64,000 nucleotides of DNA. Source: a virus. The position numbers were made by a program, and so were the translations under genes. The stretch spans positions 1 through 64,000 of IMG/VR virus record IMGVR_UViG_3300032931_001151; one strand, written 5' to 3'. Shown here one piece after another: positions 1 to 64,000 of the stretch. Each line of letters starts with the position of its first letter. Within the stretch, counting starts at the first letter, position 1. The notes below the pieces were generated by a model, which searched no databases, had not been told where the DNA came from, and saw only the letters and a list, made by a program, of their open reading frames with translations.

Positions 1-744
1 TCACTTACGGTTATCCATCCATAGCCAAACAACTTTGATGTAATTATCCATAAAGTGATCTTTAATTGAGAATAAATCAAAATTCAACTTTTGTTTACCT
101 TTAATCCAATAAATTATTCTCTTCCAAAGGTTCATATACCCAATTTCTTTTCCATTATCATCCAATCTAATTTGATTACCGCAATGCTTATAATTAACCG
201 ATGGAACCATTGGAACTGCATCGTTATCATGAATAAATCGGAAATAGTCTATTTTCCTATTACTGAATATTTTAACAAACTTATCGTTTCCAACTCTAGG
301 TGAACCAAAAGTAACACATGATACTTTATTTACTAGTGGAAGATATATAGCACATAGAGTGGCTAAAGCACCCCCTAAACTATGTCCACAAACTACTATA
401 TCATAACCGCTATATGTTTGGTCTTCAAGTAATGAATTTACTTCATTTTTAACGGAATCATATGCTTTCCAAAATCCTTCGTGTACCTTACAAGTTGATC
501 CTAATATAATTACATCCTTTTGAATACACTTTAAGTCGGTTAATATATCATGTTCTCCTTGAGTGCCCCTAAAGGCAATGTAAAGTCTCTTAAAAGAAGC
601 ATCGGCCATAATGATACCTTGAGTATCTGTGGATTTATTACTAAGCCATTTAAGTTTAATTAATCCCGATACTACTACATCATTCTCTGATTGGTATATG
701 AGTGATGATAAAGTTAATGAATTCTGAATAATAGTATTGTCCAT
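1..744 (-). CDS. Class 3 lipase/esterase
   Basis: A 247-residue alpha/beta-hydrolase of the class 3 lipase family, which hydrolyses acylglycerol or other ester bonds. The nucleophile elbow GHSLGG places Ser122, IHDNDAVP supplies Asp175 and NYKHCG supplies His187, so the triad is complete. FRGT at 58-61 is the conserved motif ahead of the lid. No signal peptide or membrane segment is visible. It is the last visible gene of a long minus-strand operon and its TGA stop is the first three bases of the window. GGAATATA precedes the ATG. The substrate is unknown; host membrane lipid or a cell-envelope ester is possible. Confidence 0.85.
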   Translation of the reverse strand: MDNTIIQNSLTLSSLIYQSENDVVVSGLIKLKWLSNKSTDTQGIIMADASFKRLYIAFRGTQGEHDILTDLKCIQKDVIILGSTCKVHEGFWKAYDSVKNEVNSLLEDQTYSGYDIVVCGHSLGGALATLCAIYLPLVNKVSCVTFGSPRVGNDKFVKIFSNRKIDYFRFIHDNDAVPMVPSVNYKHCGNQIRLDDNGKEIGYMNLWKRIIYWIKGKQKLNFDLFSIKDHFMDNYIKVVWLWMDNRK

Positions 745-745
745 A

Positions 746-1405
746 TTATATTCCTTCTACTTTGAATATCTTTTTATTATTATCAATCGTTATACAATTA
801 CCACCCATAACTCCATTATCAAATACATACTCTATATTATCGTTCAAACTAGTTATTGTTTTATTATTTACAACATAACTACAAAACGATGGAAAATTAA
901 GAACATCTCCAACTTTATATTTGGGCACATATTTTTTAACAATAGATGCGCTATGCTTTGTAATGACCCATTGATATGGCATCTTGAACAATTCTTGTAA
1001 GGCATCTTGGAGATCCGTTTGATACTTTGGCGGTGGGCAATAGTAGCCTGGTTTTTCTATCTTAGATTGAATCTCCGATGAAGAGATAGTGACATTACCT
1101 TTATATCCCATAATAGGATCTATATTAGTGACATCTTGATACACTGTAAATTTTCCAAAAGTACCAGTTTTTTGTATTCCTACTTTAACATCACTTGAGA
1201 ATTTATTAAATGGTAGTCCATCAATCATACATTTAACAAATTCAAGAAATAATTCACTCTTAATAAAAATATCCGATTCTCCATATCTATTTTTAATAAC
1301 ATGAACAAATCTACTATTGTAACTATACGATACTATATCGGCTCTACATATGAAAGCATATTCTCCTCGGTCTAATTCTTCTTTTGAGTTGTAATGGATA
1401 ATCAT
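746..1405 (-). CDS. Hypothetical protein
   Basis: A 219-residue protein I do not recognise. The C-terminal third (from about YKVGDVLNFPSF) alternates short hydrophobic strands and turns and looks like a small beta domain. A CPPPK segment lies near residue 125. No membrane segment is seen. Its ATG overlaps the TGA of the upstream gene (ATGA), so it is probably translationally coupled within the operon ending in the lipase. Confidence 0.7.
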   Translation of the reverse strand: MIIHYNSKEELDRGEYAFICRADIVSYSYNSRFVHVIKNRYGESDIFIKSELFLEFVKCMIDGLPFNKFSSDVKVGIQKTGTFGKFTVYQDVTNIDPIMGYKGNVTISSSEIQSKIEKPGYYCPPPKYQTDLQDALQELFKMPYQWVITKHSASIVKKYVPKYKVGDVLNFPSFCSYVVNNKTITSLNDNIEYVFDNGVMGGNCITIDNNKKIFKVEGI

Positions 1406-1740
1406 TTTAGTTCCCTTCTTAATTGATTTTTTAGATTTTTTAATTCATTTTCTTTAGTTGCTATCTCAACATTTAATTTGTCAATTTTAGATACATTTGT
1501 TTTTCCATACATAAAGAAATTATAAACTTGCATTTCCTCTTTTGGTGTTAAATTAACCTCTTCGCTATATAATACAAAAGAAATGAATTCCTTCGTCATA
1601 GACAAAGAAAATACTTTGTCACCTCCCGTAAAATCGTTAGATGGTTGAAGGCTCTTTAACTCTTTCCCATTCCTATATACCTTATGGCCCAACTCCGGCA
1701 AAAGAGTATTTGAATATGCATATGGATAAAATTTTAACAC
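1402..1740 (-). CDS. Hypothetical protein with C-terminal coiled coil
   Basis: A 112-residue protein of unknown function. The last 30 or so residues (from KIDKLNVEIATKENEL) have heptad-like spacing of Leu and Ile with many Lys and Glu, typical of a coiled coil. The start overlaps the end of the upstream gene by a few bases and the end overlaps the downstream ATG. Confidence 0.65.
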   Translation of the reverse strand: MLKFYPYAYSNTLLPELGHKVYRNGKELKSLQPSNDFTGGDKVFSLSMTKEFISFVLYSEEVNLTPKEEMQVYNFFMYGKTNVSKIDKLNVEIATKENELKNLKNQLRRELK

Positions 1741-1934
1741 TCAATCTCCTTAATAAATTCATTAAATACTTCGGAATATTCCGGATAACGTTCTTTTGCT
1801 CTATATGGCCCATTGTAATGCAACTCCGAAGCAACGGCATCTGGAAGAAATAGTATAAGCCTTTGTCTATCCAAATTAAGCAACTTTTTGTCTCTTATAT
1901 ACTTCTCAAGAGATAATTTGAGTTCATCATCCAT
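1734..1934 (-). CDS. Small hypothetical protein
   Basis: A 66-residue mostly helical, charged protein with no recognised domain. It starts inside the last codons of the upstream gene (overlap 1927-1934) after GGAATATC and overlaps the next gene by seven bases, so it belongs to the same operon. Confidence 0.6.
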   Translation of the reverse strand: MDDELKLSLEKYIRDKKLLNLDRQRLILFLPDAVASELHYNGPYRAKERYPEYSEVFNEFIKEIEC

Positions 1935-2397
1935 TTAGATATTCCTTATATTCTTTGATTAGATAAGAGAAGAGTTGAACAGTAGTTTTTGTTCTTCTCT
2001 CGTAGAAATATCTAGTTGATACGGCCCATTCATAGCATTCATGAGAATTATGAATTAGTTTTCCAAAATGGCCATAAATTCCACACGTCGGTTCAATAAA
2101 ATATACTTTATCTTTTAACTCACCATAACTTCCAATTGACATTAAGAATCGATAATGTGCTATATGTATTTCCAAGTACGATTGTCCATCTACACATATC
2201 TTATCTTTTATTTTTACGAATAATGCTGGTATTTTCTTTTTATTTTTCCAAAATAATATACCACTATTTTCCATTTTACTAAAATTTGCGTCAAGTATAT
2301 CTTTTAACTCATTGAATTTCTCAACAAGAGGATCAAAAGATTTATCAATTTCCTTTTGTATATCTATTGAATCTTGAAAGTCGGATTGTAGTGTCAT
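1927..2397 (-). CDS. Hypothetical protein
   Basis: A 156-residue protein without a recognised family. The first 45 residues look helical and charged; the middle contains beta-like segments. It overlaps its upstream membrane-protein gene by four bases (ATGA type), implying coupled translation. Confidence 0.65.
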   Translation of the reverse strand: MTLQSDFQDSIDIQKEIDKSFDPLVEKFNELKDILDANFSKMENSGILFWKNKKKIPALFVKIKDKICVDGQSYLEIHIAHYRFLMSIGSYGELKDKVYFIEPTCGIYGHFGKLIHNSHECYEWAVSTRYFYERRTKTTVQLFSYLIKEYKEYLNG

Positions 2398-2648
2398 GTT
2401 GTTTCCTTTTTATGGATTATATCAATTTGAATTTTCTTGTCAACCGATTTCTTAAACAATCTATAAGGCCATATAAGCAATAAACACGATAAGGATACTA
2501 TTATTGAAATTAATAATATACTTATGGAACATATAATAACCAATATAAGAATCCAAATAGGTAATAACCAAATAAACCATGGACCAGCAATATATACCAT
2601 TAATGCTAGGAGAGTAGTTATAGAGATGATATAGGCTACTTTGAGCAT
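2394..2648 (-). CDS. Small membrane protein
   Basis: An 84-residue protein whose first 65 residues are almost entirely hydrophobic and form two or three membrane helices, followed by a lysine-rich cytoplasmic-type tail (KKSVDKKIQ). The ATG lies inside the upstream gene after GGAAA. Function unknown; small inner-membrane proteins of this type are common in phage early operons. Confidence 0.65.
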   Translation of the reverse strand: MLKVAYIISITTLLALMVYIAGPWFIWLLPIWILILVIICSISILLISIIVSLSCLLLIWPYRLFKKSVDKKIQIDIIHKKETT

Positions 2649-2830
2649 ATATTTTCCAATTGGAGATGAAATGATCTTAAGAATTGGAAAAAGTAAACTC
2701 CATACATGTATCCATCAAAGAATATAAGATATTTACTTTGTTCTGCCTGTTTTAATTGAGTATCATTGAAACTTAATAGTTCCATAATCTCTTTTCTACT
2801 ATACCTCTTAAATGGCTCTATATTAGTCAT
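2636..2830 (-). CDS. Small hypothetical protein
   Basis: A 64-residue protein. The segment SRKEIMELLSFNDTQLKQAE resembles a helix-turn-helix-like arrangement but is too weak to claim DNA binding. It overlaps both neighbours, and no clear Shine-Dalgarno is visible before its ATG, so it may depend on translational coupling. Confidence 0.5.
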   Translation of the reverse strand: MTNIEPFKRYSRKEIMELLSFNDTQLKQAEQSKYLIFFDGYMYGVYFFQFLRSFHLQLENICSK

Positions 2831-3434
2831 CTATTTTATCTATTGCCGCACGAAGTTGCTTAATCCACTTATTTCTACCATCAACTCTTTCGTTTTCCTC
2901 TTTGTCGTGTTTAATATTATATTCAATTGCATCTTGTAACATTTTTAATTCTTCTTTATGCCATTCCTCAAAAGTTAATTTTGAAACTCTTTTAATAGAA
3001 TCTACATAATATTTAGTATTACAATCAAAATCAATAGAACTAGTAATTTGTGATTCCATAAACTTCTTATATTCATCATGATCTGTAGATGGAGGTTCAA
3101 ATTTCCTTACTTTAGCGAGCATTATTTCATATTTATTTCTAAGGTTATTCATCTTATCAATTGATTTTTTAGACGAAGCAATGCTATTCTCTTTATATTC
3201 ATTAAAAGAGTCTAGTAATTCTTCTTGCGACGTTGTTATGAAATCTTCAAGTTTTCTTTTAGATTCTCCTATTTTATTTGAGTAATAGTCACTCTTAGGA
3301 AATTGTTCTGGTATTGGAGTATTTCTAGGCTCGTCTCGCATATCTACACAAGCACCAAAGGCTCTAGCACAACTTAGTGCATACTCTTTAAATGAAATTC
3401 CATTTTCAATGTCGTATGTGTATCCGGTGGGCAT
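2823..3434 (-). CDS. Conserved phage hypothetical protein (MPTGYT family)
   Basis: A 203-residue protein starting MPTGYTYD. The first 60 residues, including SCARAFGACV and MRDEPRNTPIP, match from memory a widespread phage and bacterial family of unknown function. The rest is charged and coiled-coil rich. I chose the ATG at 3434 because AAGGAAT lies correctly before it and family members begin with MPTGYT. The open frame continues upstream to 3548, but that extension overlaps the neighbour and has no family resemblance. Confidence 0.75.
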   Translation of the reverse strand: MPTGYTYDIENGISFKEYALSCARAFGACVDMRDEPRNTPIPEQFPKSDYYSNKIGESKRKLEDFITTSQEELLDSFNEYKENSIASSKKSIDKMNNLRNKYEIMLAKVRKFEPPSTDHDEYKKFMESQITSSIDFDCNTKYYVDSIKRVSKLTFEEWHKEELKMLQDAIEYNIKHDKEENERVDGRNKWIKQLRAAIDKIDD

Positions 3435-3519
3435 AATGTATTCCTTTAAAATGATTTTGTGAATATAGTTAAGTAACTCATGAATTGCAACCAACAATCT
3501 ATTATTAGTTCCTCTAGCA

Positions 3520-3924
3520 TTATAGATGTATGCACGTTCCACCACCATACCGAAGTACGTGACATTCTTTTTTAAAGTCTTCTTTGCTTATATCTTCTTT
3601 AATCCAATCATTTTCAATTGCAGTCCTAAACCACAATTTAGCTACAAAATGGACGACCATAGAAAATTCCGCATCATTTTTAAAATCAAGATTGTCACCT
3701 TCATCTACATTGCGTGCAATAGCAAACCCTTTAGCACACCATAGATTTTGAGCATTCATTTGTTCAACAATATATTCCTCTATATTCTCTACTGGAATCG
3801 TATCGGGGATCTTGGTTTCATCGGAATTGTCATAGTAGTACCATCTAACAAAGTATTCTATATACGGCTTAGGAAGATCCATAAGCGACTTATAATTTCC
3901 GTAAAGATATTCTGGGTATTTCAT
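3520..3924 (-). CDS. Hypothetical protein
   Basis: A 134-residue aromatic-rich protein without recognised domains. GGAATTAATT precedes the ATG. The C-terminal tail VLRYGGGTC is glycine rich. About 85 bases without a convincing gene separate it from the next start at 3434. Confidence 0.65.
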   Translation of the reverse strand: MKYPEYLYGNYKSLMDLPKPYIEYFVRWYYYDNSDETKIPDTIPVENIEEYIVEQMNAQNLWCAKGFAIARNVDEGDNLDFKNDAEFSMVVHFVAKLWFRTAIENDWIKEDISKEDFKKECHVLRYGGGTCIHL

Positions 3925-3926
3925 AA

Positions 3927-4403
3927 TTAATTCCAGTATTGTACTACGCCAAATTTCGGACTTACTTCAAACCCTCTAACATTAGTAAGCCATTGAATAT
4001 AATCTGAATATTTTTTATGCAAAATACTAAGACATTCATCTCTAGTTCCATCCGATATTATACTAATCGGAGAATCTTCAAATGTCCCCAGAACTTCCCC
4101 AGATTTACGTTGATTAGGAAGTAAAATGATAAAATCCTCTTTTTGATCAACATCCGTTGATGCGATGTACATCTTATCAACCCATTCCTCTTTTTTACCA
4201 TCCCAATCACCCCAAATACTCTTTCTTATTTTTGCTTCTTTTGGTAATTTAACTATTTTAGAGCCACATTTTGGACAAAACTCCTCTTTAGTGTTTGGTT
4301 TGGATCCTCCGTGTTTTGGACATGCATCAACTTCTATCGTTTTAGTAGTAAAAATATTCCTAAGTTGAAGGAATGCTCCGACATATGTATATTTGTTATT
4401 CAT
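3927..4403 (-). CDS. Zinc-ribbon protein
   Basis: A 158-residue protein of unknown function. An apparent zinc ribbon near residues 27-50 is formed by CPKHGG and FCPKCGSK, that is two Cys/His pairs. The rest is mixed alpha/beta. It is preceded by AAAGGAATAAG and shares an ATGA overlap with the upstream zinc-ribbon gene. Nucleic-acid or protein binding is plausible but not shown. Confidence 0.65.
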   Translation of the reverse strand: MNNKYTYVGAFLQLRNIFTTKTIEVDACPKHGGSKPNTKEEFCPKCGSKIVKLPKEAKIRKSIWGDWDGKKEEWVDKMYIASTDVDQKEDFIILLPNQRKSGEVLGTFEDSPISIISDGTRDECLSILHKKYSDYIQWLTNVRGFEVSPKFGVVQYWN

Positions 4404-4612
4404 TTTCTTATTCCTTTATAGTTCGGATTCCTAATAAGTCCACCTTTAAATTTCTTCGGCTCATTCTTTGGCTTATCCCCACATTCCGAGCATTTGTTCA
4501 AAAACTTAATAGAGAAATCTAAATTATTATACTCGTCTTCGGTCATAGTAGATGAGTAAGAACATTTATTGCACTTCAACTCAAAAGATTTAATTTCTGC
4601 CACTTTTATCAT
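4400..4612 (-). CDS. Small zinc-ribbon protein
   Basis: A 70-residue protein with two CxxC knuckles, CNKCSY and CSECGD, about 26 residues apart, the spacing of a treble-clef or rubredoxin-like zinc ribbon, followed by a basic tail. It is the first gene after the promoter at 4633-4660. Function unknown. Confidence 0.65.
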   Translation of the reverse strand: MIKVAEIKSFELKCNKCSYSSTMTEDEYNNLDFSIKFLNKCSECGDKPKNEPKKFKGGLIRNPNYKGIRK

Positions 4613-4632
4613 TTTAGGTTCCTCGGAAGTTG

Positions 4633-4660
4633 ATTATAAGTTGAAATTCTATAAAGTCAA
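4633..4660 (-). promoter_or_regulatory. Sigma70-type promoter; -35 overlaps a stop codon
   Basis: On the minus strand TTGACT (4660-4655), 16 bases, then TATAAT (4638-4633). The TGA stop of the gene ending at 4657 lies within the -35 box. It would drive the operon from 4612 down to the lipase. Confidence 0.8.
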
Positions 4661-4884
4661 CCTTCAAATCTAATAGCTTCCCAACCGCATACTTTGCAAG
4701 ATTTATCGTAGTATTTAACTCCATGGAAGTCATATTTCCTAGTGTTTTTGGAAACTATATTAACTACTTTACAATTCTCGCAAATACCGTGCTTCTTATT
4801 AGCAAGAAAATATGACTTAGGAGAACTACTTTTTCCCATAATGCATATAATACTACCTTTAACAAATCCATTATGTTGATTCAT
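4657..4884 (-). CDS. Small zinc-ribbon protein
   Basis: A 75-residue protein starting MNQHNGFVKG, with two knuckles, CENCKV and CKVCGW, near the C-terminus. I set the start at 4884 because its ATG overlaps the TGA of the PspC-like gene (ATGA). The longer open frame would swallow that gene. Function unknown. Confidence 0.65.
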   Translation of the reverse strand: MNQHNGFVKGSIICIMGKSSSPKSYFLANKKHGICENCKVVNIVSKNTRKYDFHGVKYYDKSCKVCGWEAIRFEG

Positions 4885-5051
4885 TTGGCTACCGCAAAAA
4901 TACCGAGTAGTAGATAGATAACTAAAAATGTTCCAACGGAACTTAAAAGTAAAATAATAGCAATGCAACGGATGAGAAAAACATCAATTTCCGTTTTGTT
5001 GCTTATAGTAGCACATACGCCCATTAGAGTTGCTTCGGCTTTCTTGCTCAT
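4881..5051 (-). CDS. PspC-domain mini membrane protein
   Basis: A 56-residue protein that consists of little more than a PspC domain. GVCATISNKTEIDVFLIRC matches the family pattern GVCxGIAxxxxIDxxLVR, followed by one long hydrophobic helix ending LLGIFA. PspC proteins are inner-membrane partners in the phage-shock response of enterobacteria. AAGGAG lies before the ATG and the promoter at 5072-5099 is immediately upstream. It may sense or dampen envelope stress, which is inference. Confidence 0.75.
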   Translation of the reverse strand: MSKKAEATLMGVCATISNKTEIDVFLIRCIAIILLLSSVGTFLVIYLLLGIFAVAK

Positions 5052-5071
5052 TGATATCTCCTTATATTGGA

Positions 5072-5099
5072 ATTATAGTAAACAAAAAGTAGAAGTCAA
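5072..5099 (-). promoter_or_regulatory. Sigma70-type promoter
   Basis: Minus strand TTGACT (5099-5094), 16-base spacer, TATAAT (5077-5072), directly upstream of the PspC-like gene. Confidence 0.8.
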
Positions 5100-5103
5100 G
5101 GAT

Positions 5104-5715
5104 TTAAATATTTCCAAATTCATTGGGATAGATGTAGTTTTGATCAAATCCCTTGTATTCTATGCATCTTAATATACTAAATAGTCCTTGTATTTCCTTA
5201 ATATACTCTTCAGAAGATACTATAGTCTCGTCACCAACATAGTTATCCGCTATATAATATTCTATGTAACATAGAGTTATCAAAGTTGCAATGCGTAACT
5301 CAGTTATTCTATCGAGATGATATGGTTTCCTTATAGAATTGAATGCTATCCCATTAGGATTGGCTTTATATTCTTCTTGACAATGAATTCTATTAATATA
5401 AGTCGTATAATCAAATTTGTATTGGTATAGAACTTGATCAATTTTACTACTATTCACCCGCCAACATGAATTCTTCATATCATCATTAGCCCAATAATCA
5501 TCTACACTCTCAAAGTCCTTTGGAATGTGGTCAAAGAAATATCGAAGTTTCTCTTTTGCTCTTTGGAGAGTGCAAATCAATGAAGGTTCATTATCAATGA
5601 TATACGGATTCTTTAATGGTGGTAAGTAGACACTTAAATCAATTTTAGAATAATCATTAAATGGATTTATGATTCCGGGAAGTGGATACGGGAAAATTGA
5701 TTTGTAGTCAAACAT
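5104..5715 (-). CDS. Hypothetical protein
   Basis: A 203-residue protein. The N-terminal 45 residues are rich in Pro, Tyr and Asn; a helical stretch follows, including a hydrophobic segment ELRIATLITLCYIEYYIA that is more likely a buried helix than a membrane anchor. No family recognised. Its start shares bases with the stop of the upstream gene. Confidence 0.65.
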   Translation of the reverse strand: MFDYKSIFPYPLPGIINPFNDYSKIDLSVYLPPLKNPYIIDNEPSLICTLQRAKEKLRYFFDHIPKDFESVDDYWANDDMKNSCWRVNSSKIDQVLYQYKFDYTTYINRIHCQEEYKANPNGIAFNSIRKPYHLDRITELRIATLITLCYIEYYIADNYVGDETIVSSEEYIKEIQGLFSILRCIEYKGFDQNYIYPNEFGNI

Positions 5716-6122
5716 TAGTGAAACTCCACATCTTCATTTGCTTGAATGGCTTTTTCCAATCCTTTAATAAATGATTTAGTTTTACCTATAAAATACTCAT
5801 TGAGTGGATCCATTAGAGGAAGTAACTCTTCTAACCTATCTTTAAGCGGTTTCAATTGCTCTATTTTAATACTACCCTCGCAATCACTATGACATATAAG
5901 AATCATAATAGGATCTTTAGGAGTTTCTTTCCACTTCCCTTTAATATTTTGTTTTGTATAAATTGACCAATCTATATCTGGTTCCATATACTTGTATTTA
6001 AATCCTAAATCCATTTCAAAAGATTTATATTGTATTCTTGCAAGTTCCCCTAAATATCTTCTCCACTGACTAAAAGATGAATAAGATCCGTGCCAACAAT
6101 CGTGAGAAGTATCAAGCCCCAT
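5715..6122 (-). CDS. Conserved phage hypothetical protein (MGLDTSH family)
   Basis: A 135-residue protein opening MGLDTSHDCWHGSYSSF, a signature I recognise from a widely distributed phage and prophage family of unknown function. The typical ILxCHSDCEG motif is present near residue 75. Conserved His, Asp and Cys suggest a metal site, by inference. AAAGGAATC precedes the ATG. Confidence 0.7.
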   Translation of the reverse strand: MGLDTSHDCWHGSYSSFSQWRRYLGELARIQYKSFEMDLGFKYKYMEPDIDWSIYTKQNIKGKWKETPKDPIMILICHSDCEGSIKIEQLKPLKDRLEELLPLMDPLNEYFIGKTKSFIKGLEKAIQANEDVEFH

Positions 6123-6396
6123 TTGAGATTCCTTTATAGTAAGGGTATCCTAATTCCATTAAAAGTTGATTATAAGAATCCATTTCGGCTTTTGAAGTAA
6201 TGACTTCTTCCAATGCAAAATCGTATGCTTGACTTCCGTCTTCACAGTCATTCTTTTCCTCTTTAGCCGATTCGGCATTAACCGAAGCAATGAAAATTTG
6301 TTGTCTAAGCCATTCTCCCAGTGACTTAACGGATACAAATTCTCTATCAACAAACCCATCTTTACTTGGAATATATTCTAAATTAATATGATGCAT
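6112..6396 (-). CDS. Hypothetical protein
   Basis: A 94-residue mainly helical, acidic protein with no recognised domain. GAAAGGATC precedes the ATG. It overlaps the next gene by 11 bases. A second open frame of similar length on the same strand here looks like a shadow. Confidence 0.65.
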   Translation of the reverse strand: MHHINLEYIPSKDGFVDREFVSVKSLGEWLRQQIFIASVNAESAKEEKNDCEDGSQAYDFALEEVITSKAEMDSYNQLLMELGYPYYKGISNGA

Positions 6397-6405
6397 TTGA
6401 TCCTT

Positions 6406-6900
6406 TCAAAACGGTGGCTCATCGGTTTCTTGTAAATATTTAATTTCAATTGGCTTTTCAACTAAATTCATCCCAACAATTTTCTTGTTTTTCTCATATG
6501 CATCAATTGTTCTATCATATCCTTGGATTTCTACATCACCAAATTCATCTATTTCGGATGATAGCCACTTAATATCACCTAAATAGTGAGATTCGTGAGT
6601 TGTTTTATCATACGAAATATACATTGTATTTAATTGTTTATTTGGAATGACCATATATTCACCATTAATGACCCTATAATATTCTTTTCCGTCTTCCTTA
6701 TAAGCTGGTTCCAAAATAACATAAGTTCGTGAAGTAATAGAGCCGATAGTCCATAGTTCAACTAATTTTTCTTTAGTAATTGGTTCTATACTTTTAATAA
6801 TAGCATCCACTTTATTTGAAATATCATCTTGTTGAGTTTTAGTTAGTGGAAATTTCTTAAGTTTCTTTCTAATATTCTTTAATGGCTTCAATAAATCCAT
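6406..6900 (-). CDS. Hypothetical protein
   Basis: A 164-residue protein. The N-terminal third is lysine rich and helical (LKPLKNIRKKLKKF); the remainder looks like a beta-rich domain. It is the first gene after the promoter at 6921-6948, and AAAGGAAA precedes its ATG. No homologue recognised. Confidence 0.65.
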   Translation of the reverse strand: MDLLKPLKNIRKKLKKFPLTKTQQDDISNKVDAIIKSIEPITKEKLVELWTIGSITSRTYVILEPAYKEDGKEYYRVINGEYMVIPNKQLNTMYISYDKTTHESHYLGDIKWLSSEIDEFGDVEIQGYDRTIDAYEKNKKIVGMNLVEKPIEIKYLQETDEPPF

Positions 6901-6920
6901 AATTATTTTTCCTTTGCCAC

Positions 6921-6948
6921 ATTATAGGCATCGGAAGCAACTTGTCAA
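6921..6948 (-). promoter_or_regulatory. Sigma70-type promoter
   Basis: Minus strand TTGACA (6948-6943), 16-base spacer, TATAAT (6926-6921), upstream of the operon 6900-5104. Confidence 0.8.
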
Positions 6949-6950
6949 GT

Positions 6951-7514
6951 TTATTTAAATAACTTAATTTTTACATTCGTTGATATTATCTCTTTAATAG
7001 CATTTTTTTCATATTTCATATTATGCCATGGAAGCATTTGATCGGATGTATTATAATAATGGCTATTATATCCACTAGCAAATCCATAAAGATTTAATTC
7101 TTTGAAAGAAATATTATTTACTATCCACCTAATCATTGTCAACCCGGTAGTTTCAAATCCACTCCGCATTTTCTTATTTAATAAAATTGTTGAAGGTATT
7201 TTATACGGAATATATTTACTAACATCATTTTGAATTTCTACACTACTCACAAACCAATGTTTTAAATTGGAAATGTCAAAAATTGGAGGAGTATTACAAT
7301 AAAAGTGACAATATACATCCAATTTACTTCCTATATGTATATTGATGTCATTAGATTTAATGTTTTTGTTGAATTCATTAAATCTAATGACAATATCATT
7401 AGAATCTATTGATTTCCCATAATTTGATTTCAAAAGACTATCGGAGTTGCTTACGACTCCGATAGATGCATTATGAAAGAAATTATAGTTACTATTAGTA
7501 AAAAGTAATTTCAA
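6951..7514 (-). CDS. Sialyltransferase-like glycosyltransferase (GT29)
   Basis: A 187-residue protein resembling family 29 sialyltransferases. Residues 18-47 match sialylmotif L (IGVVSNSDSLLK, then IDSNDIVIRFNEF), and FETTGLTMIRWIV with NLYGFASG matches sialylmotif S and its follow-on. The family moves sialic acid from CMP-sialate to glycans, but the true donor here is unknown. It is shorter than cellular members and has no membrane anchor. Its ATG overlaps the TGA of the protease gene upstream, so it should share that gene's late-type control. Confidence 0.7.
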   Translation of the reverse strand: MKLLFTNSNYNFFHNASIGVVSNSDSLLKSNYGKSIDSNDIVIRFNEFNKNIKSNDINIHIGSKLDVYCHFYCNTPPIFDISNLKHWFVSSVEIQNDVSKYIPYKIPSTILLNKKMRSGFETTGLTMIRWIVNNISFKELNLYGFASGYNSHYYNTSDQMLPWHNMKYEKNAIKEIISTNVKIKLFK

Positions 7515-8323
7515 TTAGATGTAACCGATTTTATAACCCAAAAGTCACATGCTAAATTTGGATTTGTTATATATGAATACGGCATCCAGAAATGTCCATT
7601 TATTCCCCATTTAGGACCCCAAGAATTTCTAATTAAGAATGCTTGTTTTTCATCCGAATAACCAACCGATGTCACGGCATGTCCACCGCAATGTCCTTCG
7701 CCTGGTTGTGGCATTCTTAATATGCCGCCCTTAGACATTTCTTCACTTTCAAAATATTGATACACTTGAAACCCGAATACGAAAGGATGGCCTTGGGCTA
7801 TACAAGCCTTTAGTTCATTTATATTTGTTCCATTAAGTGATGAATACTCTATACTTTTATGTAGCAGTGCATCTTGATAGGCTTGATCTATTGGTTTTGT
7901 AGCAAATTGAGATTCAATATATGGCCAAATTGTTTCTTTACATGCACCATAGACATTGACGGCTTTTATTCCATCACGAATGCAAGCGCCGCAATCTTGA
8001 TTTATAGTTCCTTCCATCATTCTTTCATTATAGTATATGAATAAACGGGAAGGAATGAAATCTAATAATTTATTTTGAGTTATTTGATCGTATTCTATGG
8101 CAGCCGCAATAGCATTTCCAGTACAACTTCCAACTTTACCTTGATCGTAAATAGTTGGTATTACGGTAGATAGATCGGCTTTAGTTGGAACGGGGATATA
8201 TTGAGATACTTTGAACTTCTTATCTCTTGTATCTATCTTATCCTTTTTCCACCCATATACTCTCTTCGTTTCCTTTTTGAAGAGACTCTTAAGAAACTTT
8301 ACCAATTTTTTGAGTAATACCAT
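7511..8323 (-). CDS. Papain-like cysteine protease (C1)
   Basis: A 270-residue C1 peptidase. YDQGKVGSCTGNA carries the oxyanion Gln61 and nucleophile Cys67, CGGHAV supplies His215 and IRNSWG supplies Asn233. The N-terminus is short and basic, followed by a WKKDKIDTRD segment typical of propeptide-poor bacterial and phage members. AAAGGGGG lies six bases before the ATG and is buried in the 3' arm of a hairpin that also contains TATAAATA (8330-8361). Virion processing or attack on host proteins is possible; the target is unknown. Confidence 0.9.
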   Translation of the reverse strand: MVLLKKLVKFLKSLFKKETKRVYGWKKDKIDTRDKKFKVSQYIPVPTKADLSTVIPTIYDQGKVGSCTGNAIAAAIEYDQITQNKLLDFIPSRLFIYYNERMMEGTINQDCGACIRDGIKAVNVYGACKETIWPYIESQFATKPIDQAYQDALLHKSIEYSSLNGTNINELKACIAQGHPFVFGFQVYQYFESEEMSKGGILRMPQPGEGHCGGHAVTSVGYSDEKQAFLIRNSWGPKWGINGHFWMPYSYITNPNLACDFWVIKSVTSN

Positions 8324-8329
8324 TTGAAA

Positions 8330-8361
8330 CCCCCTTTATATAGTATATTTATAAAGGGGTA
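8330..8361 (-). promoter_or_regulatory. T4-like late promoter inside an RBS-masking hairpin
   Basis: On the minus strand CCCCTTTATA pairs with TATAAAGGGG across a nine-base loop. The octamer TATAAATA occupies 8353-8346. The 3' arm contains the protease Shine-Dalgarno. A transcript starting 5-7 bases after the octamer would lack the 5' arm, whereas read-through RNA from 8374-10702 would fold and hide the site. Confidence 0.65.
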
Positions 8362-8373
8362 TTTAGTTAGAAA

Positions 8374-9036
8374 TTATTCCCAAAAAACTTCGTGCCATAT
8401 ACCGTTAACACGAGTCCCATATCCCATCTTATTAAGAGTGCTACATAAGTCAACATAAACCTCGTTAGATAGATACATACCAACTCCACGAATCCCCGTA
8501 TTACCGTAGTCACCAATAGAGTTTAATGTTGCGAAGTGTTTTCCATCTTTCTTTGCATCTTCAATTCTCTTTAATATTTCGTTTAATAGCCTATCACAAA
8601 CCTTTGATTCTTTATTTACATGCAAGGTGGCAACTTCAACAACTCCAAATTTCTTTTTAAGTCTTTCAAATTCTTCTTTATCCTTTCTATCTTGTGCATC
8701 TTGTTGCGCCTTTTTAATTTCCTCATCTTTTTTCTTTTGAAGATTATCAAAGTACTCAATAAGAGATTTTTTTGAAACTAATGCCTCAATTGGAATAACG
8801 TATGCATCACTATGGCAACCACCAAATGCTAAATCTTCAACTAATACAAAGTATACCGAATCATCTCTAACTTCTAATTCTTGAATTGAATAATAAGACT
8901 CAAAAAATCTATCATAAAGTCTATTATAGATTGGCCTTAAATTCTCATCAATTAGTGATTGAATATCTTTGAGTTGTTGCGAAGCCTTCTTGTAGTAGGC
9001 TTGGATCTCCTTAAGCCGTTCAATAGTAGTAATCAT
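8374..9036 (-). CDS. Hypothetical coiled-coil protein
   Basis: A 220-residue protein with a helical N-terminus, a small beta segment around DSVYFVLVEDLAFGG, a long charged coiled coil (about 95-135), and a C-terminal alpha/beta part. No family recognised. The stop lies just upstream of the hairpin before the protease gene, so early read-through from here would carry the hairpin. Confidence 0.65.
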   Translation of the reverse strand: MITTIERLKEIQAYYKKASQQLKDIQSLIDENLRPIYNRLYDRFFESYYSIQELEVRDDSVYFVLVEDLAFGGCHSDAYVIPIEALVSKKSLIEYFDNLQKKKDEEIKKAQQDAQDRKDKEEFERLKKKFGVVEVATLHVNKESKVCDRLLNEILKRIEDAKKDGKHFATLNSIGDYGNTGIRGVGMYLSNEVYVDLCSTLNKMGYGTRVNGIWHEVFWE

Positions 9037-9257
9037 GTAATGTCCTTCCCTAAATTTCTTGCCTCGTACTTATCAATACTTTTTTTGCAAATATAGGTGA
9101 TATATAGGCTTACGGCTATATTCAAAGCATCTTTTGATGGTATTTCTCCAATAGTTTTTGACTCCACTACGGCGAAATTTATACAAAGTATAGCATATAA
9201 ACCAAAAACCAATAAACCAATGGTTTGAGCATAATAATTGAATTTTTCAAAAGTCAT
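9033..9257 (-). CDS. Small membrane protein
   Basis: A 74-residue protein with one strong membrane helix near residues 12-32 and a second moderately hydrophobic segment near 45-58, ending in a charged tail. It overlaps both neighbours by four bases (ATGA type). Function unknown. Confidence 0.6.
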   Translation of the reverse strand: MTFEKFNYYAQTIGLLVFGLYAILCINFAVVESKTIGEIPSKDALNIAVSLYITYICKKSIDKYEARNLGKDIT

Positions 9258-9463
9258 TGAGTTTCCTTATCAAGAATTTGAAGGATTTCTACTAGAAATG
9301 GATGGGTTTCTTCCATTTTAGACATGGTTTCATTTGAAGAATCCGCTTGCTTTTCATAGAATCCTTTAACATAGATAGACGGATTAGTTTCAAGAATATC
9401 TATGCAACATTGAAGGTTTCTTTGCTCATCCATGTATCTTTGAAGAATTTCTAGTCTACCCAT
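9254..9463 (-). CDS. Small hypothetical protein
   Basis: A 69-residue helical protein starting MGRLEILQRY. I set the start at the ATG at 9463, just after the stop of the upstream 30-residue peptide, with GGGA eight bases before it. A TTG start at 9487 is open but lies inside the upstream peptide. No domain recognised. Confidence 0.6.
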   Translation of the reverse strand: MGRLEILQRYMDEQRNLQCCIDILETNPSIYVKGFYEKQADSSNETMSKMEETHPFLVEILQILDKETQ

Positions 9464-9464
9464 T

Positions 9465-9557
9465 TTAGTATCCCGTACATTTTGCAATTGCTAGTAGAAT
9501 TAAAAACATTATTACTATTCCTATCATTAAATAGTTAGGATTTCCTTTAAATTTCAT
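9465..9557 (-). CDS. 30-residue membrane peptide
   Basis: A short frame encodes MKFKGNPNYL followed by one membrane helix (IGIVIMFLILLAIA) and CTGY. AAGGAAAT lies six bases before the ATG, and the next gene starts two bases after its stop. Such single-helix peptides are common in phage operons. Function unknown. Confidence 0.6.
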   Translation of the reverse strand: MKFKGNPNYLMIGIVIMFLILLAIAKCTGY

Positions 9558-9569
9558 TTTAATTTCCTT

Positions 9570-9980
9570 TTAGTTTCTTGAAACTTTAAAATTCCAATTG
9601 CAATAGTCTCTACTATTGACATCAATTGGACCATATTGATTTAATAAACTATCAACATCATTTTGACATTGGGATATTATATTTGGAATTTGTGATTTGT
9701 CAATGGAGAAAATATATCCGAGTTGCTCTTTAATTCCATATTCTATAGGCCGTTCATTGTATGTTGCTCTACAAATCCTCACCAATACTTCTTTTGATGG
9801 TCTATATCCCTTAACGTCTTCATTATAAATTTCATTAGTTTCTTGTATTTGAAGAATTACCACCGACAATGCGGGATTATCGGGGATTGGCTCCAAAACA
9901 TCTATTAGATAGAAATCCAAGTACCCCTTGGACCACTTTGAACTACAAGATGTATTTACGGAGTAGATGTAATGTTTCAT
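9570..9980 (-). CDS. Hypothetical protein
   Basis: A 136-residue alpha/beta protein without recognised domains. The ATG directly abuts the stop of the upstream gene and is preceded by GGGAAAAT. Confidence 0.65.
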   Translation of the reverse strand: MKHYIYSVNTSCSSKWSKGYLDFYLIDVLEPIPDNPALSVVILQIQETNEIYNEDVKGYRPSKEVLVRICRATYNERPIEYGIKEQLGYIFSIDKSQIPNIISQCQNDVDSLLNQYGPIDVNSRDYCNWNFKVSRN

Positions 9981-10346
9981 TTATTTTCCCAAACTATTCA
10001 TTAAAGTGATTGCACAATTCCATCCAAAGTCGGTAGGCTCAAATCGAGCAATTGGAGAATGATACTTCTTATTGTTACAAAAGTGTGGATCTAACTTTTG
10101 TTGACACAACAATTTAACTAATGTAATGTCTTTGTATAACAAAATCTTATTGCCCTCATAATTAGTACAATCCGGGTAATTTATAAGCATTAGAAGATAA
10201 TCGCCAATTTGTTGAACTTTGACAATCTTATAGTTGCTTGGATTCGGATTAGGTAACTTTGATTGCTCTTCATAACTAGGAATTCTAGAAGAGCAAATTG
10301 ATTGCTCAAAAGTTGATCTTGATCTACTTCCTGGACCTATTCCCAT
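9981..10346 (-). CDS. Hypothetical protein
   Basis: A 121-residue protein starting MGIGPGSRSRST. I chose the ATG at 10346 because AAGGAG lies correctly upstream; the frame is open to 10379 but those codons would overlap the upstream gene. No family recognised. Confidence 0.65.
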   Translation of the reverse strand: MGIGPGSRSRSTFEQSICSSRIPSYEEQSKLPNPNPSNYKIVKVQQIGDYLLMLINYPDCTNYEGNKILLYKDITLVKLLCQQKLDPHFCNNKKYHSPIARFEPTDFGWNCAITLMNSLGK

Positions 10347-10375
10347 AATAAACTCCTTATATACTCTTATTGTAA

Positions 10376-10702
10376 TCAACTTTTAGGAAAAGTCAATGGG
10401 TTTCCATCGTTATCCCAAAGATCCTCGGAAGTCAATGGATCAATGTAACGACTAACTTGTCCATTCTCTAGGGCAATGAATGAACACGATTCACGACGAT
10501 AGAACGCTCCAAATTGGTCAATAAATCCTTGTTCTTCTTGTCGAACTCGTGGCAACCCTATTTCTCGCATGTGCCAAAGGATATGGGAATGTCTCCAACC
10601 CGTATAAACCGTGTCAAGATAACAAATTGCAGCTTTAACCAATCTAATATCTTCTACTCTCTTTTTAAGATCTGGCCTCTTGAAATCAATATGTTCAATC
10701 AT
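10376..10702 (-). CDS. Hypothetical protein
   Basis: A 108-residue protein with many His, Trp and Arg residues (TGWRHSHILWHMREIG) and a compact alpha/beta appearance. It is the first gene of the operon that starts at the divergent promoter region 10703-10786; AAGGAAAAA precedes the ATG. Not recognised. Confidence 0.65.
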   Translation of the reverse strand: MIEHIDFKRPDLKKRVEDIRLVKAAICYLDTVYTGWRHSHILWHMREIGLPRVRQEEQGFIDQFGAFYRRESCSFIALENGQVSRYIDPLTSEDLWDNDGNPLTFPKS

Positions 10703-10721
10703 TGTATTTTTCCTTTTTGGA

Positions 10722-10748
10722 ATTATAATGAGTTATTAAGATTGTCAA
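10722..10748 (-). promoter_or_regulatory. Sigma70-type promoter
   Basis: Minus strand TTGACA (10748-10743), 15-base spacer, TATAAT (10727-10722), for the operon 10702 down to about 8374. Confidence 0.7.
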
Positions 10749-10760
10749 GACGAAATCTTA
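10737..10760. repeat. Palindrome between divergent promoters
   Basis: TAAGATT (10737-10743) and AATCTTA (10754-10760) form a perfect seven-base inverted repeat with a ten-base centre. It overlaps the -35 box of the minus promoter and touches the plus-strand TATAAATA. It may be an operator, or chance in AT-rich DNA. Confidence 0.4.
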
Positions 10761-10766
10761 TAAATA
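10759..10766 (+). promoter_or_regulatory. T4-like late promoter
   Basis: TATAAATA, an exact match to the T4 late-promoter octamer, lies 21 bases before the ATG at 10787 and opens the plus-strand block 10787-14205. Confidence 0.65.
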
Positions 10767-10786
10767 ATGGAATAAGGAAAAATCAT

Positions 10787-10978
10787 ATGGACTCCGACAA
10801 ACTAATGAATGAATTGAAGAAGGCTTGGATTAAACTTGACAATTCATTGGTAGCCCGTACACCTATAGAGGGACCTGCGATGGTTGAAGAAACCCCCAAA
10901 GAGGAACCCGAAGCACAACAAATAGCGGATAACCTAAGAACTCACTCAAAAGACATTCGTTTAGGCGATTTTAACTAA
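10787..10978 (+). CDS. Small acidic protein with AW-type N-terminus
   Basis: A 63-residue protein starting MDSDKLMNELKKAWIKLDNS. The remainder is acidic and proline rich with no fold evident. The ELKKAWxxLxxS stretch recurs at the N-terminus of the proteins at 10990 and 12167. I set the start at 10787 after AAGGAAAAATC; the frame is open further upstream into the divergent gene. It is the first gene after the late-type promoter. Confidence 0.65.
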   Translation: MDSDKLMNELKKAWIKLDNSLVARTPIEGPAMVEETPKEEPEAQQIADNLRTHSKDIRLGDFN

Positions 10979-10989
10979 AAGGACATAAA

Positions 10990-11451
10990 ATGTATCATAA
11001 TATAGAAGACCAAGATAAACTTAAGACACTTGAAGCAGCTTGGAGACAAGTTAATGAAACTAATACTAATGCAATAGAAACTTCTATAATAGAAGTATTT
11101 AATGCTTGCCCAATTGAAAATATTAAAATAGTTGCACATGATGTAGGAGAACAACAAGTTGAAGATGGCCCTTCAGCAACTTGGAATATATATAACATAG
11201 TAGTTCAACTTCCTATTGAATTACAAGGAAAATTAAAAGAATTCAATGATGTTGAAATTGACAATTCTCTTAAATCTCTATTAAATGCTCACTCAGAGAA
11301 AATAGGACAATTTATTCAAAATATTACAGATCTTATCAATGAAACCATAGGAAGTGTTGAAGACGTTGCTTTTGATAAAATTCAAGGAGAAGTCTTCATT
11401 AAAGTATATGGGGAACATAATGTTGGTGGTAATGAAATGGACTATGTTTAA
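10990..11451 (+). CDS. Hypothetical protein with AW-type N-terminus
   Basis: A 153-residue acidic protein. Residues 10-24 (KLKTLEAAWRQVNET) match the AW-type N-terminus of the neighbours. The rest alternates strands and helices. AAAAGGAC precedes the ATG. Unknown function; probably a late or virion-associated product from its promoter context. Confidence 0.65.
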   Translation: MYHNIEDQDKLKTLEAAWRQVNETNTNAIETSIIEVFNACPIENIKIVAHDVGEQQVEDGPSATWNIYNIVVQLPIELQGKLKEFNDVEIDNSLKSLLNAHSEKIGQFIQNITDLINETIGSVEDVAFDKIQGEVFIKVYGEHNVGGNEMDYV

Positions 11452-11633
11452 TGGTAAACAACGATAATATAGTTTTTAATGTTAAAGAAGATGATGCTCA
11501 TAGCATTGTCTATCTTCACCATGGAAAAGTTATCGTTGCGGTTGGAAGTGATAAATACGATGCAATAGAAAAACTAAATGCACAAATAGCAATAGAAGAA
11601 AGTAGAGAAGACAATGATACTTACAGAAGATAA
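11451..11633 (+). CDS. Small hypothetical protein
   Basis: A 60-residue protein with a beta-hairpin-like first half (VYLHHGKVIVAVGS) and an acidic helix. Its ATG shares bases with the stop of the upstream gene and its end overlaps the 2H gene by 20 bases. No family recognised. Confidence 0.55.
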   Translation: MVNNDNIVFNVKEDDAHSIVYLHHGKVIVAVGSDKYDAIEKLNAQIAIEESREDNDTYRR

Positions 11634-12156
11634 ATCCGATTCAATTTGTTATATGATTCGAGTTGATAAAGCAACCGAAGATAAACTAATTGCCATGCAA
11701 AAAGAACTAGGATTAAAAGGTGAGTTAGAAGATAAATTTCATACTACTATAAGATACATAACGACTAATAAGTCGCCCGATATGCTTATAGGATTCCTTG
11801 AAGGTAGTAAATTGCCTACTTTAAAAGGAAAGATATATGGATTTGACATATTTGGTCCAACTAAAGATACTTTAGTTCTAAGACTTGAATCAAAAGAAAT
11901 TAACGATTGGTTTAATAGATTTGATAAGTTTGCTATAAAGAATGGATATCCAAAATCTAAATATCCGACTTATAAGCCACATATATCGTTAACAATTGAC
12001 CCCGATATTGTTAAACCTAAATGGAAAGATAAGTATGCATTTGAGGTTAAGTTCAATATACATGTTGTTAGTAAGAACTATAAAGATATTTGGGTTAAAG
12101 ATGCTACTAAAATATCTTTAAAAGAATCTATAATAGAAACATTCATAAAAAGTTAA
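11614..12156 (+). CDS. 2H phosphoesterase (LigT/Acb1-like)
   Basis: A 180-residue member of the 2H superfamily, which opens cyclic phosphodiesters. The two signature motifs are present: KFHTTIRYI (His43, Thr45) and YKPHISLTI (His123, Ser125), in the usual bilobal layout. Cellular members act on 2',3'-cyclic phosphates or Appr>p. In T4, Acb1 of this superfamily degrades cyclic oligonucleotides and blocks CBASS. The motif contexts here resemble Acb1 from memory, so an anti-CBASS role is a candidate, not a demonstration. It lies in a late-type block and overlaps its upstream neighbour. Confidence 0.8.
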   Translation: MILTEDKSDSICYMIRVDKATEDKLIAMQKELGLKGELEDKFHTTIRYITTNKSPDMLIGFLEGSKLPTLKGKIYGFDIFGPTKDTLVLRLESKEINDWFNRFDKFAIKNGYPKSKYPTYKPHISLTIDPDIVKPKWKDKYAFEVKFNIHVVSKNYKDIWVKDATKISLKESIIETFIKS

Positions 12157-12166
12157 AGGAAATAAC

Positions 12167-13153
12167 ATGGACGATAATACATACGAACTAGCCAAGGCTT
12201 GGAAACAAATTGAAGAGAACTTGGTTCAATCGGTTAATCTTAATCCGGAAATGAATGAGAATGCGTTTAACTTTAATGTAGTTAAAAAGCAACTTGACGA
12301 TTTATATACAAATGTTGGCAAATCGGCTCAAAGTGCCGAATTTGCTGGAAATGATGTGTGGCTAATTTCCGGAAACTATCCTTTAAAAAACATAGGAGCA
12401 TCGGCTATCTTCATATATGCTAATGATGATGTATATAGAGGTAGTGATACTTTTGATTTATTTAAGAGAGTCGTTCTACCTTCCACCGAATATGAAGATG
12501 CTACACTTGAGAGCGGATCTATTGAAGAAGTACTTAGTAAAGCACAAGAGATAAATGTCGGAAAGGCACTTAAAGAAGTTGATTCTCCCGATGAAGCCAT
12601 TGCTAGAAGAGATAGAGATGAACAATCTAAGAACAACTTAAAAACTATTAAATTAGATGGACGAGTTGCCGATTTACTTGATATGAATATGAAGGAAATG
12701 GGTAATACGGAGTGGACCGATGGATATCAAGGTGATGGGCCATATCTACCCAAAGAAGTTGAAGACTATATACTAAATGCTATTGGTAATGATACCGAAG
12801 AACCATTTAAGGTTAGATTCATCAAATACGGATCATCAAGCCCATTAGAAGGTCGTGGAAGCCCCCTTTATGTTGAATATGAACAAGAAACTACCCCAGG
12901 ACATACCGAGTTTGGATTAAGAGATATGACCGAGCAAAGCGAATTGCCAATTGGAGAATTACATAAGTTAGTTAAAGTAAACGATTTAGGTAGTACTATT
13001 GACATTAGTTTTGGAATTGTTAGAATAGCAACAATTGAGCAAGAAGAGGCTGGGTGGGATATTTACATCCACGGGAAGCCACTTGCCGTTACTTATAATA
13101 CAAAGGAAGATGCCTTTACGGCACTTGTTAATTATCTAAATGATGAGAAATAA
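12167..13153 (+). CDS. Hypothetical protein with AW-type N-terminus
   Basis: A 328-residue acidic protein. Residues 5-20 (TYELAKAWKQIEENLV) carry the AW-type N-terminus shared with 10787 and 10990. Two beta-rich parts follow, about 45-110 and 215-325. No catalytic motif recognised. AAAGGAAAT precedes the ATG. Possibly a virion or internal head protein, from context only. Confidence 0.65.
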   Translation: MDDNTYELAKAWKQIEENLVQSVNLNPEMNENAFNFNVVKKQLDDLYTNVGKSAQSAEFAGNDVWLISGNYPLKNIGASAIFIYANDDVYRGSDTFDLFKRVVLPSTEYEDATLESGSIEEVLSKAQEINVGKALKEVDSPDEAIARRDRDEQSKNNLKTIKLDGRVADLLDMNMKEMGNTEWTDGYQGDGPYLPKEVEDYILNAIGNDTEEPFKVRFIKYGSSSPLEGRGSPLYVEYEQETTPGHTEFGLRDMTEQSELPIGELHKLVKVNDLGSTIDISFGIVRIATIEQEEAGWDIYIHGKPLAVTYNTKEDAFTALVNYLNDEK

Positions 13154-13901
13154 AATATTACAATATTTCATAGAAGGTAAAACTGCTGGGGATAAGTACG
13201 GGGATTTTGTAATTCAAAATGGGAAGATGTTATTTAATAGAGTGGGCGGATTGGGTGCTAAATATCAAGACAATACATGGGCACCCGAAAAAAGAGGAAT
13301 TTGGGCATTTCCATATCCTTTATTTGAATCATTTTTTATAAGTGGTCCATTTAGTATGCCTTCCCAACATAGTCCTAAAAAGTCAAAAATAGTAAAAATT
13401 GATTCAAAATTAAGAAATCAATTAGAGAAAAGACTAAGAGGATTAAAAACAAAAATGGAAATCGGTATATCAAAATTAAAATCAACCGAAGATAACCCAT
13501 TCCCAAAATATTTTGGTCACGAAAAATATGAAATTGAAGATTTAGAAAAAGCATTAAAAGATGGTGAAATAGATTCAATTAAATTAAGTTCTTCAATGAA
13601 ACATAAGTATAAACCAACAAATAAAATTCGTAGATTTTATTGGGGTGGCCCAATTTGGGCAAGATTTGCACCAAAAGGAGAAGAAGTTACTGAAAATGGT
13701 TGGTACAAATATGATGATATATATAGTTATATCAAAGAATTAAGAAAATATTTATTTGAGTGGAGAAGAGATTCATTATATGGAAGTAAAGATAATAAAG
13801 GAATTTTGTATAAGATAGGAGTTCCAATAGCATCTAAAGATGCTAACATGAGCATGGATCATTTGGAAGTATTTTTACCTATGAGCGGAAATCGTGACTG
13901 A
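13140..13901 (+). CDS. Hypothetical protein with RNKI-type N-terminal tag
   Basis: A 253-residue basic protein beginning MMRNKILQYFIEGKTAG, the tag also found at 42492, 55646, 57070 and 58978. The body has motifs IWAFPYPLFESFF, FYWGGPIWARF and DHLEVFLP but no family I can name. The start overlaps the last codons of the upstream gene. The tag and the late-type block suggest a packaged or virion-linked protein. Confidence 0.65.
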   Translation: MMRNKILQYFIEGKTAGDKYGDFVIQNGKMLFNRVGGLGAKYQDNTWAPEKRGIWAFPYPLFESFFISGPFSMPSQHSPKKSKIVKIDSKLRNQLEKRLRGLKTKMEIGISKLKSTEDNPFPKYFGHEKYEIEDLEKALKDGEIDSIKLSSSMKHKYKPTNKIRRFYWGGPIWARFAPKGEEVTENGWYKYDDIYSYIKELRKYLFEWRRDSLYGSKDNKGILYKIGVPIASKDANMSMDHLEVFLPMSGNRD

Positions 13902-14205
13902 AATTCAACATCTATACGATAGAGCAACTAAAATTCTAACTAATATAGAATGTATAAAGTCTATTACTCAAAAAATTATTGATGAAAAAGAAATGGGAAT
14001 CAAAATAGATAAGAAAGAAATTCTTAATTTAGCAAGTATAATAAAACAACTTATGGAAAGATATAATGCTATTCTTGAATGTATTGCTAAATCGCATATA
14101 TCATTTGAAGAGAAAGAAACTATTATGGATATGCTAGATACTTCTAGAAAATCTATAATGTCACTTAATAATGCTATTAATGTGGTTCAAAAAAAGATTA
14201 TTTAA
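13894..14205 (+). CDS. Helical hypothetical protein
   Basis: A 103-residue protein that is almost entirely amphipathic helix, rich in Ile, Lys and Glu, probably a coiled-coil bundle. It starts with GTG inside the last codons of the upstream gene. Its TAA stop overlaps the TAA of the convergent gene at 14202. Confidence 0.6.
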   Translation: MTEIQHLYDRATKILTNIECIKSITQKIIDEKEMGIKIDKKEILNLASIIKQLMERYNAILECIAKSHISFEEKETIMDMLDTSRKSIMSLNNAINVVQKKII

Positions 14206-14528
14206 CAATAAGAGTATAATATCCTATTAATGTCGTTAAAATCAAACTTATAAGCAAATACACCCATTATTTTTTTATTGTGATATAAATTGGTATATGA
14301 CAATCCTTCTACTGAATATTCTTCCAAGTGAAAACATTCTAGTATATCTCTATGAAATTCATCAAACGGGCCAAAAGATGGATATGTCATTAAAATATGA
14401 TGCCGGATCCATCTTTCTTTTAATGTATCAATTTGCTTCATATCTTTAAATAATGCTTCTTGAAAATCTATTAATTTATTGTCAAGTTGATTGACATCTT
14501 CTTGAAGTTTATTGTAATCAATGTTCAC
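14202..14528 (-). CDS. Hypothetical protein
   Basis: A 108-residue protein with a helical coiled-coil first half and an aromatic, His-rich second half. I chose the GTG at 14528: it overlaps the TGA of the upstream gene (GTGA) and has GAGGAA before it. It ends the long minus-strand block. Confidence 0.6.
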   Translation of the reverse strand: MNIDYNKLQEDVNQLDNKLIDFQEALFKDMKQIDTLKERWIRHHILMTYPSFGPFDEFHRDILECFHLEEYSVEGLSYTNLYHNKKIMGVFAYKFDFNDINRILYSYC

Positions 14529-15178
14529 TTGATTTCCTCTATAGAACAATCAATGGTTGCTCTACAAGTTACGAATGGATTTGGAATGTCGCCATCATGT
14601 GACAATGTACTAGTAATTAAACTCTTAAATTTTCCATTATCGTGACGGACATAGTATCTTTTAGCAACACTACCATCTCTTTTAAGTAAACAAATAGTAA
14701 AAGTAGGCATAGATTTAAAAAACTTATTAACGGAATCATTTTCGTCCATAAGAAACTCTATAGTTATAGAGTTTTGCGAATCAAATTTAATACTTCTTAC
14801 AAAACAAGTAACCAATTCATTCATCTTTCTATGCTCTTGTTGTTCTTCAATAGCGAAAAGATATGTTCTCAAGGGATCCTTAATTTTAAATTGATTAGTG
14901 ATAGTTGAATGGGAGATTGTTGAAGTTTCAAGATTTTTTATTACATTACTTTTCATTCTATTGAATTCATCAAAAGAAACCGTTATATTATTTTTAGTTA
15001 ATCTAGATTTAACAATGAATATTTGAATATCACCAATGGAGTTATAAATTATCATACCCGGCATATTAGACATGACTATAATTCCTACAAGATCCGCCTC
15101 TTGCACTTTTTTAAGTTGGTCTGGATCTTTATCAAAGTCATCTAGGTTAGCATACAAGTAAATAGTAGGTTCTCTCAT
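14525..15178 (-). CDS. Hypothetical protein
   Basis: A 217-residue protein starting MREPTIYLYANL, preceded by AAGGAAA. It looks alpha/beta in the first half (VGIIVMSNMPGMIIYNS) with a beta-rich second half. No family recognised. Confidence 0.65.
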   Translation of the reverse strand: MREPTIYLYANLDDFDKDPDQLKKVQEADLVGIIVMSNMPGMIIYNSIGDIQIFIVKSRLTKNNITVSFDEFNRMKSNVIKNLETSTISHSTITNQFKIKDPLRTYLFAIEEQQEHRKMNELVTCFVRSIKFDSQNSITIEFLMDENDSVNKFFKSMPTFTICLLKRDGSVAKRYYVRHDNGKFKSLITSTLSHDGDIPNPFVTCRATIDCSIEEIK

Positions 15179-15381
15179 TTTATTTCCTTCCAAATATATT
15201 GTTTAGTCCCGTATTGTGAATCATATCTTATATCCAAAACTTTATGTTTCAAAGCGTCATCATAAACTTCTAATTTACCATGATGACATCCGAGAAGATA
15301 TGCGGGAATTCCAATAACTAATAGGCCCAAGCCAAGTCCACATATAAGAATAAATGGAAGTAATCCGTCAAGATTAAACAT
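15175..15381 (-). CDS. Small membrane protein
   Basis: A 68-residue protein with one membrane helix (about residues 8-31, glycine rich) and a soluble C-terminal tail of mixed charge. GAGAGGAATA precedes the ATG; it overlaps the next gene by four bases. Function unknown. Confidence 0.6.
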   Translation of the reverse strand: MFNLDGLLPFILICGLGLGLLVIGIPAYLLGCHHGKLEVYDDALKHKVLDIRYDSQYGTKQYIWKEIK

Positions 15382-15393
15382 ACGTTATTCCTC

Positions 15394-16272
15394 TCAAAGA
15401 ACCCAAGTCGAGTGTTCACCATCAAAATTCATGGCTTTCTTATTGTGAAACTCATAAGAGTTAGTTTTAGTATCCAAAATAAACGGATTGACATACTTCT
15501 TATGGTCGGAACTATCAGTACTGCCAACACAAATAAATTCAATGTCACCAATCTTCTTATTGGCAACTCTATGAAAATGTCCATAGTACCACATACTAGG
15601 CTTCTTGATTAGCCCATTGTATAACATAGTTAATGGAGCATCCCCACAATCTAAATGATTAACTTCTCCATAACCATCTTCTACTATATATCGTTGAACT
15701 GACATATATAGTGCGGGATGTCCCTCCATGCCAATACCTAATCCGGAAGGGCATGAATGGGTAATAATAGTATCCATGCCACCAACACTGTTCCATTCCT
15801 CAATAGCCTTCTTTACTTGCTTATTAAGGATATAATTGGTAGTTTCTTTATCAATAGACCCTTCTTGCTTTCGATCTGCGTGAAGTCCACCACCCAAGAA
15901 TCCAATCTTATACCGATCAATATCTATCCAAGACCCACGAGGTTGATAATGGATATTGTACTTATCTTTCCACTCTTGATGGTTTGACTTTTTAATGAAT
16001 TCTCCAGAGTCATGATTTCCATCACATACTAGAACTTTCTTATGGAACTTCAATGCCGAGTACTCATAAGTGCATCCAATGGTACTTTGATTCTTTATTA
16101 ATTTGCTATTGAATGTGTCCAAATTAGCAAAAATGCTCGGGAAGAATCCGAAGTCGCCCACTTGAATTACAAAATTATACTTAATGTTGAGATTAAAATC
16201 AACATTCTTCATAACCGAGTTAAGATCCGCCCATTTACCGTGAACATCACCCAAGATTAATATTTTAGCCAT
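15394..16272 (-). CDS. Calcineurin-like metallophosphoesterase
   Basis: A 292-residue metallophosphoesterase. The metal-binding blocks are in order: GDVHG (Asp9, His11), VGDFG (Asp40), DGNHD (Asn86, His87), ITHSCPS and YGHFHR. Such enzymes cleave phosphomono- or diesters on proteins, nucleotides or nucleic acids; the substrate here is not deducible. It is the first gene after the weak promoter at 16306-16333 and has AAAGGAAAC before the ATG. Confidence 0.85.
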   Translation of the reverse strand: MAKILILGDVHGKWADLNSVMKNVDFNLNIKYNFVIQVGDFGFFPSIFANLDTFNSKLIKNQSTIGCTYEYSALKFHKKVLVCDGNHDSGEFIKKSNHQEWKDKYNIHYQPRGSWIDIDRYKIGFLGGGLHADRKQEGSIDKETTNYILNKQVKKAIEEWNSVGGMDTIITHSCPSGLGIGMEGHPALYMSVQRYIVEDGYGEVNHLDCGDAPLTMLYNGLIKKPSMWYYGHFHRVANKKIGDIEFICVGSTDSSDHKKYVNPFILDTKTNSYEFHNKKAMNFDGEHSTWVL

Positions 16273-16305
16273 CTTTAGTTTCCTTTAATTGCTTTTCTAC
16301 ATGGC

Positions 16306-16333
16306 ATTATAAGGAACATTGAAACAAATGCAA
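16306..16333 (-). promoter_or_regulatory. Probable sigma70-type promoter
   Basis: Minus strand TATAAT (16311-16306) with a weaker -35 TTGCAT (16333-16328), spacer 16. Its position fits the start of the metallophosphoesterase operon. Confidence 0.5.
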
Positions 16334-16343
16334 TTGAAATCTT

Positions 16344-16667
16344 CTATATTTTGCGACACTTGAAATCACCACTAGGAGTTGTTATAACCTCGGCTTTAGT
16401 GCCGTTAAAGTCATAAAATTGTTTAGTTTCCATAAGTTTGCCAAATTGATCATAAACTTCTACACAATTATCTTTAATTCCTTCAATTCCTCTTATGGCC
16501 ATTCCATAATAAAGATTGTTGTATTGTAATCCTTCAACTATTTCTTTAGTACCACAAATCATAGAATTATATGTGTTGGTACTAACTAATATAGAACTCG
16601 GAATTCTTCCTATTGATTTTGATAATTCTTCAAATTGCTTTTGAACTTTTTCTACAAGCTCGTTCAT
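16344..16667 (-). CDS. Hypothetical protein
   Basis: A 107-residue protein starting MNELVEKVQKQFEELSKSIG, preceded by GGAT. The ATG at 16667 overlaps the TGA of the upstream gene, which is why I prefer it to the ATG at 16691. The middle resembles RIPSSILVSTNTYNSM, followed by beta strands. No family recognised. Confidence 0.6.
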   Translation of the reverse strand: MNELVEKVQKQFEELSKSIGRIPSSILVSTNTYNSMICGTKEIVEGLQYNNLYYGMAIRGIEGIKDNCVEVYDQFGKLMETKQFYDFNGTKAEVITTPSGDFKCRKI

Positions 16668-17158
16668 AGGTGATCCGTAATATAATAGCATGCCCTATCT
16701 AAATCAGTATAAAGAGGAATCTCATATCTCTTACATACAATATCAACATTACCCTTCCTCCAAAACCCATTAGGGCAACAAACCAATAATTTTCTACTAT
16801 TCGCATACAACCCAAGTTCTAATAGGCTAATTGGGGATTTTGTATTTGGATCAAAGTACATTAGAATCTTTTTAGAAATATCTAATGCGGTTAATTCCCA
16901 ACTAACTTGTTCATTGAATTGAGGATTATCAATGGATTGCTCCCAAGACACGTCCCAATCAACTCTTCGTGGATTAAATATGTAATATTGTTCTTTGAAA
17001 GTTTTAATTTCATTGGCAATATGTTCTGTAACTTTTGCTTGCCAATCTTCGGCAGATCCTTGTTCAATACTTCCAGCTAAAAATATAGATTTAGGAACTA
17101 CCCCTTTAATTTTTTGGAACGGAAGAGCATTTGGTGGCTTAATGATAGTTAGTGGCAT
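16664..17158 (-). CDS. Nucleoside 2-deoxyribosyltransferase-like protein
   Basis: A 164-residue Rossmann-like protein of the nucleoside 2-deoxyribosyltransferase-like group. IFLAGSIEQGSAEDWQ (25-40), IFNPRRVDWD, the QVSWEL stretch, SPISLLELGLYA with the candidate catalytic Glu, and CCPNGFWRKGNV all match that group. Such enzymes exchange or cleave the N-glycosidic bond of (deoxy)nucleosides. It lies beside the macro-domain gene. Confidence 0.75.
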   Translation of the reverse strand: MPLTIIKPPNALPFQKIKGVVPKSIFLAGSIEQGSAEDWQAKVTEHIANEIKTFKEQYYIFNPRRVDWDVSWEQSIDNPQFNEQVSWELTALDISKKILMYFDPNTKSPISLLELGLYANSRKLLVCCPNGFWRKGNVDIVCKRYEIPLYTDLDRACYYITDHL

Positions 17159-17168
17159 TTAAAAATCC

Positions 17169-17624
17169 TTATTGTTTGAATTCTACTAATGTATGGTCTT
17201 CACCTTCAAGTTCCTCTTCGATTATCTTTGAAATAATGTCCCAATTTCCTCGGGCAAGTCCCGCTCCTATTTTTGGATAAGCAATTCTTTTTCCACTAAA
17301 TTGCCTCTTAACTTCTTTGAAACATTTTCTCAAGGCATCATAATCGGCATTTACTTTATTAATATTACATCCATATTGTCCATATGCATTAACAACTATA
17401 AACTTAACATTCTTTCTTTCAATTTCAATTACTCCGATAGTTCCTAATTTGCTTGCATCACCACGTTTAGTATAGTTATCAGCAATAGCCGCTTCTGGCA
17501 ACTCAATGGCAATTTGTCGTGCTATACCCAACCCCATAGTATTAAAACAATTACATTGATGTACTATAACATCAAATTGACTTTGAAGTGCCAATTTGAT
17601 TAAGTCTCCTTGAACTACTTTCAT
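17169..17624 (-). CDS. Macro-domain protein (ADP-ribose 1''-phosphatase-like)
   Basis: A 151-residue stand-alone macro domain. VVQGDLI (Asp7), VHQCNCFNTMGLGIARQI (21-38) and YPKIGAGLARGNW are the ADP-ribose-binding loops. The HQCN form resembles the yeast Poa1-like and phage Appr-1''-p phosphatases, which dephosphorylate ADP-ribose 1''-phosphate; removal of ADP-ribose from macromolecules is an alternative. The ATG overlaps the TGA of the upstream gene. Confidence 0.85.
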   Translation of the reverse strand: MKVVQGDLIKLALQSQFDVIVHQCNCFNTMGLGIARQIAIELPEAAIADNYTKRGDASKLGTIGVIEIERKNVKFIVVNAYGQYGCNINKVNADYDALRKCFKEVKRQFSGKRIAYPKIGAGLARGNWDIISKIIEEELEGEDHTLVEFKQ

Positions 17625-17815
17625 ATACCTTTCCCCTCTAATTGTTTCTTTTCATTTGCCTCAAGCATCTTATTAATATCTCTACAAATATCTTCAACCG
17701 TCATTCCTTTTGGAAAATTCCAATTAGAAATCCAACTCGGAACAGCATTGAAGTCAATAGTTCCATTTTGAATTTTCTTTTCTACCCATCTATAAAGTTT
17801 ATCTTTCTGGTGCAT
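17621..17815 (-). CDS. Small hypothetical protein
   Basis: A 64-residue protein with Trp-rich N-terminal half (PSWISNWNFPKG) and helical C-terminus. It overlaps both neighbours. No domain recognised. Confidence 0.6.
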   Translation of the reverse strand: MHQKDKLYRWVEKKIQNGTIDFNAVPSWISNWNFPKGMTVEDICRDINKMLEANEKKQLEGKGI

Positions 17816-18029
17816 TTAGTCTCTTTTCCGCTTCCACCCAATACGATAGAGCCTCGCCCCTAAATCCATCTTGCTCAGCCAACAAATAGGCCAATTCCTC
17901 TACTTGGTTTTTTGGCGGCTTGCATGGAGGCATAGGCACTTCTATTTCCGACTTTGGTAACTCAAACTTCTCTTTGCATTTTCCACAAAAAAATGCTTTA
18001 ATTGCTGAAAGTATATGATGTTTGCACAT
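17799..18029 (-). CDS. DUF2934-like small protein with zinc knuckle
   Basis: A 76-residue protein. The N-terminus has CGKC flanked by basic residues and an HH pair, a possible zinc site. The C-terminus (ELAYLLAEQDGFRGEALSYW) resembles the DUF2934 helix hairpin found in bacteria and phages. AAAGGT precedes the ATG. Function unknown. Confidence 0.6.
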   Translation of the reverse strand: MCKHHILSAIKAFFCGKCKEKFELPKSEIEVPMPPCKPPKNQVEELAYLLAEQDGFRGEALSYWVEAEKRLNAPER

Positions 18030-18030
18030 G

Positions 18031-18375
18031 TTATTTTACCTTTATATCTTTGTATTTACCGTCAAGAACCTCGTACCAATAACCACCGTCTACATATGAA
18101 GGAATTACTTCGCCAATTTGGAAGCGTGTAATATTATCGGGATATCGATGCTCATTCATAATTTTCTTTAGAGCATCATAAGCATCCGTCTTATTATTCC
18201 ATAGGATCATATCCCGTGAATCTTGAATGCCGTCTAATGTTTTCCAAAGCAATGGACGACCCTTTCTACTTTGAATGAGATAAAACACTTCATTATCATT
18301 ACAAGCCCAAAACGCCCATAACTTGGGTAGATGGTCTTTAATAGTTGAACAAGTAGTCGGGTAAGTCTTAGACAT
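18031..18375 (-). CDS. Hypothetical protein
   Basis: A 114-residue protein with an aromatic N-terminal half (KLWAFWACNDNEVFYLIQ) and a C-terminal beta part (YWYEVLDGKYKDIKV) that could be a small SH3-like or KOW-like fold. AAAGGAATT precedes the ATG. Not recognised. Confidence 0.6.
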   Translation of the reverse strand: MSKTYPTTCSTIKDHLPKLWAFWACNDNEVFYLIQSRKGRPLLWKTLDGIQDSRDMILWNNKTDAYDALKKIMNEHRYPDNITRFQIGEVIPSYVDGGYWYEVLDGKYKDIKVK

Positions 18376-18586
18376 TATTAAATTCCTTTAAAAGATAATT
18401 GACGGCGAATTCTTTATTAGAAAGTCCAACATATTTCCGAGAATCTATTGCTTCTTGCGGAACATCAATTTTAACACCATTATTATAGAAGTCAAGAGTT
18501 TGGATATCTAAGGCATTGAATTCTTTGATTATATTAAGAGCAAACTTGAGTGGCTCCAAGTCGTATTTTAGTTTATCCACATCCAC
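18368..18586 (-). CDS. Small hypothetical protein, GTG start
   Basis: A 72-residue protein (VDVDKLKYDLEPLK at its start) with no known family. The ATG of the open frame at 18634 lies inside the radical SAM gene and would give an odd His/Gly-rich extension. The GTG at 18586 has GGAGGG seven bases upstream, and that Shine-Dalgarno is formed by the codons for the Gly/Cys tail of the overlapping radical SAM protein. Start uncertain. Confidence 0.5.
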   Translation of the reverse strand: MDVDKLKYDLEPLKFALNIIKEFNALDIQTLDFYNNGVKIDVPQEAIDSRKYVGLSNKEFAVNYLLKEFNNV

Positions 18587-19661
18587 CCCCACACCCTCCA
18601 CCGCATGATGATGGCCTTGATCCACACCCACCACTATGATAATTACAAGTAGTTGACTTCGTGCTACCTAAAAGTTTCTTGTTAACTTCTTCAATTCCCG
18701 ACAACTTCTCAATTATCTTCTTATGAGAAGTTTCTTGAATCTCCTTATGTGCCTCAAATTCTTTTACGAGATTGGCCCATTTCTCATACCAAAAGGCTCC
18801 ATCGGGTGATGTAGGTTTCATATTAGTATCTACCTCTATCTTTCTAGACCAATCAGCATAAAGTTTGCCATTAGGATGGAATACAAGTTCATATAATTTG
18901 TTAAGGTATTGTGATGGTTCCGGATGTGATCCTTTCCACAATATTTGTTTATCTTTGCTAACTTGAATGGTTGTTCGACATACTGGACAATCATTACTTG
19001 ACTCAATACCCCATCTCTTCGTAAATATTTTTTCTACATTAGTTGGAGACACATCACCAGCCTCTTTACGGAATGAAATTGAACCAACTTCCAAATGTAC
19101 GAAAGCGTAGGCTATCATATGTTGAATAAATGCTTCGGTAGTTGAATCATTAATTATACAATTAATATTGAATTGATACTTATTTCCGTAATTCCTTATT
19201 ATATTCTTAATATTTGGCGTTGTTGGAACTACTTTACTCTTAAATATCTTTTGATTTTCATTATCATCAAAATGATGTCTTGAAATATTAATATGAGTAA
19301 CTACTTCCATAAGTTTCAAGTCATCTTTAAGCCAACTTTCTAATGCCGATCCATTAGTAGTTAGAACGACTCTATCCCATTTTCTATTTGAATTCTTTAT
19401 TGTATGTAGAATTGCACCAAGATGACCACTAATAGTTGGTTCCCCGCCAGAAATAGATAATGCCGGACAAATGCTATAAGGAATTTCATTAAATGCTTTA
19501 ATGAGGGATTGGATGTAATCGGAAGGTGGAACTATTTTACCGTCCTTACTATTCCAAAAACAAAACCCGCACTTAGCATTACAAAAGCCAGGTGTAATAA
19601 TGGTGAAATTAGGTTTATGACCACCTTCCGTGTATAAATCGGTTAGAATATTATATTTCAT
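18573..19661 (-). CDS. Radical SAM protein with Cys/Gly-rich tail
   Basis: A 362-residue radical SAM enzyme. CNAKCGFC (Cys27, Cys31, Cys34) is the canonical CX3CX2C cluster site and SGGEP (71-75) is the SAM-binding GGEP. A CPVC pair lies mid-protein. The last 25 residues contain HSGGCGSRPSSC followed by GGGCGGGCG, five spaced cysteines in glycine, a metal-binding or self-modified tail. The reaction is unknown. It follows two small genes after the promoter at 20325-20352 and its start overlaps the upstream stop. Confidence 0.85.
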   Translation of the reverse strand: MKYNILTDLYTEGGHKPNFTIITPGFCNAKCGFCFWNSKDGKIVPPSDYIQSLIKAFNEIPYSICPALSISGGEPTISGHLGAILHTIKNSNRKWDRVVLTTNGSALESWLKDDLKLMEVVTHINISRHHFDDNENQKIFKSKVVPTTPNIKNIIRNYGNKYQFNINCIINDSTTEAFIQHMIAYAFVHLEVGSISFRKEAGDVSPTNVEKIFTKRWGIESSNDCPVCRTTIQVSKDKQILWKGSHPEPSQYLNKLYELVFHPNGKLYADWSRKIEVDTNMKPTSPDGAFWYEKWANLVKEFEAHKEIQETSHKKIIEKLSGIEEVNKKLLGSTKSTTCNYHSGGCGSRPSSCGGGCGGGCG

Positions 19662-19990
19662 TTTTTCCTCTTATTAACTTCCTTTATTAGTCTTTCAACA
19701 TAATCCCCAAATATTACATCAACCCACTCTTTACTTGTTTTTTCATCTTTGAACACCTTAATAGCCATATCTACCCAAATTTCCTTTAAAGTAGCATCTT
19801 CATTTCGGAGCCACTTAAAGAAGATATCTTTTTCTTTCTTATCAAACTTCCATCCTTTTTTTCTTGGTTGTAGGAAATATTGAATATAGGATTGACTAAC
19901 GGCTTCTCCCCTTACAAGGAAAATAAATTCCATTAATTTATTAAGAGCATCGTCTTTCATCTCGGGAGTAACTTTAAGTTTCTTTTTCAT
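19658..19990 (-). CDS. Hypothetical protein
   Basis: A 110-residue basic, mainly helical protein that directly precedes the radical SAM gene with an ATGA overlap. No family recognised; an accessory role for the radical SAM protein is only a guess from position. Confidence 0.6.
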   Translation of the reverse strand: MKKKLKVTPEMKDDALNKLMEFIFLVRGEAVSQSYIQYFLQPRKKGWKFDKKEKDIFFKWLRNEDATLKEIWVDMAIKVFKDEKTSKEWVDVIFGDYVERLIKEVNKRKK

Positions 19991-19993
19991 ATA

Positions 19994-20305
19994 TCACCAT
20001 GTAAATTCGTGTAGTTCACGATCACATGGATGGCCAGGATCTTGAGATGCCGCATAATGATATTTAAACCCCTCAGCTTCAAACATCTTAACAAGAGTTT
20101 TAATTTGTTGGTCATTTAAACGGTGTGGCCAATCCCTAAAGCTAGAAGTTTCCCCATCAAAAGGATAGATTAAACTATCTTTTCCTTTACTAGCAGCATC
20201 TTCCATTCTTTGTCTAATAATTTCATATGCCTTTCTAACAGCCACCGAGTCTTCATTATAAGCTACTTTATTTGTTAATAACCTCATTTTATCTGCTAAT
20301 TTCAT
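19994..20305 (-). CDS. Hypothetical protein
   Basis: A 103-residue protein starting MKLADKMRLLTNKV, first in the radical SAM operon. AAGGAG precedes the ATG at 20305; the open frame upstream runs through the promoter and is rejected. The N-terminal 60 residues are helical; the C-terminus is His/Asp rich (ASQDPGHPCDRELHEF). Not recognised. Confidence 0.65.
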   Translation of the reverse strand: MKLADKMRLLTNKVAYNEDSVAVRKAYEIIRQRMEDAASKGKDSLIYPFDGETSSFRDWPHRLNDQQIKTLVKMFEAEGFKYHYAASQDPGHPCDRELHEFTW

Positions 20306-20324
20306 TTTATATCTCCTTTTAAGG

Positions 20325-20352
20325 ATTATAACAAGTGAAATTAGAAAGTCAA
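20325..20352 (-). promoter_or_regulatory. Sigma70-type promoter; -35 overlaps a stop codon
   Basis: Minus strand TTGACT (20352-20347), 16-base spacer, TATAAT (20330-20325), upstream of the radical SAM operon. The TGA stop of the gene ending at 20349 is inside the -35 box. Confidence 0.85.
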
Positions 20353-20642
20353 TGCTTTGGTTTTGGGTCAACTTTCGGAGGAAGAATAGTCGCTATAATT
20401 TTTGATTCGGCGGCATATACAACATTAAACCATATATCTTTATACTTGACATGAATGTGATGCTTACCATATCCAAGATCTTTTTGATAATCTCTTGCCC
20501 ATGATTTTCCTTGACAAATTAAACTCATTTGTTTCAAATCATCATTATTTAACTCTACGCCATATCTCTCTTTAGCCCTCAAAGTTGCATGGGGGACTTT
20601 TGGAGTTTCGGAGTAGCCATAAATTTCTATTCCTTCTTCCAT
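20349..20642 (-). CDS. Small RelE/DUF4258-like hypothetical protein
   Basis: A 97-residue protein. HATLRAKERYGVEL followed by a helix, then HHIHVKYKDIWFNVVYAAE and a final strand, has the helix-then-sheet pattern of RelE-fold or DUF4258-like proteins. No partner antitoxin is recognised beside it, so a toxin role is not supported. Function unknown. Confidence 0.55.
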   Translation of the reverse strand: MEEGIEIYGYSETPKVPHATLRAKERYGVELNNDDLKQMSLICQGKSWARDYQKDLGYGKHHIHVKYKDIWFNVVYAAESKIIATILPPKVDPKPKH

Positions 20643-20795
20643 TTATCGCTTTCTATATGGCCCAGTCCAAGTATGCTTACTCTTTTCATATGGCGGCTTC
20701 TTATTATTAAGTTTAATAGAAAACGCACCCACATTGCTACCTTTGTTTTCCTCTTGTTCATTGAACAAATTTAAAAACCATTTTACTAACCACAT
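20643..20795 (-). CDS. 50-residue hypothetical protein
   Basis: A short gene beginning MWLVKWFLNLFNEQ. The N-terminus could be an amphipathic membrane-surface helix; the rest is polar and basic, ending PYRKR. AAGGAG lies before the ATG and its stop abuts the ATG of the next gene, so it is a real operon member. Confidence 0.65.
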   Translation of the reverse strand: MWLVKWFLNLFNEQEENKGSNVGAFSIKLNNKKPPYEKSKHTWTGPYRKR

Positions 20796-20815
20796 ATATT
20801 CTCCTTAAGTGATAT

Positions 20816-21262
20816 TTATCGTTTAAAAAGCCAACAAATATCTTCTTCTAACAATTCTTGAAATTCTATTTCACTCACATCAGTTTCAGAATCATATTCT
20901 CCTTCATGATTAGGACCCGTAGTAAACTCATGCAATTTTCCAACTATCTCGAAAAACTTTTCTCCCGTTGGTTTAACATAAGAATCTACAATATCTTGCA
21001 CAATACTTTCATTAAGAAGTTCGTGGCCATATTCCATATTAATTGCTCTTTGAGGGCTTGAAGGATCACGTTGGTTCATAATAAAATTAATAGTTCTACC
21101 AGTTTTTGATAGAAAATTGAAGCCGTGACTCCAAGTTTCCACTTTAAGAATCTCAATTTGCGATTTCTCCCATTCAATTTTCTCTTGGGTAGATTGATCA
21201 ACATCAAAATCCCAAGTATGGACTACAACCCTAAAATCGCAAAGATACGGTAGATTAGACAT
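20816..21262 (-). CDS. Hypothetical protein
   Basis: A 148-residue protein starting MSNLPYLCDFRVVVHTWDF, with beta strands first and an acidic helical C-terminus. I chose the ATG at 21262 for the GAGGAT before it; an ATG four codons upstream is also open. It overlaps the upstream gene by eight bases. Not recognised. Confidence 0.6.
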   Translation of the reverse strand: MSNLPYLCDFRVVVHTWDFDVDQSTQEKIEWEKSQIEILKVETWSHGFNFLSKTGRTINFIMNQRDPSSPQRAINMEYGHELLNESIVQDIVDSYVKPTGEKFFEIVGKLHEFTTGPNHEGEYDSETDVSEIEFQELLEEDICWLFKR

Positions 21263-21767
21263 TTTTATCCTCATGATAAGGTTTTATTGAAACAACTCTT
21301 CCGTTTGATTTGGCAATAGCATTATCCATGTCCCTATTAAATCCTTCAATCATTTCTTCATATATTTTCCCTTTAGCGGAGAAAGTATTTTTAAGTTGAT
21401 CCTTAACATCCGAACTAAATATGTAACTAAAGAATCTAGTTCCACATTTCCAATATGTTTGGTAGTTGAACGACTCGGAATTCAATGCTTCTAATAGAAA
21501 TGGAATATGTGTAACCATTAACTCAAAATTCGTATCACCTATAGTCTCTTTAACTATTGGAGTTCCTATTCTTAACATTCCACCAAAATCAAATAATATT
21601 TCTTTAATTGGAATTACTTTAAATTCGTCCCAACGATCAATAACATGAAGAGGATCCTTGTTATAGTTAGTATACTTGTCTTTGACTACTTGTAAACCAA
21701 TTTCGTCAACAAACCATCTACGTGATCCGCTAAATTCGTTAATTGGTGTAACTTTGTAAAAGTTCAT
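21255..21767 (-). CDS. Hypothetical protein
   Basis: A 170-residue protein with no recognised family. The first half has short strands and aromatic residues; the second is helical. The start overlaps the upstream stop by four bases. Confidence 0.6.
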   Translation of the reverse strand: MNFYKVTPINEFSGSRRWFVDEIGLQVVKDKYTNYNKDPLHVIDRWDEFKVIPIKEILFDFGGMLRIGTPIVKETIGDTNFELMVTHIPFLLEALNSESFNYQTYWKCGTRFFSYIFSSDVKDQLKNTFSAKGKIYEEMIEGFNRDMDNAIAKSNGRVVSIKPYHEDKNV

Positions 21768-21979
21768 AGAATTTCCGTTATAGCATCGTCATCTATATAT
21801 GACAATATTGATGCTACGGTATTATTTGTTTCTCGTCTTACTCCAAGATAATCGTAATATGCCGTGTTACCTTCAATAATGATGAAGTTAGTGCCTAAAG
21901 GTGGAATTATATAGTCTTCCGAACTGTGTTGATTAAGAAAACTTAATATTATGTTCTTTTTAATTGAGAATTTTTTCAT
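21764..21979 (-). CDS. Small hypothetical protein
   Basis: A 71-residue protein with a short basic N-terminus and a beta-hairpin-like centre (TNFIIIEGNTAYYDYLGV). Overlaps both neighbours by four bases. Function unknown. Confidence 0.6.
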   Translation of the reverse strand: MKKFSIKKNIILSFLNQHSSEDYIIPPLGTNFIIIEGNTAYYDYLGVRRETNNTVASILSYIDDDAITEIL

Positions 21980-22236
21980 TTTGTTGGTTCCTTTATTAAT
22001 TCGACTTGATCGGTACTAACTGAAATAATGTTTCCATTCTTTAATCTAATTTTAAGAATCCTTGACGATCTATTAATAATAGTATCTAATACAACACCTT
22101 GCATAGATATAGAAGGAATGTTTACTTGTTTATCTTTCCAGGTTTTTTCAAAACTCTTTATTTGGTAAATAGATAGAAGAATTATACTAAAGAAAATTGA
22201 TATTAGGATAACAATTAATATTGAAGATTTTACCAT
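21976..22236 (-). CDS. Small membrane-anchored protein
   Basis: An 86-residue protein with one N-terminal membrane helix (SILIVILISIFFSIILLS) and a soluble C-terminal beta domain of Sm/SH3-like appearance. I chose the ATG at 22236 because GGGAG, part of the end of the upstream gene, lies eight bases before it. Function unknown. Confidence 0.6.
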   Translation of the reverse strand: MVKSSILIVILISIFFSIILLSIYQIKSFEKTWKDKQVNIPSISMQGVVLDTIINRSSRILKIRLKNGNIISVSTDQVELIKEPTK

Positions 22237-22238
22237 AA

Positions 22239-22436
22239 TCACAACTCCCATTGATAGTTTCTATAATATTCTTCAATTATATCAAGACAATTGGCAATGT
22301 CAACTTCATAAAATAATGTTGGATTATTAACTTCTCTCAAATAGTTAACAATGAACCATTGCCCAAACCTTAAATGGGCACTTTTAGGATCGGATCTATA
22401 TTGAAATAATAGTTTATTAAACGGTGGGGGATGCAT
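22239..22436 (-). CDS. Small hypothetical protein
   Basis: A 65-residue protein, aromatic rich, starting MHPPPFNKLL within the 3' end of the upstream gene (overlap about 20 bases). No domain recognised. Confidence 0.55.
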   Translation of the reverse strand: MHPPPFNKLLFQYRSDPKSAHLRFGQWFIVNYLREVNNPTLFYEVDIANCLDIIEEYYRNYQWEL

Positions 22437-22797
22437 TATTATTTTCGCTTATTAGTTTGTCAAGATACTTTTTTGATAAACATGAAGTATCTATGATTTT
22501 ATTTAAATTCTTTGCATTAGTCTCTTTTGCGGATAGTTCAATAAAATAAAAAGTACAATATTGTCTTAATGGGCTATCAACTAGATAAAGATAATAATTT
22601 CTAACAAATTCTACATTCCCATGTTTTAATAATGTGATTACTTCATCTTTTATACTTTCATCAAGTCTTGGGATGTTTAATTCTTCGCCTAATGCTGTAT
22701 ATAAAGATGGCCTATCTAATGAAATACAAACTCCTAGTGTTGTGCTAGTATGACCATTGGAATAAACCCAATTACCGTTTTTAATTATATATGTCAT
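22417..22797 (-). CDS. Hypothetical protein
   Basis: A 126-residue protein with a beta-like N-terminus (YIIKNGNWVYSNGHTSTTL) and helical remainder. Follows the methyltransferase gene with a two-base gap. Not recognised. Confidence 0.6.
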   Translation of the reverse strand: MTYIIKNGNWVYSNGHTSTTLGVCISLDRPSLYTALGEELNIPRLDESIKDEVITLLKHGNVEFVRNYYLYLVDSPLRQYCTFYFIELSAKETNAKNLNKIIDTSCLSKKYLDKLISENNNASPTV

Positions 22798-22799
22798 TA

Positions 22800-23399
22800 T
22801 TACTTCCTCTTAATAAAGGTTATACCTTTATAGGTTGTTATTGACTCTAATGCGCTTTGAGTAGTGTGGAGATTATCTACTAACATACTAATAAATTGTG
22901 TTGCCGTGAAATTGTCTCTATTAAATCTAGAGGCTAAATCGCCACTCGTGTATGGCGGATAGGAGGTTTCTAGGTCTTCAATTATATAATATCCACCACT
23001 TTTTACCGAATAAAACATCTTCATAAATGTATATATAATATCTTGCGAATAGTGACTTCCATCATCAATACAAATATCAAATTTAGGAGATTCATTTAAA
23101 AGTGACGTAAGCAACTTCTCGTCTGTTTGTACACCATATCTAAATTTGATATTGGGATGATCTGGATATGAGTCCTTTAAGTCCCCTGAAGATCCATCAT
23201 CAACACCGTAAATCGTTCCATGAGGAAAAAACTCTCCCCACATCATCAATGAAGCACCTTTATGAACTCCAAATTCAACCATGGCAATCGGAAGAGATTG
23301 AAGGTGTTGAAGATGGTGGAAGTAGTGCTTAATGTATCCATGACATGATTCTTGCTTGTCGGTTCCATACTTAATAGCCAATTGTTCTAATTGGTTCAT
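22800..23399 (-). CDS. Class I SAM-dependent methyltransferase
   Basis: A 199-residue Rossmann methyltransferase of the macrocin/mycinamicin O-methyltransferase or cephalosporin-hydroxylase-like group. KYGTDKQ and HGY at the start, MVEFGVHKGASLMMW (motif I), GTIYGVDDG (motif II) and DICIDDGSHYSQD (metal-binding region) match that group, which methylates sugars or small molecules. With several glycosyltransferases in the window it could modify a glycan; the substrate is unknown. Confidence 0.75.
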   Translation of the reverse strand: MNQLEQLAIKYGTDKQESCHGYIKHYFHHLQHLQSLPIAMVEFGVHKGASLMMWGEFFPHGTIYGVDDGSSGDLKDSYPDHPNIKFRYGVQTDEKLLTSLLNESPKFDICIDDGSHYSQDIIYTFMKMFYSVKSGGYYIIEDLETSYPPYTSGDLASRFNRDNFTATQFISMLVDNLHTTQSALESITTYKGITFIKRK

Positions 23400-23668
23400 T
23401 TCAATATTCCTTTTAATTTTCTTTCATAAGATTTAATATAAGCGATTTGATCTTCTTGATCAACATCATATCGTGGCATTGGATGAAAGTCAATAGGATT
23501 CTTTCCTTGACTTATAAGTTCTTGTTTTTCCTTTGAAATTAATTCAAGTACCTTATTATATTCTTTATTGACTAACTCTATAGTAGATGGATCTTTGCAA
23601 GAACAACAATACTTAAGCAATCCAATAAGCATTTGTTGTCGTAAAATTAAATCACTTAAAGTGGCCAC
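23396..23668 (-). CDS. Small helical hypothetical protein
   Basis: A 90-residue helical protein with a CCSC cluster near residue 21 and charged coiled-coil character. It overlaps its upstream CCA-adding-enzyme gene by 17 bases and the methyltransferase by four. Function unknown. Confidence 0.6.
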   Translation of the reverse strand: MATLSDLILRQQMLIGLLKYCCSCKDPSTIELVNKEYNKVLELISKEKQELISQGKNPIDFHPMPRYDVDQEDQIAYIKSYERKLKGILK

Positions 23669-24833
23669 AAAACCTCTTTAAATCTTCCGTATCATTATTT
23701 AATTGTCTAAACCAAATATTAGTTAACATTGCTCGTTGAGCAACCCCAATTTTTGACTTGTCTTTGGAATTGGAAATATCTAAAATAGAAATAATCTCTT
23801 CTCCGCTAATTTTTAACTCTTTAGGGGTTATTGCGAAATCCATCATATCTTGAATAATTAATACCACTTGGGTACTAACCTCTTGAAAAACACTTAATAA
23901 AATATGTAATTGTGGTTTTAAGTTGCCTATGATAGTATGTGGTAATGCCTTATCATCTACAATTCTTCTGGCTAACTCTACCACCTTAATGCAATTAGCA
24001 TCGGGCTTCATTATATTAAAGTCTCCACCATTTAAAAAGAATGCAACAAACATCCCAATTATCTTTTCTTCACCTTTTAACGAACTTAATTTAACTTTGA
24101 TAGGATTGAAAGTATCCCCAAAAACAACTTTCCCAATAGTTAATTCGTTTAATAAGTCAATTAATATAGAGGTATTTCCTTTAGTCCATGCTTTCTTTAA
24201 CTCATCAAAGATTCTCTCACCAGAAACACTCTTTAATGTGGGTGCTAACTCCTTAATAGCCTCTTTAGTTTCTTGGGAGATAGTAAAGCCTAAACGAGAA
24301 GAAAATTGAATTGCTCTTAAAATTCTTAAACTATCCTCAGAGAACCTATCAAATGGATTCCCAACCGTTCTAATGACTTTATTCTTAATATCTTCTAATC
24401 CATTATGAGGATCAATTAAACCACTTAAGTCATTATTAATGAAATTCCTTAATGGTAATGCCATTGAATTTATCGTGAAATCCCTACGAGATAAATCTGC
24501 TTCAATAGTAGCATTTGGGTCGGTTTGAACACTAAAATCCGTATGAGAGTTACCAGTTTTAATCTCTTTGATTCTTGGAATAGCAAAGTCAAATTCTTGA
24601 CCATGTACTACACCCTTAACGATGCCAAAAGATTGACCAACTTCTCCAGCTTTACCTATCTTATTAATAGCATTAGAAATTTGCTCTAAAGTTACTTTTC
24701 TAACTAAAAAGTCAATATCTTTAGGGATAATTCCTAATATCTTATCACGAATTGGTCCACCAACAACAAAGATTTCGGCACCAACTGACTCTAAGGTGCT
24801 TAAAATCTTCTCTAAAGTTTCTTTATTATCCAT
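23652..24833 (-). CDS. CCA tRNA nucleotidyltransferase / poly(A) polymerase family
   Basis: A 393-residue class II nucleotidyltransferase. VVGGPIRD (23-30) and DIDF (39-42) form the catalytic GG and DxD site; SRRDFTINSMA, the GLEDI segment and RAIQFSSRLGF, ERIFDEL are the family's neck and body motifs. It adds CCA (or A) to RNA 3' ends, repairing tRNAs. First gene after the promoter at 24851-24878. With RNA ligase and peptidyl-tRNA hydrolase it fits a tRNA-maintenance set. Confidence 0.9.
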   Translation of the reverse strand: MDNKETLEKILSTLESVGAEIFVVGGPIRDKILGIIPKDIDFLVRKVTLEQISNAINKIGKAGEVGQSFGIVKGVVHGQEFDFAIPRIKEIKTGNSHTDFSVQTDPNATIEADLSRRDFTINSMALPLRNFINNDLSGLIDPHNGLEDIKNKVIRTVGNPFDRFSEDSLRILRAIQFSSRLGFTISQETKEAIKELAPTLKSVSGERIFDELKKAWTKGNTSILIDLLNELTIGKVVFGDTFNPIKVKLSSLKGEEKIIGMFVAFFLNGGDFNIMKPDANCIKVVELARRIVDDKALPHTIIGNLKPQLHILLSVFQEVSTQVVLIIQDMMDFAITPKELKISGEEIISILDISNSKDKSKIGVAQRAMLTNIWFRQLNNDTEDLKRFCGHFK

Positions 24834-24850
24834 TTTATATCCTTTAACGG

Positions 24851-24878
24851 ATTATATGAGAAACTTAAGAAAAGTCAA
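24851..24878 (-). promoter_or_regulatory. Sigma70-type promoter
   Basis: Minus strand TTGACT (24878-24873), 16-base spacer, TATAAT (24856-24851), upstream of the CCA-adding-enzyme operon. Confidence 0.85.
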
Positions 24879-24884
24879 CCTATA

Positions 24885-25112
24885 TTAATTTTTGGGATCG
24901 TCAACATCTTCGGGAAATGTAATGTAAACCCGAGTGGAACACTCTAAACAAGCATTATATCCAAGTCGGTCACTCTTACAATACATCCTTGACACATGCC
25001 CATTCTCACACCTAAACTTTACAGGTTTAGCATCTAACCATCTCTCGGGAAGTCCAAGAAACCGTTCTCCGGTTTCTTTTAAATCGGCATCAATTATTAT
25101 TTGTGGTCGCAT
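24885..25112 (-). CDS. Small zinc-ribbon protein
   Basis: A 75-residue protein starting MRPQIIID. FRCENGH, MYCK and CLECS provide four Cys/His ligands for a zinc ribbon. The ATG at 25112 has GAGGAAT before it. Last gene of the nicotinamidase operon. Function unknown. Confidence 0.6.
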   Translation of the reverse strand: MRPQIIIDADLKETGERFLGLPERWLDAKPVKFRCENGHVSRMYCKSDRLGYNACLECSTRVYITFPEDVDDPKN

Positions 25113-25120
25113 ATAATTCC

Positions 25121-25531
25121 TCAAAGTAATGGTAAGTGACCGGTAATAGCATCAATGATATCCGAGTTTCCCGGACCAATAGCACAACAAGTTACTGTTT
25201 TAACTCCTTTAAACTCGGTTAACCCATTATCATATTGTATATGAAATGGTATCCCTTGTTCTTTGGCTTTTTCACAAATATCAAATATTTCACGTTCGCT
25301 ATTAACAGAAACACAAATTTTCTTATAATCGCCAAAGATCCAATTGTCTAACGGAAGGGATGACTTCTTATGAACTGTTATTGTGTAAGTATACAAATCG
25401 CCCGATTCGGATATGCTTATATTACTATAATCTAATAGTGACCACATTACAGCATGACCGGCTTGTGCTGCTATTTTTCCTTTTCGCATATTGAGATCTT
25501 TTCTCATTACAATAACTTGCTTAGTTTCCAT
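25121..25531 (-). CDS. Peptidyl-tRNA hydrolase type 2
   Basis: A 136-residue PTH2-family enzyme, which frees tRNA from stalled peptidyl-tRNA. VIVMRKDLNMRKGKIAAQAGHA (residues 6-27) is the diagnostic N-terminal region; CAIGPG near residue 117 matches the C-terminal motif. PTH2 is typical of archaea and eukaryotes but also occurs in phages. It overlaps its upstream gene by 11 bases. Confidence 0.9.
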   Translation of the reverse strand: METKQVIVMRKDLNMRKGKIAAQAGHAVMWSLLDYSNISISESGDLYTYTITVHKKSSLPLDNWIFGDYKKICVSVNSEREIFDICEKAKEQGIPFHIQYDNGLTEFKGVKTVTCCAIGPGNSDIIDAITGHLPLL

Positions 25532-25718
25532 TTTTAGCCTTCTTTCTTTTTAATCTTTCAACTCTCTTTATGAACTCGGGAGAATCATCGTAATGAGGAT
25601 TATCAATTCCTTTTCTTCTATGCATTAAACATTTACGGCACATATATCTTGAGAGAGAATCGGAATTCCTCCAATTCCACCAAGATACAAAATTATCGTC
25701 AATGTATTCGTTATTCAT
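25521..25718 (-). CDS. Small basic protein
   Basis: A 65-residue protein with a Trp-rich segment (FVSWWNWRN), one CRKC pair and a lysine/arginine-rich C-terminus, suggesting nucleic-acid binding. Overlaps both neighbours. No family recognised. Confidence 0.6.
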   Translation of the reverse strand: MNNEYIDDNFVSWWNWRNSDSLSRYMCRKCLMHRRKGIDNPHYDDSPEFIKRVERLKRKKAKNGN

Positions 25719-26034
25719 TTATAAGTTTTTCTAGTCCAACTTTTCTCATATCATGTGCCATCATACGGTTAAGTAGTTCAAGTATTTGATCAATTATAAT
25801 ACACTCAACGTTACTTTCTTGACCATCGTATTTTTTAATCTCCTTAACATATTGCTTAATAAGTCTTTTAACCTCTTTAACTTTATCAAAATTCTTACCT
25901 TGTTTTAGTCCTTGAGGATAGAATTCAATATCTCGATTCTCTTCAAAAACCTCTTTAATCTTCTTTGGAAGTTGTTTGAAGTCGTCTTCATGGATTGTGA
26001 AGTGCATTAATTCATCTACAAAATCTTTACTCAT
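25711..26034 (-). CDS. Helical hypothetical protein
   Basis: A 107-residue charged, all-helical protein. Its start overlaps the stop of the nicotinamidase gene (ATGA type). Function unknown. Confidence 0.6.
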   Translation of the reverse strand: MSKDFVDELMHFTIHEDDFKQLPKKIKEVFEENRDIEFYPQGLKQGKNFDKVKEVKRLIKQYVKEIKKYDGQESNVECIIIDQILELLNRMMAHDMRKVGLEKLINE

Positions 26035-26630
26035 ATAATAATAATTCCTTTATCTTTCATTGATTGGATTGCTACTTCAAGAGTGCCTTTAGGAGTATCT
26101 ACGGCTCGGCAAGCCCAAGTATTCACGCTTACTTTATATCCTAGATTAACCGCATCAATAGCCGTAAAAGCAACACAATAGTCGGTGGCTAGGCCAACAA
26201 TAGTAACTTCTGTTACTCCATTTTCCTTGAGAAATGCATCAAGACCAGTAGGATTCTTACCATCATTATCAAAGAACCCGGAGTAACTATCCACGGTTGG
26301 ATCCATTCCCTTACAAAACACGAATGGAATATCAAGAAGGTCGGGATGGAATTCAGCACCACGGCTATTTTGTACACAATGGTCGGGCCAAAGAACTTGT
26401 GGCTTACCGTTTAGAGTTCCAAGAGTAAACGGGGCTACTCCTTGGGTGGAAGCAAAACTACCATGTTCTTTAGGGTGCCAATCTTGAGTCGCAACAACCA
26501 AATCCCCTTCTTTAAATGCGGCGATCATCATTGCATTAATAAGGGGTACAATTCTATCCCCCCCATTAATGGCTAGTGACCCGCTTGGACAAAAGTCATT
26601 TTGAACATCAATAATTAATAGTGCTTTCAT
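26031..26630 (-). CDS. pncA: Nicotinamidase (isochorismatase fold)
   Basis: A 199-residue nicotinamidase, converting nicotinamide to nicotinate and ammonia for NAD salvage. The triad Asp8, Lys107 and Cys152 and the metal site Asp50, His52, His56 (DWHPKEHGSF) are present, with LWPDHCVQ and GLATDYCV in place. First gene after the promoter at 26648-26675. A phage pncA suggests NAD+ recycling or interference with NAD-based defence; that role is inference. Confidence 0.92.
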   Translation of the reverse strand: MKALLIIDVQNDFCPSGSLAINGGDRIVPLINAMMIAAFKEGDLVVATQDWHPKEHGSFASTQGVAPFTLGTLNGKPQVLWPDHCVQNSRGAEFHPDLLDIPFVFCKGMDPTVDSYSGFFDNDGKNPTGLDAFLKENGVTEVTIVGLATDYCVAFTAIDAVNLGYKVSVNTWACRAVDTPKGTLEVAIQSMKDKGIIII

Positions 26631-26647
26631 AAGTTTTCCTTTTTAGT

Positions 26648-26675
26648 ATTATATAAAGAATCTGCAATAAGTCAA
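26648..26675 (-). promoter_or_regulatory. Sigma70-type promoter; -35 overlaps a stop codon
   Basis: Minus strand TTGACT (26675-26670), 16-base spacer, TATAAT (26653-26648), for the pncA operon. The TGA of the gene ending at 26672 lies in the -35 box. Confidence 0.85.
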
Positions 26676-27178
26676 TGATGACTTACTTTTATATGTGGAA
26701 TATGATTAAATAAATCGCCATGTTCAATTGCCGAATTTAACGGGCCATCATTATCTGAAAAATTAAGGGAAACTACAATTTTATCTTTATTTTTTTTCAT
26801 AAAATCTTTATATTTTTTCTCTATGAATTCTTCATGATCTTTTATATACTTCTCATAAGCATCTTTGTACTCTTTGGATTTATAGTCAAGCCCACTAGTA
26901 TATGTGCAATAATCCGGACCATCATCATAGTGGCCGCTTAACTCATTCTTTATTGATTCTTCATCGTTTGGCTTGGCGTCTTGAATTTCATTGTAAACTC
27001 TTTCGGCCACGTCATTTAAACTAAAACATTCCGAACTATAGCACGCCGAGTAAGCAACTTGATCTTTCTTAAAAAGTAACTTTTTAACTTCTTTAATAGT
27101 CGTTGGAAGTTTCTCTAAAGAAACAATAAAAGACGACGAACTTGAATTTGTTACAAACCCGTTACGAAATTTTGCCAT
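26672..27178 (-). CDS. FVTNSSSSSF-family protein, paralogue 4
   Basis: A 168-residue protein starting MAKFRNGFVTNSSSSSFIVS. Only the first 18 or so residues match its three neighbours; the body is acidic and helical with a Tyr-rich segment and a long lysine/glutamate helix. The motif resembles, from memory, small proteins of unknown function in phages and bacteria. Last gene of the radical SAM operon. Confidence 0.75.
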   Translation of the reverse strand: MAKFRNGFVTNSSSSSFIVSLEKLPTTIKEVKKLLFKKDQVAYSACYSSECFSLNDVAERVYNEIQDAKPNDEESIKNELSGHYDDGPDYCTYTSGLDYKSKEYKDAYEKYIKDHEEFIEKKYKDFMKKNKDKIVVSLNFSDNDGPLNSAIEHGDLFNHIPHIKVSHH

Positions 27179-27179
27179 A

Positions 27180-27425
27180 TTATAATTCCTCTACTTTATA
27201 ATCTTTTGGGTTAATCTTTAATTTTTTGAAAAGCGTTTCAATACTATCATTTTCCATAAAAGTAGTACCTTTAAGTTCATTTTCTAAAAATGTAACTTCC
27301 CAAAAATCCCCACAAGTATTGATATATTTCAATATTTTAGTCATTTGGAGATCGGTTAGATTCTTCTTTTGTAGAATGAAACTACTTGAAGAAGAATTAG
27401 TTACAAAGTCACTTCTAAATTTCAT
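27180..27425 (-). CDS. FVTNSSSSSF-family protein, paralogue 3
   Basis: An 81-residue protein starting MKFRSDFVTNSSSSSFILQK, the shortest of the four. The remainder contains two short helices and an acidic end. Its stop is followed after four bases by the next paralogue. Function unknown. Confidence 0.75.
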   Translation of the reverse strand: MKFRSDFVTNSSSSSFILQKKNLTDLQMTKILKYINTCGDFWEVTFLENELKGTTFMENDSIETLFKKLKINPKDYKVEEL

Positions 27426-27428
27426 ACA

Positions 27429-27794
27429 TTATTCCTTTATATATTTTGCAAAATCTTTATATGTTCCAAATTTCCCTTGTATTGTAGCAAGGATTGCCTC
27501 TTTTGTCAACCCTAGATCTTTCATAAGGAATTCCAAGATTGCATCTCTATCCATTTCTTTGAATTGGCAAATTGGGCAACATTTGATATCAACTTCGTAT
27601 GGATAGTCATCATTATCTTCTTTTGCTAAGTCTTCATCAATTAGATATTGTTCATCAAATGTGTGATTAGATTTACAAGTACACATTTGACAATCACTCA
27701 AAGATAGATCCATCCCCGATTCTATTCTACCGGTAACTTGGCAAATGAATGAAGATGAACTTGAATTAGTTACAAACCCGGCTCTGAATTTCAT
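27429..27794 (-). CDS. FVTNSSSSSF-family protein, paralogue 2
   Basis: A 121-residue protein starting MKFRAGFVTNSSSSSFICQV. After the shared N-terminus it has CQMCTC and CCPICQF cysteine groups, a probable zinc ribbon, then an acidic helix-rich tail. The distinct body next to an identical N-terminus suggests the motif is a detachable module. Confidence 0.75.
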   Translation of the reverse strand: MKFRAGFVTNSSSSSFICQVTGRIESGMDLSLSDCQMCTCKSNHTFDEQYLIDEDLAKEDNDDYPYEVDIKCCPICQFKEMDRDAILEFLMKDLGLTKEAILATIQGKFGTYKDFAKYIKE

Positions 27795-27797
27795 GTA

Positions 27798-28193
27798 TTA
27801 TTCCTTTTCTAGTAGAATTATGTTTTTCCCGTCACATATATCATTCATTTGGTCATTAAGTATATCGTTATGATAACTAATGCACTTTTTGTATACCACA
27901 TACCCATCATTGATTAATTTTCTATATTTATCAATATCGGAAGTAGTCATACAAATATATTCTCTTTTTAAATAACTATTTAAGTCGGATTCAGTCGAAA
28001 ACAACTTTTCGGCCTCATGTGTATCATTACTATCTTCAAATTCAAACATTTGCTTAATAGAGTTAATAATAAACCTCTTCCAAATCTCATTGTCAACTTC
28101 AATAAACTTATCAATATTATCTAATCCACCTTTAACGGCTATAATGAAACTTGATGAACTTGAATTAGTTACAAAACCATTACGGATTTTCAT
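27798..28193 (-). CDS. FVTNSSSSSF-family protein, paralogue 1
   Basis: A 131-residue protein starting MKIRNGFVTNSSSSSFIIAV. The ATG at 28193 overlaps the TGA of the radical SAM gene (ATGA) and AAGGAG lies five bases upstream, so translation is probably coupled. The body is acidic, with two Cys residues in an MCMTT-like region (ICMTTSDIDKY). Function unknown. Confidence 0.75.
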   Translation of the reverse strand: MKIRNGFVTNSSSSSFIIAVKGGLDNIDKFIEVDNEIWKRFIINSIKQMFEFEDSNDTHEAEKLFSTESDLNSYLKREYICMTTSDIDKYRKLINDGYVVYKKCISYHNDILNDQMNDICDGKNIILLEKE

Positions 28194-29308
28194 ATACACT
28201 CCTTATTACAAATGTTTATATCTGGAACTAGAACACAAGGCTTGCAAGTATCAATGTGGTGCTTGCACTTTTGACATTTACCAGATTCTAATCCAAATTG
28301 TTGTTTCTTCCTAAACAATTCAAATTGTAGACTCTCCCACGCATCTTCAAGAGATACATCATTTAGATTTACACCATATGCTTGTTTCTGATCAAATGAA
28401 CAAGGACAAAAAATACCATTTGGACTAATATATGCGGAGAAACATCCCGAGTCACAACTTGAGACACTTTGAGAAATAACATTCTTCATATATTTACCAA
28501 TAAACATACACGAACATGAGTCAAACCCAATCTTAAACGACAACGGTTTATCAAGCAACTCAAAAAGTTCATTCAAACTTGGTTCTTTACCGGTAATAAC
28601 ATTACTTAAATCACCTTGACCAATATTCTTATAGTTCAATATAATAAGAGCATTTACACCTTTAGGTACTTTATTCTCTTTAATAATTGAAATTAGTTCA
28701 TCAATTGTTTTATTGGATAGAACATAATGAATATTTGTGGTTACACCGGCATCAATGAATTTATTTAAAGCATTGATAGTATGATCTTGTCTCTGCCAAC
28801 TACACGCAACTGCGCCGGCATATTGTTTAGTAATTTGGACCTCTTCATCCGTTAATCCAATTCCACTTGTAGTGTAATTAGGGGCTATATGATTATCCCT
28901 ACACAACTTCATAAACTCTTTAAAGTTTTCATGTTTATTTGGGTCGCCACGACCCCCTAATGCTATTTCGTAAACCTTTCCAACACATTGACTTATGATT
29001 TTTGAAAACACATCATAAGTCATATTTGGCTCATCTTTAATAAAACCAGATTGATAACAATCAATCCCACCTTGCTTGCATACACCCCTTGCTTTACAGT
29101 GACCCATTATACCAATGTCAAGCAAGTGAGGAACCGAACTCATAAAAGGATCTTTCCCCGTATCTTTGCCATTCTCAATGATTCCACTACGGTAATAAAA
29201 CCCAGTAGTCATATTGAAGGATGACTTAAAGTTATAAATCTTGTCGTAAGAATGGATAACACCATCCTTAACAAAAGATGTAACTTTTTGGGTATCACAA
29301 AGGATCAT
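28190..29308 (-). CDS. Radical SAM/SPASM-like protein with unusual cysteine spacing
   Basis: A 372-residue protein resembling radical SAM/SPASM enzymes. The presumed cluster cysteines Cys71, Cys77 and Cys84 (GHCKARGVCKQGGIDCYQ) have CX5CX6C spacing instead of CX3CX2C, and ALGGRGDP replaces GGEP. The C-terminal third has the SPASM-like set CDSGC, FCPCSF, CQKC and CKPC for auxiliary clusters. SPASM enzymes often modify peptides or proteins. It lies between a 303-residue unknown protein and four FVTNSSSSSF proteins, with ATGA overlaps on both sides. Confidence 0.75.
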   Translation of the reverse strand: MILCDTQKVTSFVKDGVIHSYDKIYNFKSSFNMTTGFYYRSGIIENGKDTGKDPFMSSVPHLLDIGIMGHCKARGVCKQGGIDCYQSGFIKDEPNMTYDVFSKIISQCVGKVYEIALGGRGDPNKHENFKEFMKLCRDNHIAPNYTTSGIGLTDEEVQITKQYAGAVACSWQRQDHTINALNKFIDAGVTTNIHYVLSNKTIDELISIIKENKVPKGVNALIILNYKNIGQGDLSNVITGKEPSLNELFELLDKPLSFKIGFDSCSCMFIGKYMKNVISQSVSSCDSGCFSAYISPNGIFCPCSFDQKQAYGVNLNDVSLEDAWESLQFELFRKKQQFGLESGKCQKCKHHIDTCKPCVLVPDINICNKECI

Positions 29309-30216
29309 GGAGTCCCTTCTTTTAGTACTTGAATTGTTTTATTTAGTTTATTAGTAACATTAGATAATATGGTTTGAGTTTTTCGCATTGACTCAACCTT
29401 AGTCAATCTTTCATATATATCCGACAACTCTTGAATGAGAACCTTTCTCTCCGTTTTGCTTACTAACTTATTCTCTTCAACAAATAGAATATCTTTAATT
29501 ATTTTTTTAATTCCGTCTTTATACTCCTTTAACTTAGTAACACACTCTTCATACGTGCCACGGAAAGAGCATACTTTCTCATAATTCTCTTTTGTAAAAA
29601 TATAATTTCCATTCATCTTGGCATACTTAATTCCAGAATGTGAAGCATTTTGAATATAATGACCTTTAGTTGATATTTTTTCATCATCGCTATAAAACTC
29701 AACTTCAAGTTCCTTACAAATCTCCTTTAAAGCATCTTGAGGGGAGATAGACATATTGCAAATAGGGTTATCAATTTCCCCACCCAATTGCGCCAATGGA
29801 ACGATTTCTTTATACTCCGAATAAATTACACCACTCACATTGAATGGAACATCTTCAAAAACCTCTTTATGTTGATAATGAGGTTCCCAAGTTTTAATGA
29901 ATTTCTTGTAAGCATATTCATCATCAAGGTTGTCAAACTCCCAATCTTCTTCTCCTTCATAACCTTTATTCTTTAATTCTTCACTCTCTTTTTTATATTC
30001 CATAATCATTTTAATAGACCCTTTCGGGCCATCATAATGAGTAATAGACGATATGGTAACTTTCTTAACTACTTTAATTGGAAGTATATGCAATTCATAT
30101 TCAACTGGATACCCATCACCTTTATCAATAGTGATTCTATCGTTAATAACATAGTTGCCATAATTTTTTAGAGTAAAAATGTAAGTACCCATGCGAGTCT
30201 TTAGAAAATTAATCAT
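29305..30216 (-). CDS. Hypothetical protein, first gene of radical SAM/FVTNSSSSSF operon
   Basis: A 303-residue protein of unknown function. The first 60 residues are beta rich, the middle is acidic and aromatic (EEDWEFDNLDDEYAYKKF), and about 220-295 is a charged coiled coil. It is the promoter-proximal gene after 30236-30262 and overlaps the radical SAM gene by four bases. A recognition or scaffold role for the operon is possible but unsupported by a family match. Confidence 0.65.
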   Translation of the reverse strand: MINFLKTRMGTYIFTLKNYGNYVINDRITIDKGDGYPVEYELHILPIKVVKKVTISSITHYDGPKGSIKMIMEYKKESEELKNKGYEGEEDWEFDNLDDEYAYKKFIKTWEPHYQHKEVFEDVPFNVSGVIYSEYKEIVPLAQLGGEIDNPICNMSISPQDALKEICKELEVEFYSDDEKISTKGHYIQNASHSGIKYAKMNGNYIFTKENYEKVCSFRGTYEECVTKLKEYKDGIKKIIKDILFVEENKLVSKTERKVLIQELSDIYERLTKVESMRKTQTILSNVTNKLNKTIQVLKEGTP

Positions 30217-30235
30217 TTATAGTTCCTTTAAGACT

Positions 30236-30262
30236 ATTATACGACGAATTAAGAGAAGTCAA
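30236..30262 (-). promoter_or_regulatory. Sigma70-type promoter; -35 overlaps a stop codon
   Basis: Minus strand TTGACT (30262-30257), 15-base spacer, TATAAT (30241-30236), driving the six-gene unit 30216-26672. The TGA of the Nudix gene lies inside the -35 box. Confidence 0.8.
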
Positions 30263-30804
30263 GTCTCAAGGCGTCGTTTATCCGAAAAGAATTGTTGAAT
30301 TACCGTATCGTGGTTAAAAGCAAATTCGTAGTTACCCAATTGATCTAAAGTAGTCCATTTAGCATCGGCTACCTCGTTTGGCTCAGCGTCATTATTGGGA
30401 ATTAATTTAGGTAATTCAGTTACTTCAAGAACCTTAGCATATCTCAAAGTTACATTTTGACGGTTCTCATCCGGAGCAGTTTTGACGAACCACGGTTGAG
30501 TATCGTTATCAAATTTGCAATAATCATCCAAGTTGATTCCAATCTCTTCCCAAAGTTCTCTTTTAACGGCTTCTGGCCCAGATTCCGAAAAATCCAAATA
30601 TCCGCAAGGAAGGCACCATAGACCTTGCTTGTCTAATCCGGGGGCGGTTCCCCTCTTTTCAATAGCAATATAGAATTTATCGTCATTTGCTCTATATGCT
30701 ACAAGAACCATTACAACTGCTACCGATCGAGATAGCCAAATGGTTCTACCATCGGTAGTAGTTGTGCATTCATTTGGGATGTTCTTAAATATTGGAATAG
30801 TCAT
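30259..30804 (-). CDS. Nudix hydrolase
   Basis: A 181-residue Nudix enzyme. The box GX5EX7REUXEEXGU is complete: Gly68, Glu74, Arg82, Glu83, Glu86, Glu87, Gly89 within GYLDFSES and KRELWEEIGI. These hydrolyse nucleoside diphosphates linked to X, such as ADP-ribose, NAD(H), dNTPs or caps. The substrate cannot be read from sequence; with the macro domain, 2H proteins and PncA, ADP-ribose is an attractive candidate. Confidence 0.9.
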   Translation of the reverse strand: MTIPIFKNIPNECTTTTDGRTIWLSRSVAVVMVLVAYRANDDKFYIAIEKRGTAPGLDKQGLWCLPCGYLDFSESGPEAVKRELWEEIGINLDDYCKFDNDTQPWFVKTAPDENRQNVTLRYAKVLEVTELPKLIPNNDAEPNEVADAKWTTLDQLGNYEFAFNHDTVIQQFFSDKRRLET

Positions 30805-31031
30805 TTTATTTCCTTATTCATATAATCTTCATACTTTGAGAATAATTCACAATCGGCATAATGTTGTGGATCAACTTTTAAATTTCTTGTATTTTCAATA
30901 GGGCCGTAAATTGCTCTATTAAATGCTTTACAAAACATAAACTGAATATCGTGTATTTTTATATGGTGTGGTATAGTATTATTTGCCATTATGGCATTAA
31001 ACTCGTTAACCATTTTTTCGTAATTTGTCAT
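30801..31031 (-). CDS. Small hypothetical protein
   Basis: A 76-residue helical protein with His-rich centre (TIPHHIKIHDIQFMF). It overlaps both neighbours by four bases, between a small gene and Nudix. Function unknown. Confidence 0.6.
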   Translation of the reverse strand: MTNYEKMVNEFNAIMANNTIPHHIKIHDIQFMFCKAFNRAIYGPIENTRNLKVDPQHYADCELFSKYEDYMNKEIK

Positions 31032-31240
31032 TTGTCTTCCACAAGATTCATAAATGATTCAATATTATCTACATCGTCGGTTGTAATGACATATGTAGCT
31101 ACTTTAGCTTCTTCAAGATACATATTCTTCATTTCAGTATCAAGTACCCACCATTTCTTTGGTGGAACATTCCCTCTAACTACATCAATAAGATAATTCA
31201 TCCTAGCAAATGCTAAATCGTCTTCAAATCCGCTATTCAT
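31028..31240 (-). CDS. Small hypothetical protein
   Basis: A 70-residue protein starting MNSGFEDDLAFARMN, with AAGGAG before the ATG at 31240; the longer open frame runs back through the promoter. Helix then beta (KWWVLD, ATYVITTDD). First gene of the Nudix operon. Not recognised. Confidence 0.6.
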   Translation of the reverse strand: MNSGFEDDLAFARMNYLIDVVRGNVPPKKWWVLDTEMKNMYLEEAKVATYVITTDDVDNIESFMNLVEDK

Positions 31241-31259
31241 TTTATATCTCCTTTTCATC

Positions 31260-31287
31260 ATTATATCTTGGAAAAGATAAAAGTCAA
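31260..31287 (-). promoter_or_regulatory. Sigma70-type promoter; -35 overlaps a stop codon
   Basis: Minus strand TTGACT (31287-31282), 16-base spacer, TATAAT (31265-31260), for the Nudix operon. The TGA of the 2H gene lies in the -35 box. Confidence 0.85.
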
Positions 31288-31787
31288 ACACTATGTATGT
31301 CACCATCTTTTATGAGGATAGTAGGTCCTAATGGTTCTGGTTGAGTGGGATTCTTTAGTCTACCCAATGTCATATGGAATTTCAATTTTTTACCATTAGT
31401 GTATAACCCATAATATTCTCTCAAATCTGCCAATTCTTCACAATAAATATTCATCCAAGCATGTCTACCATTATTCCAAGAAATATAATTCCCATAATAG
31501 AATTCAACTTCTTTTCCATTGTTGAATCTCCATTTATCCACATTTTGTGTTGGAGTTTCCCCTTTCACGACGGAACTATGGAATCCCCAAAGAGTATTAG
31601 GCTTATGAATTGGCTCACCTTCCTTTTGCATAAACCAAGTATAATATTTGTATATTTCTTCGTCTAATTTTAGTAAGCACCAATACGGTGCGTAATGTTT
31701 AGTATTGATTCCTGGATCATATACCAAAACACCTTTTGATTTGAATTGGAATATATGATCTCCAACAATAAGAGGTTTAATGCTCAT
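31284..31787 (-). CDS. 2H phosphoesterase-like protein (second copy)
   Basis: A 167-residue protein with two H-x-S/T motifs in the 2H arrangement: WGFHSSVVKGE (His70, Ser72) and KFHMTLGRL (His138, Thr140). The surrounding pattern resembles phage 2H proteins with a GxHxSVVxGE first motif. It differs clearly from the 2H gene at 11614, so the phage carries two distinct types. It is last in the operon with a glycosyltransferase and radical SAM protein. Substrate unknown. Confidence 0.7.
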   Translation of the reverse strand: MSIKPLIVGDHIFQFKSKGVLVYDPGINTKHYAPYWCLLKLDEEIYKYYTWFMQKEGEPIHKPNTLWGFHSSVVKGETPTQNVDKWRFNNGKEVEFYYGNYISWNNGRHAWMNIYCEELADLREYYGLYTNGKKLKFHMTLGRLKNPTQPEPLGPTILIKDGDIHSV

Positions 31788-32740
31788 AGTACTTTCTTAA
31801 TAGCATTAAAGTATCCATCAAGCATCTCATCAAACTTATCATTTGGGTCAAATGTCTTTAATGACTTTCTAATATCATCGAATTTACTTAAATAGTTCTT
31901 AAATCCTTGTTCTAGTTGATACTCGGTCAAGTGTGGAACATATTCTATAAAATCAAAATTCTCAATTTCGGGAATAGGAACTCCGTAGTTTCCAACCATC
32001 TCATGCACTCCACCAGATTGTGCATAAAGAATCGGCAAACCACAACTAATGGCTTGAGGGACTGTTTTTGTTGCCGCATCTCTATAAGATAGGTTAACAA
32101 ATCCATCAGAAGAATTAAATATATTAGCCATTTCTTTAGGATCTGAAATATAGCCATATTTAGTTACATTACTTGAAGTTCTAATAAAATAACTATTTTT
32201 TCCTATCAAATTTAGAAGAAATTGATCTTTAAACATGGAAGCCAACTTAATAATACTCAAGTATCTCTTTTCTTCTCTATCCCAATCAGTAGCACTAGCA
32301 CATAATACAAGTTTTTTATTTAATGGGTATTCAAACCTACGAAATACTTTAGGATCTACCCAATGTCTAACTACACAATAATCCTTTAGGGGTTGATTAT
32401 AAGTATTGAAGAAACTATCACGGCTATAATTAGTTATAAAGATTACATTATCCGCTTGTTGAGCTGCCCTATTTAACGGGTGGTTTCTTTGAACAAAATC
32501 TTTATGCCAAAATACCCCATCCATTCTCTTTACTAGTGGTTTTTTTAAATCTAGAATATATTTTGGAAATACATCGTTAGTAATAATTACATCCGCAATA
32601 TGTGGATCATTGACAAATGTAAATCCATAATACTCACAATTTTCGTGTAAGTATCTCATAACATCATTAACAAGTGGGCCACCACCATTTCTATGTGGTG
32701 GCCTTTCACTTGAATTTGAGCAATCAAATATTTTTATCAT
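31784..32740 (-). CDS. GT-B glycosyltransferase (GT4-like)
   Basis: A 318-residue GT-B fold protein. The C-terminal half shows the group 1 pattern: LVLCASATDWDREEKR, LNLIGKNSYF, then SSDGFVNLSYRDAATKTVPQ followed by AISCGLPILYAQSGG, the donor-nucleotide site. It probably transfers a sugar from a nucleotide donor; the acceptor is unknown. I set the start at 32740 (MIKIFDCSNSSERPPH), inside the end of the radical SAM gene, because the preceding residues look non-coding. Confidence 0.8.
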   Translation of the reverse strand: MIKIFDCSNSSERPPHRNGGGPLVNDVMRYLHENCEYYGFTFVNDPHIADVIITNDVFPKYILDLKKPLVKRMDGVFWHKDFVQRNHPLNRAAQQADNVIFITNYSRDSFFNTYNQPLKDYCVVRHWVDPKVFRRFEYPLNKKLVLCASATDWDREEKRYLSIIKLASMFKDQFLLNLIGKNSYFIRTSSNVTKYGYISDPKEMANIFNSSDGFVNLSYRDAATKTVPQAISCGLPILYAQSGGVHEMVGNYGVPIPEIENFDFIEYVPHLTEYQLEQGFKNYLSKFDDIRKSLKTFDPNDKFDEMLDGYFNAIKKVL

Positions 32741-33695
32741 GAATACTCTTGAATTTATTATTGTATTCCGAACAAACATCCAAACATTGACGAGAACAAA
32801 TAGGGTCTTTATGTGTATCGTGATTTAGTCCCCATTCAACTCTCTCTTGTCGCATATTAGGACCAATCTTGCCGATTGGATTGCCATGCTCTCTCATATA
32901 GATTACACATGGGAAATGATAATCCCCACATACAACACTATCATCTTGAATTAGCCAGCAACGATGCGAATCGCCATCCTTTAATCCCCTAACATTAATA
33001 TCATTCTTAATGTTATTAACACGATACTTAAGAATTGGATGTGCATTAAGAATATCCTCGGAAATTCCAATAACACCTTTCAATACACTATTAAATTGTG
33101 CAGCGGAAATAATACGAATATCTGCAACCCCAAGACTATGAGCATATTCAACAATTCCTTGAATTTCCCCAACATTGGTTTCGGTTAAAACAACTCCTAC
33201 GGTAACATAAGTTCTTGAAGCAAGATACTTAATGTTATTTGAAATGGTATTAAACTTCCCAGATACTCCAGCCATAGCGTCGGCAAATGAAGAACAACAA
33301 GCATCTAGAGAAATTGAAAAGTCATTTGCTCCTGCATCAACTAATTTTTGATACATTTCCGTTGATGTGGAACCATTTGAAGAAATAGCAATATGCTCAA
33401 CATTGTTCTTTTTACAATGTTCAACTAATTCAATCAATCGAGGATATATGGTTGGTTCTCCACCAGAAAAACGAACATTCTTAAGTCCATCTTTAATCCA
33501 ATCATTTAGAACAAACATTGCTTTATCAAAATCCATATCTCCAAGGCAATCATTACGAAGCCCACGGCAATAAGGACATTTAAAATTGCAACGATTAGTC
33601 AAAATCATTTCAGTTCTATACATTGGCGAGGTTGGACTAGCCAACCTTGCTCTCTCATCCGATAGGGTATAGAATCCAATATTCTCAAGTTTCAT
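32724..33695 (-). CDS. Radical SAM/SPASM-like protein
   Basis: A 323-residue radical SAM enzyme with canonical CNFKCPYC (Cys36, Cys40, Cys43) and SGGEPT, so MoaA-like in the core. The C-terminus carries extra cysteines (CWLI, CGDYHFPC, CSRQCLDVC) like SPASM or twitch auxiliary-cluster domains. Substrate unknown. First gene after the promoter at 33716-33743 and overlapping the glycosyltransferase, so the two may act on one product. Confidence 0.85.
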   Translation of the reverse strand: MKLENIGFYTLSDERARLASPTSPMYRTEMILTNRCNFKCPYCRGLRNDCLGDMDFDKAMFVLNDWIKDGLKNVRFSGGEPTIYPRLIELVEHCKKNNVEHIAISSNGSTSTEMYQKLVDAGANDFSISLDACCSSFADAMAGVSGKFNTISNNIKYLASRTYVTVGVVLTETNVGEIQGIVEYAHSLGVADIRIISAAQFNSVLKGVIGISEDILNAHPILKYRVNNIKNDINVRGLKDGDSHRCWLIQDDSVVCGDYHFPCVIYMREHGNPIGKIGPNMRQERVEWGLNHDTHKDPICSRQCLDVCSEYNNKFKSIHDKNI

Positions 33696-33715
33696 AAAAC
33701 TCTCCTTATGAAATG

Positions 33716-33743
33716 ATTATAGTGAGAGTTTAGAGAAAGTCAA
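33716..33743 (-). promoter_or_regulatory. Sigma70-type promoter
   Basis: Minus strand TTGACT (33743-33738), 16-base spacer, TATAAT (33721-33716), for the operon with the third radical SAM gene. Confidence 0.85.
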
Positions 33744-33747
33744 GTAT

Positions 33748-33967
33748 TTAACCACCCCAAGGCATATGATTGGCCACTAATTTAATTTCCCAATGTTCAT
33801 CTCTTTCATTTGCTAACTTGTCCCCAAAATTTCTAGACTCGGGAGGATGTTCATTTTCTACAATAATTTTAATTCCAAGTTCTTCAAATGCTCTTTTAAT
33901 AACTTCCATTTCGTAATTTATACATCCCCCCAGCACCCATAACTATAATTGTAGTTTTTAGTTTCAT
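33748..33967 (-). pseudogene. Frameshifted or recoded small P-loop-like gene
   Basis: An ATG at 33967 with AAGGAA upstream begins MKLKTTIIVMGAGG, but the frame ends after 23 codons. Removing one base from the run of six C (33926-33931; G on the coding strand) joins it to the downstream frame CINYEMEVIKRAFEELG that continues to 33748. The joined product of about 72 residues resembles small phage proteins with a degenerate Walker A (MGAGGC). Either a homopolymer error, a real mutation or recoding. Confidence 0.5.
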
Positions 33968-33975
33968 ATAGTTCC

Positions 33976-34167
33976 TTAATGTTTTTGCTCTAATTGGGTT
34001 GGAACGTCATTCCAATGCCTTACTATCCCCGCAATTATAAAAATATTAGTTAATATATAAATCAATACTATGCAAGTTCTTATGGTAGCAACTATATCGG
34101 CCTCTTTGTCATTGGGTGTTGCTTTTTCACCCAGTGCTTTAGCCCATAATCTCCAAACGTATTTCAT
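33976..34167 (-). CDS. Small membrane protein
   Basis: A 63-residue protein starting MKYVWRLWAKALGEKATP, with a helix TCIVLIYILTNIFIIAGIV in the membrane. AAGGAA precedes the ATG at 34167; the longer open frame overlaps the upstream gene. It follows the large membrane protein and LemA-like genes. Confidence 0.6.
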   Translation of the reverse strand: MKYVWRLWAKALGEKATPNDKEADIVATIRTCIVLIYILTNIFIIAGIVRHWNDVPTQLEQKH

Positions 34168-34183
34168 GCTAAATTCCTTTGAA

Positions 34184-35392
34184 TCAATAGTTTCTTCTAT
34201 AATATGATCTAATTGGAGTATCATCGTTGACATTCTTAATAAACTCAATTAGGAAATATCCACCTATTATAGATCCGATATGAATTATGAATATAATCCA
34301 TAGGTAATTCCAAGATATTTCAACTGATAAGTAATCAAACTTACTCCAATCTTTGATATCATATTCCTTTATGATAATATCTTTAATTAGTGGAAGAATA
34401 GTACTATCAATTTTATGGTCTAGCATTACATTTTGAAGTTGTACTTTAGCCAACTCGGACTCACTCCATCCAAATATTTTCACCCAATCGGCTTTATTGT
34501 TATTCCCGCTAGTTCCATAGCACATAACAATATCATTCTTTTTACCACCAACCCACTTAGCCCTTTGCCATTCGGCCATATCTTCACCTTTATTGCCGAA
34601 GTTAATCATAATAAGATTGACTTTCATCATTGGGCCTAAAGTAGCATTTAGTTGATCCCAATCACGAACGCTAATTGGTATAGGCCCAATTAATCTATTA
34701 GACACATAACGATTATCAATTTCCGGATACTCATACACATTAGTTCCTTCTGGAACTTTAGAGAATGAAAACACAGATGGTGCGGCTTTAATCTTATTAG
34801 TCCAACTACGAAGTTCGTGTACTGGATATACATAATTAGTAGAATTAATAGTTTGATAATCATTAGGATCACCCGATAACATCCTACTATTATGATCCCA
34901 AGTAGAACGAGTTCCGCTAGAAATACTTTCCGAATTGCCGAATAATCCTTTTATTTCATTATAGAATTCTTTAGAAATATCCTCTGAATGATCTAAAGTA
35001 TCATATTCAATAAATTTTTCGGGATGATTTCTCGTTGACGGTTCCCAATGATCAAATACTTGACGGCTCTTTGTTACCGTTCTATAACAAGTATTACCTT
35101 TAGAATCAGTATAACTCTCTTCCTCGGTGTAATATTCAGTTCTATAAACTGCATACTCATAATATTCTAACCAAGCCGGAATATGCTTCGCACAAGTCAC
35201 TTGACCTGACCACATTTCTTTATCGTTTGTCATATTAGAAACAGCAATTAGATGTACTACCCCACAAATAGCCAATCCAATAGCCGTCATAATAAGTGCA
35301 TGGAACCATTCAATTTTTTTAAAGAATAGCCATGCTACTCCGGCACAAATTAGCGGAATAAATGCCGTTAGCCAAACGAAAAGAATATCCAT
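34184..35392 (-). CDS. Membrane protein with large soluble domain
   Basis: A 402-residue protein with two N-terminal membrane helices (about 3-24 and 31-53), a soluble domain of some 300 residues rich in Tyr, Trp and Asn, and one C-terminal membrane helix (about 366-388). No family name is certain. It overlaps the LemA-like gene by one base, suggesting a membrane complex. Confidence 0.65.
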   Translation of the reverse strand: MDILFVWLTAFIPLICAGVAWLFFKKIEWFHALIMTAIGLAICGVVHLIAVSNMTNDKEMWSGQVTCAKHIPAWLEYYEYAVYRTEYYTEEESYTDSKGNTCYRTVTKSRQVFDHWEPSTRNHPEKFIEYDTLDHSEDISKEFYNEIKGLFGNSESISSGTRSTWDHNSRMLSGDPNDYQTINSTNYVYPVHELRSWTNKIKAAPSVFSFSKVPEGTNVYEYPEIDNRYVSNRLIGPIPISVRDWDQLNATLGPMMKVNLIMINFGNKGEDMAEWQRAKWVGGKKNDIVMCYGTSGNNNKADWVKIFGWSESELAKVQLQNVMLDHKIDSTILPLIKDIIIKEYDIKDWSKFDYLSVEISWNYLWIIFIIHIGSIIGGYFLIEFIKNVNDDTPIRSYYRRNY

Positions 35393-35985
35393 TACTTCTT
35401 CTCAATACTCTTAGTGTTGCGTTTTGGTAGACCTAGATCGGTATTGTCATCAACACCCGTTCGGAAAGCCTCTTTTGTTTCCGACGAGGTGACAACAATA
35501 ATTTCAATTTCTTTACGACCTAAGATCATACATACAATGCTTCCCGGAAACAAAGTGACAACATCGGTATGGGCACGATTTAGATCAATAAGTTCTTTTT
35601 GTCGCATACTCCATGCTTCTCTTGAGGCAACCACTTGATTGTAAATCTTAGTGATGATACTCGTATCTACGTTTGGAATAGCCTCTTGTACAGTCTTCAT
35701 TGAGAAAATTGCACCACCACCTACCATTGCCTTTGATCGAGCATCGGCATTGCCAACGATAACATCAACTAACATTTGGGTTTGTGCATCTGTTAATTGG
35801 CAAATTTGAGTTAGAGTCTTTTTCATCTTGTCAAACTCATTAGTATTATCTACTTGCTTTGCTACTACAAGATTTCGCAACGATTGCTCTTTATTAGAGA
35901 GTGAAATTCCCCAAATGCCCAAAATAAGAGCAAGAGCGAAAACGCAAGCTAAAATCAAAGCCCCAATGATAAGAACATACTTCAT
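35392..35985 (-). CDS. LemA-like membrane protein
   Basis: A 197-residue protein with an N-terminal membrane helix (about 3-28) and a helical body. Segments SLRNLVVAKQVDN and SREAWSMRQKELIDLNRA followed by FPGSIV resemble the LemA family, membrane-anchored helical proteins of unknown biochemical role. A basic tail ends the protein. First gene after the promoter at 36006-36032. Confidence 0.6.
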   Translation of the reverse strand: MKYVLIIGALILACVFALALILGIWGISLSNKEQSLRNLVVAKQVDNTNEFDKMKKTLTQICQLTDAQTQMLVDVIVGNADARSKAMVGGGAIFSMKTVQEAIPNVDTSIITKIYNQVVASREAWSMRQKELIDLNRAHTDVVTLFPGSIVCMILGRKEIEIIVVTSSETKEAFRTGVDDNTDLGLPKRNTKSIEKK

Positions 35986-36005
35986 AATAATCTCCTTTGG
36001 GGCTT

Positions 36006-36032
36006 ATTATATGGAAATTTTTAGAAAGTCAA
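36006..36032 (-). promoter_or_regulatory. Sigma70-type promoter; -35 overlaps a stop codon
   Basis: Minus strand TTGACT (36032-36027), 15-base spacer, TATAAT (36011-36006), for the LemA-like operon. The TGA of the upstream gene lies in the -35 box. Confidence 0.75.
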
Positions 36033-36547
36033 GGTGTTTGTTTTCTATCCTCAAAATCCCTTTTTAACTTTTTCTCAAATTCTTTTTGCTCTTTAATATA
36101 TCTTCTCAAGTAGTTTATGGCATTTCTAGGTGGGCAATCTAAAGAAATAAATTGCGGAGAGCTTGGAATATCTTCTTCTATGCAATCTCTATAATTATTT
36201 TCTTTATCTTCACCTATCTTATTCCAATCAACATAATCTTTACATTTCAAAGAAAGTCTTTTATAAACCCCTCGCATCTTTAATAGGCATACTTTTGGAA
36301 CTTCCGCATAATCAAATTCCTTTTGGAGTTCTAAACTCATATAATTCATAACTTTTTCAAAATTCGGAGGCATTTGAAAATTAGTATAATATGGATATGA
36401 GTCAAGTATCCCAACCGCAAAAGCAGTAATTAAAACGGATATGTGAATATATTCATTTGTAGTATATTCTGGATTTTTTACCATTCTTTCGGTGTCTTCA
36501 TAGTTTGCTTTTGCAAATAAATCCTCAAAACTGTTAAATCCTTCCAT
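36029..36547 (-). CDS. Hypothetical protein
   Basis: A 172-residue mainly helical protein with a basic, charged C-terminal helix (RRYIKEQKEFEKKLKRDFED). No family recognised. It abuts the stop of the upstream gene. Confidence 0.6.
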   Translation of the reverse strand: MEGFNSFEDLFAKANYEDTERMVKNPEYTTNEYIHISVLITAFAVGILDSYPYYTNFQMPPNFEKVMNYMSLELQKEFDYAEVPKVCLLKMRGVYKRLSLKCKDYVDWNKIGEDKENNYRDCIEEDIPSSPQFISLDCPPRNAINYLRRYIKEQKEFEKKLKRDFEDRKQTP

Positions 36548-37111
36548 TTAATATCCCTTTGTTAATAAGTTAGCCAAAACGAAAGCGTGTCCCATTTTTC
36601 TCGTTGAGTCATTTATAACATCTTTAAATGACATTCCCAATTTAATGTAATCATAACCATCAAAATCCCATATATGCAAGTCTTTTCTTTCTTTATACAA
36701 TTCTCTTAATTTTTTATATGAATCCGTTTGTATAACTGATTTGGAATACAATGGGACATATATTTTCTTTCTTGCCTCAACATATATTAACTTTTCCCCA
36801 TTCCACCAAGAATATAAAGGAATTTTGCCTTTTCCCATAGGATATCGAATGGCTTGGGGATTTGACCAACCTTCTATTGCCCAATTGAAATATTCTTTGG
36901 AAGGATTTCCACCGGAATCTATATAACCTTTGTATACTTTAGAAAATTGCCAAGCATTTTCAACATTAGTAGAAACATATTCGTTATATAACTCGCATGG
37001 GCCTAGAAAGAACGGCGATAATCCTTTAGACCAATTAAGTGACCTTGAAGTAGTATTAATTACTTCAATTCCATCGGGTGCCTTATCTTTAGGTCCCCAA
37101 ATATAAATCAC
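36548..37111 (-). CDS. Conserved phage protein (DUF6939-like)
   Basis: A 187-residue protein with strongly recognisable motifs: LSPFFLGPCELY, ENAWQFSKVYKGY, RYPMGKGKIPLYSWW, ARKKIYVPLYSK and WDFDGYDY. These match from memory a conserved family in phages and bacteria that I believe is catalogued as DUF6939; the catalogue name is uncertain. Function unknown. Confidence 0.65.
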   Translation of the reverse strand: MIYIWGPKDKAPDGIEVINTTSRSLNWSKGLSPFFLGPCELYNEYVSTNVENAWQFSKVYKGYIDSGGNPSKEYFNWAIEGWSNPQAIRYPMGKGKIPLYSWWNGEKLIYVEARKKIYVPLYSKSVIQTDSYKKLRELYKERKDLHIWDFDGYDYIKLGMSFKDVINDSTRKMGHAFVLANLLTKGY

Positions 37112-37326
37112 TCATCATCTTTCGTTTGATCTTCAATCTCTTTAATGGTTTCTTTTCTTTGTTTACGATGCTTCTCCTTTTTTGCTTCTCTTTTAGCACT
37201 ATCGGAAAACTTTTCTTCAGGTTCCCCTTTAATGTTAACGGCATGCTTATATTTTCCTTTTTCTACTAATTCTTTTTCTTTTTTAGTTAGTTTTTTAAGT
37301 GGGATGTTTCTTTTAGTTCTTGACAT
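37108..37326 (-). CDS. Small highly basic protein
   Basis: A 72-residue Lys/Glu-rich protein starting MSRTKRNIPLKKLTKKEKE; probably disordered or helical, possibly RNA binding. GAAGGAAAA precedes the ATG at 37326. Overlaps the next gene by four bases. Confidence 0.6.
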   Translation of the reverse strand: MSRTKRNIPLKKLTKKEKELVEKGKYKHAVNIKGEPEEKFSDSAKREAKKEKHRKQRKETIKEIEDQTKDDE

Positions 37327-37327
37327 A

Positions 37328-37657
37328 TTATTTTCCTTCTTGAATAAATCCACAAGTTGGACATACTAAATAAGTTTTTCCATTACTTGTTATTCTTGGT
37401 ACTAATGCGGAATGCGCCGAATCAACTCCACATGTTAATCCGTGAGCATATGGGTGGCATTGACTAACTATTATGCTAATAAAAAATCCTTTGAAATTAT
37501 CATTTAAAGGGCTATTCCATTTTTCATTAAAATCCGAATTTATATAATTATCAATTTCCTTTTCAATTCTTGTCATAGAAGGTCTAAGACTAATAGGAAT
37601 TTCCTTATTACATATTAGTTGTAAAGCTTCTTCAATCCATTCTTGTGGTATTTTCAA
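37328..37657 (-). CDS. Small protein with C-terminal zinc ribbon
   Basis: A 109-residue protein. The C-terminal half has QCHPYAHGLTC followed by LVCPTCGF, giving up to four Cys/His ligands for zinc. N-terminal part helical. No family recognised; overlaps the upstream gene by four bases. Confidence 0.6.
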   Translation of the reverse strand: MKIPQEWIEEALQLICNKEIPISLRPSMTRIEKEIDNYINSDFNEKWNSPLNDNFKGFFISIIVSQCHPYAHGLTCGVDSAHSALVPRITSNGKTYLVCPTCGFIQEGK

Positions 37658-37917
37658 AGTATTTCCTCTATTTCTATTTTAATTTTTAGTTTTGATTTTC
37701 CGTCAAAGAATATGCTAGGATCAATAAACCACTCCGTAGGCTCTATAAATGGTATAGCACTTGGTCCGGTGAAAACCTCATTATGCCATAATTTTTGATA
37801 CTCTAACTCTTGCTTATAGAACTCTACACCACGAATACGTATAAATGTCTCTTTATCTACAACGAAATGGAAACATTCACCATTTCCTCCGGGAATTCCT
37901 TCAAATTCAAATTTCAT
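37654..37917 (-). CDS. Small hypothetical protein
   Basis: An 87-residue protein with beta-like ends (KFEFEGIPGG and SKLKIKIEIEEI). Overlaps the upstream gene by four bases. Function unknown. Confidence 0.6.
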   Translation of the reverse strand: MKFEFEGIPGGNGECFHFVVDKETFIRIRGVEFYKQELEYQKLWHNEVFTGPSAIPFIEPTEWFIDPSIFFDGKSKLKIKIEIEEIL

Positions 37918-38447
37918 ATTTTTACCCCATCGTTTTTATCGTTAACAACTTCAAGATTTTGTTGCTTTACTAATTCCCTATATTCATCCCACCAATAGGG
38001 AACTTGAGTTTTCCAAGTTGCTATACGGTACTTACTACCCGCATAGTATAATCTATATGAGTGTACCGAATTATCGGTCATAAACTGGGTTGGCATAGCC
38101 AACTTCATTGGGGTTTCTTCGCCATTAGGTATTGACATAGATTCGCATTCGGCTCTATCAATAAGAGGATAACATCTGTGATGTTTACCATATCTCTTAG
38201 TGTATTCGGCACAAAGGGCTTTTCCGTGCCTTACAAGCCACTTAAAGTTATCCCTTGATTCACTAGCCCATAAACAACTAGGGTGCTTAGGATTAAATGA
38301 CTTATACATCCAACTAGCCTCAACGCCATGTTTTCTAAGAGACGTGTGTAAAATTTGTGTCGTTTCCAAGGACATTTTTATACAATGACGGTCTATAGCC
38401 ATAGAAGCCGCAATAATTGGATCCGTGTCAAGTGCGAAAATATTCAT
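37914..38447 (-). CDS. Pyrimidine-dimer DNA glycosylase-like protein
   Basis: A 177-residue protein opening MNIFALDTDPIIAAS, with HCIKMSLETTQILHT, HPSCLWASESRDNFKWL and LAMPTQFM. This pattern matches phage and bacterial proteins usually annotated as pyrimidine-dimer DNA glycosylase/endonuclease V, which excise UV dimers. Catalysis is not proven by sequence alone. First gene after the promoter at 38469-38496. Confidence 0.6.
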   Translation of the reverse strand: MNIFALDTDPIIAASMAIDRHCIKMSLETTQILHTSLRKHGVEASWMYKSFNPKHPSCLWASESRDNFKWLVRHGKALCAEYTKRYGKHHRCYPLIDRAECESMSIPNGEETPMKLAMPTQFMTDNSVHSYRLYYAGSKYRIATWKTQVPYWWDEYRELVKQQNLEVVNDKNDGVKI

Positions 38448-38468
38448 TTAGTATTCCTCGTTGTCTTA

Positions 38469-38496
38469 ATTATAACCATAAGAAACAAAAAGTCAA
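38469..38496 (-). promoter_or_regulatory. Sigma70-type promoter
   Basis: Minus strand TTGACT (38496-38491), 16-base spacer, TATAAT (38474-38469), for the operon 38447-36029. Confidence 0.85.
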
Positions 38497-38502
38497 ATAC
38501 AC

Positions 38503-39600
38503 TTATTCGTAGTTCCTTATAGCAACAATATATGGGAATCTCGGAATACCATCGGGAGTTCTCTTAAAGTGTCTAACCGTAGCCATTTGGCCTTTGACTT
38601 CACTAGCACTTTCAAGTAACTCCTTAAGCCATTCTTGATTACCTTTAATATTACTCTTGCACATTCTACCATCTTCTAATCTAATGGTGGCATATCCGGC
38701 CATACCAGTTCTATTACCTTCTCCCTCAAATATATCAATTATTTCAAATTCGGTATCGTCAAATTCTTTTCTCTTGAGAAGATTCTTTGATCTCTTATGC
38801 TCATATGGCTTATCGAGCCGAATTATTTGACCTTCATATCCACCTTGAATATATTGCCCATTTAATTCATCTAATTTTTGTTGACTATCAACTTTAGTTG
38901 CCTCAACTATAACTAATGATGGATGTAAATCTTTAATATCTTCGATAATTCTCTCATATCTTTTACTAAATGGCAACTTACCTTCACTAATATAATCATA
39001 TATCCAATATTGAATAACCTTTGAACTTTCTTCTAAATCTTGCGATGTTGGCTTAGTTTTCTTAACAAGAGACATTATTTTATTAAAATCGTTACATAGT
39101 TTGTGGCAATATAATTCTCCATCAAAAATAGCATTTGGGTTTTTATCAAATATTGGTTGAAGTGCTTTTCTAATATGTGGAGCAGATAAAATGGGCTTGC
39201 CATTTCTTGACCACATTCCATCATTTTTACATACACACCTCGACCCATCAAGCTTGACGTTAGACCAAATTGGGAACATACTTTCATCAAATTCATCTTC
39301 GTATTTCTTCGCAAGCATAGGTTCAACAAATTTTTGCACATCAATCTTCGTAATATCCTCATAGTAGCCCGAATCAACTTTCTTTTGCCACTTTGAAGTT
39401 GCTTCCGCTACTGCTTGATCTTGTGGAGTTGTTTCGTTTGCTCTTCCTACATTTTTCGATTCGCAAATAGTTGGCATTGAAGTAGTTATCTTGCCGTCTT
39501 TAAGTCCTTCATGAGTCTTGAATGTATTATCAATGACTTCAATAGTCCATTGTTGGATTGCACCATTAGAGGTTCTAGAATATAATGTGGGCAATTTCAT
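38503..39600 (-). CDS. ATP-dependent DNA ligase
   Basis: A 365-residue ATP-dependent DNA ligase sealing nicks in replication and repair. VKLDGSR contains the adenylated Lys117; later motifs IFDGELY, EGQIIRLD and LLKRKEFDDTE cover motifs III, IV and V. A C-terminal OB domain follows. The first 75 residues form a small domain (LYSRTSNGAIQQWTIEV) common on phage ligases of this type. Last gene of the operon starting at the promoter 42431-42457. Confidence 0.92.
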   Translation of the reverse strand: MKLPTLYSRTSNGAIQQWTIEVIDNTFKTHEGLKDGKITTSMPTICESKNVGRANETTPQDQAVAEATSKWQKKVDSGYYEDITKIDVQKFVEPMLAKKYEDEFDESMFPIWSNVKLDGSRCVCKNDGMWSRNGKPILSAPHIRKALQPIFDKNPNAIFDGELYCHKLCNDFNKIMSLVKKTKPTSQDLEESSKVIQYWIYDYISEGKLPFSKRYERIIEDIKDLHPSLVIVEATKVDSQQKLDELNGQYIQGGYEGQIIRLDKPYEHKRSKNLLKRKEFDDTEFEIIDIFEGEGNRTGMAGYATIRLEDGRMCKSNIKGNQEWLKELLESASEVKGQMATVRHFKRTPDGIPRFPYIVAIRNYE

Positions 39601-39609
39601 TTTGTTTCC

Positions 39610-39801
39610 TTATTTAATTAAAAATCTACTTGTATTATCTCTTATGGCTATAATAAATTGGCCGCACAACAAACTAGCATAAACACTGACAAATATTGTC
39701 ATTACAACTCCAAAAATTCCATATCCAAAAAATGGAATATTGGATACTATAACTATCATAGTTATAATTGCCATCATAATTGGTGGAAGATAATATCTCA
39801 T
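39610..39801 (-). CDS. Small membrane protein
   Basis: A 63-residue protein starting MRYYLPPIMMAIITMIV with two membrane helices. AAAGGAATT precedes the ATG at 39801; the longer open frame overlaps the upstream gene. Function unknown. Confidence 0.6.
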   Translation of the reverse strand: MRYYLPPIMMAIITMIVIVSNIPFFGYGIFGVVMTIFVSVYASLLCGQFIIAIRDNTSRFLIK

Positions 39802-39820
39802 TTTAATTCCTTTATAATAT

Positions 39821-40168
39821 TTAAGCCCATTCGGACGTTCCACCGGTTTTTCTATACTCTTCATTATCTCTATATATCTCATTTAGTCTTTTTTCTTTTT
39901 CTTCTTCCGTCATATACGAAGAGCCTCTTTTTAAATCTTTGACCATAGTATCTCTATGATCAGCCCAATTATCCCCTCTTAGTGATATTTTGTATATTCT
40001 ATAATCTTGAACTCCCTCATATACAATTTTAATATATACAACATCAAATGGATTTGATTTGAATAAACCACGTTCAACACTCGCATTTGGAATATTTTCT
40101 ACTTTTACTTTTGGATAATATTTATTTACCTCTGAAATAATTTCTTTAATCTTGTTATCTCGTGCCAT
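39821..40168 (-). CDS. Hypothetical protein
   Basis: A 115-residue basic protein with alternating strands in the middle (PFDVVYIKIVYEG) and a charged helical C-terminus. GGAAG precedes the ATG, which lies within the 45-residue gene upstream. Not recognised. Confidence 0.6.
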   Translation of the reverse strand: MARDNKIKEIISEVNKYYPKVKVENIPNASVERGLFKSNPFDVVYIKIVYEGVQDYRIYKISLRGDNWADHRDTMVKDLKRGSSYMTEEEKEKRLNEIYRDNEEYRKTGGTSEWA

Positions 40169-40263
40169 TTTTTATCTTCCATAATTTTTATGTTTCCTTC
40201 TTTATTTCGTACTTGTTCTTGGTTTGGTGAAAATATATTATATATGCTAGTAATTAATGTCAT
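40126..40263 (-). CDS. 45-residue hypothetical peptide
   Basis: A short gene beginning MTLITSIYNIFSPNQEQ. Its ATG overlaps the TGA of the glycosyltransferase gene (ATGA) and AAGGAAT lies before it; the 3' part overlaps the next gene in another frame. Start signals support it, but no homology does. Confidence 0.45.
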   Translation of the reverse strand: MTLITSIYNIFSPNQEQVRNKEGNIKIMEDKKWHEITRLKKLFQR

Positions 40264-41069
40264 TTTAATTCCTTTATAATATTTTCCCAAATCCAATCTT
40301 CGGCTATTTGGTACTTTTTTGCTTCTTCAAAGTTGCTCAAGACATTATCAAATCTCTTCTCATACTCTACATCCAAATTCATACTAGTCAATAGAGTAGA
40401 TAAGTCACTTACTCCATTAAATTGAATAATATCTTTAAAGAATCTTGAAATTGACGGGCAGCCCCAATAGATGGGAATGCATCCACATAAAAGAGGATTA
40501 ACTATCTTTTCCGTTACCCAATAATCGTACTTATCGTTTTCTATAACTATCGTAAACTTGTAATCTCTATATGCTTGCAAGACAGAATCTATTCTATTAT
40601 ACCCATTACCATATACATCAATTCCTTTTATATTCCTAATAACTTCATGCCGAAGTTTATGGCCTTCTAAATCCGCTTTTGAAGATGCAACTATTGATAC
40701 ATCTTTTGTTTTTGGATAGACTTTTTGCTCATTGGCATATAGCCAAGAGCCGCCATAGGGATAAAATACGAATTTTGGCGATAAAGAAAGCAATTGGCTA
40801 TCATGGGTAAGTACATAATCAAATAGGTTATAATTATGCTTAATCCAATGATACCATTGTGGTACGAACCCTCTTGGTTCAATTAGCATGCCAATTTTAA
40901 CTTTTTCGGTTATTAGATGTACTCTATTAAACCATGATTCTGTTATAAATGCAAAATTAGAATCTTGTAATGTTCTTGACCATTCAAAATATTTTGATTT
41001 AATTTCTAACCCCCCATTAGCCATTGTATGAGCATGGGGAAATTGTTCATCATATATTTTTATTTGCAT
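40260..41069 (-). CDS. Fucosyltransferase-like glycosyltransferase (GT10)
   Basis: A 269-residue GT10-like protein. FTIVIENDKYDYWVTEKIV followed by NPLLCGCIPIYWGCPS (172-206) matches the alpha-1,3-fucosyltransferase donor motif. GT10 enzymes transfer fucose or related sugars from GDP-sugars. No membrane anchor, as in bacterial and viral members. It may decorate virion or host glycans. The stop overlaps the ATG of the next small gene. Confidence 0.8.
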   Translation of the reverse strand: MQIKIYDEQFPHAHTMANGGLEIKSKYFEWSRTLQDSNFAFITESWFNRVHLITEKVKIGMLIEPRGFVPQWYHWIKHNYNLFDYVLTHDSQLLSLSPKFVFYPYGGSWLYANEQKVYPKTKDVSIVASSKADLEGHKLRHEVIRNIKGIDVYGNGYNRIDSVLQAYRDYKFTIVIENDKYDYWVTEKIVNPLLCGCIPIYWGCPSISRFFKDIIQFNGVSDLSTLLTSMNLDVEYEKRFDNVLSNFEEAKKYQIAEDWIWENIIKELK

Positions 41070-41857
41070 TAGTTTGTTTTCTTAAAAAATGTTTTATAAT
41101 GATCTAACCAATTTTGAGAAATGTGTTTAGGCTTCATTGTATCTAAAAAGTGGTTTCTCCACATAAGAATAAACTCTTCAATATTGTTTCCTTTTTCAAG
41201 ATATCTCTCCATAAAGATAGTATCTCTAGTATCAAAATATGTATCCGATGGGATATCATGGTACTCCATTACGACGGCTTCTTCTAATGTGATGTTATAT
41301 CCAACATGCTTGCCTAAATTCTTCAACAATCCATCTATTGCCGATTGCGAAAGATCCTTAAATTTCTCTTTTAATGTATAAAGAATCCCATTGATGGCGA
41401 TTATAGTCTTATTTTGATTCTCAATACCTTGTAGTGGAATGTCATATTTCTTATGAAGAGAATCTTTTAATTTGTTTGCCTCATCTTCATAAGTCTCATG
41501 GCAGTCAAGACATACACAAAGTATATCAAAGTGGTTTGAGTTCTTATAGTCATCGGGAAGTACTTTGCGATATTGATATGGAACTATATGATGCTTGCTC
41601 AAATGTTCTTTTGCTCCGCAAACTACACAATGATTAGGCAATTTCTCCAAAAAGAATGGATTTGTATTTCCTGGGCCTTTTGGTTCAAATTTAAGTCTAT
41701 AAGTATGTGCCTCGATATGAGTTACGAGATCCTTTTTAATATACCAATTTACTTTCTTTTTATCACAAAGGAATAATACTTTACCCCTAGGATCTTGCAT
41801 CTCATAGGAATCGTATATATTTCCTTGAGATTCTTGAAGATAGTTATCGTTTTTCAT
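41069..41857 (-). CDS. HNH nuclease-like protein
   Basis: A 262-residue protein with an HNH-type core: CVVC (Cys77, Cys80), SKHHIVPYQYR (His89, His90) and CVCLDCHETYEDE (Cys116, Cys119, His120). This layout fits zinc-stapled HNH nucleases. The last 120 residues are an unknown helical domain. It could be a homing-type or genome-processing nuclease; it overlaps the nuclease-like gene upstream. Confidence 0.75.
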   Translation of the reverse strand: MKNDNYLQESQGNIYDSYEMQDPRGKVLFLCDKKKVNWYIKKDLVTHIEAHTYRLKFEPKGPGNTNPFFLEKLPNHCVVCGAKEHLSKHHIVPYQYRKVLPDDYKNSNHFDILCVCLDCHETYEDEANKLKDSLHKKYDIPLQGIENQNKTIIAINGILYTLKEKFKDLSQSAIDGLLKNLGKHVGYNITLEEAVVMEYHDIPSDTYFDTRDTIFMERYLEKGNNIEEFILMWRNHFLDTMKPKHISQNWLDHYKTFFKKTN

Positions 41858-42410
41858 AATGAGTGTTCCAATAGTCGTACATGTATTTGGTTAAAATGTT
41901 TATTTTTCTATCTTGATCGGTTTTGCCTTTGTGCAATAGTGGTGCTTTTTTAATAAACTTTAAACTTGGTATTCTCGTATTATTGTCCAAAACATATATA
42001 AGTCCAGCATAGGTTGGAACATCTTTAATATCTATTATATTTTCCGGACACACAAAATAGAAATAGTTTGGGCCTTTAAATTCGTCCATATGAGTAGTTT
42101 GTTGTATTCCGGTGAAATTTGGAGTAAATTGATCAACTACTTTTTCATTCTTTCCATATTCAGCTTCAGTAAGCAATTCGCCGTTTCTTTTACCTTTGAA
42201 CCATTCGTGCTTTACCTTTTTAGCAGTGAAATCTCTTTTAAAGTCGCTTTTAGATTGTTTGATTTCAAATTCCATAAGGTATCCCGCCTTTGAAATTGCC
42301 ATAAAATCAACTTCAAACCAATAATGAAGGTGCTTATTAGACACCATAAATTCGTTTTGGCGGCATTTACAATAGAAATAAATTGCTTTTTGAATATCTT
42401 TAGTTTCCAT
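41844..42410 (-). CDS. PD-(D/E)XK nuclease-like protein (MmcB-like)
   Basis: A 188-residue protein whose EVDFMAISKAGYLMEFEIK segment gives Asp35, Glu49 and Lys51 in the order of a PD-(D/E)XK nuclease active site, followed by NYFYFVCPENII and DVPTYAGLIYV. The pattern resembles the MmcB-like repair family in bacteria and phages. First gene after the promoter at 42431-42457. Confidence 0.65.
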   Translation of the reverse strand: METKDIQKAIYFYCKCRQNEFMVSNKHLHYWFEVDFMAISKAGYLMEFEIKQSKSDFKRDFTAKKVKHEWFKGKRNGELLTEAEYGKNEKVVDQFTPNFTGIQQTTHMDEFKGPNYFYFVCPENIIDIKDVPTYAGLIYVLDNNTRIPSLKFIKKAPLLHKGKTDQDRKINILTKYMYDYWNTHYEKR

Positions 42411-42430
42411 TCAATTAATCCTTTGACCCA

Positions 42431-42457
42431 ATTATAGTGCCAACAACGAAAAGTCAA
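42431..42457 (-). promoter_or_regulatory. Sigma70-type promoter
   Basis: Minus strand TTGACT (42457-42452), 15-base spacer, TATAAT (42436-42431), for the operon 42410-38503. Confidence 0.75.
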
Positions 42458-42469
42458 TCAATAAATTTT

Positions 42470-42477
42470 GATAAATA
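42470..42477 (+). promoter_or_regulatory. Possible late promoter (one mismatch)
   Basis: GATAAATA differs from the late octamer TATAAATA at the first base and lies 14 bases before the ATG at 42492, at the start of a late-type block. Confidence 0.4.
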
Positions 42478-42491
42478 AGGTTGAGGTAATT

Positions 42492-43160
42492 ATGTCACTA
42501 AGAAATAAAATAATTAATTTATTTGAGGCTCATGACTTGTTTGATCAACAAGGAAGTATTAATGTGGACCACGGAGAAATCGGAAATAGAGATCAAATGG
42601 GTAGTATGTGGCATTCTTATCCAAGCATTGATTATGCCATGCTTGAAGATGGAGAAAAACCAAGAATATACATTGATATGGATAGTGTTTTATGCGATTT
42701 TGTTAAATCTTTCAAAGAAAAAGTCGGAATTTCCCCCGAAGAGTATGAAGCAACTAACGGAAAAAATGCTTTTTGGGATATTATAGAGTCTTGGGGAGAG
42801 GATTTTTGGGAAACTCTACCGTGGATGCCAGATGGAAAAGAACTTTGGAATTATGTATCTAAATATAATCCCATAATACTATCTGCTGCAATGGCTGGAT
42901 ATCAAAGAAGAGGAAAATCAAAGTGGCTTCAAAAAGAAATAGGATATTCCGATACTCCTATAGTTAATCCAAGTAATTGGAAAGGCCAATCTAAAGTAAT
43001 ATTTCATAAAGACAAATGGAGATTTATTCTAGAAAAAAACGAAATATTAATTGATGACACCGAAAGCAAGATTGAACCTTGGCACGATAATGGCGGAATC
43101 GGTATACTTCACACATCCGCTAAAAATACTATAGAGTATTTGAAAAAAATTGGATTATAA
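42492..43160 (+). CDS. HAD-fold 5'(3')-deoxyribonucleotidase-like protein with N-terminal tag
   Basis: A 222-residue protein. Residues 1-13 (MSLRNKIINLFEA) are the RNKI-type tag; then a HAD domain of the NT5C group: YIDMDSVLCDF holds the DxDSV nucleophile motif, LSAAM the second motif and ILIDDTESK the acidic motif. Such enzymes dephosphorylate (deoxy)nucleotides. I chose the ATG at 42492, with GAGG before it. An enzyme carrying this tag in a late block may be packaged. Confidence 0.8.
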   Translation: MSLRNKIINLFEAHDLFDQQGSINVDHGEIGNRDQMGSMWHSYPSIDYAMLEDGEKPRIYIDMDSVLCDFVKSFKEKVGISPEEYEATNGKNAFWDIIESWGEDFWETLPWMPDGKELWNYVSKYNPIILSAAMAGYQRRGKSKWLQKEIGYSDTPIVNPSNWKGQSKVIFHKDKWRFILEKNEILIDDTESKIEPWHDNGGIGILHTSAKNTIEYLKKIGL

Positions 43161-43163
43161 ATA
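43156..43163 (+). promoter_or_regulatory. T4-like late promoter
   Basis: TATAAATA overlaps the TAA stop of the nucleotidase gene, 20 bases before the ATG of the first tail-fibre gene. Confidence 0.65.
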
Positions 43164-43182
43164 CTATTAATTGGAGACGAAA

Positions 43183-46100
43183 ATGCCAGCCATTAAAATA
43201 GATCAAGTAACTTTTGCTAAAAAAGACACTTATAATAGTGTCCTCCCAAATGAGTTATCTATAATTGCCACGTCGGATAATAAATTAAAATATATAGATT
43301 CTCTAAACAATTCACATGAATTAATGTCTAATACATCCGTGGCTCCTTTAACTGGTAGTTTACAATATCAAATAAATGCATTATCAGATAGTAATACGGA
43401 TTCAACTTCAATAACGGAAGATACTATGACAAACACTATTTTAGAGTTAAATAGAATTGGTTCTATGCCGGATGTAGCATCAACTTTGTTAATTGGATCC
43501 GGAACTACCGATTTCTCCCCAACTACCTCCTCTACGGTATTAACTGTCGGCGGAAAATCAAAGTTGCCTGGGAGAATTTATATAGAAAATAGATCTTTCA
43601 TGAATACCGATCAAACACAATATTTAAATGGTGTTAATACTCCATGGAATGTATGGAATGAATTCGGCTCAATATCTAACACTTATGATCATGATTGGTG
43701 GGATGCAGAATTTGCAAGGTTAGTAAATCGTGGAATTAATGCTACTCGTGTGTGGATAAATGATAGTCCAGGAAATGAAGGTGTAACTCTAAATTCGGAT
43801 GGCTCATGCAACCCACCAACCGCAAAATTTTGGCAAGATGTTGATGATTTAATGGCCCTTGCCGCAACTCATAAAATATTTGTTATGCCAACTGTTATGT
43901 CGTTTGATCATTTTAGTTGGAATAATACGGGATCCGAACGTTATCACTTTATGATGGGTAAAGAAAGTAATGTACAAAGTTTTATTGATAACTTTTTGGT
44001 CCCTTTAGCTGAAAGATATATTGACAATCCTTGGGTTTGGTCTATTGATTTAGGAAACGAAATTGACGGTATGCCAGAAAATATGGAGACATCTACTCCT
44101 AGAACCGTAACAGCAACTCCGGTTGGTGGCGGATCAAAAGTTGTAAATTTTAGTGATAGATTATCGGACTATGTTGTAGGTACACGTTTATGGGTTAATG
44201 GAACCGACATGGGGTTAGTCACAATAAGAAATAGCGATACACAATGTACCGCAACCAATGCATATTCGGGGGCATCTCAAACCTTTGGATTATATGGTTG
44301 GGGATTTTACGGTATGAATTGGGCGACCTTACAAAGATATGCTGCAATGGCTTCTAAAAGTATACATTCGTTAGACATATCACCTCTCGTGACAATCGGA
44401 ATGCAATCAATTAAATATGTCTCTGGCAATTATAGTGGAGATTATTTCTCCGATACTATTCTTTTGGGCTACACAAATAGCCCGAAATCAAAATTAGACT
44501 ACCACCAAATTCATTGGTATAATTGGGCCGAGCCTTGGTATAGACTTATGCTATCACCAACTGCACACGGACTTTCAGTAAAGCCTGCGGTAATGGGAGA
44601 ATTTCCAGCCGCTTGGGCTAACATGAATGTACCAGGAGTGTATACGTGGTATCCACAAACATATTTCTCTTTAGGACAATATGTTTATGGTAAAGATGAT
44701 GGCCTATTATATGTATGCTCTCAAGCCGGCTTAAGTGGACCTGTTAATGGTGTAGCCGGTGGAGATAGAGGGCCTGGCGGTGGCGGGAATGGTATAACAG
44801 ACGGTTCCGCTAAATGGGATCATTGTGTAAATGATAGTACTTGGAAATCTGAAACAAGTTATAGTGTTTATAATATGATTATTGGAGATCAAGGAACTAA
44901 AACGTATATTTGCACGGAAGCGGGAACGTCGGCGGCTAATAGTAGCGGACCATATGGAACAACTCCACCAGTAGACGGGACTGTCACTTGGGAATTCGTA
45001 AGAAATGTGGTAAAAAATGAAAAAGTAGTTTTGGATTTCTTCATTTCTAGTGGATGGGCTGGAGCAATGCCGTGGAATAGTAATATGTTTAGTACAAATG
45101 GCGGATTATATGAAGTAAATTTACAAAATAAAATTTTTGACAATTGGGGTGCATTGACAGACTACTATGTTAATAGCGAAATTTTAAATGATGGCTACAA
45201 AGTATATAGGTGTTTAGCCCAAGGAAAGAGTGCGGCTAGCGGCGGCCCAACCGGAACAGGTCAATCAATATCTGATGGTGGAGTTACATGGAGCTATACA
45301 AGAGAAATATCTGGAAATCCCGCATGGACTACTTTTGGATTGGCAATTAAAGAAACATCCGATGAGAATGTGGTATCTATATATCCAAATACTAATATAA
45401 CACCCGATAACTCAGGAAAATCAATACGCCAAACTATGAGTAGAGCATGGTATAAATCCGGATTTGACATGCAATCCGCACAGGTATTTAAATTTGATAA
45501 GCCTTTAGATAGTACAATTCAAAATGTTGGATTTTTTGATGATGATGACGGTTATTTTTTAAGTTATAATAATGGTGATTTGCAAATAGGCGTTAGATCA
45601 AATGGATCTTCTTTACTTGTTGATAGATCTAATTGGAATATTGACAAGTTTGATGGGTCAGGCCCATCTACATTAACACTAGATATAACTGGAACCATGA
45701 ATACCGTGTTAATAAATTCGGGATGGATACATGGCGGAAAAAATTTGGTAGGATTTATTTTTAATAACAAAAAGTATTGGGCACATGAGTTTGAACATTC
45801 GTCAATATATCCCTCAAATCCGAATTTACCGTTAAGATGGGAAATCGAGGCGACGGCCCCAATTGATGAGACGAGAGCTATTGAATCATTTATGGGATAT
45901 GTTACTACTCAAAATAACTATAATATTACACAAAAAAGAACTAATGGTAGAGCAGACTATGCTATTCAACTTAATGGCGGTATTACACAAGAGGCTATAT
46001 CAATTAGAATTCCATCCACATATCAAAAATATAGTACTCTAAGACCAATTAGAATAAAAGTATTGGATACCACCGGGTCCGAATTCCAAGTATTCCATTG

Positions 46101-46380
46101 GAAGTTAATTTTAAATCCATATGAAACCGGTACGGGGGCTTGGATACAATCTTCAAATGGCATATCCGAATATAATTTAACTCGGTCTACGGAACAAGGT
46201 ACTGGAATAGTCATAACTCAAGGATATAATAGGGGAGATTGCGATGTTGTTCTTGAAAATCTTCCATATTTGGGGGCAACTATAGATGGTACTAGTGATG
46301 TATATAGTCTACAAATAACTAACCTAACTCAATCCTCAACTTATTACTTCGTGAGTATGGATTGGGAAGAAATTAAATAA
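43183..46380 (+). CDS. Tail fibre with GH5-like glycosidase and inserted sugar-binding repeats
   Basis: A 1065-residue virion protein. About 1-120 (MPAIKIDQVTF onwards) looks like a fibre-attachment and adaptor region. About 150-670 is a GH5-like (mannanase/cellulase type) barrel with acid/base Glu293 in LGNEID and nucleophile Glu473 in VMGEFP; SGWAGAMPW near 625 completes it. Three repeats resembling carbohydrate-binding modules occur at about 495-545, 550-605 and 660-710 (each ending DGxxxW). A beta-rich C-terminus follows. It probably degrades or binds host surface polysaccharide. GGAGA precedes the ATG. Confidence 0.8.
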   Translation: MPAIKIDQVTFAKKDTYNSVLPNELSIIATSDNKLKYIDSLNNSHELMSNTSVAPLTGSLQYQINALSDSNTDSTSITEDTMTNTILELNRIGSMPDVASTLLIGSGTTDFSPTTSSTVLTVGGKSKLPGRIYIENRSFMNTDQTQYLNGVNTPWNVWNEFGSISNTYDHDWWDAEFARLVNRGINATRVWINDSPGNEGVTLNSDGSCNPPTAKFWQDVDDLMALAATHKIFVMPTVMSFDHFSWNNTGSERYHFMMGKESNVQSFIDNFLVPLAERYIDNPWVWSIDLGNEIDGMPENMETSTPRTVTATPVGGGSKVVNFSDRLSDYVVGTRLWVNGTDMGLVTIRNSDTQCTATNAYSGASQTFGLYGWGFYGMNWATLQRYAAMASKSIHSLDISPLVTIGMQSIKYVSGNYSGDYFSDTILLGYTNSPKSKLDYHQIHWYNWAEPWYRLMLSPTAHGLSVKPAVMGEFPAAWANMNVPGVYTWYPQTYFSLGQYVYGKDDGLLYVCSQAGLSGPVNGVAGGDRGPGGGGNGITDGSAKWDHCVNDSTWKSETSYSVYNMIIGDQGTKTYICTEAGTSAANSSGPYGTTPPVDGTVTWEFVRNVVKNEKVVLDFFISSGWAGAMPWNSNMFSTNGGLYEVNLQNKIFDNWGALTDYYVNSEILNDGYKVYRCLAQGKSAASGGPTGTGQSISDGGVTWSYTREISGNPAWTTFGLAIKETSDENVVSIYPNTNITPDNSGKSIRQTMSRAWYKSGFDMQSAQVFKFDKPLDSTIQNVGFFDDDDGYFLSYNNGDLQIGVRSNGSSLLVDRSNWNIDKFDGSGPSTLTLDITGTMNTVLINSGWIHGGKNLVGFIFNNKKYWAHEFEHSSIYPSNPNLPLRWEIEATAPIDETRAIESFMGYVTTQNNYNITQKRTNGRADYAIQLNGGITQEAISIRIPSTYQKYSTLRPIRIKVLDTTGSEFQVFHWKLILNPYETGTGAWIQSSNGISEYNLTRSTEQGTGIVITQGYNRGDCDVVLENLPYLGATIDGTSDVYSLQITNLTQSSTYYFVSMDWEEIK

Positions 46381-46394
46381 TAGGAATTAATCTT

Positions 46395-46985
46395 GTGGAT
46401 CCAATAAATAATACCCAAACTTTTACACAATTAGCAAAAAGTAGATCTCCGCAAAATGCAAGATCTGATTTGGAAATTGACTTATATAGTCCTCAAGGAA
46501 TTATAACTAGATTATCGGAATTAGAATCTACTACTACTACTACTACCACTTCAATATCTTCTCAAAATAACTCAATAAACACTCTTTATTCTAATTATAC
46601 AAACATCTCAACTACACACTCAATATCGGCAGGATTACAAGAACAATTAGATTCAATTAATATAGTTGCAGGTTCAAATGTTACGGTAGTTCAAAATCCA
46701 AATAAGACTTGGACTATTTCAAGTATTGGAGGAAGTGGTGGCGGTGGTGGCACTGGGAATGGTTGGACACCAATTGCCGGAACAGGGATGTCTATAACCG
46801 CTCCAACTACTTCAAGTTACTTGTTTAGCGTGGACGATTATATCGGAGCAACAGAAGTTGCCTCTATATCGTCCGGATTACAATCACAACTTGACTCTAT
46901 GTTGTCTAGAATTACTATACTTGAACAAAACTTAACCCCATTAGCCATAAATACTTTTGACATGGTTTCCCCATTCGTAATATAA
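46395..46985 (+). CDS. Tail-fibre-associated Ser/Thr-rich protein
   Basis: A 196-residue protein, GTG start after AGGAAT. Low-complexity Thr run (STTTTTTTSIS), two similar heptad segments SISAGLQEQLDSI and SISSGLQSQLDSM, and a glycine linker (GGSGGGGGTGNG) around a small beta domain with GTGMSITAP. It looks like a trimeric fibre, linker or chaperone-like piece between two fibre genes. Confidence 0.65.
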   Translation: MDPINNTQTFTQLAKSRSPQNARSDLEIDLYSPQGIITRLSELESTTTTTTTSISSQNNSINTLYSNYTNISTTHSISAGLQEQLDSINIVAGSNVTVVQNPNKTWTISSIGGSGGGGGTGNGWTPIAGTGMSITAPTTSSYLFSVDDYIGATEVASISSGLQSQLDSMLSRITILEQNLTPLAINTFDMVSPFVI

Positions 46986-46988
46986 AAA
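46981..46988 (+). promoter_or_regulatory. Possible late promoter (one mismatch)
   Basis: TATAAAAA lies 17 bases before the ATG at 47005 and overlaps the stop of the upstream gene. One mismatch to TATAAATA; weak. Confidence 0.3.
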
Positions 46989-47004
46989 GTTATAAGGATT
47001 TTTA

Positions 47005-48285
47005 ATGACCGCCCTTACAACATCCACGACCTCTATAACCGCAGATATAAGTGGAATTTTAACTTTTGGTCATTTAGCCCAGCATCCGGCGGCGGGGGCT
47101 ATACATGCTATAGGTGGAACATATCCACTAGATTCGTATTTGTCTCCATTAAATTTTACAACTTTTAGATCTACACAATCAAAAATAGTATCTAATATAT
47201 CAAGATATAGATCTTACGGCATGAAATTAGTTCCAGTTATGTCTGATGATTTTGGATATTATGTTACTAATTTCCCAGGAGATCCGGCATATCCTCTATC
47301 AACTTGGGAATCTTGGGTAACTAATTATGTAAATCAAATGGTTTCTAATGGATTTGTAGATGCTTGGTGTATTGATATTTGGAATGAACCCAATTTATCC
47401 CAATTTTGGCCTAGACCTTTTAGTCAATTTTGTGATGTGTGGATCACGGCAGCGGCTACAATAAAATCCCTACAACCTACTTGGAAAGTTTGCGGCCCAT
47501 CATTGTCTCAATATGATGGCACTTTAATAGGGCAATTTTTTAATGCATGTAAAAATGCCGGCGTATATCCTGATGTTATTAGCTTCCATCAAACCGCCAT
47601 TCAGTATTTTAATCTAAATGAGCCGTGGGAATTTCCGACGAATCTTGAAACAACTAATACTATGGCAACTTCAGCCGGAATTTCGGGAAAACCATTTTTT
47701 CTTGGAGAATACATTTCTTCGGGTCTTGATATAACACGGCCTGGGCCGGCAGCTTCTTGGATGATATCAATGGATTCGGCTGGAACAAATGCAGTTTCAG
47801 CGGCGTGCCACTCAACCTTTCCGGAATCGGATTATGCGGATCCTTTATTAAATACCGGAGATAATATAGACAATAGCACTAGAGATACATTGTGTGGCAT
47901 CTTATCACCGGATAATATGCCTAGGGCCGTATGGTTTTTATATAGAGATTATGCAAATATGACCGGGATTATGGCTTCCGACTTATCAGCCGCAATATTA
48001 GTAAACGTCGATAATGAAAAAAAAGAATTTAATGCTATATATTGTGCTAAAAGCCCAACTACTAAAAGACAATTTATAATAATCAAAAATTTTGGCGAGG
48101 TTTTTTCTCCAAATAGAATTATGTATACTATAATAAAATATCAAGATAGTGCTTGGGCCAAATGCTCAACACCTCCATTAGTGGAATATGGAACTATTCT
48201 TAATAATTTTGATAATATTATATTGAGAATTCCTCCGTTTTCAGCTGGAACAGAAGCAATACACATAAAAATGGTTTCAAGGTGA
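47005..48285 (+). CDS. GH-A clan glycoside hydrolase (GH39-like) virion protein
   Basis: A 426-residue glycosidase. DIWNEPNLSQFW gives acid/base Glu128; VISFHQ, then FFLGEYISSG gives nucleophile Glu235; the strand order and spacing fit a GH-A TIM barrel near GH39 or GH5. A beta domain follows about residue 330. No signal peptide, as expected for a virion-borne enzyme next to tail fibres. Substrate unknown; host surface glycan is likely. AAGGAT precedes the ATG. Confidence 0.75.
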   Translation: MTALTTSTTSITADISGILTFGHLAQHPAAGAIHAIGGTYPLDSYLSPLNFTTFRSTQSKIVSNISRYRSYGMKLVPVMSDDFGYYVTNFPGDPAYPLSTWESWVTNYVNQMVSNGFVDAWCIDIWNEPNLSQFWPRPFSQFCDVWITAAATIKSLQPTWKVCGPSLSQYDGTLIGQFFNACKNAGVYPDVISFHQTAIQYFNLNEPWEFPTNLETTNTMATSAGISGKPFFLGEYISSGLDITRPGPAASWMISMDSAGTNAVSAACHSTFPESDYADPLLNTGDNIDNSTRDTLCGILSPDNMPRAVWFLYRDYANMTGIMASDLSAAILVNVDNEKKEFNAIYCAKSPTTKRQFIIIKNFGEVFSPNRIMYTIIKYQDSAWAKCSTPPLVEYGTILNNFDNIILRIPPFSAGTEAIHIKMVSR

Positions 48286-48288
48286 CAT

Positions 48289-51200
48289 ATGACTATAATA
48301 AATACGGTACAATATGCGTTTGACGGATCTAGAACTTTATTAGACACAACTTGCTATAGTTTTCTATCCTATAGCACGGAAGACGGATATGCCGATTACA
48401 CGGAAGAGTCAAAAACTGGATATGGCGCTGGGGATTATATAATTTTTAATAATGTTGTAGGATCCGAGTGGTATATAGGATCGGATGTTTCATTTCAATC
48501 TTTATATATGGCACTTAATACTATAGGAGTAAAGGGAACTGGAAATATAGTTTGGGAATACGCATCCGGCCCAAGCACTTGGTCTACCTTAACGATGGCT
48601 GGTTCTGGAACAGCCGATTTAACATCCCCAACTTATGAGGCGGCATTAGATTGGGATACTCCTAGCGATTGGGTTGATTCTACTGTTAATGAAATATCGG
48701 CAAGATGGATTAGATGCAGAATGACCTCTACATATACTACTCCACCAGCTATAATATTTGCTAGTATTGGTAGAACTACTTATTGGTCTAAAACTATAGA
48801 TATTCCATATACTTCAATAAATTGGCAATCTACATATTTAGATTGGAGTTTATATTTAAATAATAATTATGGGGCTATTAGATTCGTTGCGGTATATGCT
48901 AGATTGGGCGGAACTGGATCTTGGGTTAGATTAACTAGTCCAAGTACGGGATATACCGGAACAAATAATCAAATGTCCATAAAAAATATAATTGATTTAT
49001 ATCCACTATTCAAATTAAATTGGATTGCGGGAGATACTCAACTATTAGAAATTAGATTTGCTATAACCGCCATTTCTTCTAATAATGGATCGGATTACGT
49101 AACAGAGTTAGCAGGAAGATTAAATCTAACCTATCAATACGATGCGACGGAAAACAACGATACAATAATAAAAACTATTAGAATTCCGTTGAAAAGTTTA
49201 CCAAATGGAATATCAAATATAGATCAATTAGTTGATACTATTCCCGCATTAAATACATTTTTGCCAGAATCAAGTAAAATAATAAAAGATTGGTGGATAG
49301 AAGTAGAAGGAAATAATTGTAACAACGAATCTGATAATTCGGTATACGGATTACAAGCACACATTGATAATCTATCTAGTGAGTATTTAATAAATTGTGT
49401 AAATACTTCTTTTAGTAGTTCTTATCATTGGTCGGTATATAGTTTAAATAGTTTAGATTTAGATACTTCTAATTCTCATTCTTTCTATCTTATGGCAACC
49501 GAGCCGAATAACTTATTTAATACGGTCAATAGTGTCGTTTATGTTACATATACTTATAGTAAATCGTTATCTACTACCGTATTACAATCCTTAATAATAC
49601 CACTTGGATATGCTTCAACTCCATTAAGAACTTCAGATGCTATTAATAGTGATGGACAGCAATTCAACTTAACTAGACCTATATGGATAGCAGAGCCTGG
49701 AAATATAACTATACAAAAATCGGGCATAAGAATAACTTGCGAAGAACTAACTTATGCCTCAAATGCACAAGTATATGCAATACAAACTGTTGGAGATTCC
49801 GCATTTACCGAGTATCAAATCGGAACTAGAGGGAACCCGGCTGGACAAATTAGTATCATGCATCCGCTAGATAATCTAAGTCTTATTCATGGTAAAAATT
49901 ATATTGGATTAACCATGTATTCTTTATATAATGACTTCGTTAGTAGAGGTAGAAGTCATGTCTTATACTTAAATTATACATCAAATGTAGACCCAAAAGG
50001 AGAATGGAGGCATAATAAAACTATTATGTCATTATTAATGAATATGAGTTATGTTGAAGGAACGTGGGCAAATTATGCAAATTTTTGTAGCATTGGAACA
50101 TCCGAACAAAGTAACTATTTAATAAACGACGCTTCTTTAATGATATACGAAACTGGCCAAGTATCTCAACCATTCAATTTATATGCTACTATATACAATG
50201 ATACAAGCCAACATACCGCATTACAATGGAGTATGGAACATAGTGGACCAATAAAGTTCTTAACTACGGAACATACAAGTCAATTCTATGTTCCAGTTCT
50301 TGAATGGTTTTCTCAAATTAGTGATGGAATAAAACCTATAAGTAATGTAAGTGGAAAAATGAAACCATATATAGGAAATGGATATGGAATCATAGCAACC
50401 CAAAACTCATTAAAAAGTTTAATTGGCATGACAACTTTCCATAGTATATCAACGGATATTTCGGGGCGCATGTATAGAATGCCCGGAACACCAAATGAAG
50501 TTATATTAATTTCATCGGATGTACAAGATTTAGGTTGTATAACTAAACAAGCCACCATTAATAGTGATGGTACATATAGCATTTCATGGCCAGATGACTC
50601 TGCCGATATCGCTATATTGGCACACTATTCTGGATCGGCATATGCTATAACTCAAAGAAATAAATCGTCTATACCAAAGTATATCCCACCCGCACAACCA
50701 CTACCATTTAAAATGCTAATTGATACCACTAAAGATGGATCGGCAACAAATCACTTCATACTACCGTTGGATGGTGTATCTACATATAACTTTGATATAG
50801 ATTGGGGCGACTCAAATATACAAACAATAACATCAAATACATCTATTGATCATACATATTCCGCTCCTGGGGTATATACTATTAGCATCACCGAAAATGT
50901 AGTAGGCGGATTCCCAACTATCTACTTCAATAATATGGGCGATTGTCTCAAGCTTATGCAGATTTCTCAATGGGGTACTAATAAGTGGGTATCACTCATT
51001 AGATCGTTTAATGGATGTAGTAATATGAATATCGTCGCCACCGATGTAGCGACTGCTAATACTAGTTCTATTACTAGTTTAAGTTATGCATGGCGTAATT
51101 GTTCCGGGTTGACTTCGTTCCCACTCATCAATACATCAAATGTTACGGACTTTGAAGGTGCGTGGTGGAATTGTTCCGGGTTGACTTCGTTCCCACTCAT

Positions 51201-53646
51201 CAATACATCAAATGGCACCGGATTCTCCGGTGCTTGGTATGGATGTTCCGGGTTGACTTCGTTCCCACTCATTAACACCGCAAACGGCATCAACTTCTCG
51301 TATACTTGGGGTAATTGTACCAATTTAACATCAGTCCCGCTTCTTAACATGCGGAAGATCACTAACGGCTCTCAATGTTTCTTAAACGACACTTTAGACA
51401 CCACTTCGTATAGTGACTTGTTGATCGACATGGCACTTGGGGTCACAACTAGTGTAACATTTGATGGTGGCAATAGTAAATACAACACTGCGGGTTCTAC
51501 TGCTCGCTCTACACTAGAAGGTCGTGATTGGACTATTATTGATGGTGGTGTCGCACCCGTAGTGTCCAGTCCAATGATATTAATTGTTGATACGACCAAG
51601 ACTGGTAGTGCTAATAATATATTCATATTACCATGTAATGGTTCTGGTTATGACGCCCAAATTGACTGGGGGGACGGAGACGTTGAAACTATTACCGGAT
51701 CACCTGGAAATGTAACTCACGAATATTCCTCTTCCGGCATCTATAATGTATCAATTTTAGAAAATGTTGTAGGTGGATTCCCAACCATATACTTCAATAA
51801 TAGTGGTGACTGTCTCAAGCTTATGCAACTTTCTCAATGGGGTACTAACAAATGGATCTCGTTCGTCCATTCATTCCATGGATGTGGTAATTTAACTATT
51901 ACCGCTACCGATTCCGCAACCGCCAACACTGGATCCGTTGAGAATTTCAGTTTTGCTTGGCGTAGTTGTTCTAGCATGATATCCTTCCCACTCATTGATA
52001 CAAGTAGCGGCACTGATTTTAGTTATACTTGGGCGCAATGTAGTGGTTTGACATCCTTCCCTTTACTAGATACAAGTAATGTAATTAATTTTTCCGGCTC
52101 GTGGTTTCTTTGCAGTGGGTTGACATCCTTCCCACTCATTAACACGAGTAACGGAACTACCTTTACTTCTTCGTGGTCTAATTGTGGTAATTTGCTAGAA
52201 TTCCCATTACTAGATACCGCTAAGGGGACGGCTTTCAACGCCGCATGGCAAAATTGTTATTCTCTAACTTCATTCCCAGTATTAGATGTTGGCGAAGGAA
52301 TTAATTTCGCATCTACTTGGGGTGGTATTGGAGCGGCCACATTCCCACTATTGGATACAAGTAAGGGAACCGACTTCTCTAGTGCTTGGGTTAGTTCTAA
52401 CTTAACAGAATTCCCACTATTGGATACAAGTAAGGGAACCGACTTCTCTAGTGCTTGGAATGCTTGCACTAGTTTAACCTCATTCCCACTATTGGATACA
52501 AGTAATGGTACAAATTTTGATAGCACTTGGGCTTCTTGTTCAAATTTAACTAGTTTCCCAACTCTCAATCTACGAAAAATTACCACTGGATCGAGTTGTT
52601 TCAACAATACTCCTATTGGTACGGAATCATATAGCAACTTGCTAATTGATATGGCTCTCGGTGCAACTACGGGAGTGAACTTTGGAGCTGGAAGCAATAA
52701 ATACAGTGCTGCTGGCGCAACTGCTCGTGCCACATTAGTAGGACGTAGTTGGAATATTAGCGATGGCGGATCCGCCGCTTCAATGATCATTACAGTGGAT
52801 ACAACCCAACTTGGTAGTTCAGCATCTGACGCATTCACATTGCCTTGTTACGGATCAGACTATAATGCCACGATTAATTGGGGTGATGAATCTAGTCAAA
52901 CCATTACCGGTTCACCTGGCGATGTTACACACGTCTATAGTGACTATGGCGAAGGCACATACAATATTACGATTACCGAAAACGTAGTAGGCGGCTTCCC
53001 GACAATCTACTTCAATAATAGTGGTGATTGTCTCAAGCTTATGCAAATTTCTCAATGGGGAACCAACAAGTGGCTAGATATGAAGAATGCATTTTATGGA
53101 TGTAGAAATATGACTATAACTGCTACTGATGGAGCAACGGCTAATACGGGAGCAGTTACTAACTTCTCTTCCGCTTGGTTATATTGTTCTGGATTAACAT
53201 CATTCCCGCTCATTGATACTAGTAGTGGCATCAACTTCTCCGGAACTTGGGGGGGATGCTCTAACTTGACATCGTTCCCACTCATTAACACCGCCAACGG
53301 CACCGACTTCTCCTACACTTGGAATAGTTGTTATAATTTGGAATCGTTCTCACTCATTAACACCACCAATGGCACTAACTTCACCGGGACTTGGGCTTAT
53401 TGTGTTAAGTTGACATCATTCCCAACGATTAACCTACAGAATATTATATATGGCAATGGATGCTTCACTTCGGACACTCTAGATACCGACTCATATAGCA
53501 ACTTGCTAATCAACATGGCTCTTGGTGCTACTACTGGTGTTACTTTTGACGGTGGTAATAGTAAGTATAATACGGCAGGTGCTACCGCTCGTTCTACACT
53601 AGATGGTAGGAGTTGGATAATTACCGATGGTGGTGCCGCACCATAA
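48289..53646 (+). CDS. Giant tail fibre with PKD-like and BspA-type leucine-rich repeats
   Basis: A 1785-residue protein, the largest in the window. Residues 1-800 are beta rich with several jelly-roll-like segments. Then three homologous modules start near 809, 1096 and 1499. Each opens with a PKD-like domain (DWGD, then VGGFPTIYFNN), continues with KLMQISQWGTNKW and a set of 23-24-residue BspA/DUF285 leucine-rich units (CSGLTSFPLINTSNGT type), and ends LLIDMALGxTT and SKYNTAG, then a DGG linker. Modules one and three are about 287 residues, the middle about 403. Likely a receptor-binding fibre. AAGGTGAC precedes the ATG. Confidence 0.8.
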   Translation: MTIINTVQYAFDGSRTLLDTTCYSFLSYSTEDGYADYTEESKTGYGAGDYIIFNNVVGSEWYIGSDVSFQSLYMALNTIGVKGTGNIVWEYASGPSTWSTLTMAGSGTADLTSPTYEAALDWDTPSDWVDSTVNEISARWIRCRMTSTYTTPPAIIFASIGRTTYWSKTIDIPYTSINWQSTYLDWSLYLNNNYGAIRFVAVYARLGGTGSWVRLTSPSTGYTGTNNQMSIKNIIDLYPLFKLNWIAGDTQLLEIRFAITAISSNNGSDYVTELAGRLNLTYQYDATENNDTIIKTIRIPLKSLPNGISNIDQLVDTIPALNTFLPESSKIIKDWWIEVEGNNCNNESDNSVYGLQAHIDNLSSEYLINCVNTSFSSSYHWSVYSLNSLDLDTSNSHSFYLMATEPNNLFNTVNSVVYVTYTYSKSLSTTVLQSLIIPLGYASTPLRTSDAINSDGQQFNLTRPIWIAEPGNITIQKSGIRITCEELTYASNAQVYAIQTVGDSAFTEYQIGTRGNPAGQISIMHPLDNLSLIHGKNYIGLTMYSLYNDFVSRGRSHVLYLNYTSNVDPKGEWRHNKTIMSLLMNMSYVEGTWANYANFCSIGTSEQSNYLINDASLMIYETGQVSQPFNLYATIYNDTSQHTALQWSMEHSGPIKFLTTEHTSQFYVPVLEWFSQISDGIKPISNVSGKMKPYIGNGYGIIATQNSLKSLIGMTTFHSISTDISGRMYRMPGTPNEVILISSDVQDLGCITKQATINSDGTYSISWPDDSADIAILAHYSGSAYAITQRNKSSIPKYIPPAQPLPFKMLIDTTKDGSATNHFILPLDGVSTYNFDIDWGDSNIQTITSNTSIDHTYSAPGVYTISITENVVGGFPTIYFNNMGDCLKLMQISQWGTNKWVSLIRSFNGCSNMNIVATDVATANTSSITSLSYAWRNCSGLTSFPLINTSNVTDFEGAWWNCSGLTSFPLINTSNGTGFSGAWYGCSGLTSFPLINTANGINFSYTWGNCTNLTSVPLLNMRKITNGSQCFLNDTLDTTSYSDLLIDMALGVTTSVTFDGGNSKYNTAGSTARSTLEGRDWTIIDGGVAPVVSSPMILIVDTTKTGSANNIFILPCNGSGYDAQIDWGDGDVETITGSPGNVTHEYSSSGIYNVSILENVVGGFPTIYFNNSGDCLKLMQLSQWGTNKWISFVHSFHGCGNLTITATDSATANTGSVENFSFAWRSCSSMISFPLIDTSSGTDFSYTWAQCSGLTSFPLLDTSNVINFSGSWFLCSGLTSFPLINTSNGTTFTSSWSNCGNLLEFPLLDTAKGTAFNAAWQNCYSLTSFPVLDVGEGINFASTWGGIGAATFPLLDTSKGTDFSSAWVSSNLTEFPLLDTSKGTDFSSAWNACTSLTSFPLLDTSNGTNFDSTWASCSNLTSFPTLNLRKITTGSSCFNNTPIGTESYSNLLIDMALGATTGVNFGAGSNKYSAAGATARATLVGRSWNISDGGSAASMIITVDTTQLGSSASDAFTLPCYGSDYNATINWGDESSQTITGSPGDVTHVYSDYGEGTYNITITENVVGGFPTIYFNNSGDCLKLMQISQWGTNKWLDMKNAFYGCRNMTITATDGATANTGAVTNFSSAWLYCSGLTSFPLIDTSSGINFSGTWGGCSNLTSFPLINTANGTDFSYTWNSCYNLESFSLINTTNGTNFTGTWAYCVKLTSFPTINLQNIIYGNGCFTSDTLDTDSYSNLLINMALGATTGVTFDGGNSKYNTAGATARSTLDGRSWIITDGGAAP
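51097..51310 (+). repeat. 72-base tandem repeats in the fibre gene
   Basis: Three units starting at 51097, 51169 and about 51241 begin with nearly identical DNA (TTCCGGGTTGACTTCGTTCC), encoding successive BspA-type units. Near-identity at synonymous sites shows recent duplication or gene conversion. Confidence 0.8.
52342..52458 (+). repeat. 69-base tandem repeat in the fibre gene
   Basis: The sequence starting TTCCCACTATTGGATACAAG recurs 69 bases later (52342 and 52411) with 48 bases identical, another recently duplicated leucine-rich unit in the middle module. A third, partly matching copy follows near 52483. Confidence 0.75.
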
Positions 53647-53648
53647 AA

Positions 53649-54434
53649 TCATCCATTTAGCGGATACTTAGAGATATCAAAAGTATTTTCTCCAAGCGGA
53701 ATATGTGACATTCCGTTATAGTTATGGATGATATAAGATTGAACTATATTTGATACAAATGAATTAACTTTATCATAATCCGGCTTTTCCGGAAGTTTTG
53801 AAGATGCAAAAGCATCATTCATTTCATTGATATTGTTATTAAGGAAAGATAAACATTCCTCTTTAGTATAATCATAATTTCTCATTTTGGAAACAATATC
53901 TTTATCAACCCCCTTAAGAGTTGGGTCAAGTTTTCCTTCCGACATTAGCATAACGCATTGTTTAGCTAGACGATATGCATTTGATGCAAACTTTCCGTCA
54001 TAACCATAAGTATCAAATAAATCTTTCCTCTTACCTACACGAATAGAAGTGGTGAATTCTTTTATTTGACTATAGTGATAATTGAAAAATGGAAGAAATA
54101 GATGCTTTGTTATCATATTATCACGAACAAATCTAGCAACTATTTCCCCAATCGGAGTAGTATGTAAAACAAATTTTGAATCGGCACAAAATGGCTCCAA
54201 AATTGTTGGATTTCCTTTAAAAAGTAAATTGAAGCATCTACGAACTTCATAAATAGTCCCATTAAAATTTTCATTGCCTAGTTTCCCATTTGAATAGTCT
54301 TGTTGCTCTTTGGATTTTAGTCCACAATATTCGTCAATTTCATTGAGGCCGACGCCTTTTACGTCAAAATCCGAGTCATCCTTATTAGTACCATAAAGGC
54401 GGGATCCAACGATAGCAATGTAAATGGGTTTCAT
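53649..54434 (-). CDS. RlaP-type nucleotidyltransferase
   Basis: A 261-residue nucleotidyltransferase of the RlaP-like group. AIVGSRLYGTNKDDSDFDVKG carries the GS and DxD (Asp22, Asp24) site; EVRRCFNLLFKGNPTILE is the next conserved block. The family is thought to transfer nucleotides to RNA or other acceptors; no substrate is established here. It follows its own promoter (54468-54495) and is convergent with the fibre gene. Confidence 0.75.
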   Translation of the reverse strand: MKPIYIAIVGSRLYGTNKDDSDFDVKGVGLNEIDEYCGLKSKEQQDYSNGKLGNENFNGTIYEVRRCFNLLFKGNPTILEPFCADSKFVLHTTPIGEIVARFVRDNMITKHLFLPFFNYHYSQIKEFTTSIRVGKRKDLFDTYGYDGKFASNAYRLAKQCVMLMSEGKLDPTLKGVDKDIVSKMRNYDYTKEECLSFLNNNINEMNDAFASSKLPEKPDYDKVNSFVSNIVQSYIIHNYNGMSHIPLGENTFDISKYPLNG

Positions 54435-54467
54435 TTTACTTCCTTAAAAGCTAATTGTATTGACCTC

Positions 54468-54495
54468 ATTATATTGATATTTTTCAAAGAGTCAA
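54468..54495 (-). promoter_or_regulatory. Sigma70-type promoter
   Basis: Minus strand TTGACT (54495-54490), 16-base spacer, TATAAT (54473-54468), for the RlaP-like gene. The -35 box lies in the last codons of the upstream 50-residue gene. Confidence 0.8.
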
Positions 54496-54636
54496 TTGCC
54501 AATTTTCTTTACTTTCTTTAGAAAGTTTATTGCCTAAAACTAGAATAGCGAAATAAAGTTGTGCTATATCCTTGGTTACTTCATCTCCATTTTTTATGGA
54601 CTCATATATTTCCATAGCGTGTTCAAGATTTTCCAT
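54484..54636 (-). CDS. 50-residue helical protein
   Basis: A short gene starting MENLEHAMEIYESIKNGDEV, ending NWQLTL. GGAAAT precedes the ATG, which lies two bases after the stop of the upstream gene. The protein looks like one or two amphipathic helices. Function unknown. Confidence 0.6.
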   Translation of the reverse strand: MENLEHAMEIYESIKNGDEVTKDIAQLYFAILVLGNKLSKESKENWQLTL

Positions 54637-54638
54637 GT

Positions 54639-54887
54639 TTATTTCCAATTTGTATATGTGTGAGAGTCTTCATTAGTTTTCTCGTTAATTTGATTCAATG
54701 CGGCTCTACACATAATTTGTATTTCTTCAAGAACTTCGGGCGAAATTGCTAATCTAATCTCCCTTTCCCCTTTTATACTATAGTGGTTAATTATTAAAAA
54801 TAATTCTTTATTTTTTGATTCAACAAATAGATCAAATTCCTCATCATTATCATTGACAAAACCACGACTAGCGATAATATCATCCAT
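54639..54887 (-). CDS. Small hypothetical protein
   Basis: An 82-residue protein with a beta-hairpin-like middle (KELFLIINHYSIKGEREIRL) and a C-terminal helix. It follows the transglycosylase gene with a one-base gap. Not recognised. Confidence 0.6.
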   Translation of the reverse strand: MDDIIASRGFVNDNDEEFDLFVESKNKELFLIINHYSIKGEREIRLAISPEVLEEIQIMCRAALNQINEKTNEDSHTYTNWK

Positions 54888-54888
54888 T

Positions 54889-55560
54889 TTATTTTTCTCC
54901 TAGATTTTTAACGGCATTATAATACTCATTAGCACTATTAATATATCTTCTATAATTAGAAGGTCCAACATTATACATACCAATAGCAATTTTCCAATTT
55001 TCATGCGCAGGGCCATTATATAAGTACATTAGATATCTAATAGTTAATTCTTCGGCATATTTAGTATCTTTTTCTAATTTCCAAAATTGTTCATTTGATT
55101 TATGTATAACCTCAAAACAAATCCTTTTCATTTGGAATGGACCTCTCTCCCCCGACGAACCCCTACGTTTATCAACATATATTATAGATCCTATAGAAGA
55201 ATAATAAGAAGTAGTCTCCCTCATTAACATGCCTTTTAGAACCCAAGGAGGGATAAGAGATTTAGGAGTTTCAATAATTGGAATCGTAGGTGCTACTATA
55301 GATACTATTGGATTTGGAATATCTAATTTGTCATAATATATAGTAGGAATTTCAATTTTATTATTAATTCTATAATTATATGCATCTTTATAGAATTGAT
55401 ATTCGGAATAGTAGATAAAACGGGATTCTATCTTTATTGGGGAGTCTTCATCTAAATTTGTCGTTGTTAAAGATGAAAAAGAAGAAAGACAAACTAGACA
55501 AAATATACCTAAACATATATTTATCAACGATTTAAGAATTTTTTTAGTAATTTCATTCAT
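54889..55560 (-). CDS. Lytic transglycosylase-like (SLT fold) protein
   Basis: A 223-residue protein with an N-terminal hydrophobic segment (about 10-30, ICLGIFCLVCLSSF), either signal peptide or membrane anchor, and a lysozyme-like C-terminal domain. MLMRETTSYY puts the probable catalytic glutamate at 115; GERGPFQM, a helix and IGMYNVGPSNYRRYI correspond to the SLT motifs. It would cleave peptidoglycan at entry or lysis. First gene after the promoter at 55589-55615. Confidence 0.7.
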   Translation of the reverse strand: MNEITKKILKSLINICLGIFCLVCLSSFSSLTTTNLDEDSPIKIESRFIYYSEYQFYKDAYNYRINNKIEIPTIYYDKLDIPNPIVSIVAPTIPIIETPKSLIPPWVLKGMLMRETTSYYSSIGSIIYVDKRRGSSGERGPFQMKRICFEVIHKSNEQFWKLEKDTKYAEELTIRYLMYLYNGPAHENWKIAIGMYNVGPSNYRRYINSANEYYNAVKNLGEK

Positions 55561-55588
55561 GTTGGTGAATATTTTCCTTATGAGATTG

Positions 55589-55615
55589 ATTATAGTCCAA
55601 AAATTAAGATGTCAA
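55589..55615 (-). promoter_or_regulatory. Sigma70-type promoter
   Basis: Minus strand TTGACA (55615-55610), 15-base spacer, TATAAT (55594-55589), for the transglycosylase operon. It partly overlaps the divergent late-promoter hairpin. Confidence 0.7.
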
Positions 55616-55637
55616 TAGTTGCTATAAATATCTATTG
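55613..55637 (+). promoter_or_regulatory. T4-like late promoter in a small hairpin
   Basis: TATAAATA (55623-55630) lies in the loop between CAATAG (55613-55618) and CTATTG (55632-55637). The 3' arm abuts the Shine-Dalgarno GGGGAA of the gene at 55646. Confidence 0.55.
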
Positions 55638-55645
55638 GGGAATTT

Positions 55646-55801
55646 ATGAGAAATAAAATAATAAAAGTATTTATTGAAAGAAAAAAGAAATCATTAATTA
55701 ATGATATGGTCAATATTGACCCTAATTCTAAAAGTGATCATATTCAACAACATATGATTCAAAAGCCCATTCAATCTGGATATTCAATAAACATTCCTTA
55801 A
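55646..55801 (+). CDS. 51-residue protein with RNKI-type tag
   Basis: A short gene starting MRNKIIKVFIERKKKSLIND, with GGGGAATTT before the ATG. The first ten residues match the tag on the proteins at 13140, 42492 and 57070. The rest is polar, Gln and Ile rich. Located behind an exact late octamer. It may be a small head or scaffold protein. Confidence 0.6.
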   Translation: MRNKIIKVFIERKKKSLINDMVNIDPNSKSDHIQQHMIQKPIQSGYSINIP

Positions 55802-55816
55802 AAAATGGTTTCCATG

Positions 55817-55825
55817 TGATATAAT
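55817..55825 (+). promoter_or_regulatory. Possible extended -10 promoter
   Basis: TGATATAAT is an extended -10 element 33 bases before the ATG at 55858. No convincing -35. Confidence 0.4.
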
Positions 55826-55857
55826 AGTAAAACATATTCAATTGAAAGGAATATATT

Positions 55858-56109
55858 ATGTCAGAACCATCACCAACTCAACTTAACATTGGCCATTTAA
55901 AGAATGTCCTTTTATTAGCAAGACATGGAATTGCGGCAATTGGCGCAAAATTACCAGCACAAGAGGGTAAAGCCGCATTTGAAAGTCTCGGTGAAGTTGA
56001 AAAATTTGTTATTGATTTTGAAAAAATGCAACAAACACAACAACAAGTTCAAAGTCAACCCGCACAAGTTGAGGAACCATTTGAAGTTCATACTGTAAAA
56101 ATTCAATAA
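55858..56109 (+). CDS. Small hypothetical protein
   Basis: An 83-residue protein, Ala/Gln rich, with one or two helices (HLKNVLLLARHGIAAIGAKL) and a Gln-rich acidic tail. GAAAGGAAT precedes the ATG. Sits among late virion-type genes; possibly a head or tail accessory protein. Confidence 0.6.
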   Translation: MSEPSPTQLNIGHLKNVLLLARHGIAAIGAKLPAQEGKAAFESLGEVEKFVIDFEKMQQTQQQVQSQPAQVEEPFEVHTVKIQ

Positions 56110-56119
56110 GAACTTTAAT

Positions 56120-56163
56120 CCCCTATAATTATAAATAGGTTATAGAAGAACTATTTTAGGGGG
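56120..56163 (+). promoter_or_regulatory. T4-like late promoter inside an RBS-masking hairpin
   Basis: CCCCTA (56120-56125) pairs with TAGGGG (56157-56162), and AATAG (56134-56138) with CTATT (56151-56155). TATAAATA occupies 56130-56137. The 3' arm holds the Shine-Dalgarno AGGGGG of the gene at 56169. RNA started at the octamer would lack the 5' arm. Confidence 0.6.
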
Positions 56164-56168
56164 TTATA

Positions 56169-57077
56169 ATGGATATTAATAGAATAAGAAAAGCCTTACA
56201 AGAGGATGGGGGTGCGGTTGCCGCTGGAACTTCTTCTACCCCCGCCAATTCGGGTCCGGGATTAAATAGTCAAGGTATTGCGCCATTTAAAGCTAAAATG
56301 GGGTCTTGGAGAAGACAACAAGACGAAGAAGTAGATCCCCAATCCCCAGGAGTTGTTCAAAGTACCCAACATGCTTCCGATGCACAACTAATCAATCCTT
56401 GGGCTGGTAAACTTTCCGAAGTTACCCATGAAGTAGTTAATCTATTTGACGAAGAGCGAATGAATTACAAAGAAACTAGGTTAACCCCTTTTAGTGGATT
56501 ACAATTGGAAGATTTTGAAGTTGGAATAGAAAACATATACAATAAACTATCAAAGATTATTCATTACAATATAATGAATACTACGGATACTTCTAATAAA
56601 GATATTCATAAGTTAAAAAATAAATATAATATATTGAAGAGACAAGCATTACAACAAATTGAAGATGCTATTTACACTATAGAAGGTGGAACATCAACAA
56701 TATTAGAAGACGATTTAAATCTCGGTGATATATTCTTTGTAATGTGCATGATGAATGCATATAGTAGCGATGAAGGATATGACCCTCTTAAATATGCCGA
56801 TTCACAAGTTGATAGATTACTTGAAATTTCTAAAGATGATGCAATTGAGTTGGTTCACCATTTATATAAAACTTTAATTCCAACTTTAAAACCAACAAAA
56901 TCTTCAAAATTAGGAATAGCATCGGAAACTTTAGATGCTATTAATAAAGAAAAATGGGGAGAAGCATTATTTTGGAATAAACTCCGAAAAACTCTTGAAG
57001 TCATGACACCAACCAACGACTCTAACGAATATGATACCGAATTACCACAAGAAGAACCGGAAGAAGAAAATGTTTAA
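56169..57077 (+). CDS. Late protein with N-terminal tag-like sequence
   Basis: A 302-residue protein starting MDINRIRKALQEDGGAVAAG, a variant of the tag with a possible LQE cleavage site. A Ser/Gly/Pro/Ala linker follows to about residue 75; the remainder is helical and acidic, with a segment DEERMNYKETRLTPFSGLQL. No family recognised. Probably a head or internal virion protein from context. Confidence 0.65.
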   Translation: MDINRIRKALQEDGGAVAAGTSSTPANSGPGLNSQGIAPFKAKMGSWRRQQDEEVDPQSPGVVQSTQHASDAQLINPWAGKLSEVTHEVVNLFDEERMNYKETRLTPFSGLQLEDFEVGIENIYNKLSKIIHYNIMNTTDTSNKDIHKLKNKYNILKRQALQQIEDAIYTIEGGTSTILEDDLNLGDIFFVMCMMNAYSSDEGYDPLKYADSQVDRLLEISKDDAIELVHHLYKTLIPTLKPTKSSKLGIASETLDAINKEKWGEALFWNKLRKTLEVMTPTNDSNEYDTELPQEEPEEENV

Positions 57078-57528
57078 AAATAAAATATTAAAGTTGTTTG
57101 AAAGCCCTAACGATTCGTTTCCCGGATCGGTTTCGAGAATTGGTATAGGAAGCCAATCGTCAACTCAAAGCGGATTACAATCTCGTTGTCCTTCTTTTCC
57201 ATTACAAGGAAATCAATCAATACACGAAGAAGAAATCCCACAAGATGCCATTGAACCTCTACAATTAAATGATATAACTATTGAAGGCTACATTGTTGTT
57301 AAAAATGGAACCCCAACCAATATTAGATATAAATTAATAAAAAATGGGGTTCCTTTACCCGTAGATCCAACTAAAGAAAAAAGTAAAAATATAGGACACA
57401 CATCCCATCAAGTATTAAAAAAATTATCAATGTTGTCAAATAAGATTCAATTAATTAAAAAATTCATTCAATATGACAGAAAGAACATTATTAATTTAAA
57501 AACTAAACAACAATCGAAAATTGGATAA
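57070..57528 (+). CDS. Late protein with RNKI-type tag
   Basis: A 152-residue protein whose ATG at 57070 lies inside the end of the upstream gene and begins MFKNKILKLFESPNDSFPGS. A Ser/Gln/Gly-rich linker and a lysine-rich C-terminus follow. LFE-S after the tag resembles a prohead-protease site. Longer upstream reading in this frame is rejected because it precedes the tag. Confidence 0.6.
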   Translation: MFKNKILKLFESPNDSFPGSVSRIGIGSQSSTQSGLQSRCPSFPLQGNQSIHEEEIPQDAIEPLQLNDITIEGYIVVKNGTPTNIRYKLIKNGVPLPVDPTKEKSKNIGHTSHQVLKKLSMLSNKIQLIKKFIQYDRKNIINLKTKQQSKIG

Positions 57529-57531
57529 TAT

Positions 57532-58956
57532 ATGTCCCCCGTGACTCCTATAATAAATACTAATTTTTATGGATTTGATTATTATGAGGTTGCATATACT
57601 TGTGTGGGCGTGCAATATCCAGTTTTGGGGGATGTGATATTCCCTAATATAACATTTTCTAAAGCACCCTATCAAGAATTAATAGCCAATATATCCGTAA
57701 AAGATTGCCCCACTCCGCAAACCGTTGATCAACTATTTACAACTAGTTTATCAAGTAGGTCTACCATTACAATAAACGACATAAGAGCAAACAATATAAT
57801 AGCAGACAATATAGGAATTCAATTCTATACTACAAATTGGGAAGATTCTTTAATTCTTTGCGACGAAATAAATAATGCACACACTTTAAACATTAGTATT
57901 GATGGAAGTTATGCAACCGCCGAACAATTAGAACTTGCTAAAGAACAAAATTGGGATACTTGGTGGAATACACTATTATCTATGAAAGTTGACTTGACCG
58001 ACTATTTCCAAATGGGAGACACTCAACTTTATAGTGGAGGTTCAAAAAGAGATTCGCTAAATTTAGTTGGTAGACTTATAGTTCCAAGCCATACAATAGT
58101 CTCAAGAAGTGGAGTTACAACTATAAGTGCAGGAGATATATTTAATGCTTGTAGTAATAATTATACTATTTCTATAGGCTATGAGGCTTTTACACAATAT
58201 TTTGAATCGCCATATGGAAGTTGTTGCATTATACAAAATGACATGCAAAAAAATTGGACTATTTCAACAAGCATGTCTTCGCCATATAACATTACTATTA
58301 CCCCCCTACATATGAATGATACTAATGGTCAAATACTATTAAATATACCTTCTAAGTTTTTTGACGATATAAGATCGAATCCGTCGCTATTAAATCAACA
58401 ATTTACACTTCAATGGACTATTAATCTAACAGTTCAAGGCGATTGTTTAGCCAATGCCATGGTAGATAAGTATATTAACACATTGTATCCATATAGCAAC
58501 CAAGGACAATTATATTATCAACCCGGATGTGGTATAATTTTCAATAATGCACAAGAGTATGCTTCAACTATTTTAGCCACTTTAGATACTATGAAAACTA
58601 CCATTAGAAGTTTATTTTCAACTACTTATAATTGCTATGTTCGATTATTGTCGCAAACCGATATGTATGGGGATATTATTATTGGCAAAGGTAGATTCTA
58701 CAATCACCACGGCTCGGAATGTTCTTTCTTATTAAAACAAGTTCTTAGACCAATAATAAATGTTCCAACTTCTAATGAAACTACAAAAGGGCTTACGTTA
58801 CCAAACTCTAATGCCGTAGTACCAACTATTCAAACTAGTACTATAATTCCTACTACATTAGCACCTAATATTAGTCCAACTACCTTTTCTAATCTATTCA
58901 AGAAAACCGGCAATAAATTATGTCAAGTTTTACCAACAAATCTCAAATATAAATAA
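57532..58956 (+). CDS. Probable virion structural protein
   Basis: A 474-residue beta-rich protein, Asn/Thr/Ser rich, with 13 or so cysteines and a Pro/Thr-rich C-terminal region (VPTIQTSTIIPTTLAPN). No enzymatic motif. Composition and location between late genes suggest a structural or decoration protein. The late octamer for the next gene lies in its last codons. Confidence 0.6.
   Translation: MSPVTPIINTNFYGFDYYEVAYTCVGVQYPVLGDVIFPNITFSKAPYQELIANISVKDCPTPQTVDQLFTTSLSSRSTITINDIRANNIIADNIGIQFYTTNWEDSLILCDEINNAHTLNISIDGSYATAEQLELAKEQNWDTWWNTLLSMKVDLTDYFQMGDTQLYSGGSKRDSLNLVGRLIVPSHTIVSRSGVTTISAGDIFNACSNNYTISIGYEAFTQYFESPYGSCCIIQNDMQKNWTISTSMSSPYNITITPLHMNDTNGQILLNIPSKFFDDIRSNPSLLNQQFTLQWTINLTVQGDCLANAMVDKYINTLYPYSNQGQLYYQPGCGIIFNNAQEYASTILATLDTMKTTIRSLFSTTYNCYVRLLSQTDMYGDIIIGKGRFYNHHGSECSFLLKQVLRPIINVPTSNETTKGLTLPNSNAVVPTIQTSTIIPTTLAPNISPTTFSNLFKKTGNKLCQVLPTNLKYK
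58948..58955 (+). promoter_or_regulatory. T4-like late promoter
   Basis: TATAAATA within the final codons of the upstream gene, 23 bases before the ATG at 58978. Confidence 0.6.
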
Positions 58957-58977
58957 TAGAATAAAAGGATATTTTCA

Positions 58978-59952
58978 ATGGACCTGAAAAGTAGAATTAA
59001 ATCATTATTTACAGAGGGCTTACTAATAGAAAAAGCCGATGTAAGTAATATTATTGGTAAAAAGAAAATACTAAAGAAACAATCGGTGAAAAAAAGTAAG
59101 ATAAAAAGCAAAAGAAAAAATAACTTTAAAACTCAAGATGCAAGAAGAATATTGGCATCTAAACACGGTGTTAGCAATGCTTTAAAGAAAATGGAAAATA
59201 AATATGTAATGGATTATGCAGAAATTGCAAAACTAATGAGGAAATATAGTTATACCTTCAATAAAGACAAGGGAAGTTGGCTAAAGAAGAAAGATGTCGG
59301 ATCCGAAGTCAAATCAACGTCTACTAAAGCAACTATTGAGCCAACTTCAAATAAACCCGAAACTTCTAAACCAAAAGAGTCTAAAAAGGCAAAAATTAAA
59401 GTTGCTAAAATTGATGATATTGAAGATAAATTAAAATCCGATAAATCTTCAAGTATGAAGAAGTCTTCAAATATTGAAGATAAAAATGTTATAAGTAATG
59501 AGAGTATGAAGAGTTATCAAGGAAGATTAATATCCTATTTATTAAATTCAAATAATGAAGAGGGTGGATGGCTTGATGCTATACAAATAGTTGACGAAGA
59601 GCCTTTAGAATTCTATCTACCAAAAGAATCCATTTACGAGTACCTATCAAATCAAGATATTACTTGGATAGAAGATCGTAAAGTGTGGGTTGACATAGAC
59701 GGAGATTACCCAATTTCCAACGAAATTCATAATGGTAGAATAGGAATAACCGCAAGAGCAATATTGGCTAATAACGGATTTATTAATTTCCTTAATGTTG
59801 ATGAAGTAAGTGATGAAGAAACTCTTGACTCTATACGAGAACTGGGATATAATTGGGGCGATGGCATGTGGGTTAAACCCGAAATAACCACCGAAATTGT
59901 TAAAAGACAATTCCCCGAATTAGTAACCAATGACATTATAGGCACAATATAA
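58978..59952 (+). CDS. Basic late protein with tag; probable internal or DNA-binding protein
   Basis: A 324-residue protein starting MDLKSRIKSLFTEGLLIE. Residues 25-190 are extremely Lys/Ser rich with little structure, as in DNA-associated internal head proteins. The C-terminal part (about 180-320) is acidic with two similar segments ending IEDRKVWVD and GWGDGMWV-like (YNWGDGMWVKP). AAAAGGATA precedes the ATG. Packaging inside the capsid is a fair guess. Confidence 0.6.
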   Translation: MDLKSRIKSLFTEGLLIEKADVSNIIGKKKILKKQSVKKSKIKSKRKNNFKTQDARRILASKHGVSNALKKMENKYVMDYAEIAKLMRKYSYTFNKDKGSWLKKKDVGSEVKSTSTKATIEPTSNKPETSKPKESKKAKIKVAKIDDIEDKLKSDKSSSMKKSSNIEDKNVISNESMKSYQGRLISYLLNSNNEEGGWLDAIQIVDEEPLEFYLPKESIYEYLSNQDITWIEDRKVWVDIDGDYPISNEIHNGRIGITARAILANNGFINFLNVDEVSDEETLDSIRELGYNWGDGMWVKPEITTEIVKRQFPELVTNDIIGTI

Positions 59953-59956
59953 ACAC

Positions 59957-59984
59957 TTGACTTATCATTATAGGCAACTATAAT
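59957..59984 (+). promoter_or_regulatory. Sigma70-type promoter
   Basis: TTGACT (59957-59962), 16-base spacer, TATAAT (59979-59984), upstream of the RNA ligase gene. Same form as the minus-strand early promoters. Confidence 0.85.
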
Positions 59985-60005
59985 AAGGCCAAGGAATAAA
60001 AATAT

Positions 60006-61211
60006 ATGTCTCTTCAAGATTATCTAACAAAGTATTTTCCCAACGGTCCTATTGGTGAATTTGAAAGCCAAAAATGTGAAATTATTTCACATTTCATAGA
60101 TCGTTTTGGTGTCAATGTGAAAAATGTAGGGAATTTATATCTATTTAAATATGATCAACTATTAGTTAAATTTACTATTCCATTAACAAAGGAATGCCGT
60201 GGCCATATTTATCAATATATAAATGGCAATTGGTTGCGAGTATGTAATGCTATGGATAAATTTTGGAATTTTGACGAAGGATTTTGTCCTATCTTTGAGG
60301 AATCAGAATTTCAACAATATATAAACCAAATTGAACTAAAAAATAAAGAAGATGGTAGTCTTATACATCTTTATTGGCTTGAAGATCAACAAAAGTGGAA
60401 TTTATCCACTTCAGGTTCAATTGTGTGTTTTACCGTTGGAGATTCGTCGCTCACTTTTGACCAACTATTTTGGAAGACACTTAATAAAGATGTTACCGAG
60501 TTTACTTCTAAACTTGATAAAAACTACGTTTATATTTTTGAATTATGCTCAACTCTTAATCAAATAGTGTCTATGTATAAAAATGATAGAATTTATCTAT
60601 TAAACGTTCGCCATAACCGATATGGCACATATCTTCCTATTGATTCTATTGCTCAAGAGTTGGGTCTTCTTATTCCAACTTCAACTTTCCTATATCAATT
60701 AGATATTAATACTAAAAATGATATGGTAATGTGGGTTGAAAAAAATTGCGTTGACGATGTTGATTGTAAGAATAAAGAGGGATTCGTTGGTTATATCAAT
60801 GGGGTTCCATCTTTTAAGATTAAAACCAATCGTTATAAGTTCTTACACTCATTCAAAGGTAATAACGAGAAAGAGACTCGTAATAACATCATTGATGCTT
60901 ATTTCACCGATACTATTGACGATGTTTATAATGACCTCCACGAATCAAGCAAAATGTTTGTTGAATCATTAAGAATCAAAGTATTAAACCTTCTAAATGA
61001 TGTCAATTTGGCAATCGTCAAAATGAATGGCTTGAAATTTGAAACCCAAAAAGAATATGCGTTATTTGTGATTGCGAATACTCCTAAAATGGTAAATGGG
61101 TTCTTTTTCGCCAATAAGGAAATAATTCTTAAGAGTGAAGGTATTACCGAATTATTTACCAATTGGATTAAGCAACATCATAAAAAATATGAAGATTATT
61201 GGAAATCTTAA
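60006..61211 (+). CDS. rnlA: T4 Rnl1-type RNA ligase
   Basis: A 401-residue ATP-dependent RNA ligase of the T4 Rnl1 group. The nucleotidylated lysine is Lys114 in NKEDGSL; upstream LTKECRGHIY, then YIFELC (motif III), KEGFVGYI (IV) and SFKIKTNRY (V) are present, and the C-terminal helical region is like Rnl1. In T4 it repairs tRNA cut by the host anticodon nuclease. No partner kinase/phosphatase (Pnkp) is seen in this window. AAGGAAT precedes the ATG. Confidence 0.88.
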   Translation: MSLQDYLTKYFPNGPIGEFESQKCEIISHFIDRFGVNVKNVGNLYLFKYDQLLVKFTIPLTKECRGHIYQYINGNWLRVCNAMDKFWNFDEGFCPIFEESEFQQYINQIELKNKEDGSLIHLYWLEDQQKWNLSTSGSIVCFTVGDSSLTFDQLFWKTLNKDVTEFTSKLDKNYVYIFELCSTLNQIVSMYKNDRIYLLNVRHNRYGTYLPIDSIAQELGLLIPTSTFLYQLDINTKNDMVMWVEKNCVDDVDCKNKEGFVGYINGVPSFKIKTNRYKFLHSFKGNNEKETRNNIIDAYFTDTIDDVYNDLHESSKMFVESLRIKVLNLLNDVNLAIVKMNGLKFETQKEYALFVIANTPKMVNGFFFANKEIILKSEGITELFTNWIKQHHKKYEDYWKS

Positions 61212-61219
61212 TATGGTAG

Positions 61220-61247
61220 TTGACAATACTAGTTGTTTAGTTATAAT
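61220..61247 (+). promoter_or_regulatory. Sigma70-type promoter
   Basis: TTGACA (61220-61225), 16-base spacer, TATAAT (61242-61247), before the gene at 61272. Confidence 0.85.
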
Positions 61248-61271
61248 GAACTTATGTGAAAGGAACATTAA

Positions 61272-61760
61272 ATGCACAAAGTAAGAACAATCTTTAGTCC
61301 AGGTGTAGCAATGGTTTACACTATCCATAACCTAAAAACAGGCGAGGATCATCCCGCTGCTACTTGTGGAGTTAAGGACGTGGATTGTAAGCCTTGGAGA
61401 TCACCTAAAGGAACCGCTCAAGGTAAAGAGTTCTTTAAGATGAAACTTGGAAGTAAAAAGAAGGGATTTGAAATAATTACATTTTTAAACTCAAGTTTAC
61501 ATAGTCAATGCCTTTCTGAAGATGGCGAGTGGGAGTTCCGAGGATTGCGACCCGATGGTGGTATTTTGCCACGACTTTCTAATGATAAGTCAAGTAAAAA
61601 AGAAGTACAAAAGTATATTCCCATAAATGATAAGAAAACTAAAGCCATTATACAACAAGTTGATGATAATAAAGTTTATGCTACAATTGAAGAAATCCAC
61701 AATACCATTGAAAACGAAGAATTCGTTGATATGGATGAAATGAACAAGATTTTAAATTAA
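61272..61760 (+). CDS. Hypothetical protein
   Basis: A 162-residue protein. The first 95 residues look like a small beta domain (TIFSPGVAMVYTIH, GFEIITFLNSS); the rest is a charged, acidic helical tail. GAAAGGAAC precedes the ATG. Not recognised. Confidence 0.6.
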   Translation: MHKVRTIFSPGVAMVYTIHNLKTGEDHPAATCGVKDVDCKPWRSPKGTAQGKEFFKMKLGSKKKGFEIITFLNSSLHSQCLSEDGEWEFRGLRPDGGILPRLSNDKSSKKEVQKYIPINDKKTKAIIQQVDDNKVYATIEEIHNTIENEEFVDMDEMNKILN

Positions 61761-61774
61761 GGAGAAAGAATGTT

Positions 61775-61981
61775 ATGAGTCACGAAGAAGAAGATTTTGA
61801 CATCCCCAAAGAATTAGTTGAAAAGAAGCGAAGGGAGTGTAAAAAAGATCATTCTAAAGATAAAAAGCAAGTTGATGAACTTGAGAGAAAAAAAGCAAAT
61901 CTACATAAACGTAGAATTGCGGAACTTCAAGAAGAAGACCTTGATGATGACGAAGAAGAGTATAAACATTTGTGGAAGTGA
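61775..61981 (+). CDS. Small highly charged protein
   Basis: A 68-residue Lys/Glu/Asp protein with a coiled-coil-like middle (KKQVDELERKKANLHKRR) and an acidic end (EEDLDDDEEEYK). AAGGAGAAAG precedes the ATG. Function unknown; charge suggests an RNA or protein mimic, which is speculative. Confidence 0.55.
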   Translation: MSHEEEDFDIPKELVEKKRRECKKDHSKDKKQVDELERKKANLHKRRIAELQEEDLDDDEEEYKHLWK

Positions 61982-61994
61982 TTCATTTTGGACT

Positions 61995-62000
61995 TATAAT
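61995..62000 (+). promoter_or_regulatory. Possible -10 element
   Basis: TATAAT 39 bases before the ATG at 62039; a convincing -35 is not seen. Confidence 0.3.
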
Positions 62001-62038
62001 AAGAAAAGAAACAAAATAACTCGTGAAAGGAGATTATT

Positions 62039-62218
62039 ATGAAGTATATCGTAAGAAGCCGTACAACTGGTGGTAGATATCTCGTTGAGAGAGAAACCGG
62101 AAAAAAGGCATACCGTTGGACCAAAAGAGCCGCTAAGGTTGCTCATCGTTTTACATCATATGATGCTGCCCAAAAAGCATCACAAAGATATAACGGCGAA
62201 TTGATTAGCGTTAAGTAA
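62039..62218 (+). CDS. Small basic protein
   Basis: A 59-residue protein (MKYIVRSRTTGGRYLVERE at its start) with a central Arg/Lys helix (KRAAKVAHRFTSYDAAQKAS). The beta-then-helix layout is seen in small phage proteins of unknown role. GAAAGGAGATT precedes the ATG. Confidence 0.65.
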   Translation: MKYIVRSRTTGGRYLVERETGKKAYRWTKRAAKVAHRFTSYDAAQKASQRYNGELISVK

Positions 62219-62220
62219 TT

Positions 62221-62409
62221 ATGCCGAGATATGACTATCAATGTGAAAAGTGTGAACACATTCAAGAGGAATCGCATCCTATAAACGGACCTATTGAATG
62301 TATTATTTGTGAAAATTGTAAGTCTAAAAAGATGGTAAAAGTAGTTTCCGCCCCCTATGTGCGATTCATAGGGGACTGGCAAACTAATGATGTTAGAAAA
62401 ACTAATTAA
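62221..62409 (+). CDS. FmdB-like zinc-ribbon protein
   Basis: A 62-residue protein of the FmdB/CxxC putative regulator family. It opens MPRYDYQCEKCEH with the second pair CENCKSKK, and ends VRFIGDWQTNDVRK like the family tail. Members are common in bacteria and phages; the function is unproven. It starts two bases after the upstream stop. Confidence 0.75.
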   Translation: MPRYDYQCEKCEHIQEESHPINGPIECIICENCKSKKMVKVVSAPYVRFIGDWQTNDVRKTN

Positions 62410-62418
62410 GGAAATACA

Positions 62419-62724
62419 ATGAATAAAAAGATTTTTCTTGTAATGCGGGATCCCAAAACCGAACTAGAAACTCATATGGAATGGGAAGGACATGATTCAT
62501 TAGAAGATGCCAAAAAAGAATATACCAATATTCGTAATATGTCTATGCAAGAAGGAGTAAAACCAATTGATGGTTTCGTGTATGAGGCCGATATCCCAGA
62601 GTATGGCAATGTTGCCGAGAAACTTGATATGGCGGAATTAGCCAAACATTACGAGAATAAAGTAATGGATATGAACTTCTCGGATCCTCTTACTCCACAG
62701 TTTGAAGTAATTAACAATGACTAA
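62419..62724 (+). CDS. Hypothetical protein
   Basis: A 101-residue protein with a KIFLVMRDPKTE strand-loop at the start and two helices. AAGGAAAT precedes the ATG. Not recognised. Confidence 0.6.
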   Translation: MNKKIFLVMRDPKTELETHMEWEGHDSLEDAKKEYTNIRNMSMQEGVKPIDGFVYEADIPEYGNVAEKLDMAELAKHYENKVMDMNFSDPLTPQFEVINND

Positions 62725-63238
62725 TTACCTAAAAGGTAAAACGGTTTATTTGGCCGGAAGTATTCACCACAACGACGAAGATTCGGGTGTTGGTTGGAGA
62801 GAATCTATAACCCCAAAATTAGAAAAATTTGGAGTTAATGTACAAGATCCATGTAAAAAAACTATTAATGGGGTTGGGGAAGTTGGCGACGATAAAAAAG
62901 AATTAATAGATTTAATTAAAAGAAAGAAATTTTTGGATGTTAAAGAGAGATTTTTTCCAATACTAAAAGCAGATTTAAGATGTGTGGACATATCGCATTT
63001 CGTTATTGTCAATTATAGACCAAAAATTAGGCATATTGGAACCATCCATGAACTAGTTATGGCAAATATAGAACGCAAGCCTATACTTCTTTATTATCCC
63101 GAAAATGAATTAGAAGATTTCAATCCGTGGATAGCATGTCTTATTAAATCCAATCACATTTTCGACGATTGGAATAAAATGTTTGATTATTTAACTGAAG
63201 TAGACAAGGGAAACTTTGATACCTCTTTATGGTACTAA
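62717..63238 (+). CDS. Nucleoside deoxyribosyltransferase-like protein (second copy)
   Basis: A 173-residue protein beginning TVYLAGSIHHNDED and GVGWRESITPKL, with HFVIVNYRPKIRHIGTIHELVMA, the pattern of the nucleoside 2-deoxyribosyltransferase-like fold (AGS motif and catalytic Glu in the HEL segment). It is clearly different from the copy at 16664. Overlaps the upstream gene by eight bases. Confidence 0.7.
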   Translation: MTNYLKGKTVYLAGSIHHNDEDSGVGWRESITPKLEKFGVNVQDPCKKTINGVGEVGDDKKELIDLIKRKKFLDVKERFFPILKADLRCVDISHFVIVNYRPKIRHIGTIHELVMANIERKPILLYYPENELEDFNPWIACLIKSNHIFDDWNKMFDYLTEVDKGNFDTSLWY

Positions 63239-63248
63239 AAGGAACTAT

Positions 63249-63449
63249 ATGTTAAAAATACCATTACTAAAGGGTTGCGACGATTTAGATTTAATTAGAA
63301 TGAGATCCTTATTAGAATCTACTCTAAAATCCGTTGAAGTTGAAATATACGATAGACTAATTCCCAAACAAGTTGTAACTCACAATAGTAAAACGTTAAC
63401 TCTTCAATATATCATTGAAGACCATGAAATAGAACTTAATTTTAAATAA
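63249..63449 (+). CDS. Small hypothetical protein
   Basis: A 66-residue protein starting MLKIPLLKGCDDLDLIRMR with helix, then strands. AAAAGGAAC precedes the ATG at 63249; the longer open frame overlaps the upstream gene. Not recognised. Confidence 0.6.
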   Translation: MLKIPLLKGCDDLDLIRMRSLLESTLKSVEVEIYDRLIPKQVVTHNSKTLTLQYIIEDHEIELNFK

Positions 63450-63460
63450 AGGAATCTAAA

Positions 63461-63628
63461 ATGAAAATGAAGACAACCCAAATAGTATCGGTAACAAATG
63501 AAGAAGTTATTAGATACCTCACTAAAGTAGTTGAGAAGAAAACGGGAAAGAAAGTAGTTAAAGTAACCGAACCTTTTGATTTCCATCTTCAAGATGAGGA
63601 AGCCGATCTAGATAAGGAGCAAGCTTAA
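63461..63628 (+). CDS. 55-residue hypothetical protein
   Basis: A short gene starting MKMKTTQIVSVTNEEVIRYL, with a lysine-rich centre and an acidic end. AAAGGAATC precedes the ATG and AAGGAG in its last codons serves the next gene. Strong start signals support it; function unknown. Confidence 0.65.
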   Translation: MKMKTTQIVSVTNEEVIRYLTKVVEKKTGKKVVKVTEPFDFHLQDEEADLDKEQA

Positions 63629-63629
63629 T

Positions 63630-63917
63630 ATGCCTTATATCAAACAAGAAGATCGCACTAAGTTTAACGAAGATGCCGTTAGACTTGGAACAAAAGCGGA
63701 ATGTGCAGGCGATTTAAACTATGCCATCACCGTTATATTGCACACTTATCTTAAAAAGAAGGGTATTAGATACTCCAATCTCAATGAGGTAATTGGAATG
63801 CTTGATTGTGCAAAGATGGAATTATATAGATCAATTGCGGGTCCTTACGAAGATATTAAAATTAAAGAATCTGGTCTAGTAGGTCTAATATCCGAATTTG
63901 GCGGCCCAACCCCATAA
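63630..63917 (+). CDS. Conserved phage hypothetical protein (MPYIK family)
   Basis: A 95-residue protein starting MPYIKQEDR, with GDLNYAITVIL, SNLNEVIGMLDCAKMELYR and GPYEDIKIKESG. I recognise this as a widespread small phage family, probably the one catalogued as DUF6899 (name uncertain). Function unknown. Confidence 0.7.
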   Translation: MPYIKQEDRTKFNEDAVRLGTKAECAGDLNYAITVILHTYLKKKGIRYSNLNEVIGMLDCAKMELYRSIAGPYEDIKIKESGLVGLISEFGGPTP

Positions 63918-63922
63918 TAATT

Positions 63923-63958
63923 AATCCCTTTTTGATATAATATATGTAAGAAGGGATT
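63923..63958 (+). promoter_or_regulatory. RBS-masking hairpin with internal extended -10
   Basis: AATCCCTT (63923-63930) and AAGGGATT (63951-63958) form a perfect eight-base stem. The loop contains TGATATAAT (63933-63941). The 3' arm is the Shine-Dalgarno of the gene starting at 63963. RNA starting after the -10 would lack the 5' arm. Confidence 0.6.
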
Positions 63959-63962
63959 TGAT

Positions 63963-64000
63963 ATGGAACAACTTGTTTGTACTTTAGAATCGGTATCGGG
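63963..64000 (+). CDS. Start of a gene truncated by the window edge
   Basis: An ATG after AAGGGATT opens a frame MEQLVCTLESVS that runs to the end of the window. Too short to identify. Confidence 0.4.
   Translation, partial: MEQLVCTLESVS

Follow-up and report, generated by a model that had tools for sequence, protein, structure and literature searches.

Short N-terminal leaders shared by unrelated proteins of an uncultured T4-superfamily phage as probable capsid-targeting sequences

Several otherwise unrelated proteins of an uncultured T4-superfamily phage begin with a common short N-terminus, and it is very likely that these N-termini are capsid-targeting leaders acting like those of T4 IPI–III and Alt, with packaging, core binding, cleavage and injection all predicted from the genes. 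The phage is represented by IMG/VR record IMGVR_UViG_3300032931_001151 (G000; 214,200 bases, 277 genes called over the whole record), of which bases 1–64,000 form the window, the full stretch from which the leaders were originally predicted. The reading draws on leaders carried by unrelated bodies, on a prohead protease, scaffold and major capsid protein (MCP) in the same genome, on late promoters and on leader exchange at a cleavage-type junction. Very probably this is a capsid-targeting sequence (CTS) of the known T4 kind, here in a new lineage that shows leader exchange, has two classes of leader and ties the tag to the scaffold and protease. The second leader class, the tags beyond the window and a copy of an MCP arm in one tagged protein were absent from the original prediction. 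A readable packaging tag would yield, from sequence and for uncultured viruses too, a list of proteins potentially injected together with the phage DNA.

The six N-termini singled out by that prediction are all present on the plus strand (Table 1), and its central claim, a common leader on differing bodies that include a nucleotidase, stands. Of the six, the looser match that it proposed at 56169 is a weak member of the class. The 42492 start is an ATG within a longer ORF having a TTG start, and the 57070 start is an internal ATG of ORF 57031–57528 that overlaps the stop codon of 56169. A search of the remaining genome for the motif added 117239, the scaffold and the protease, all on the minus strand, so that the plus-strand orientation claimed for every tagged gene holds inside the window and fails genome-wide. 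The proposed amphipathic helix is apparent in some tags and not striking in every one (moment ranks 15 to 221 of 270). The predicted cleavage motif has F, L or I at P3 and Glu at P1, the Phe at P3 widening the T4 motif; Glu comes straight after Phe (LFE) in 42492, 57070 and the scaffold and after F-x in the other tags, which leaves the exact cut position uncertain. Most tagged bodies are without relatives, a point against the leader reading, and none were found in IMG/VR for 117239, 56169 and 58978.

Table 1. Positions of leader genes, late-promoter-like sites and head genes in the record (class-1 leaders and that of 56169 are given up to the predicted cut).
Feature	Position	Strand	Detail
T4-type late promoter, TATAAATA	10759-10766	plus	28 nt before ATG at 10787
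63-aa protein	10787-10978	plus	class-2 leader MDSDKLMNELKKAWIKLDN
153-aa protein	10990-11451	plus	class-2 leader DKLKTLEAAWRQVNE
328-aa protein	12167-13153	plus	class-2 leader MDDNTYELAKAWKQIEE
Class-1 leader of gene 13140-13901	13140-13175	plus	MMRNKILQYFIE
Tagged protein, 253 aa, without family	13140-13901	plus	final leader gene of 10787 operon
Late-promoter-like site, ATAAATA	42471-42477	plus	21 nt before 42492
Class-1 leader of nucleotidase	42492-42527	plus	MSLRNKIINLFE
Tagged 5'-3' deoxyribonucleotidase	42492-43160	plus	phrog_2643, 8e-25
Late-promoter-like site, TATAAATA	55623-55630	plus	precedes 55646
51-aa protein	55646-55801	plus	class-1 leader MRNKIIKVFIE, 55646-55678
Late-promoter-like site, ATAAATA	56131-56137	plus	precedes 56169
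302-aa protein	56169-57077	plus	loose leader MDINRIRKALQE, predicted cut, then MCP-arm copy
Copy of mature MCP N-arm, 26 residues	56214-56291	plus	AVAAGTSSTPANSGPGLNSQGIAPFK, directly after predicted cut of 56169
152-aa protein	57070-57528	plus	class-1 leader MFKNKILKLFE, 57070-57102
Late-promoter-like site, ATAAATA	58949-58955	plus	precedes 58978
324-aa basic low-complexity protein	58978-59952	plus	class-1 leader MDLKSRIKSLFTE, 58978-59016
Tagged protein outside window	117239-118579	minus	start MSNKIKSLFYES
Gp23 MCP	143997-145352		6e-99
gp22-type (T4_CASP) scaffold	145395-146537	minus	3.5e-12
S77 (gp21-type) prohead protease	146562-147269	minus	2.9e-25

A prohead protease elsewhere in the genome, for which the original prediction had proposed a search, was found in the S77 protein, together with a gp22-type scaffold and a Gp23 MCP; among isolates, Synechococcus phages provide the MCPs that rank best against the latter, with roughly 34–36% identity. 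The scaffold itself opens with the class-1 motif (MEKTVIEKLFEN), and residues 20–26 of the protease read IIKVFTE, followed by ET (IIKVFTE↓ET, with ↓ marking an established (T4) or predicted cut here and below), identical at 6 of 7 residues to the 55646 tag. The scaffold also contains 21 [LIF]xE sites where 10.75 are expected (p = 5e-4), an excess that would be expected if the protease shreds it, as happens with T4 gp22. What gp21 autocleavage does is described as unsettled, with targeting as one possibility (PMC9026906), and a tag motif within both scaffold and protease bears on this question.

As in the T4 CTS of IPI, IPII, IPIII and Alt, a short leader precedes unrelated bodies in a phage with an S77 (gp21-type) protease, the cut motif ends in Glu with a hydrophobic P3, and expression appears to be late. 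In the T4 genome, IPII and IPIII begin MKTYQEFIAE↓A, Alt MELITELFDE↓D and gp24 MAKINELLRE↓S, cut sites that we take to be established. The start of Alt is close to that of 58978 (MDLKSRIKSLFTE↓G). The leaders of this phage differ from the IP consensus MKTYQEFIAE and did not match it, but Alt departs from that consensus too, so the IP sequence is not required for a T4-type CTS; the tags appear to share the other T4-type features that were tested. Further differences from T4 are the two or more leader classes, the acceptance of Phe at P3, the tag motif within scaffold and protease, and a different cargo. T4 propeptides of 10–19 residues direct the internal proteins to the core and gp21 cleaves after L/I-x-E (PMC9026906), and the T-even internal proteins have only the CTS in common (PMC3012670). 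Head proteins of SPN3US and phiKZ are likewise cleaved after Glu by a gp21-type protease, and their cargo is injected (PMC9026906, PMC5694885), a likeness whose G000 side is read from genes; SPN3US propeptides mostly exceed 100 residues, whereas the leaders described here have about 11–38 and are common to several proteins per genome.

Exchange of leaders can be followed in a putative zinc metalloprotease family (HExxH) that has one member in G000 (113331) and five full-length members and one partial in G003, a 331,849-base phage chosen for encoding the protein most closely related to the 42492 nucleotidase. Comparison of the family with Pfam and with PDB sequences gave no significant match, isolate phages contained no member, and AlphaFold2 models (pLDDT 50) found no usable match by Foldseek. 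The leaders differ among the seven copies (MKFSEFYENYINGHFLVE↓RIDDE, MSFKNYFNKHLLFEHGIIVE↓RENDQ, MSINKQIKIILSRNETILNE↓RTGDK, MKKIIKEVKLLLEYNESLFIE↓RENDH; MEDFQDDKIMRELKNTWKNQKPHLKNISIVLENRTIVE↓REGDE (class 2); and, of class 1, MKYLKNKIIDIFSE↓REGDE and MMKKRIIDIFSE↓REGDE), yet the body is joined at [FIL]xE↓R in all of them. Across the six full-length copies E18, R19 and D22 are as invariant as the HExxH residues while leader length and sequence vary, which is the pattern predicted by leader removal after [FIL]-x-E. The nucleotidase is similar in this respect: homology of 42492 to its relatives begins mostly near residue 50–59, the body is preceded in other phages by MYKLTDLYKQLKEE, MKLLVENWRQYLNE, MKYSAFKAETLNLHLVQE and others, and in some it is leaderless. 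Leader exchange at a fixed junction would separate targeting from cleavage.

Under the capsid-targeting reading, the tagged proteins would be made late and the leader helix would bind the core of the prohead, whose gp22-type scaffold and S77 protease bear the same motif; bound in this way, the proteins would be enclosed during assembly of the Gp23-type shell. Once activated, the protease would then cleave after [LIF]-x-E, taking off the leaders and shredding the scaffold, and the mature cargo would remain with the DNA, be injected at infection and probably act before new synthesis. Likely cargo would include the deoxyribonucleotidase and the putative zinc metalloprotease. The packaged internal proteins of T4 include early counter-defence factors.

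It is unlikely that the tagged proteins are instead parts of the prohead core or scaffold that undergo degradation and are not retained in the virion. Such a fate would suit the basic, low-complexity 58978 and the acidic, Pro/Thr-rich 117239, which has a second site (KAIIAE↓G), and T4 gp67 and gp22 behave in this manner (PMC9026906); the nucleotidase and the putative metalloproteases, however, resemble folded enzymes with a single leader, and degradation may apply to single members with the role of the leader unchanged. Considerably less probable still is a tag that directs proteins away from the head, to the tail or baseplate, a membrane or a replication compartment. Structures other than the head can be targeted by amphipathic N-terminal leaders, and the block 55646–59952 lies near tail-fibre-type genes, including 60006, but the motif recurs in the scaffold and protease of the prohead, its end is a site of the prohead-protease type, and the E↓RxxD junction is conserved, as cleavage would require. 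The gene adjoining the tagged block (60006–61211, plus) matches an RNA ligase/tail fibre attachment catalyst (PF09511, 5e-13; phrog_562, 7.6e-38).

The sequence TATAAATA, established as the T4-type late promoter, and the late-promoter-like ATAAATA precede many of the leader genes. ATAAATA is found 8–60 nt upstream of 6 of the 10 leader genes in G000 and of 27 of the 267 others (p = 2.7e-4), and the same comparison in G003 gave 7/11 against 62/459. This enrichment points to late expression of the tagged genes.

The tight core of the class-1 motif, I-x-[KQNSE]-[LVY]-F-x(0,1)-E, was written with the tags already in view. It occurs within the first 12 residues of 6 of the 277 genes, or of 7 once the 57070 start is counted, and at 6 of 61,991 other positions (p = 1.2e-5), the latter including the 57070 tag itself and the prohead protease. 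Intermediate versions gave p = 0.006 and 0.04 and the loosest showed no N-terminal enrichment (p = 0.1 and 0.6), so that the claim rests on the tight form. Because the expression had been composed after the tags were seen, a hold-out profile was built from the six class-1-type tags of G003 alone (MDLKNKIKELFIES, MNLKDKLNQIFSEE, MSKSLKDKIKMIFEN, MKYLKNKIIDIFSE, MMKKRIIDIFSE and KLKIKEIFQSE) and scanned over 62,822 positions of G000. Among the top 10 positions, 5 (6 with 57070) were N-terminal against 0.35 expected (p = 1e-5 to 4e-7), and the same profile placed 0–1 N-terminal matches among the top 10 in each of four other phages. Unsupervised EM motif finding on the full set of N-termini had overfitted, with half of the genes assigned, and the hold-out profile took its place. 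Although the unenriched loosest motifs, the favouring of K, N and I by AT-rich codons and the marked amphipathicity of only some helices would all suit chance, or a generic Lys/Asn/Ile-rich start helix of an AT-rich genome, this explanation is highly improbable: the hold-out test (p = 1e-5 or better; four phages as negative controls) largely refutes it, and it is opposed by the recurrence of the motif in scaffold and protease, the late promoter association and tag codons that differ from gene to gene.

A second class of leader, L-x-x-[AT]-W-[KRNQ], is found N-terminally in 10990 and 12167, with a close variant at 10787, in genes that sit just upstream of the class-1 gene 13140. It is carried by five genes of G003 and occurs at zero internal positions (p = 2e-5). 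Inside the 10787 operon, which opens with TATAAATA at 10759, an Acb1-type anti-CBASS protein (11614–12156, plus; PF23474, 1.7e-12) is encoded without an evident leader.

Shared leaders are not confined to this lineage. In the S77-encoding phage G002, the leader MKLLxENWxxY[IL]NE is present on 12 unrelated proteins and at 0 internal positions (p = 6e-16), and in G001, also S77-encoding, an LTESDL-type leader is found on 11 unrelated proteins against 1 occurrence elsewhere (p = 2.5e-12). Tagged proteins of G002 include a 2H phosphodiesterase (Pfam, 8.8e-7) and a SAM-lyase-like Pfam match (1.3e-4, below the curated cut-off), and those of G003 a PARP/KptA-like Pfam match (5e-4, below the curated cut-off). 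In the 268,739-base G001 record both the S77 protease and the MCP are present twice, near 31 kb and 233 kb, which may reflect two head modules or a chimeric contig. Within the window of G000, a different shared N-terminus, K[FI]R-x-[GD]FVTNSSSSSFI, is carried by four adjacent minus-strand genes (26672, 27180, 27429 and 27798, spanning 26672–28193) whose bodies score against each other at noise level; no late promoter was seen upstream of them.

In some T4-superfamily phages a second, non-MCP protein copies the N-arm of the phage's own mature MCP after a predicted protease site. The copy in 56169 follows the predicted cut KALQE↓DGGAV and corresponds to the MCP region around and after the predicted cut FAE↓AAGTSSTAGNNGPGFNSQGVAQFK; 56169 scores 97 against its own MCP, where shuffled sequences reach 51 at most (blastp 9.9e-6). 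On both sides of the arm the G000 and G003 MCPs closely resemble each other, but the arm itself differs, and in G003 another protein, 104584, carries the copy (AMNE↓CGTAAVAGPGAADGTVNQAVNATQGIA against MCP VLNE↓SGTASEAGLGCTDGTVNQAINGQQGVA; score 110, shuffle maximum 67), for which a search for relatives found only itself. A third copy, in the G001 group (29472), reads SQLDE↓ISSIASNSFFTSGGEGENHTG against MCP QLVTE↓TNTISSNSFYQSGGQGENWAG (76 against a shuffle maximum of 56). Its register after Glu is kept in 13 of the 14 contigs holding both genes, some of them near-identical, with L165 weak, and in three contigs the copy has an SGT variant where the MCP likewise leaves SGG. Matching of arm to copy is found only within the same phage (scores 95, 89 and 68; other pairings reach no more than 46).

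The G001-group gene occupies the gp67/gp68 position, with the portal on one side and the protease on the other, and arm-copy proteins, as putative minor head proteins around the same type of protease, resemble T4 gp24, gp67 and gp68. They differ from six T4 head proteins in reproducing their own MCP N-arm: no copy was found in gp20, 67, 68, 21, 22 or 24 (best score against the gp23 N-arm 37), nor in phages G002, G005 and G006, and isolate phages contain no G001-type arm-copy protein. 56169 was also considered as a duplicate of the whole MCP or a Gp23/gp24 paralogue, and this was rejected, since only residues 16–41 match the MCP, with no similarity past these 26 residues and no Pfam Gp23 match; other MCP similarity was found in none of the arm-copy proteins. 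An AlphaFold2 model of 56169 (pLDDT 38) gave no usable structure. There is about an even chance that such proteins use the arm-binding site to attach to the inside of the shell, where they would anchor internal proteins or fill arm sites. The openly available literature on MCP N-terminal arm mimicry with a prohead protease gave no sign of an arm copy, and the element is apparently new and undescribed; if its function is confirmed, it would be a new way to attach a protein to the capsid shell.

Further MCP-like pieces occur in the window as well. The C-terminal residues of 58978 (KRQFPELVTNDIIGTI) resemble MCP ARVFPELVSNDLVGV, a likeness too weak to be counted (score 63, with 56 the highest among shuffles). 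A 219-aa protein (746–1405, minus), whose gene is not a capsid gene and lies apart from the late blocks, has a 30-residue stretch (GIQKTGTFGKFTVYQDVTNIDPIMGYKG) like MCP residues 354–383, with a score of 77 against a shuffle maximum of 51.

Follow-up and report, generated by a model that had tools for sequence, protein, structure and literature searches.

Organization of the locus

The DNA analysed here (the window) comprises positions 1 to 64,000 of a 214.2-kb phage record, the IMG/VR virus record IMGVR_UViG_3300032931_001151. When the positions were re-read, six genes were found at 26672-30262, exactly where the original prediction had placed them. These genes and the two promoter-like sites around them are as follows.

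30236..30262, (-), promoter-like site TTGACT-15-TATAAT upstream of the operon, read directly from the sequence
29305..30216, (-), P0002, 303-aa protein, first gene of the operon, with a weak phrog_17099 match
28190..29308, (-), P0001, radical-SAM/SPASM enzyme, 372 aa, identified by phrog_7293, PF13186, cysteine alignment and structure model
27798..28193, (-), P0003, tagged protein 1, 131 aa, N-terminus MKIRNGFVTNSSSSSFI, ATGA overlap with the radical-SAM gene
27429..27794, (-), P0004, tagged protein 2, 121 aa, N-terminus MKFRAGFVTNSSSSSFI, cysteine-rich cargo family
27180..27425, (-), P0005, tagged protein 3, 81 aa, N-terminus MKFRSDFVTNSSSSSFI, cargo family with relatives in several phages
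26672..27178, (-), P0006, tagged protein 4, 168 aa, N-terminus MAKFRNGFVTNSSSSSFI, phrog_7397
26648..26675, (-), promoter-like site TTGACT-16-TATAAT (11 of 12) before the next gene, from the promoter scan

Both expected ATGA overlaps are present: the radical-SAM gene shares one with the 303-aa gene before it and one with the first tagged gene after it. The gaps between the remaining tagged genes are as short as had been claimed, measuring 3, 3 and 1 bases. The two promoters said to bracket the operon do exist as sites, but the upstream spacer is short (15) and consensus matches occur at background frequency: the promoter scan, which takes 16-18 spacers only and lists an offset hit for the upstream site, gave 16 promoter-like sites against 20 expected from shuffled sequence, hence no enrichment. 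The promoter boundaries of the operon are therefore only plausible, and were not used as evidence. The gene that follows the downstream site is isochorismatase/nicotinamidase-like by appearance. The 303-aa P0002, initially counted as a member of the system, was rejected as a third module component because no relative of it recurs near any other copy of the enzyme.

A conserved N-terminal tag

The common N-terminal stretch predicted for the four small proteins was readily recognized, as all four products begin M(A)K-[IF]-R-x-[GD]-FVTNSSSSSF. Motifs of the FVTNSSSSSF type occur exactly 4 times in the 214.2-kb record, all of them at the radical-SAM locus, and the pattern read backwards gave 0 matches in the same record. 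The Ser codons of the tag vary among the four genes (TCA/AGT/TCT/TCG mixtures), indicating that selection acts on the protein and not on the DNA. A DNA- or RNA-level repeat was likewise rejected, since these codons switch between TCN and AGY. Using a start pattern that does not require N-S-S, we found this tripeptide retained in 211/211 tagged ORFs. The strictly conserved core of the tag is thus N-S-S; Ser 4 and 5 are variable, and the aromatic residue is replaced by E or N in a few tags.

The radical-SAM/SPASM enzyme

The SPASM-type assignment of P0001 was supported by PF13186 (E=5.6e-07, above its cut-off), and the protein matched phrog_7293 with E=1e-23. Its cluster cysteines are C71, C77 and C84, and its auxiliary-cluster cysteines C265, C285, C303 and C348. 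In an alignment of 42 sequences, C71, C84 and the four auxiliary cysteines are invariant and C77 is nearly so. The canonical radical-SAM CX3CX2C motif is absent from P0001, whose spacing, CX5CX6C, is unusual; its nearest relatives show CX7CX6C or CX5CX3C, and more distant viral relatives CX3CX2C or CX7CX2C. The structure model of P0001 (pLDDT 86.5) adopts a radical-SAM fold, as judged from its match to SuiB (Foldseek E=3.7e-14). SuiB was the first of the best fold matches, along with CteB, PqqE, SkfB and anSME, which are mostly peptide-modifying radical-SAM enzymes. The small-molecule radical-SAM enzymes viperin, BtrN and BlsE were also among the matches. Against the NCBIfam radical-SAM maturase models the best score of P0001 was 44.7 bits for a cut-off of 380, and its relatives also remained under the NCBIfam equivalog cut-offs shown. 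The prokaryotic viperin (pVip) models gave no clear match to P0001 (E=0.0064 only). No family in Pfam or NCBIfam covers the enzyme or its tagged partner.

Linkage of enzyme and tag across genomes

Searching viral contigs with P0001 alone gave no matches; its relatives were recovered with a 3-sequence alignment. Large phages, numbering in the hundreds, and also a small number of bacterial plasmids proved to carry the radical-SAM gene beside up to eleven otherwise different tagged genes. Starting from the enzyme, 1-11 tagged genes were found in the fetched flank at 49/56 dereplicated loci, and all of the tagged genes at these 49 loci (158/158) are on the enzyme's strand. A tagged gene is located within 100 bp of the enzyme at 17/49 loci and within 1 kb at 39/49, and the reversed motif was detected 0 times in every enzyme locus. 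Seven of the 56 loci have no tagged gene within the flank; some of these are partly fragments, and one (KP15 type) keeps a tagged gene about 20 kb away.

The converse search used two sets of 30 large viral records (≥100 kb each), retrieved through the motif alone. The enzyme was detected at E<1e-80 in 27/30 and 25/30 of them, that is in 52/60, and the enzyme subfamily was absent from 8/60 large motif-carrying records. After removal of the records first found via the enzyme, 38/46 encode the enzyme subfamily; an earlier motif-first set had given 8/11. The enzyme was present in 0/38 random viral records, and in 2.9 million viral contigs the reversed-peptide pattern gave 0 hits for at least 120 with the forward pattern. 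A tblastn search using only the motif peptide as query gave no matches, the likely cause being low-complexity masking of the Ser run. A scan of genome contigs gave three matches only, all in Spirochaetia/Treponema assemblies, and these contigs may be phage sequence binned with bacteria. At a spirochaete locus, a FTTNSSASS gene overlaps a SPASM enzyme gene. The linkage anticipated between FVTNSSSSSF-start proteins and this radical-SAM family is therefore strong both ways (49/56 and 52/60). As for the proposal that the enzyme acts on the serine-rich motif, the association of enzyme and motif held, and the Ser run is a possible target only, the strictly conserved core being N-S-S. The surroundings of the enzyme loci yielded neither a conserved peptidase or transporter nor a RiPP recognition domain.

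The tagged cargo proteins

Tagged proteins are roughly 80-270 aa long, with up to 11 per locus, and the tagged ORFs fall into 71 cargo clusters in which N-S-S is fixed throughout. Their divergence past the shared N-terminus is not complete, contrary to the original prediction, as 3/4 cargo proteins of our locus belong to families found in other phages; the P0003 cargo has no relatives within the tagged set. The P0004 cargo family shows the pattern SGxDxxLSxxxMxxCxxxHxF and is zinc-ribbon-like by appearance. P0006 matches phrog_7397 (E=1.4e-13), and its cargo family ends with EHGxxFxxLPHIxISHH. In the structure model of P0006, residues 1-10 have a mean pLDDT of 53, for a whole-protein mean of 91. 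These ten residues are thus of low confidence though they lie within the most conserved part of the protein, and they are predicted to be disordered. Searching the PDB for folds similar to the P0006 model gave no significant match, and 0 Pfam domains were found among the 82 cargo members searched. P0006 showed a weak match to PqqD (E=0.0077), below the cut-off, which is probably a chance match. Tandem arrangement of the tagged genes is frequent, and some of them are clear duplicates (locus L062).

A sister pair, plasmid copies and fusions

A sister motif, VFETNSSS-x-HS, pairs with its own, second enzyme subfamily, which is encoded on the same piece in 58/80 short VFETNSSSxHS loci. In 30 sister-motif records the first enzyme was matched only distantly (best 4.5e-15). 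The core common to both motif types is (aromatic)-x-[ST]-N-S-S. The sister enzymes are devoid of the auxiliary-cluster cysteines, suggesting that the two types may differ in chemistry. The S or T of the tag agrees with the enzyme clade in all cases (34/34 T and 15/15 S), an agreement that could be the trace of one ancient event. The tag/enzyme pair also occurs on Agrobacterium, Rhizobium and Rhodobacter plasmids; the plasmid pair adjoins an Avs2-like STAND NTPase, and the plasmid enzyme matches prokaryotic viperin models with E=4e-12. Finally, tag and enzyme are fused in one protein in a Methylobacterium plasmid and in Salmonella phage Arash.

Comparison with known systems

The streptide cyclase SuiB, the sactisynthases CteB and SkfB, and PqqE have the same fold as P0001 (SuiB being the top match) and similar SPASM/twitch cysteines, and in these systems too the enzyme adjoins a substrate family with a shared N-terminal sequence. 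The phage system differs from them in that each locus encodes as many as 11 putative substrates, which are whole proteins (~80-270 aa) with the tag at the extreme N-terminus, and in that it resides in phage genomes, with no conserved peptidase or transporter and no NCBIfam maturase model past its cut-off. It shares with RiPP systems a putative substrate family with a conserved N-terminus beside the enzyme, but not the short cleaved precursor with a leader peptidase or transporter, no such neighbour being recurrent. Another of the fold matches, anSME, is also a radical-SAM/SPASM enzyme and acts on one Cys or Ser of whole proteins. Its target within sulfatases is a motif of the [CS]-x-P/A-x-R type; the phage tag contains nothing of this kind, and the cargo shows no Pfam domain. 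In NTP-dependent conflict systems, an FxSxx peptide effector is associated with a radical-SAM/SPASM gene (eLife 2020, PMC7159879). The resemblance lies in the small F-x-S substrate beside such a gene and in the location of the plasmid pair by an Avs2-like STAND NTPase, whereas our motif, F-x-[ST]-N-S-S-S, stands at the N-terminus of diverse cargo proteins that appear to be folded, and occurs mainly in phages. PHROG 7293 (the enzyme) and PHROG 7397 (P0006) are both listed as of unknown function, with no stated connection. We found no paper dealing with the motif strings, with radical-SAM enzymes of phages or with either partner, and the KP15/KP27 genome paper mentions, by the names searched, neither a radical-SAM enzyme nor the products of these genes.

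A candidate protein-modification module

The linkage observed both ways and in independent contexts, together with the two fusions and the sister pair, makes action of the enzyme on the tagged proteins the leading reading. We estimate at about 70% the probability that this is a phage post-translational modification module, in which a single enzyme would act RiPP-style on numerous cargo proteins, modifying the flexible tail at their N-terminus. The basis of this reading is genomic or predicted throughout: recurrent pairing, invariant core, match of motif type and enzyme type, fusions, SuiB-like fold and the predicted disorder of one tag. From such data we infer catalysis on the tag, the tag chemistry and a role in host takeover or conflict. 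The radical-SAM/twitch-SPASM enzyme would recognise a tail made of a basic MKIR-x-[GD] followed by F-x-[ST]-N-S-S-S and common to a set of otherwise different small proteins, one enzyme serving 1-11 cargo per locus. Its [4Fe-4S] cluster would cleave S-adenosylmethionine to give a 5'-deoxyadenosyl radical, which would abstract a hydrogen atom from one of the residues of the aromatic-x-[ST]-N-S-S core; every cargo protein would thereby acquire a modified N-terminus. Our guess is that the product could be either a small intramolecular crosslink with the aromatic residue, or an oxidised or otherwise altered Asn or Ser.

Alternatively, the tag may be a docking sequence, through which the tagged proteins would associate as regulators or subunits with the enzyme or with some shared partner from phage or host; the tag would then remain unmodified, and the enzyme's substrate would be elsewhere (for instance a nucleotide or a lipid). 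One enzyme with many tagged proteins would also suit a hub with adaptors, and both the small-molecule enzymes among the fold matches (viperin, BtrN, BlsE) and the viperin match of the plasmid enzyme (E=4e-12) agree with this. However, the invariant core lies in or next to a tail of low predicted confidence, the top fold matches are peptide cyclases and maturases, and in the fusions the enzyme itself carries the tag, an arrangement not called for by a pure adaptor model; we thus regard docking as improbable. Slightly less probable still is that the tag serves for recognition only, as in classical RiPPs, with the modified residues downstream in the cargo (Cys-rich or C-terminal EHG...SHH segments). 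The constant N-terminus with a variable remainder is indeed RiPP-like, and Cys- or His-rich segments are conserved in two of the cargo families, but the 71 clusters have no common downstream site, whereas N-S-S is invariant, and no leader peptidase recurs nearby. Lastly, although tandem and duplicated tagged genes, and a tag part of which may begin a beta-strand, could suggest a structural element or gene duplication lying near the enzyme through ordinary phage gene clustering, without functional coupling, this is very improbable and already largely refuted by coupling that recurs in unrelated contexts (52/60 motif-first records at whole-record level), by enzyme-type/motif-type matching and fusions, and by the spread of cargo into 71 clusters with N-S-S unchanged.

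Modification of the tag itself by the enzyme could be part of a wider scheme, which we put forward tentatively, at somewhat less than even odds. Large phages and some mobile plasmids would possess a dedicated tagging system, in which a radical-SAM family with at least 2 subtypes and matching tags modifies the N-terminal F-x-[ST]-N-S-S tails of numerous different folded effectors in one and the same unusual way. The modified tail would be the functional part (a reactive group, a metal site or an address label), and the system an undescribed class of post-translational modification distinct from RiPPs. Hundreds of unannotated phage proteins can now be viewed as a single testable system in which both enzyme and tag are defined. 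Should this reading be confirmed, it would provide, as far as we found, the first example of a phage encoding a radical-SAM system for protein modification, where a single enzyme serves many protein substrates; it would also reveal new radical chemistry on serine/asparagine-rich peptides and could serve as an entry point to functions in phage takeover or plasmid conflict. As the tag is carried by varied cargo, the chemistry may possibly be useful in protein engineering. The system is open to test now, since enzyme and tagged proteins are present in cultured phages: the enzyme or its sister is encoded by RB43, RB16, Lw1, KP27, Microcystis phage LMM01 and Salmonella phage Arash, and tagged proteins were directly seen in KP27, LMM01 and Arash.

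The operon and its radical SAM enzyme

The phage record that holds the window is 214.2 kb long. Re-reading of the sequence bore out the operon coordinates and gene overlaps of the original prediction: six minus-strand genes are packed without intergenic space, encoding in order a 303-aa protein, a 372-aa radical SAM/SPASM protein and proteins of 131, 121, 81 and 168 aa. The promoters proposed as boundaries are at most plausible. The four small proteins share their first 16-17 residues, and the pattern FV[ST]NSSSSSF occurs four times across the whole record, always in this operon.

30216 to 26672, minus strand: six-gene operon
28190-29308, minus strand: radical SAM/SPASM enzyme (P0001)
26672-27178, minus strand: 168-aa tagged protein (P0006)

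P0001 matched the SPASM domain and PHROG 7293 (E=1e-23), which, like the PHROG 7397 family matched by P0006, is labelled 'unknown function'; none of the NCBIfam maturase models reached its cut-off. Relatives were found in at least 91 viral contigs and in 173 GenBank records, many of them T4-like phages of Klebsiella, Enterobacter, Cronobacter, Citrobacter and Escherichia, and one a Vibrio phage. Across 42 aligned sequences, two radical-cluster cysteines (C71, C84) and four auxiliary-domain cysteines (C265, C285, C303, C348) never vary, and the third cluster cysteine, C77, is nearly invariant. The CX5CX6C spacing of P0001 is unusual; the closest relatives have CX7CX6C or CX5CX3C and most others CX3CX2C or CX7CX2C. 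P0001 was modelled with confidence (mean pLDDT 86.5, pTM 0.88). The top matches of the model among solved structures are for the most part enzymes that modify peptides: SuiB (with and without its peptide), CteB, PqqE, SkfB and anSME.

Linkage of tag and enzyme

Most enzyme loci in viral contigs have 1-11 nearby genes whose products begin MK[IV][RK]-x-[GDS]-[FY]-V-[ST]-N-S-S-S; the reversed motif, searched around the enzyme in the same contigs, was found at no locus. Dereplication at 85% enzyme identity left 56 loci. Tagged genes were present in 49, all on the enzyme strand (158/158), the nearest lying within 100 bp of the enzyme in 17 loci and within 1 kb in 39. One of the seven loci without a tagged gene is of the KP15 type; in the related phage KP27, two tagged genes lie about 20 kb from the enzyme. 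The residue at tag position -1 matched the enzyme clade throughout (T, 34/34; S, 15/15), a match that fits co-evolution but could also stem from one ancient event.

Tagged proteins elsewhere without the enzyme had been named as the finding that would speak against the original prediction. When viral contigs were found by the motif alone and records of at least 100 kb scanned with the enzyme profile, the enzyme was present in 27 of 30 DFVTNSS records and 25 of 30 GFVSNSSxxxF records (all E<1e-80), and in 38 of 46 once the 14 known from the enzyme search were removed; like the other counts of this analysis, these depend on the motif patterns chosen and on possibly fragmentary contigs, many of them inter-related, dereplication having been applied to the enzyme-first set only. 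In an initial, smaller set the proportion was 8 of 11, and the two viral records lacking the enzyme are fragments some 55 kb long. The reversed peptide pattern had no match in the entire viral collection, against at least 120 for the forward pattern. The enzyme was absent from 38 of 38 random viral records, which were smaller than the motif records (up to 95 kb).

A related motif, VFETNSSS-x-HS (type 2), is common among viral contigs; one occurrence is close to the 'Fe-S oxidoreductase' of Microcystis phage LMM01. Across 30 such records the best match to the profile of the P0001-type (type-1) enzyme was 4.5e-15; they do not carry that enzyme. A distinct subfamily, which keeps the three radical-cluster cysteines and lacks the auxiliary ones, is on the same piece in 58 of 80 short type-2 loci, and it adjoins the tagged genes among the loci listed. 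All 97 unique type-2 starts have T, N, His and the first Ser, and 96 have the next two Ser as well, counts biased by a seed pattern that favours VFETNSSS-x-HS. The split of the two types by record serves as a control for specificity that is matched in size: each motif type goes with its own type of enzyme.

L441-L450, L119:7884-8801, L321-L400 (loci from other records): type-2 pair, VFETNSSSxHS proteins beside a radical SAM enzyme of about 300 aa

Tagged proteins and their cargo

The 224 distinct type-1 proteins form 71 clusters by cargo, the part behind the tag, and no Pfam domains were found in 82 cargo representatives. ORFs retrieved with a start pattern that did not demand the core all had N followed by two Ser (211 of 211), and the third Ser was replaced by A or V in three; Ser 4 and Ser 5 are highly variable. 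The serine run of the original prediction is thus fixed in its N-S-S core and looser behind it. Selection acts on the tag as protein, because its Ser codons switch between the TCN and AGY classes.

The P0006 family has 23 members with 24-34% identity to P0006. Conservation in this family lies in the tag and in a C-terminal EHGxxFxxLPHIxISHH, which may be a metal site. No PDB structure matched the fold predicted for P0006. Mean pLDDT is 53 for residues 1-10 and 91 for the whole protein; in the model the N-terminus, conserved yet apparently flexible, resembles an enzyme target or recognition site.

Plasmid, fusion and spirochaete contexts

On plasmids of Agrobacterium, Rhizobium and Rhodobacter, a 131-132-aa protein starting MK[IL]KxDFVSNSSSTSF is encoded directly upstream of an enzyme relative, and the pair follows a gene whose SMEK-domain product is similar to Avs2 STAND NTPases, a neighbour that suggests a conflict or defence island. 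The tag forms the N-terminus of the enzyme itself on Methylobacterium plasmid pVL1_2 (RIGHATNSSSSHS) and in Salmonella phage Arash (QIRYGFATNSSSSHS, annotated 'methyltransferase'). A spirochaete genome encodes a small tagged protein (MKIIRKLSGFTTNSSASSEW); assemblies labelled bacterial may contain phage contigs. All contexts share the core (aromatic)-x-[ST]-N-S-S, with F, Y or H in the aromatic position.

L111:1479-5915, L113:2577-7032, L114:2583-7035: SMEK protein, tag and enzyme, alphaproteobacterial plasmids
L115:5572-6897 and L571:2995-4425: tag-enzyme fusions, pVL1_2 and Arash
L572:1047-2685: spirochaete pair, GFTTNSSASS tag, acidic linker and C-terminal hydrophobic stretch, gene overlapping a radical SAM/SPASM gene

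Proposed modification

Sequence analysis and structure prediction, the sources of all results here, show recurrent pairing from both sides, matching of types, fusions, a conserved core and a peptide-maturase-like fold. In the most likely mechanism, the enzyme would bind the N-terminal tail of the tagged protein, and its radical would modify a residue of the core. One candidate product is a crosslink involving the aromatic residue at -3, which would recall the cyclophane-forming enzymes of the FxS type, but the few tags without an aromatic residue and the type-2 enzymes without auxiliary cysteines seem to speak against it. Alternatively, Asn or Ser may be oxidised or altered in some other way.

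RiPP systems already provide examples of radical SAM/SPASM enzymes whose substrates are the products of neighbouring genes. Unlike these, the phage module has whole proteins as cargo, many substrates per enzyme, a tag at the extreme N-terminus, a phage setting and no maturation peptidase. A search of the open literature, subscription papers being outside its scope, found no description of the enzyme-tag pair. There is a fair chance that the module represents a class of protein modification that is new. A natural guess at its purpose is phage takeover of the host or, in view of the plasmid neighbours, a role in conflict.

Other radical SAM genes in the window

Two further radical SAM genes were observed, the second overlapping a glycosyltransferase-like gene with which it possibly forms a second small pathway in the phage.

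18573-19661: radical SAM protein with a Cys- and Gly-rich C-terminal tail (CGSRPSSCGGGCGGGCG)
31784-33695: third radical SAM gene (32724-33695) and the overlapping glycosyltransferase-like gene
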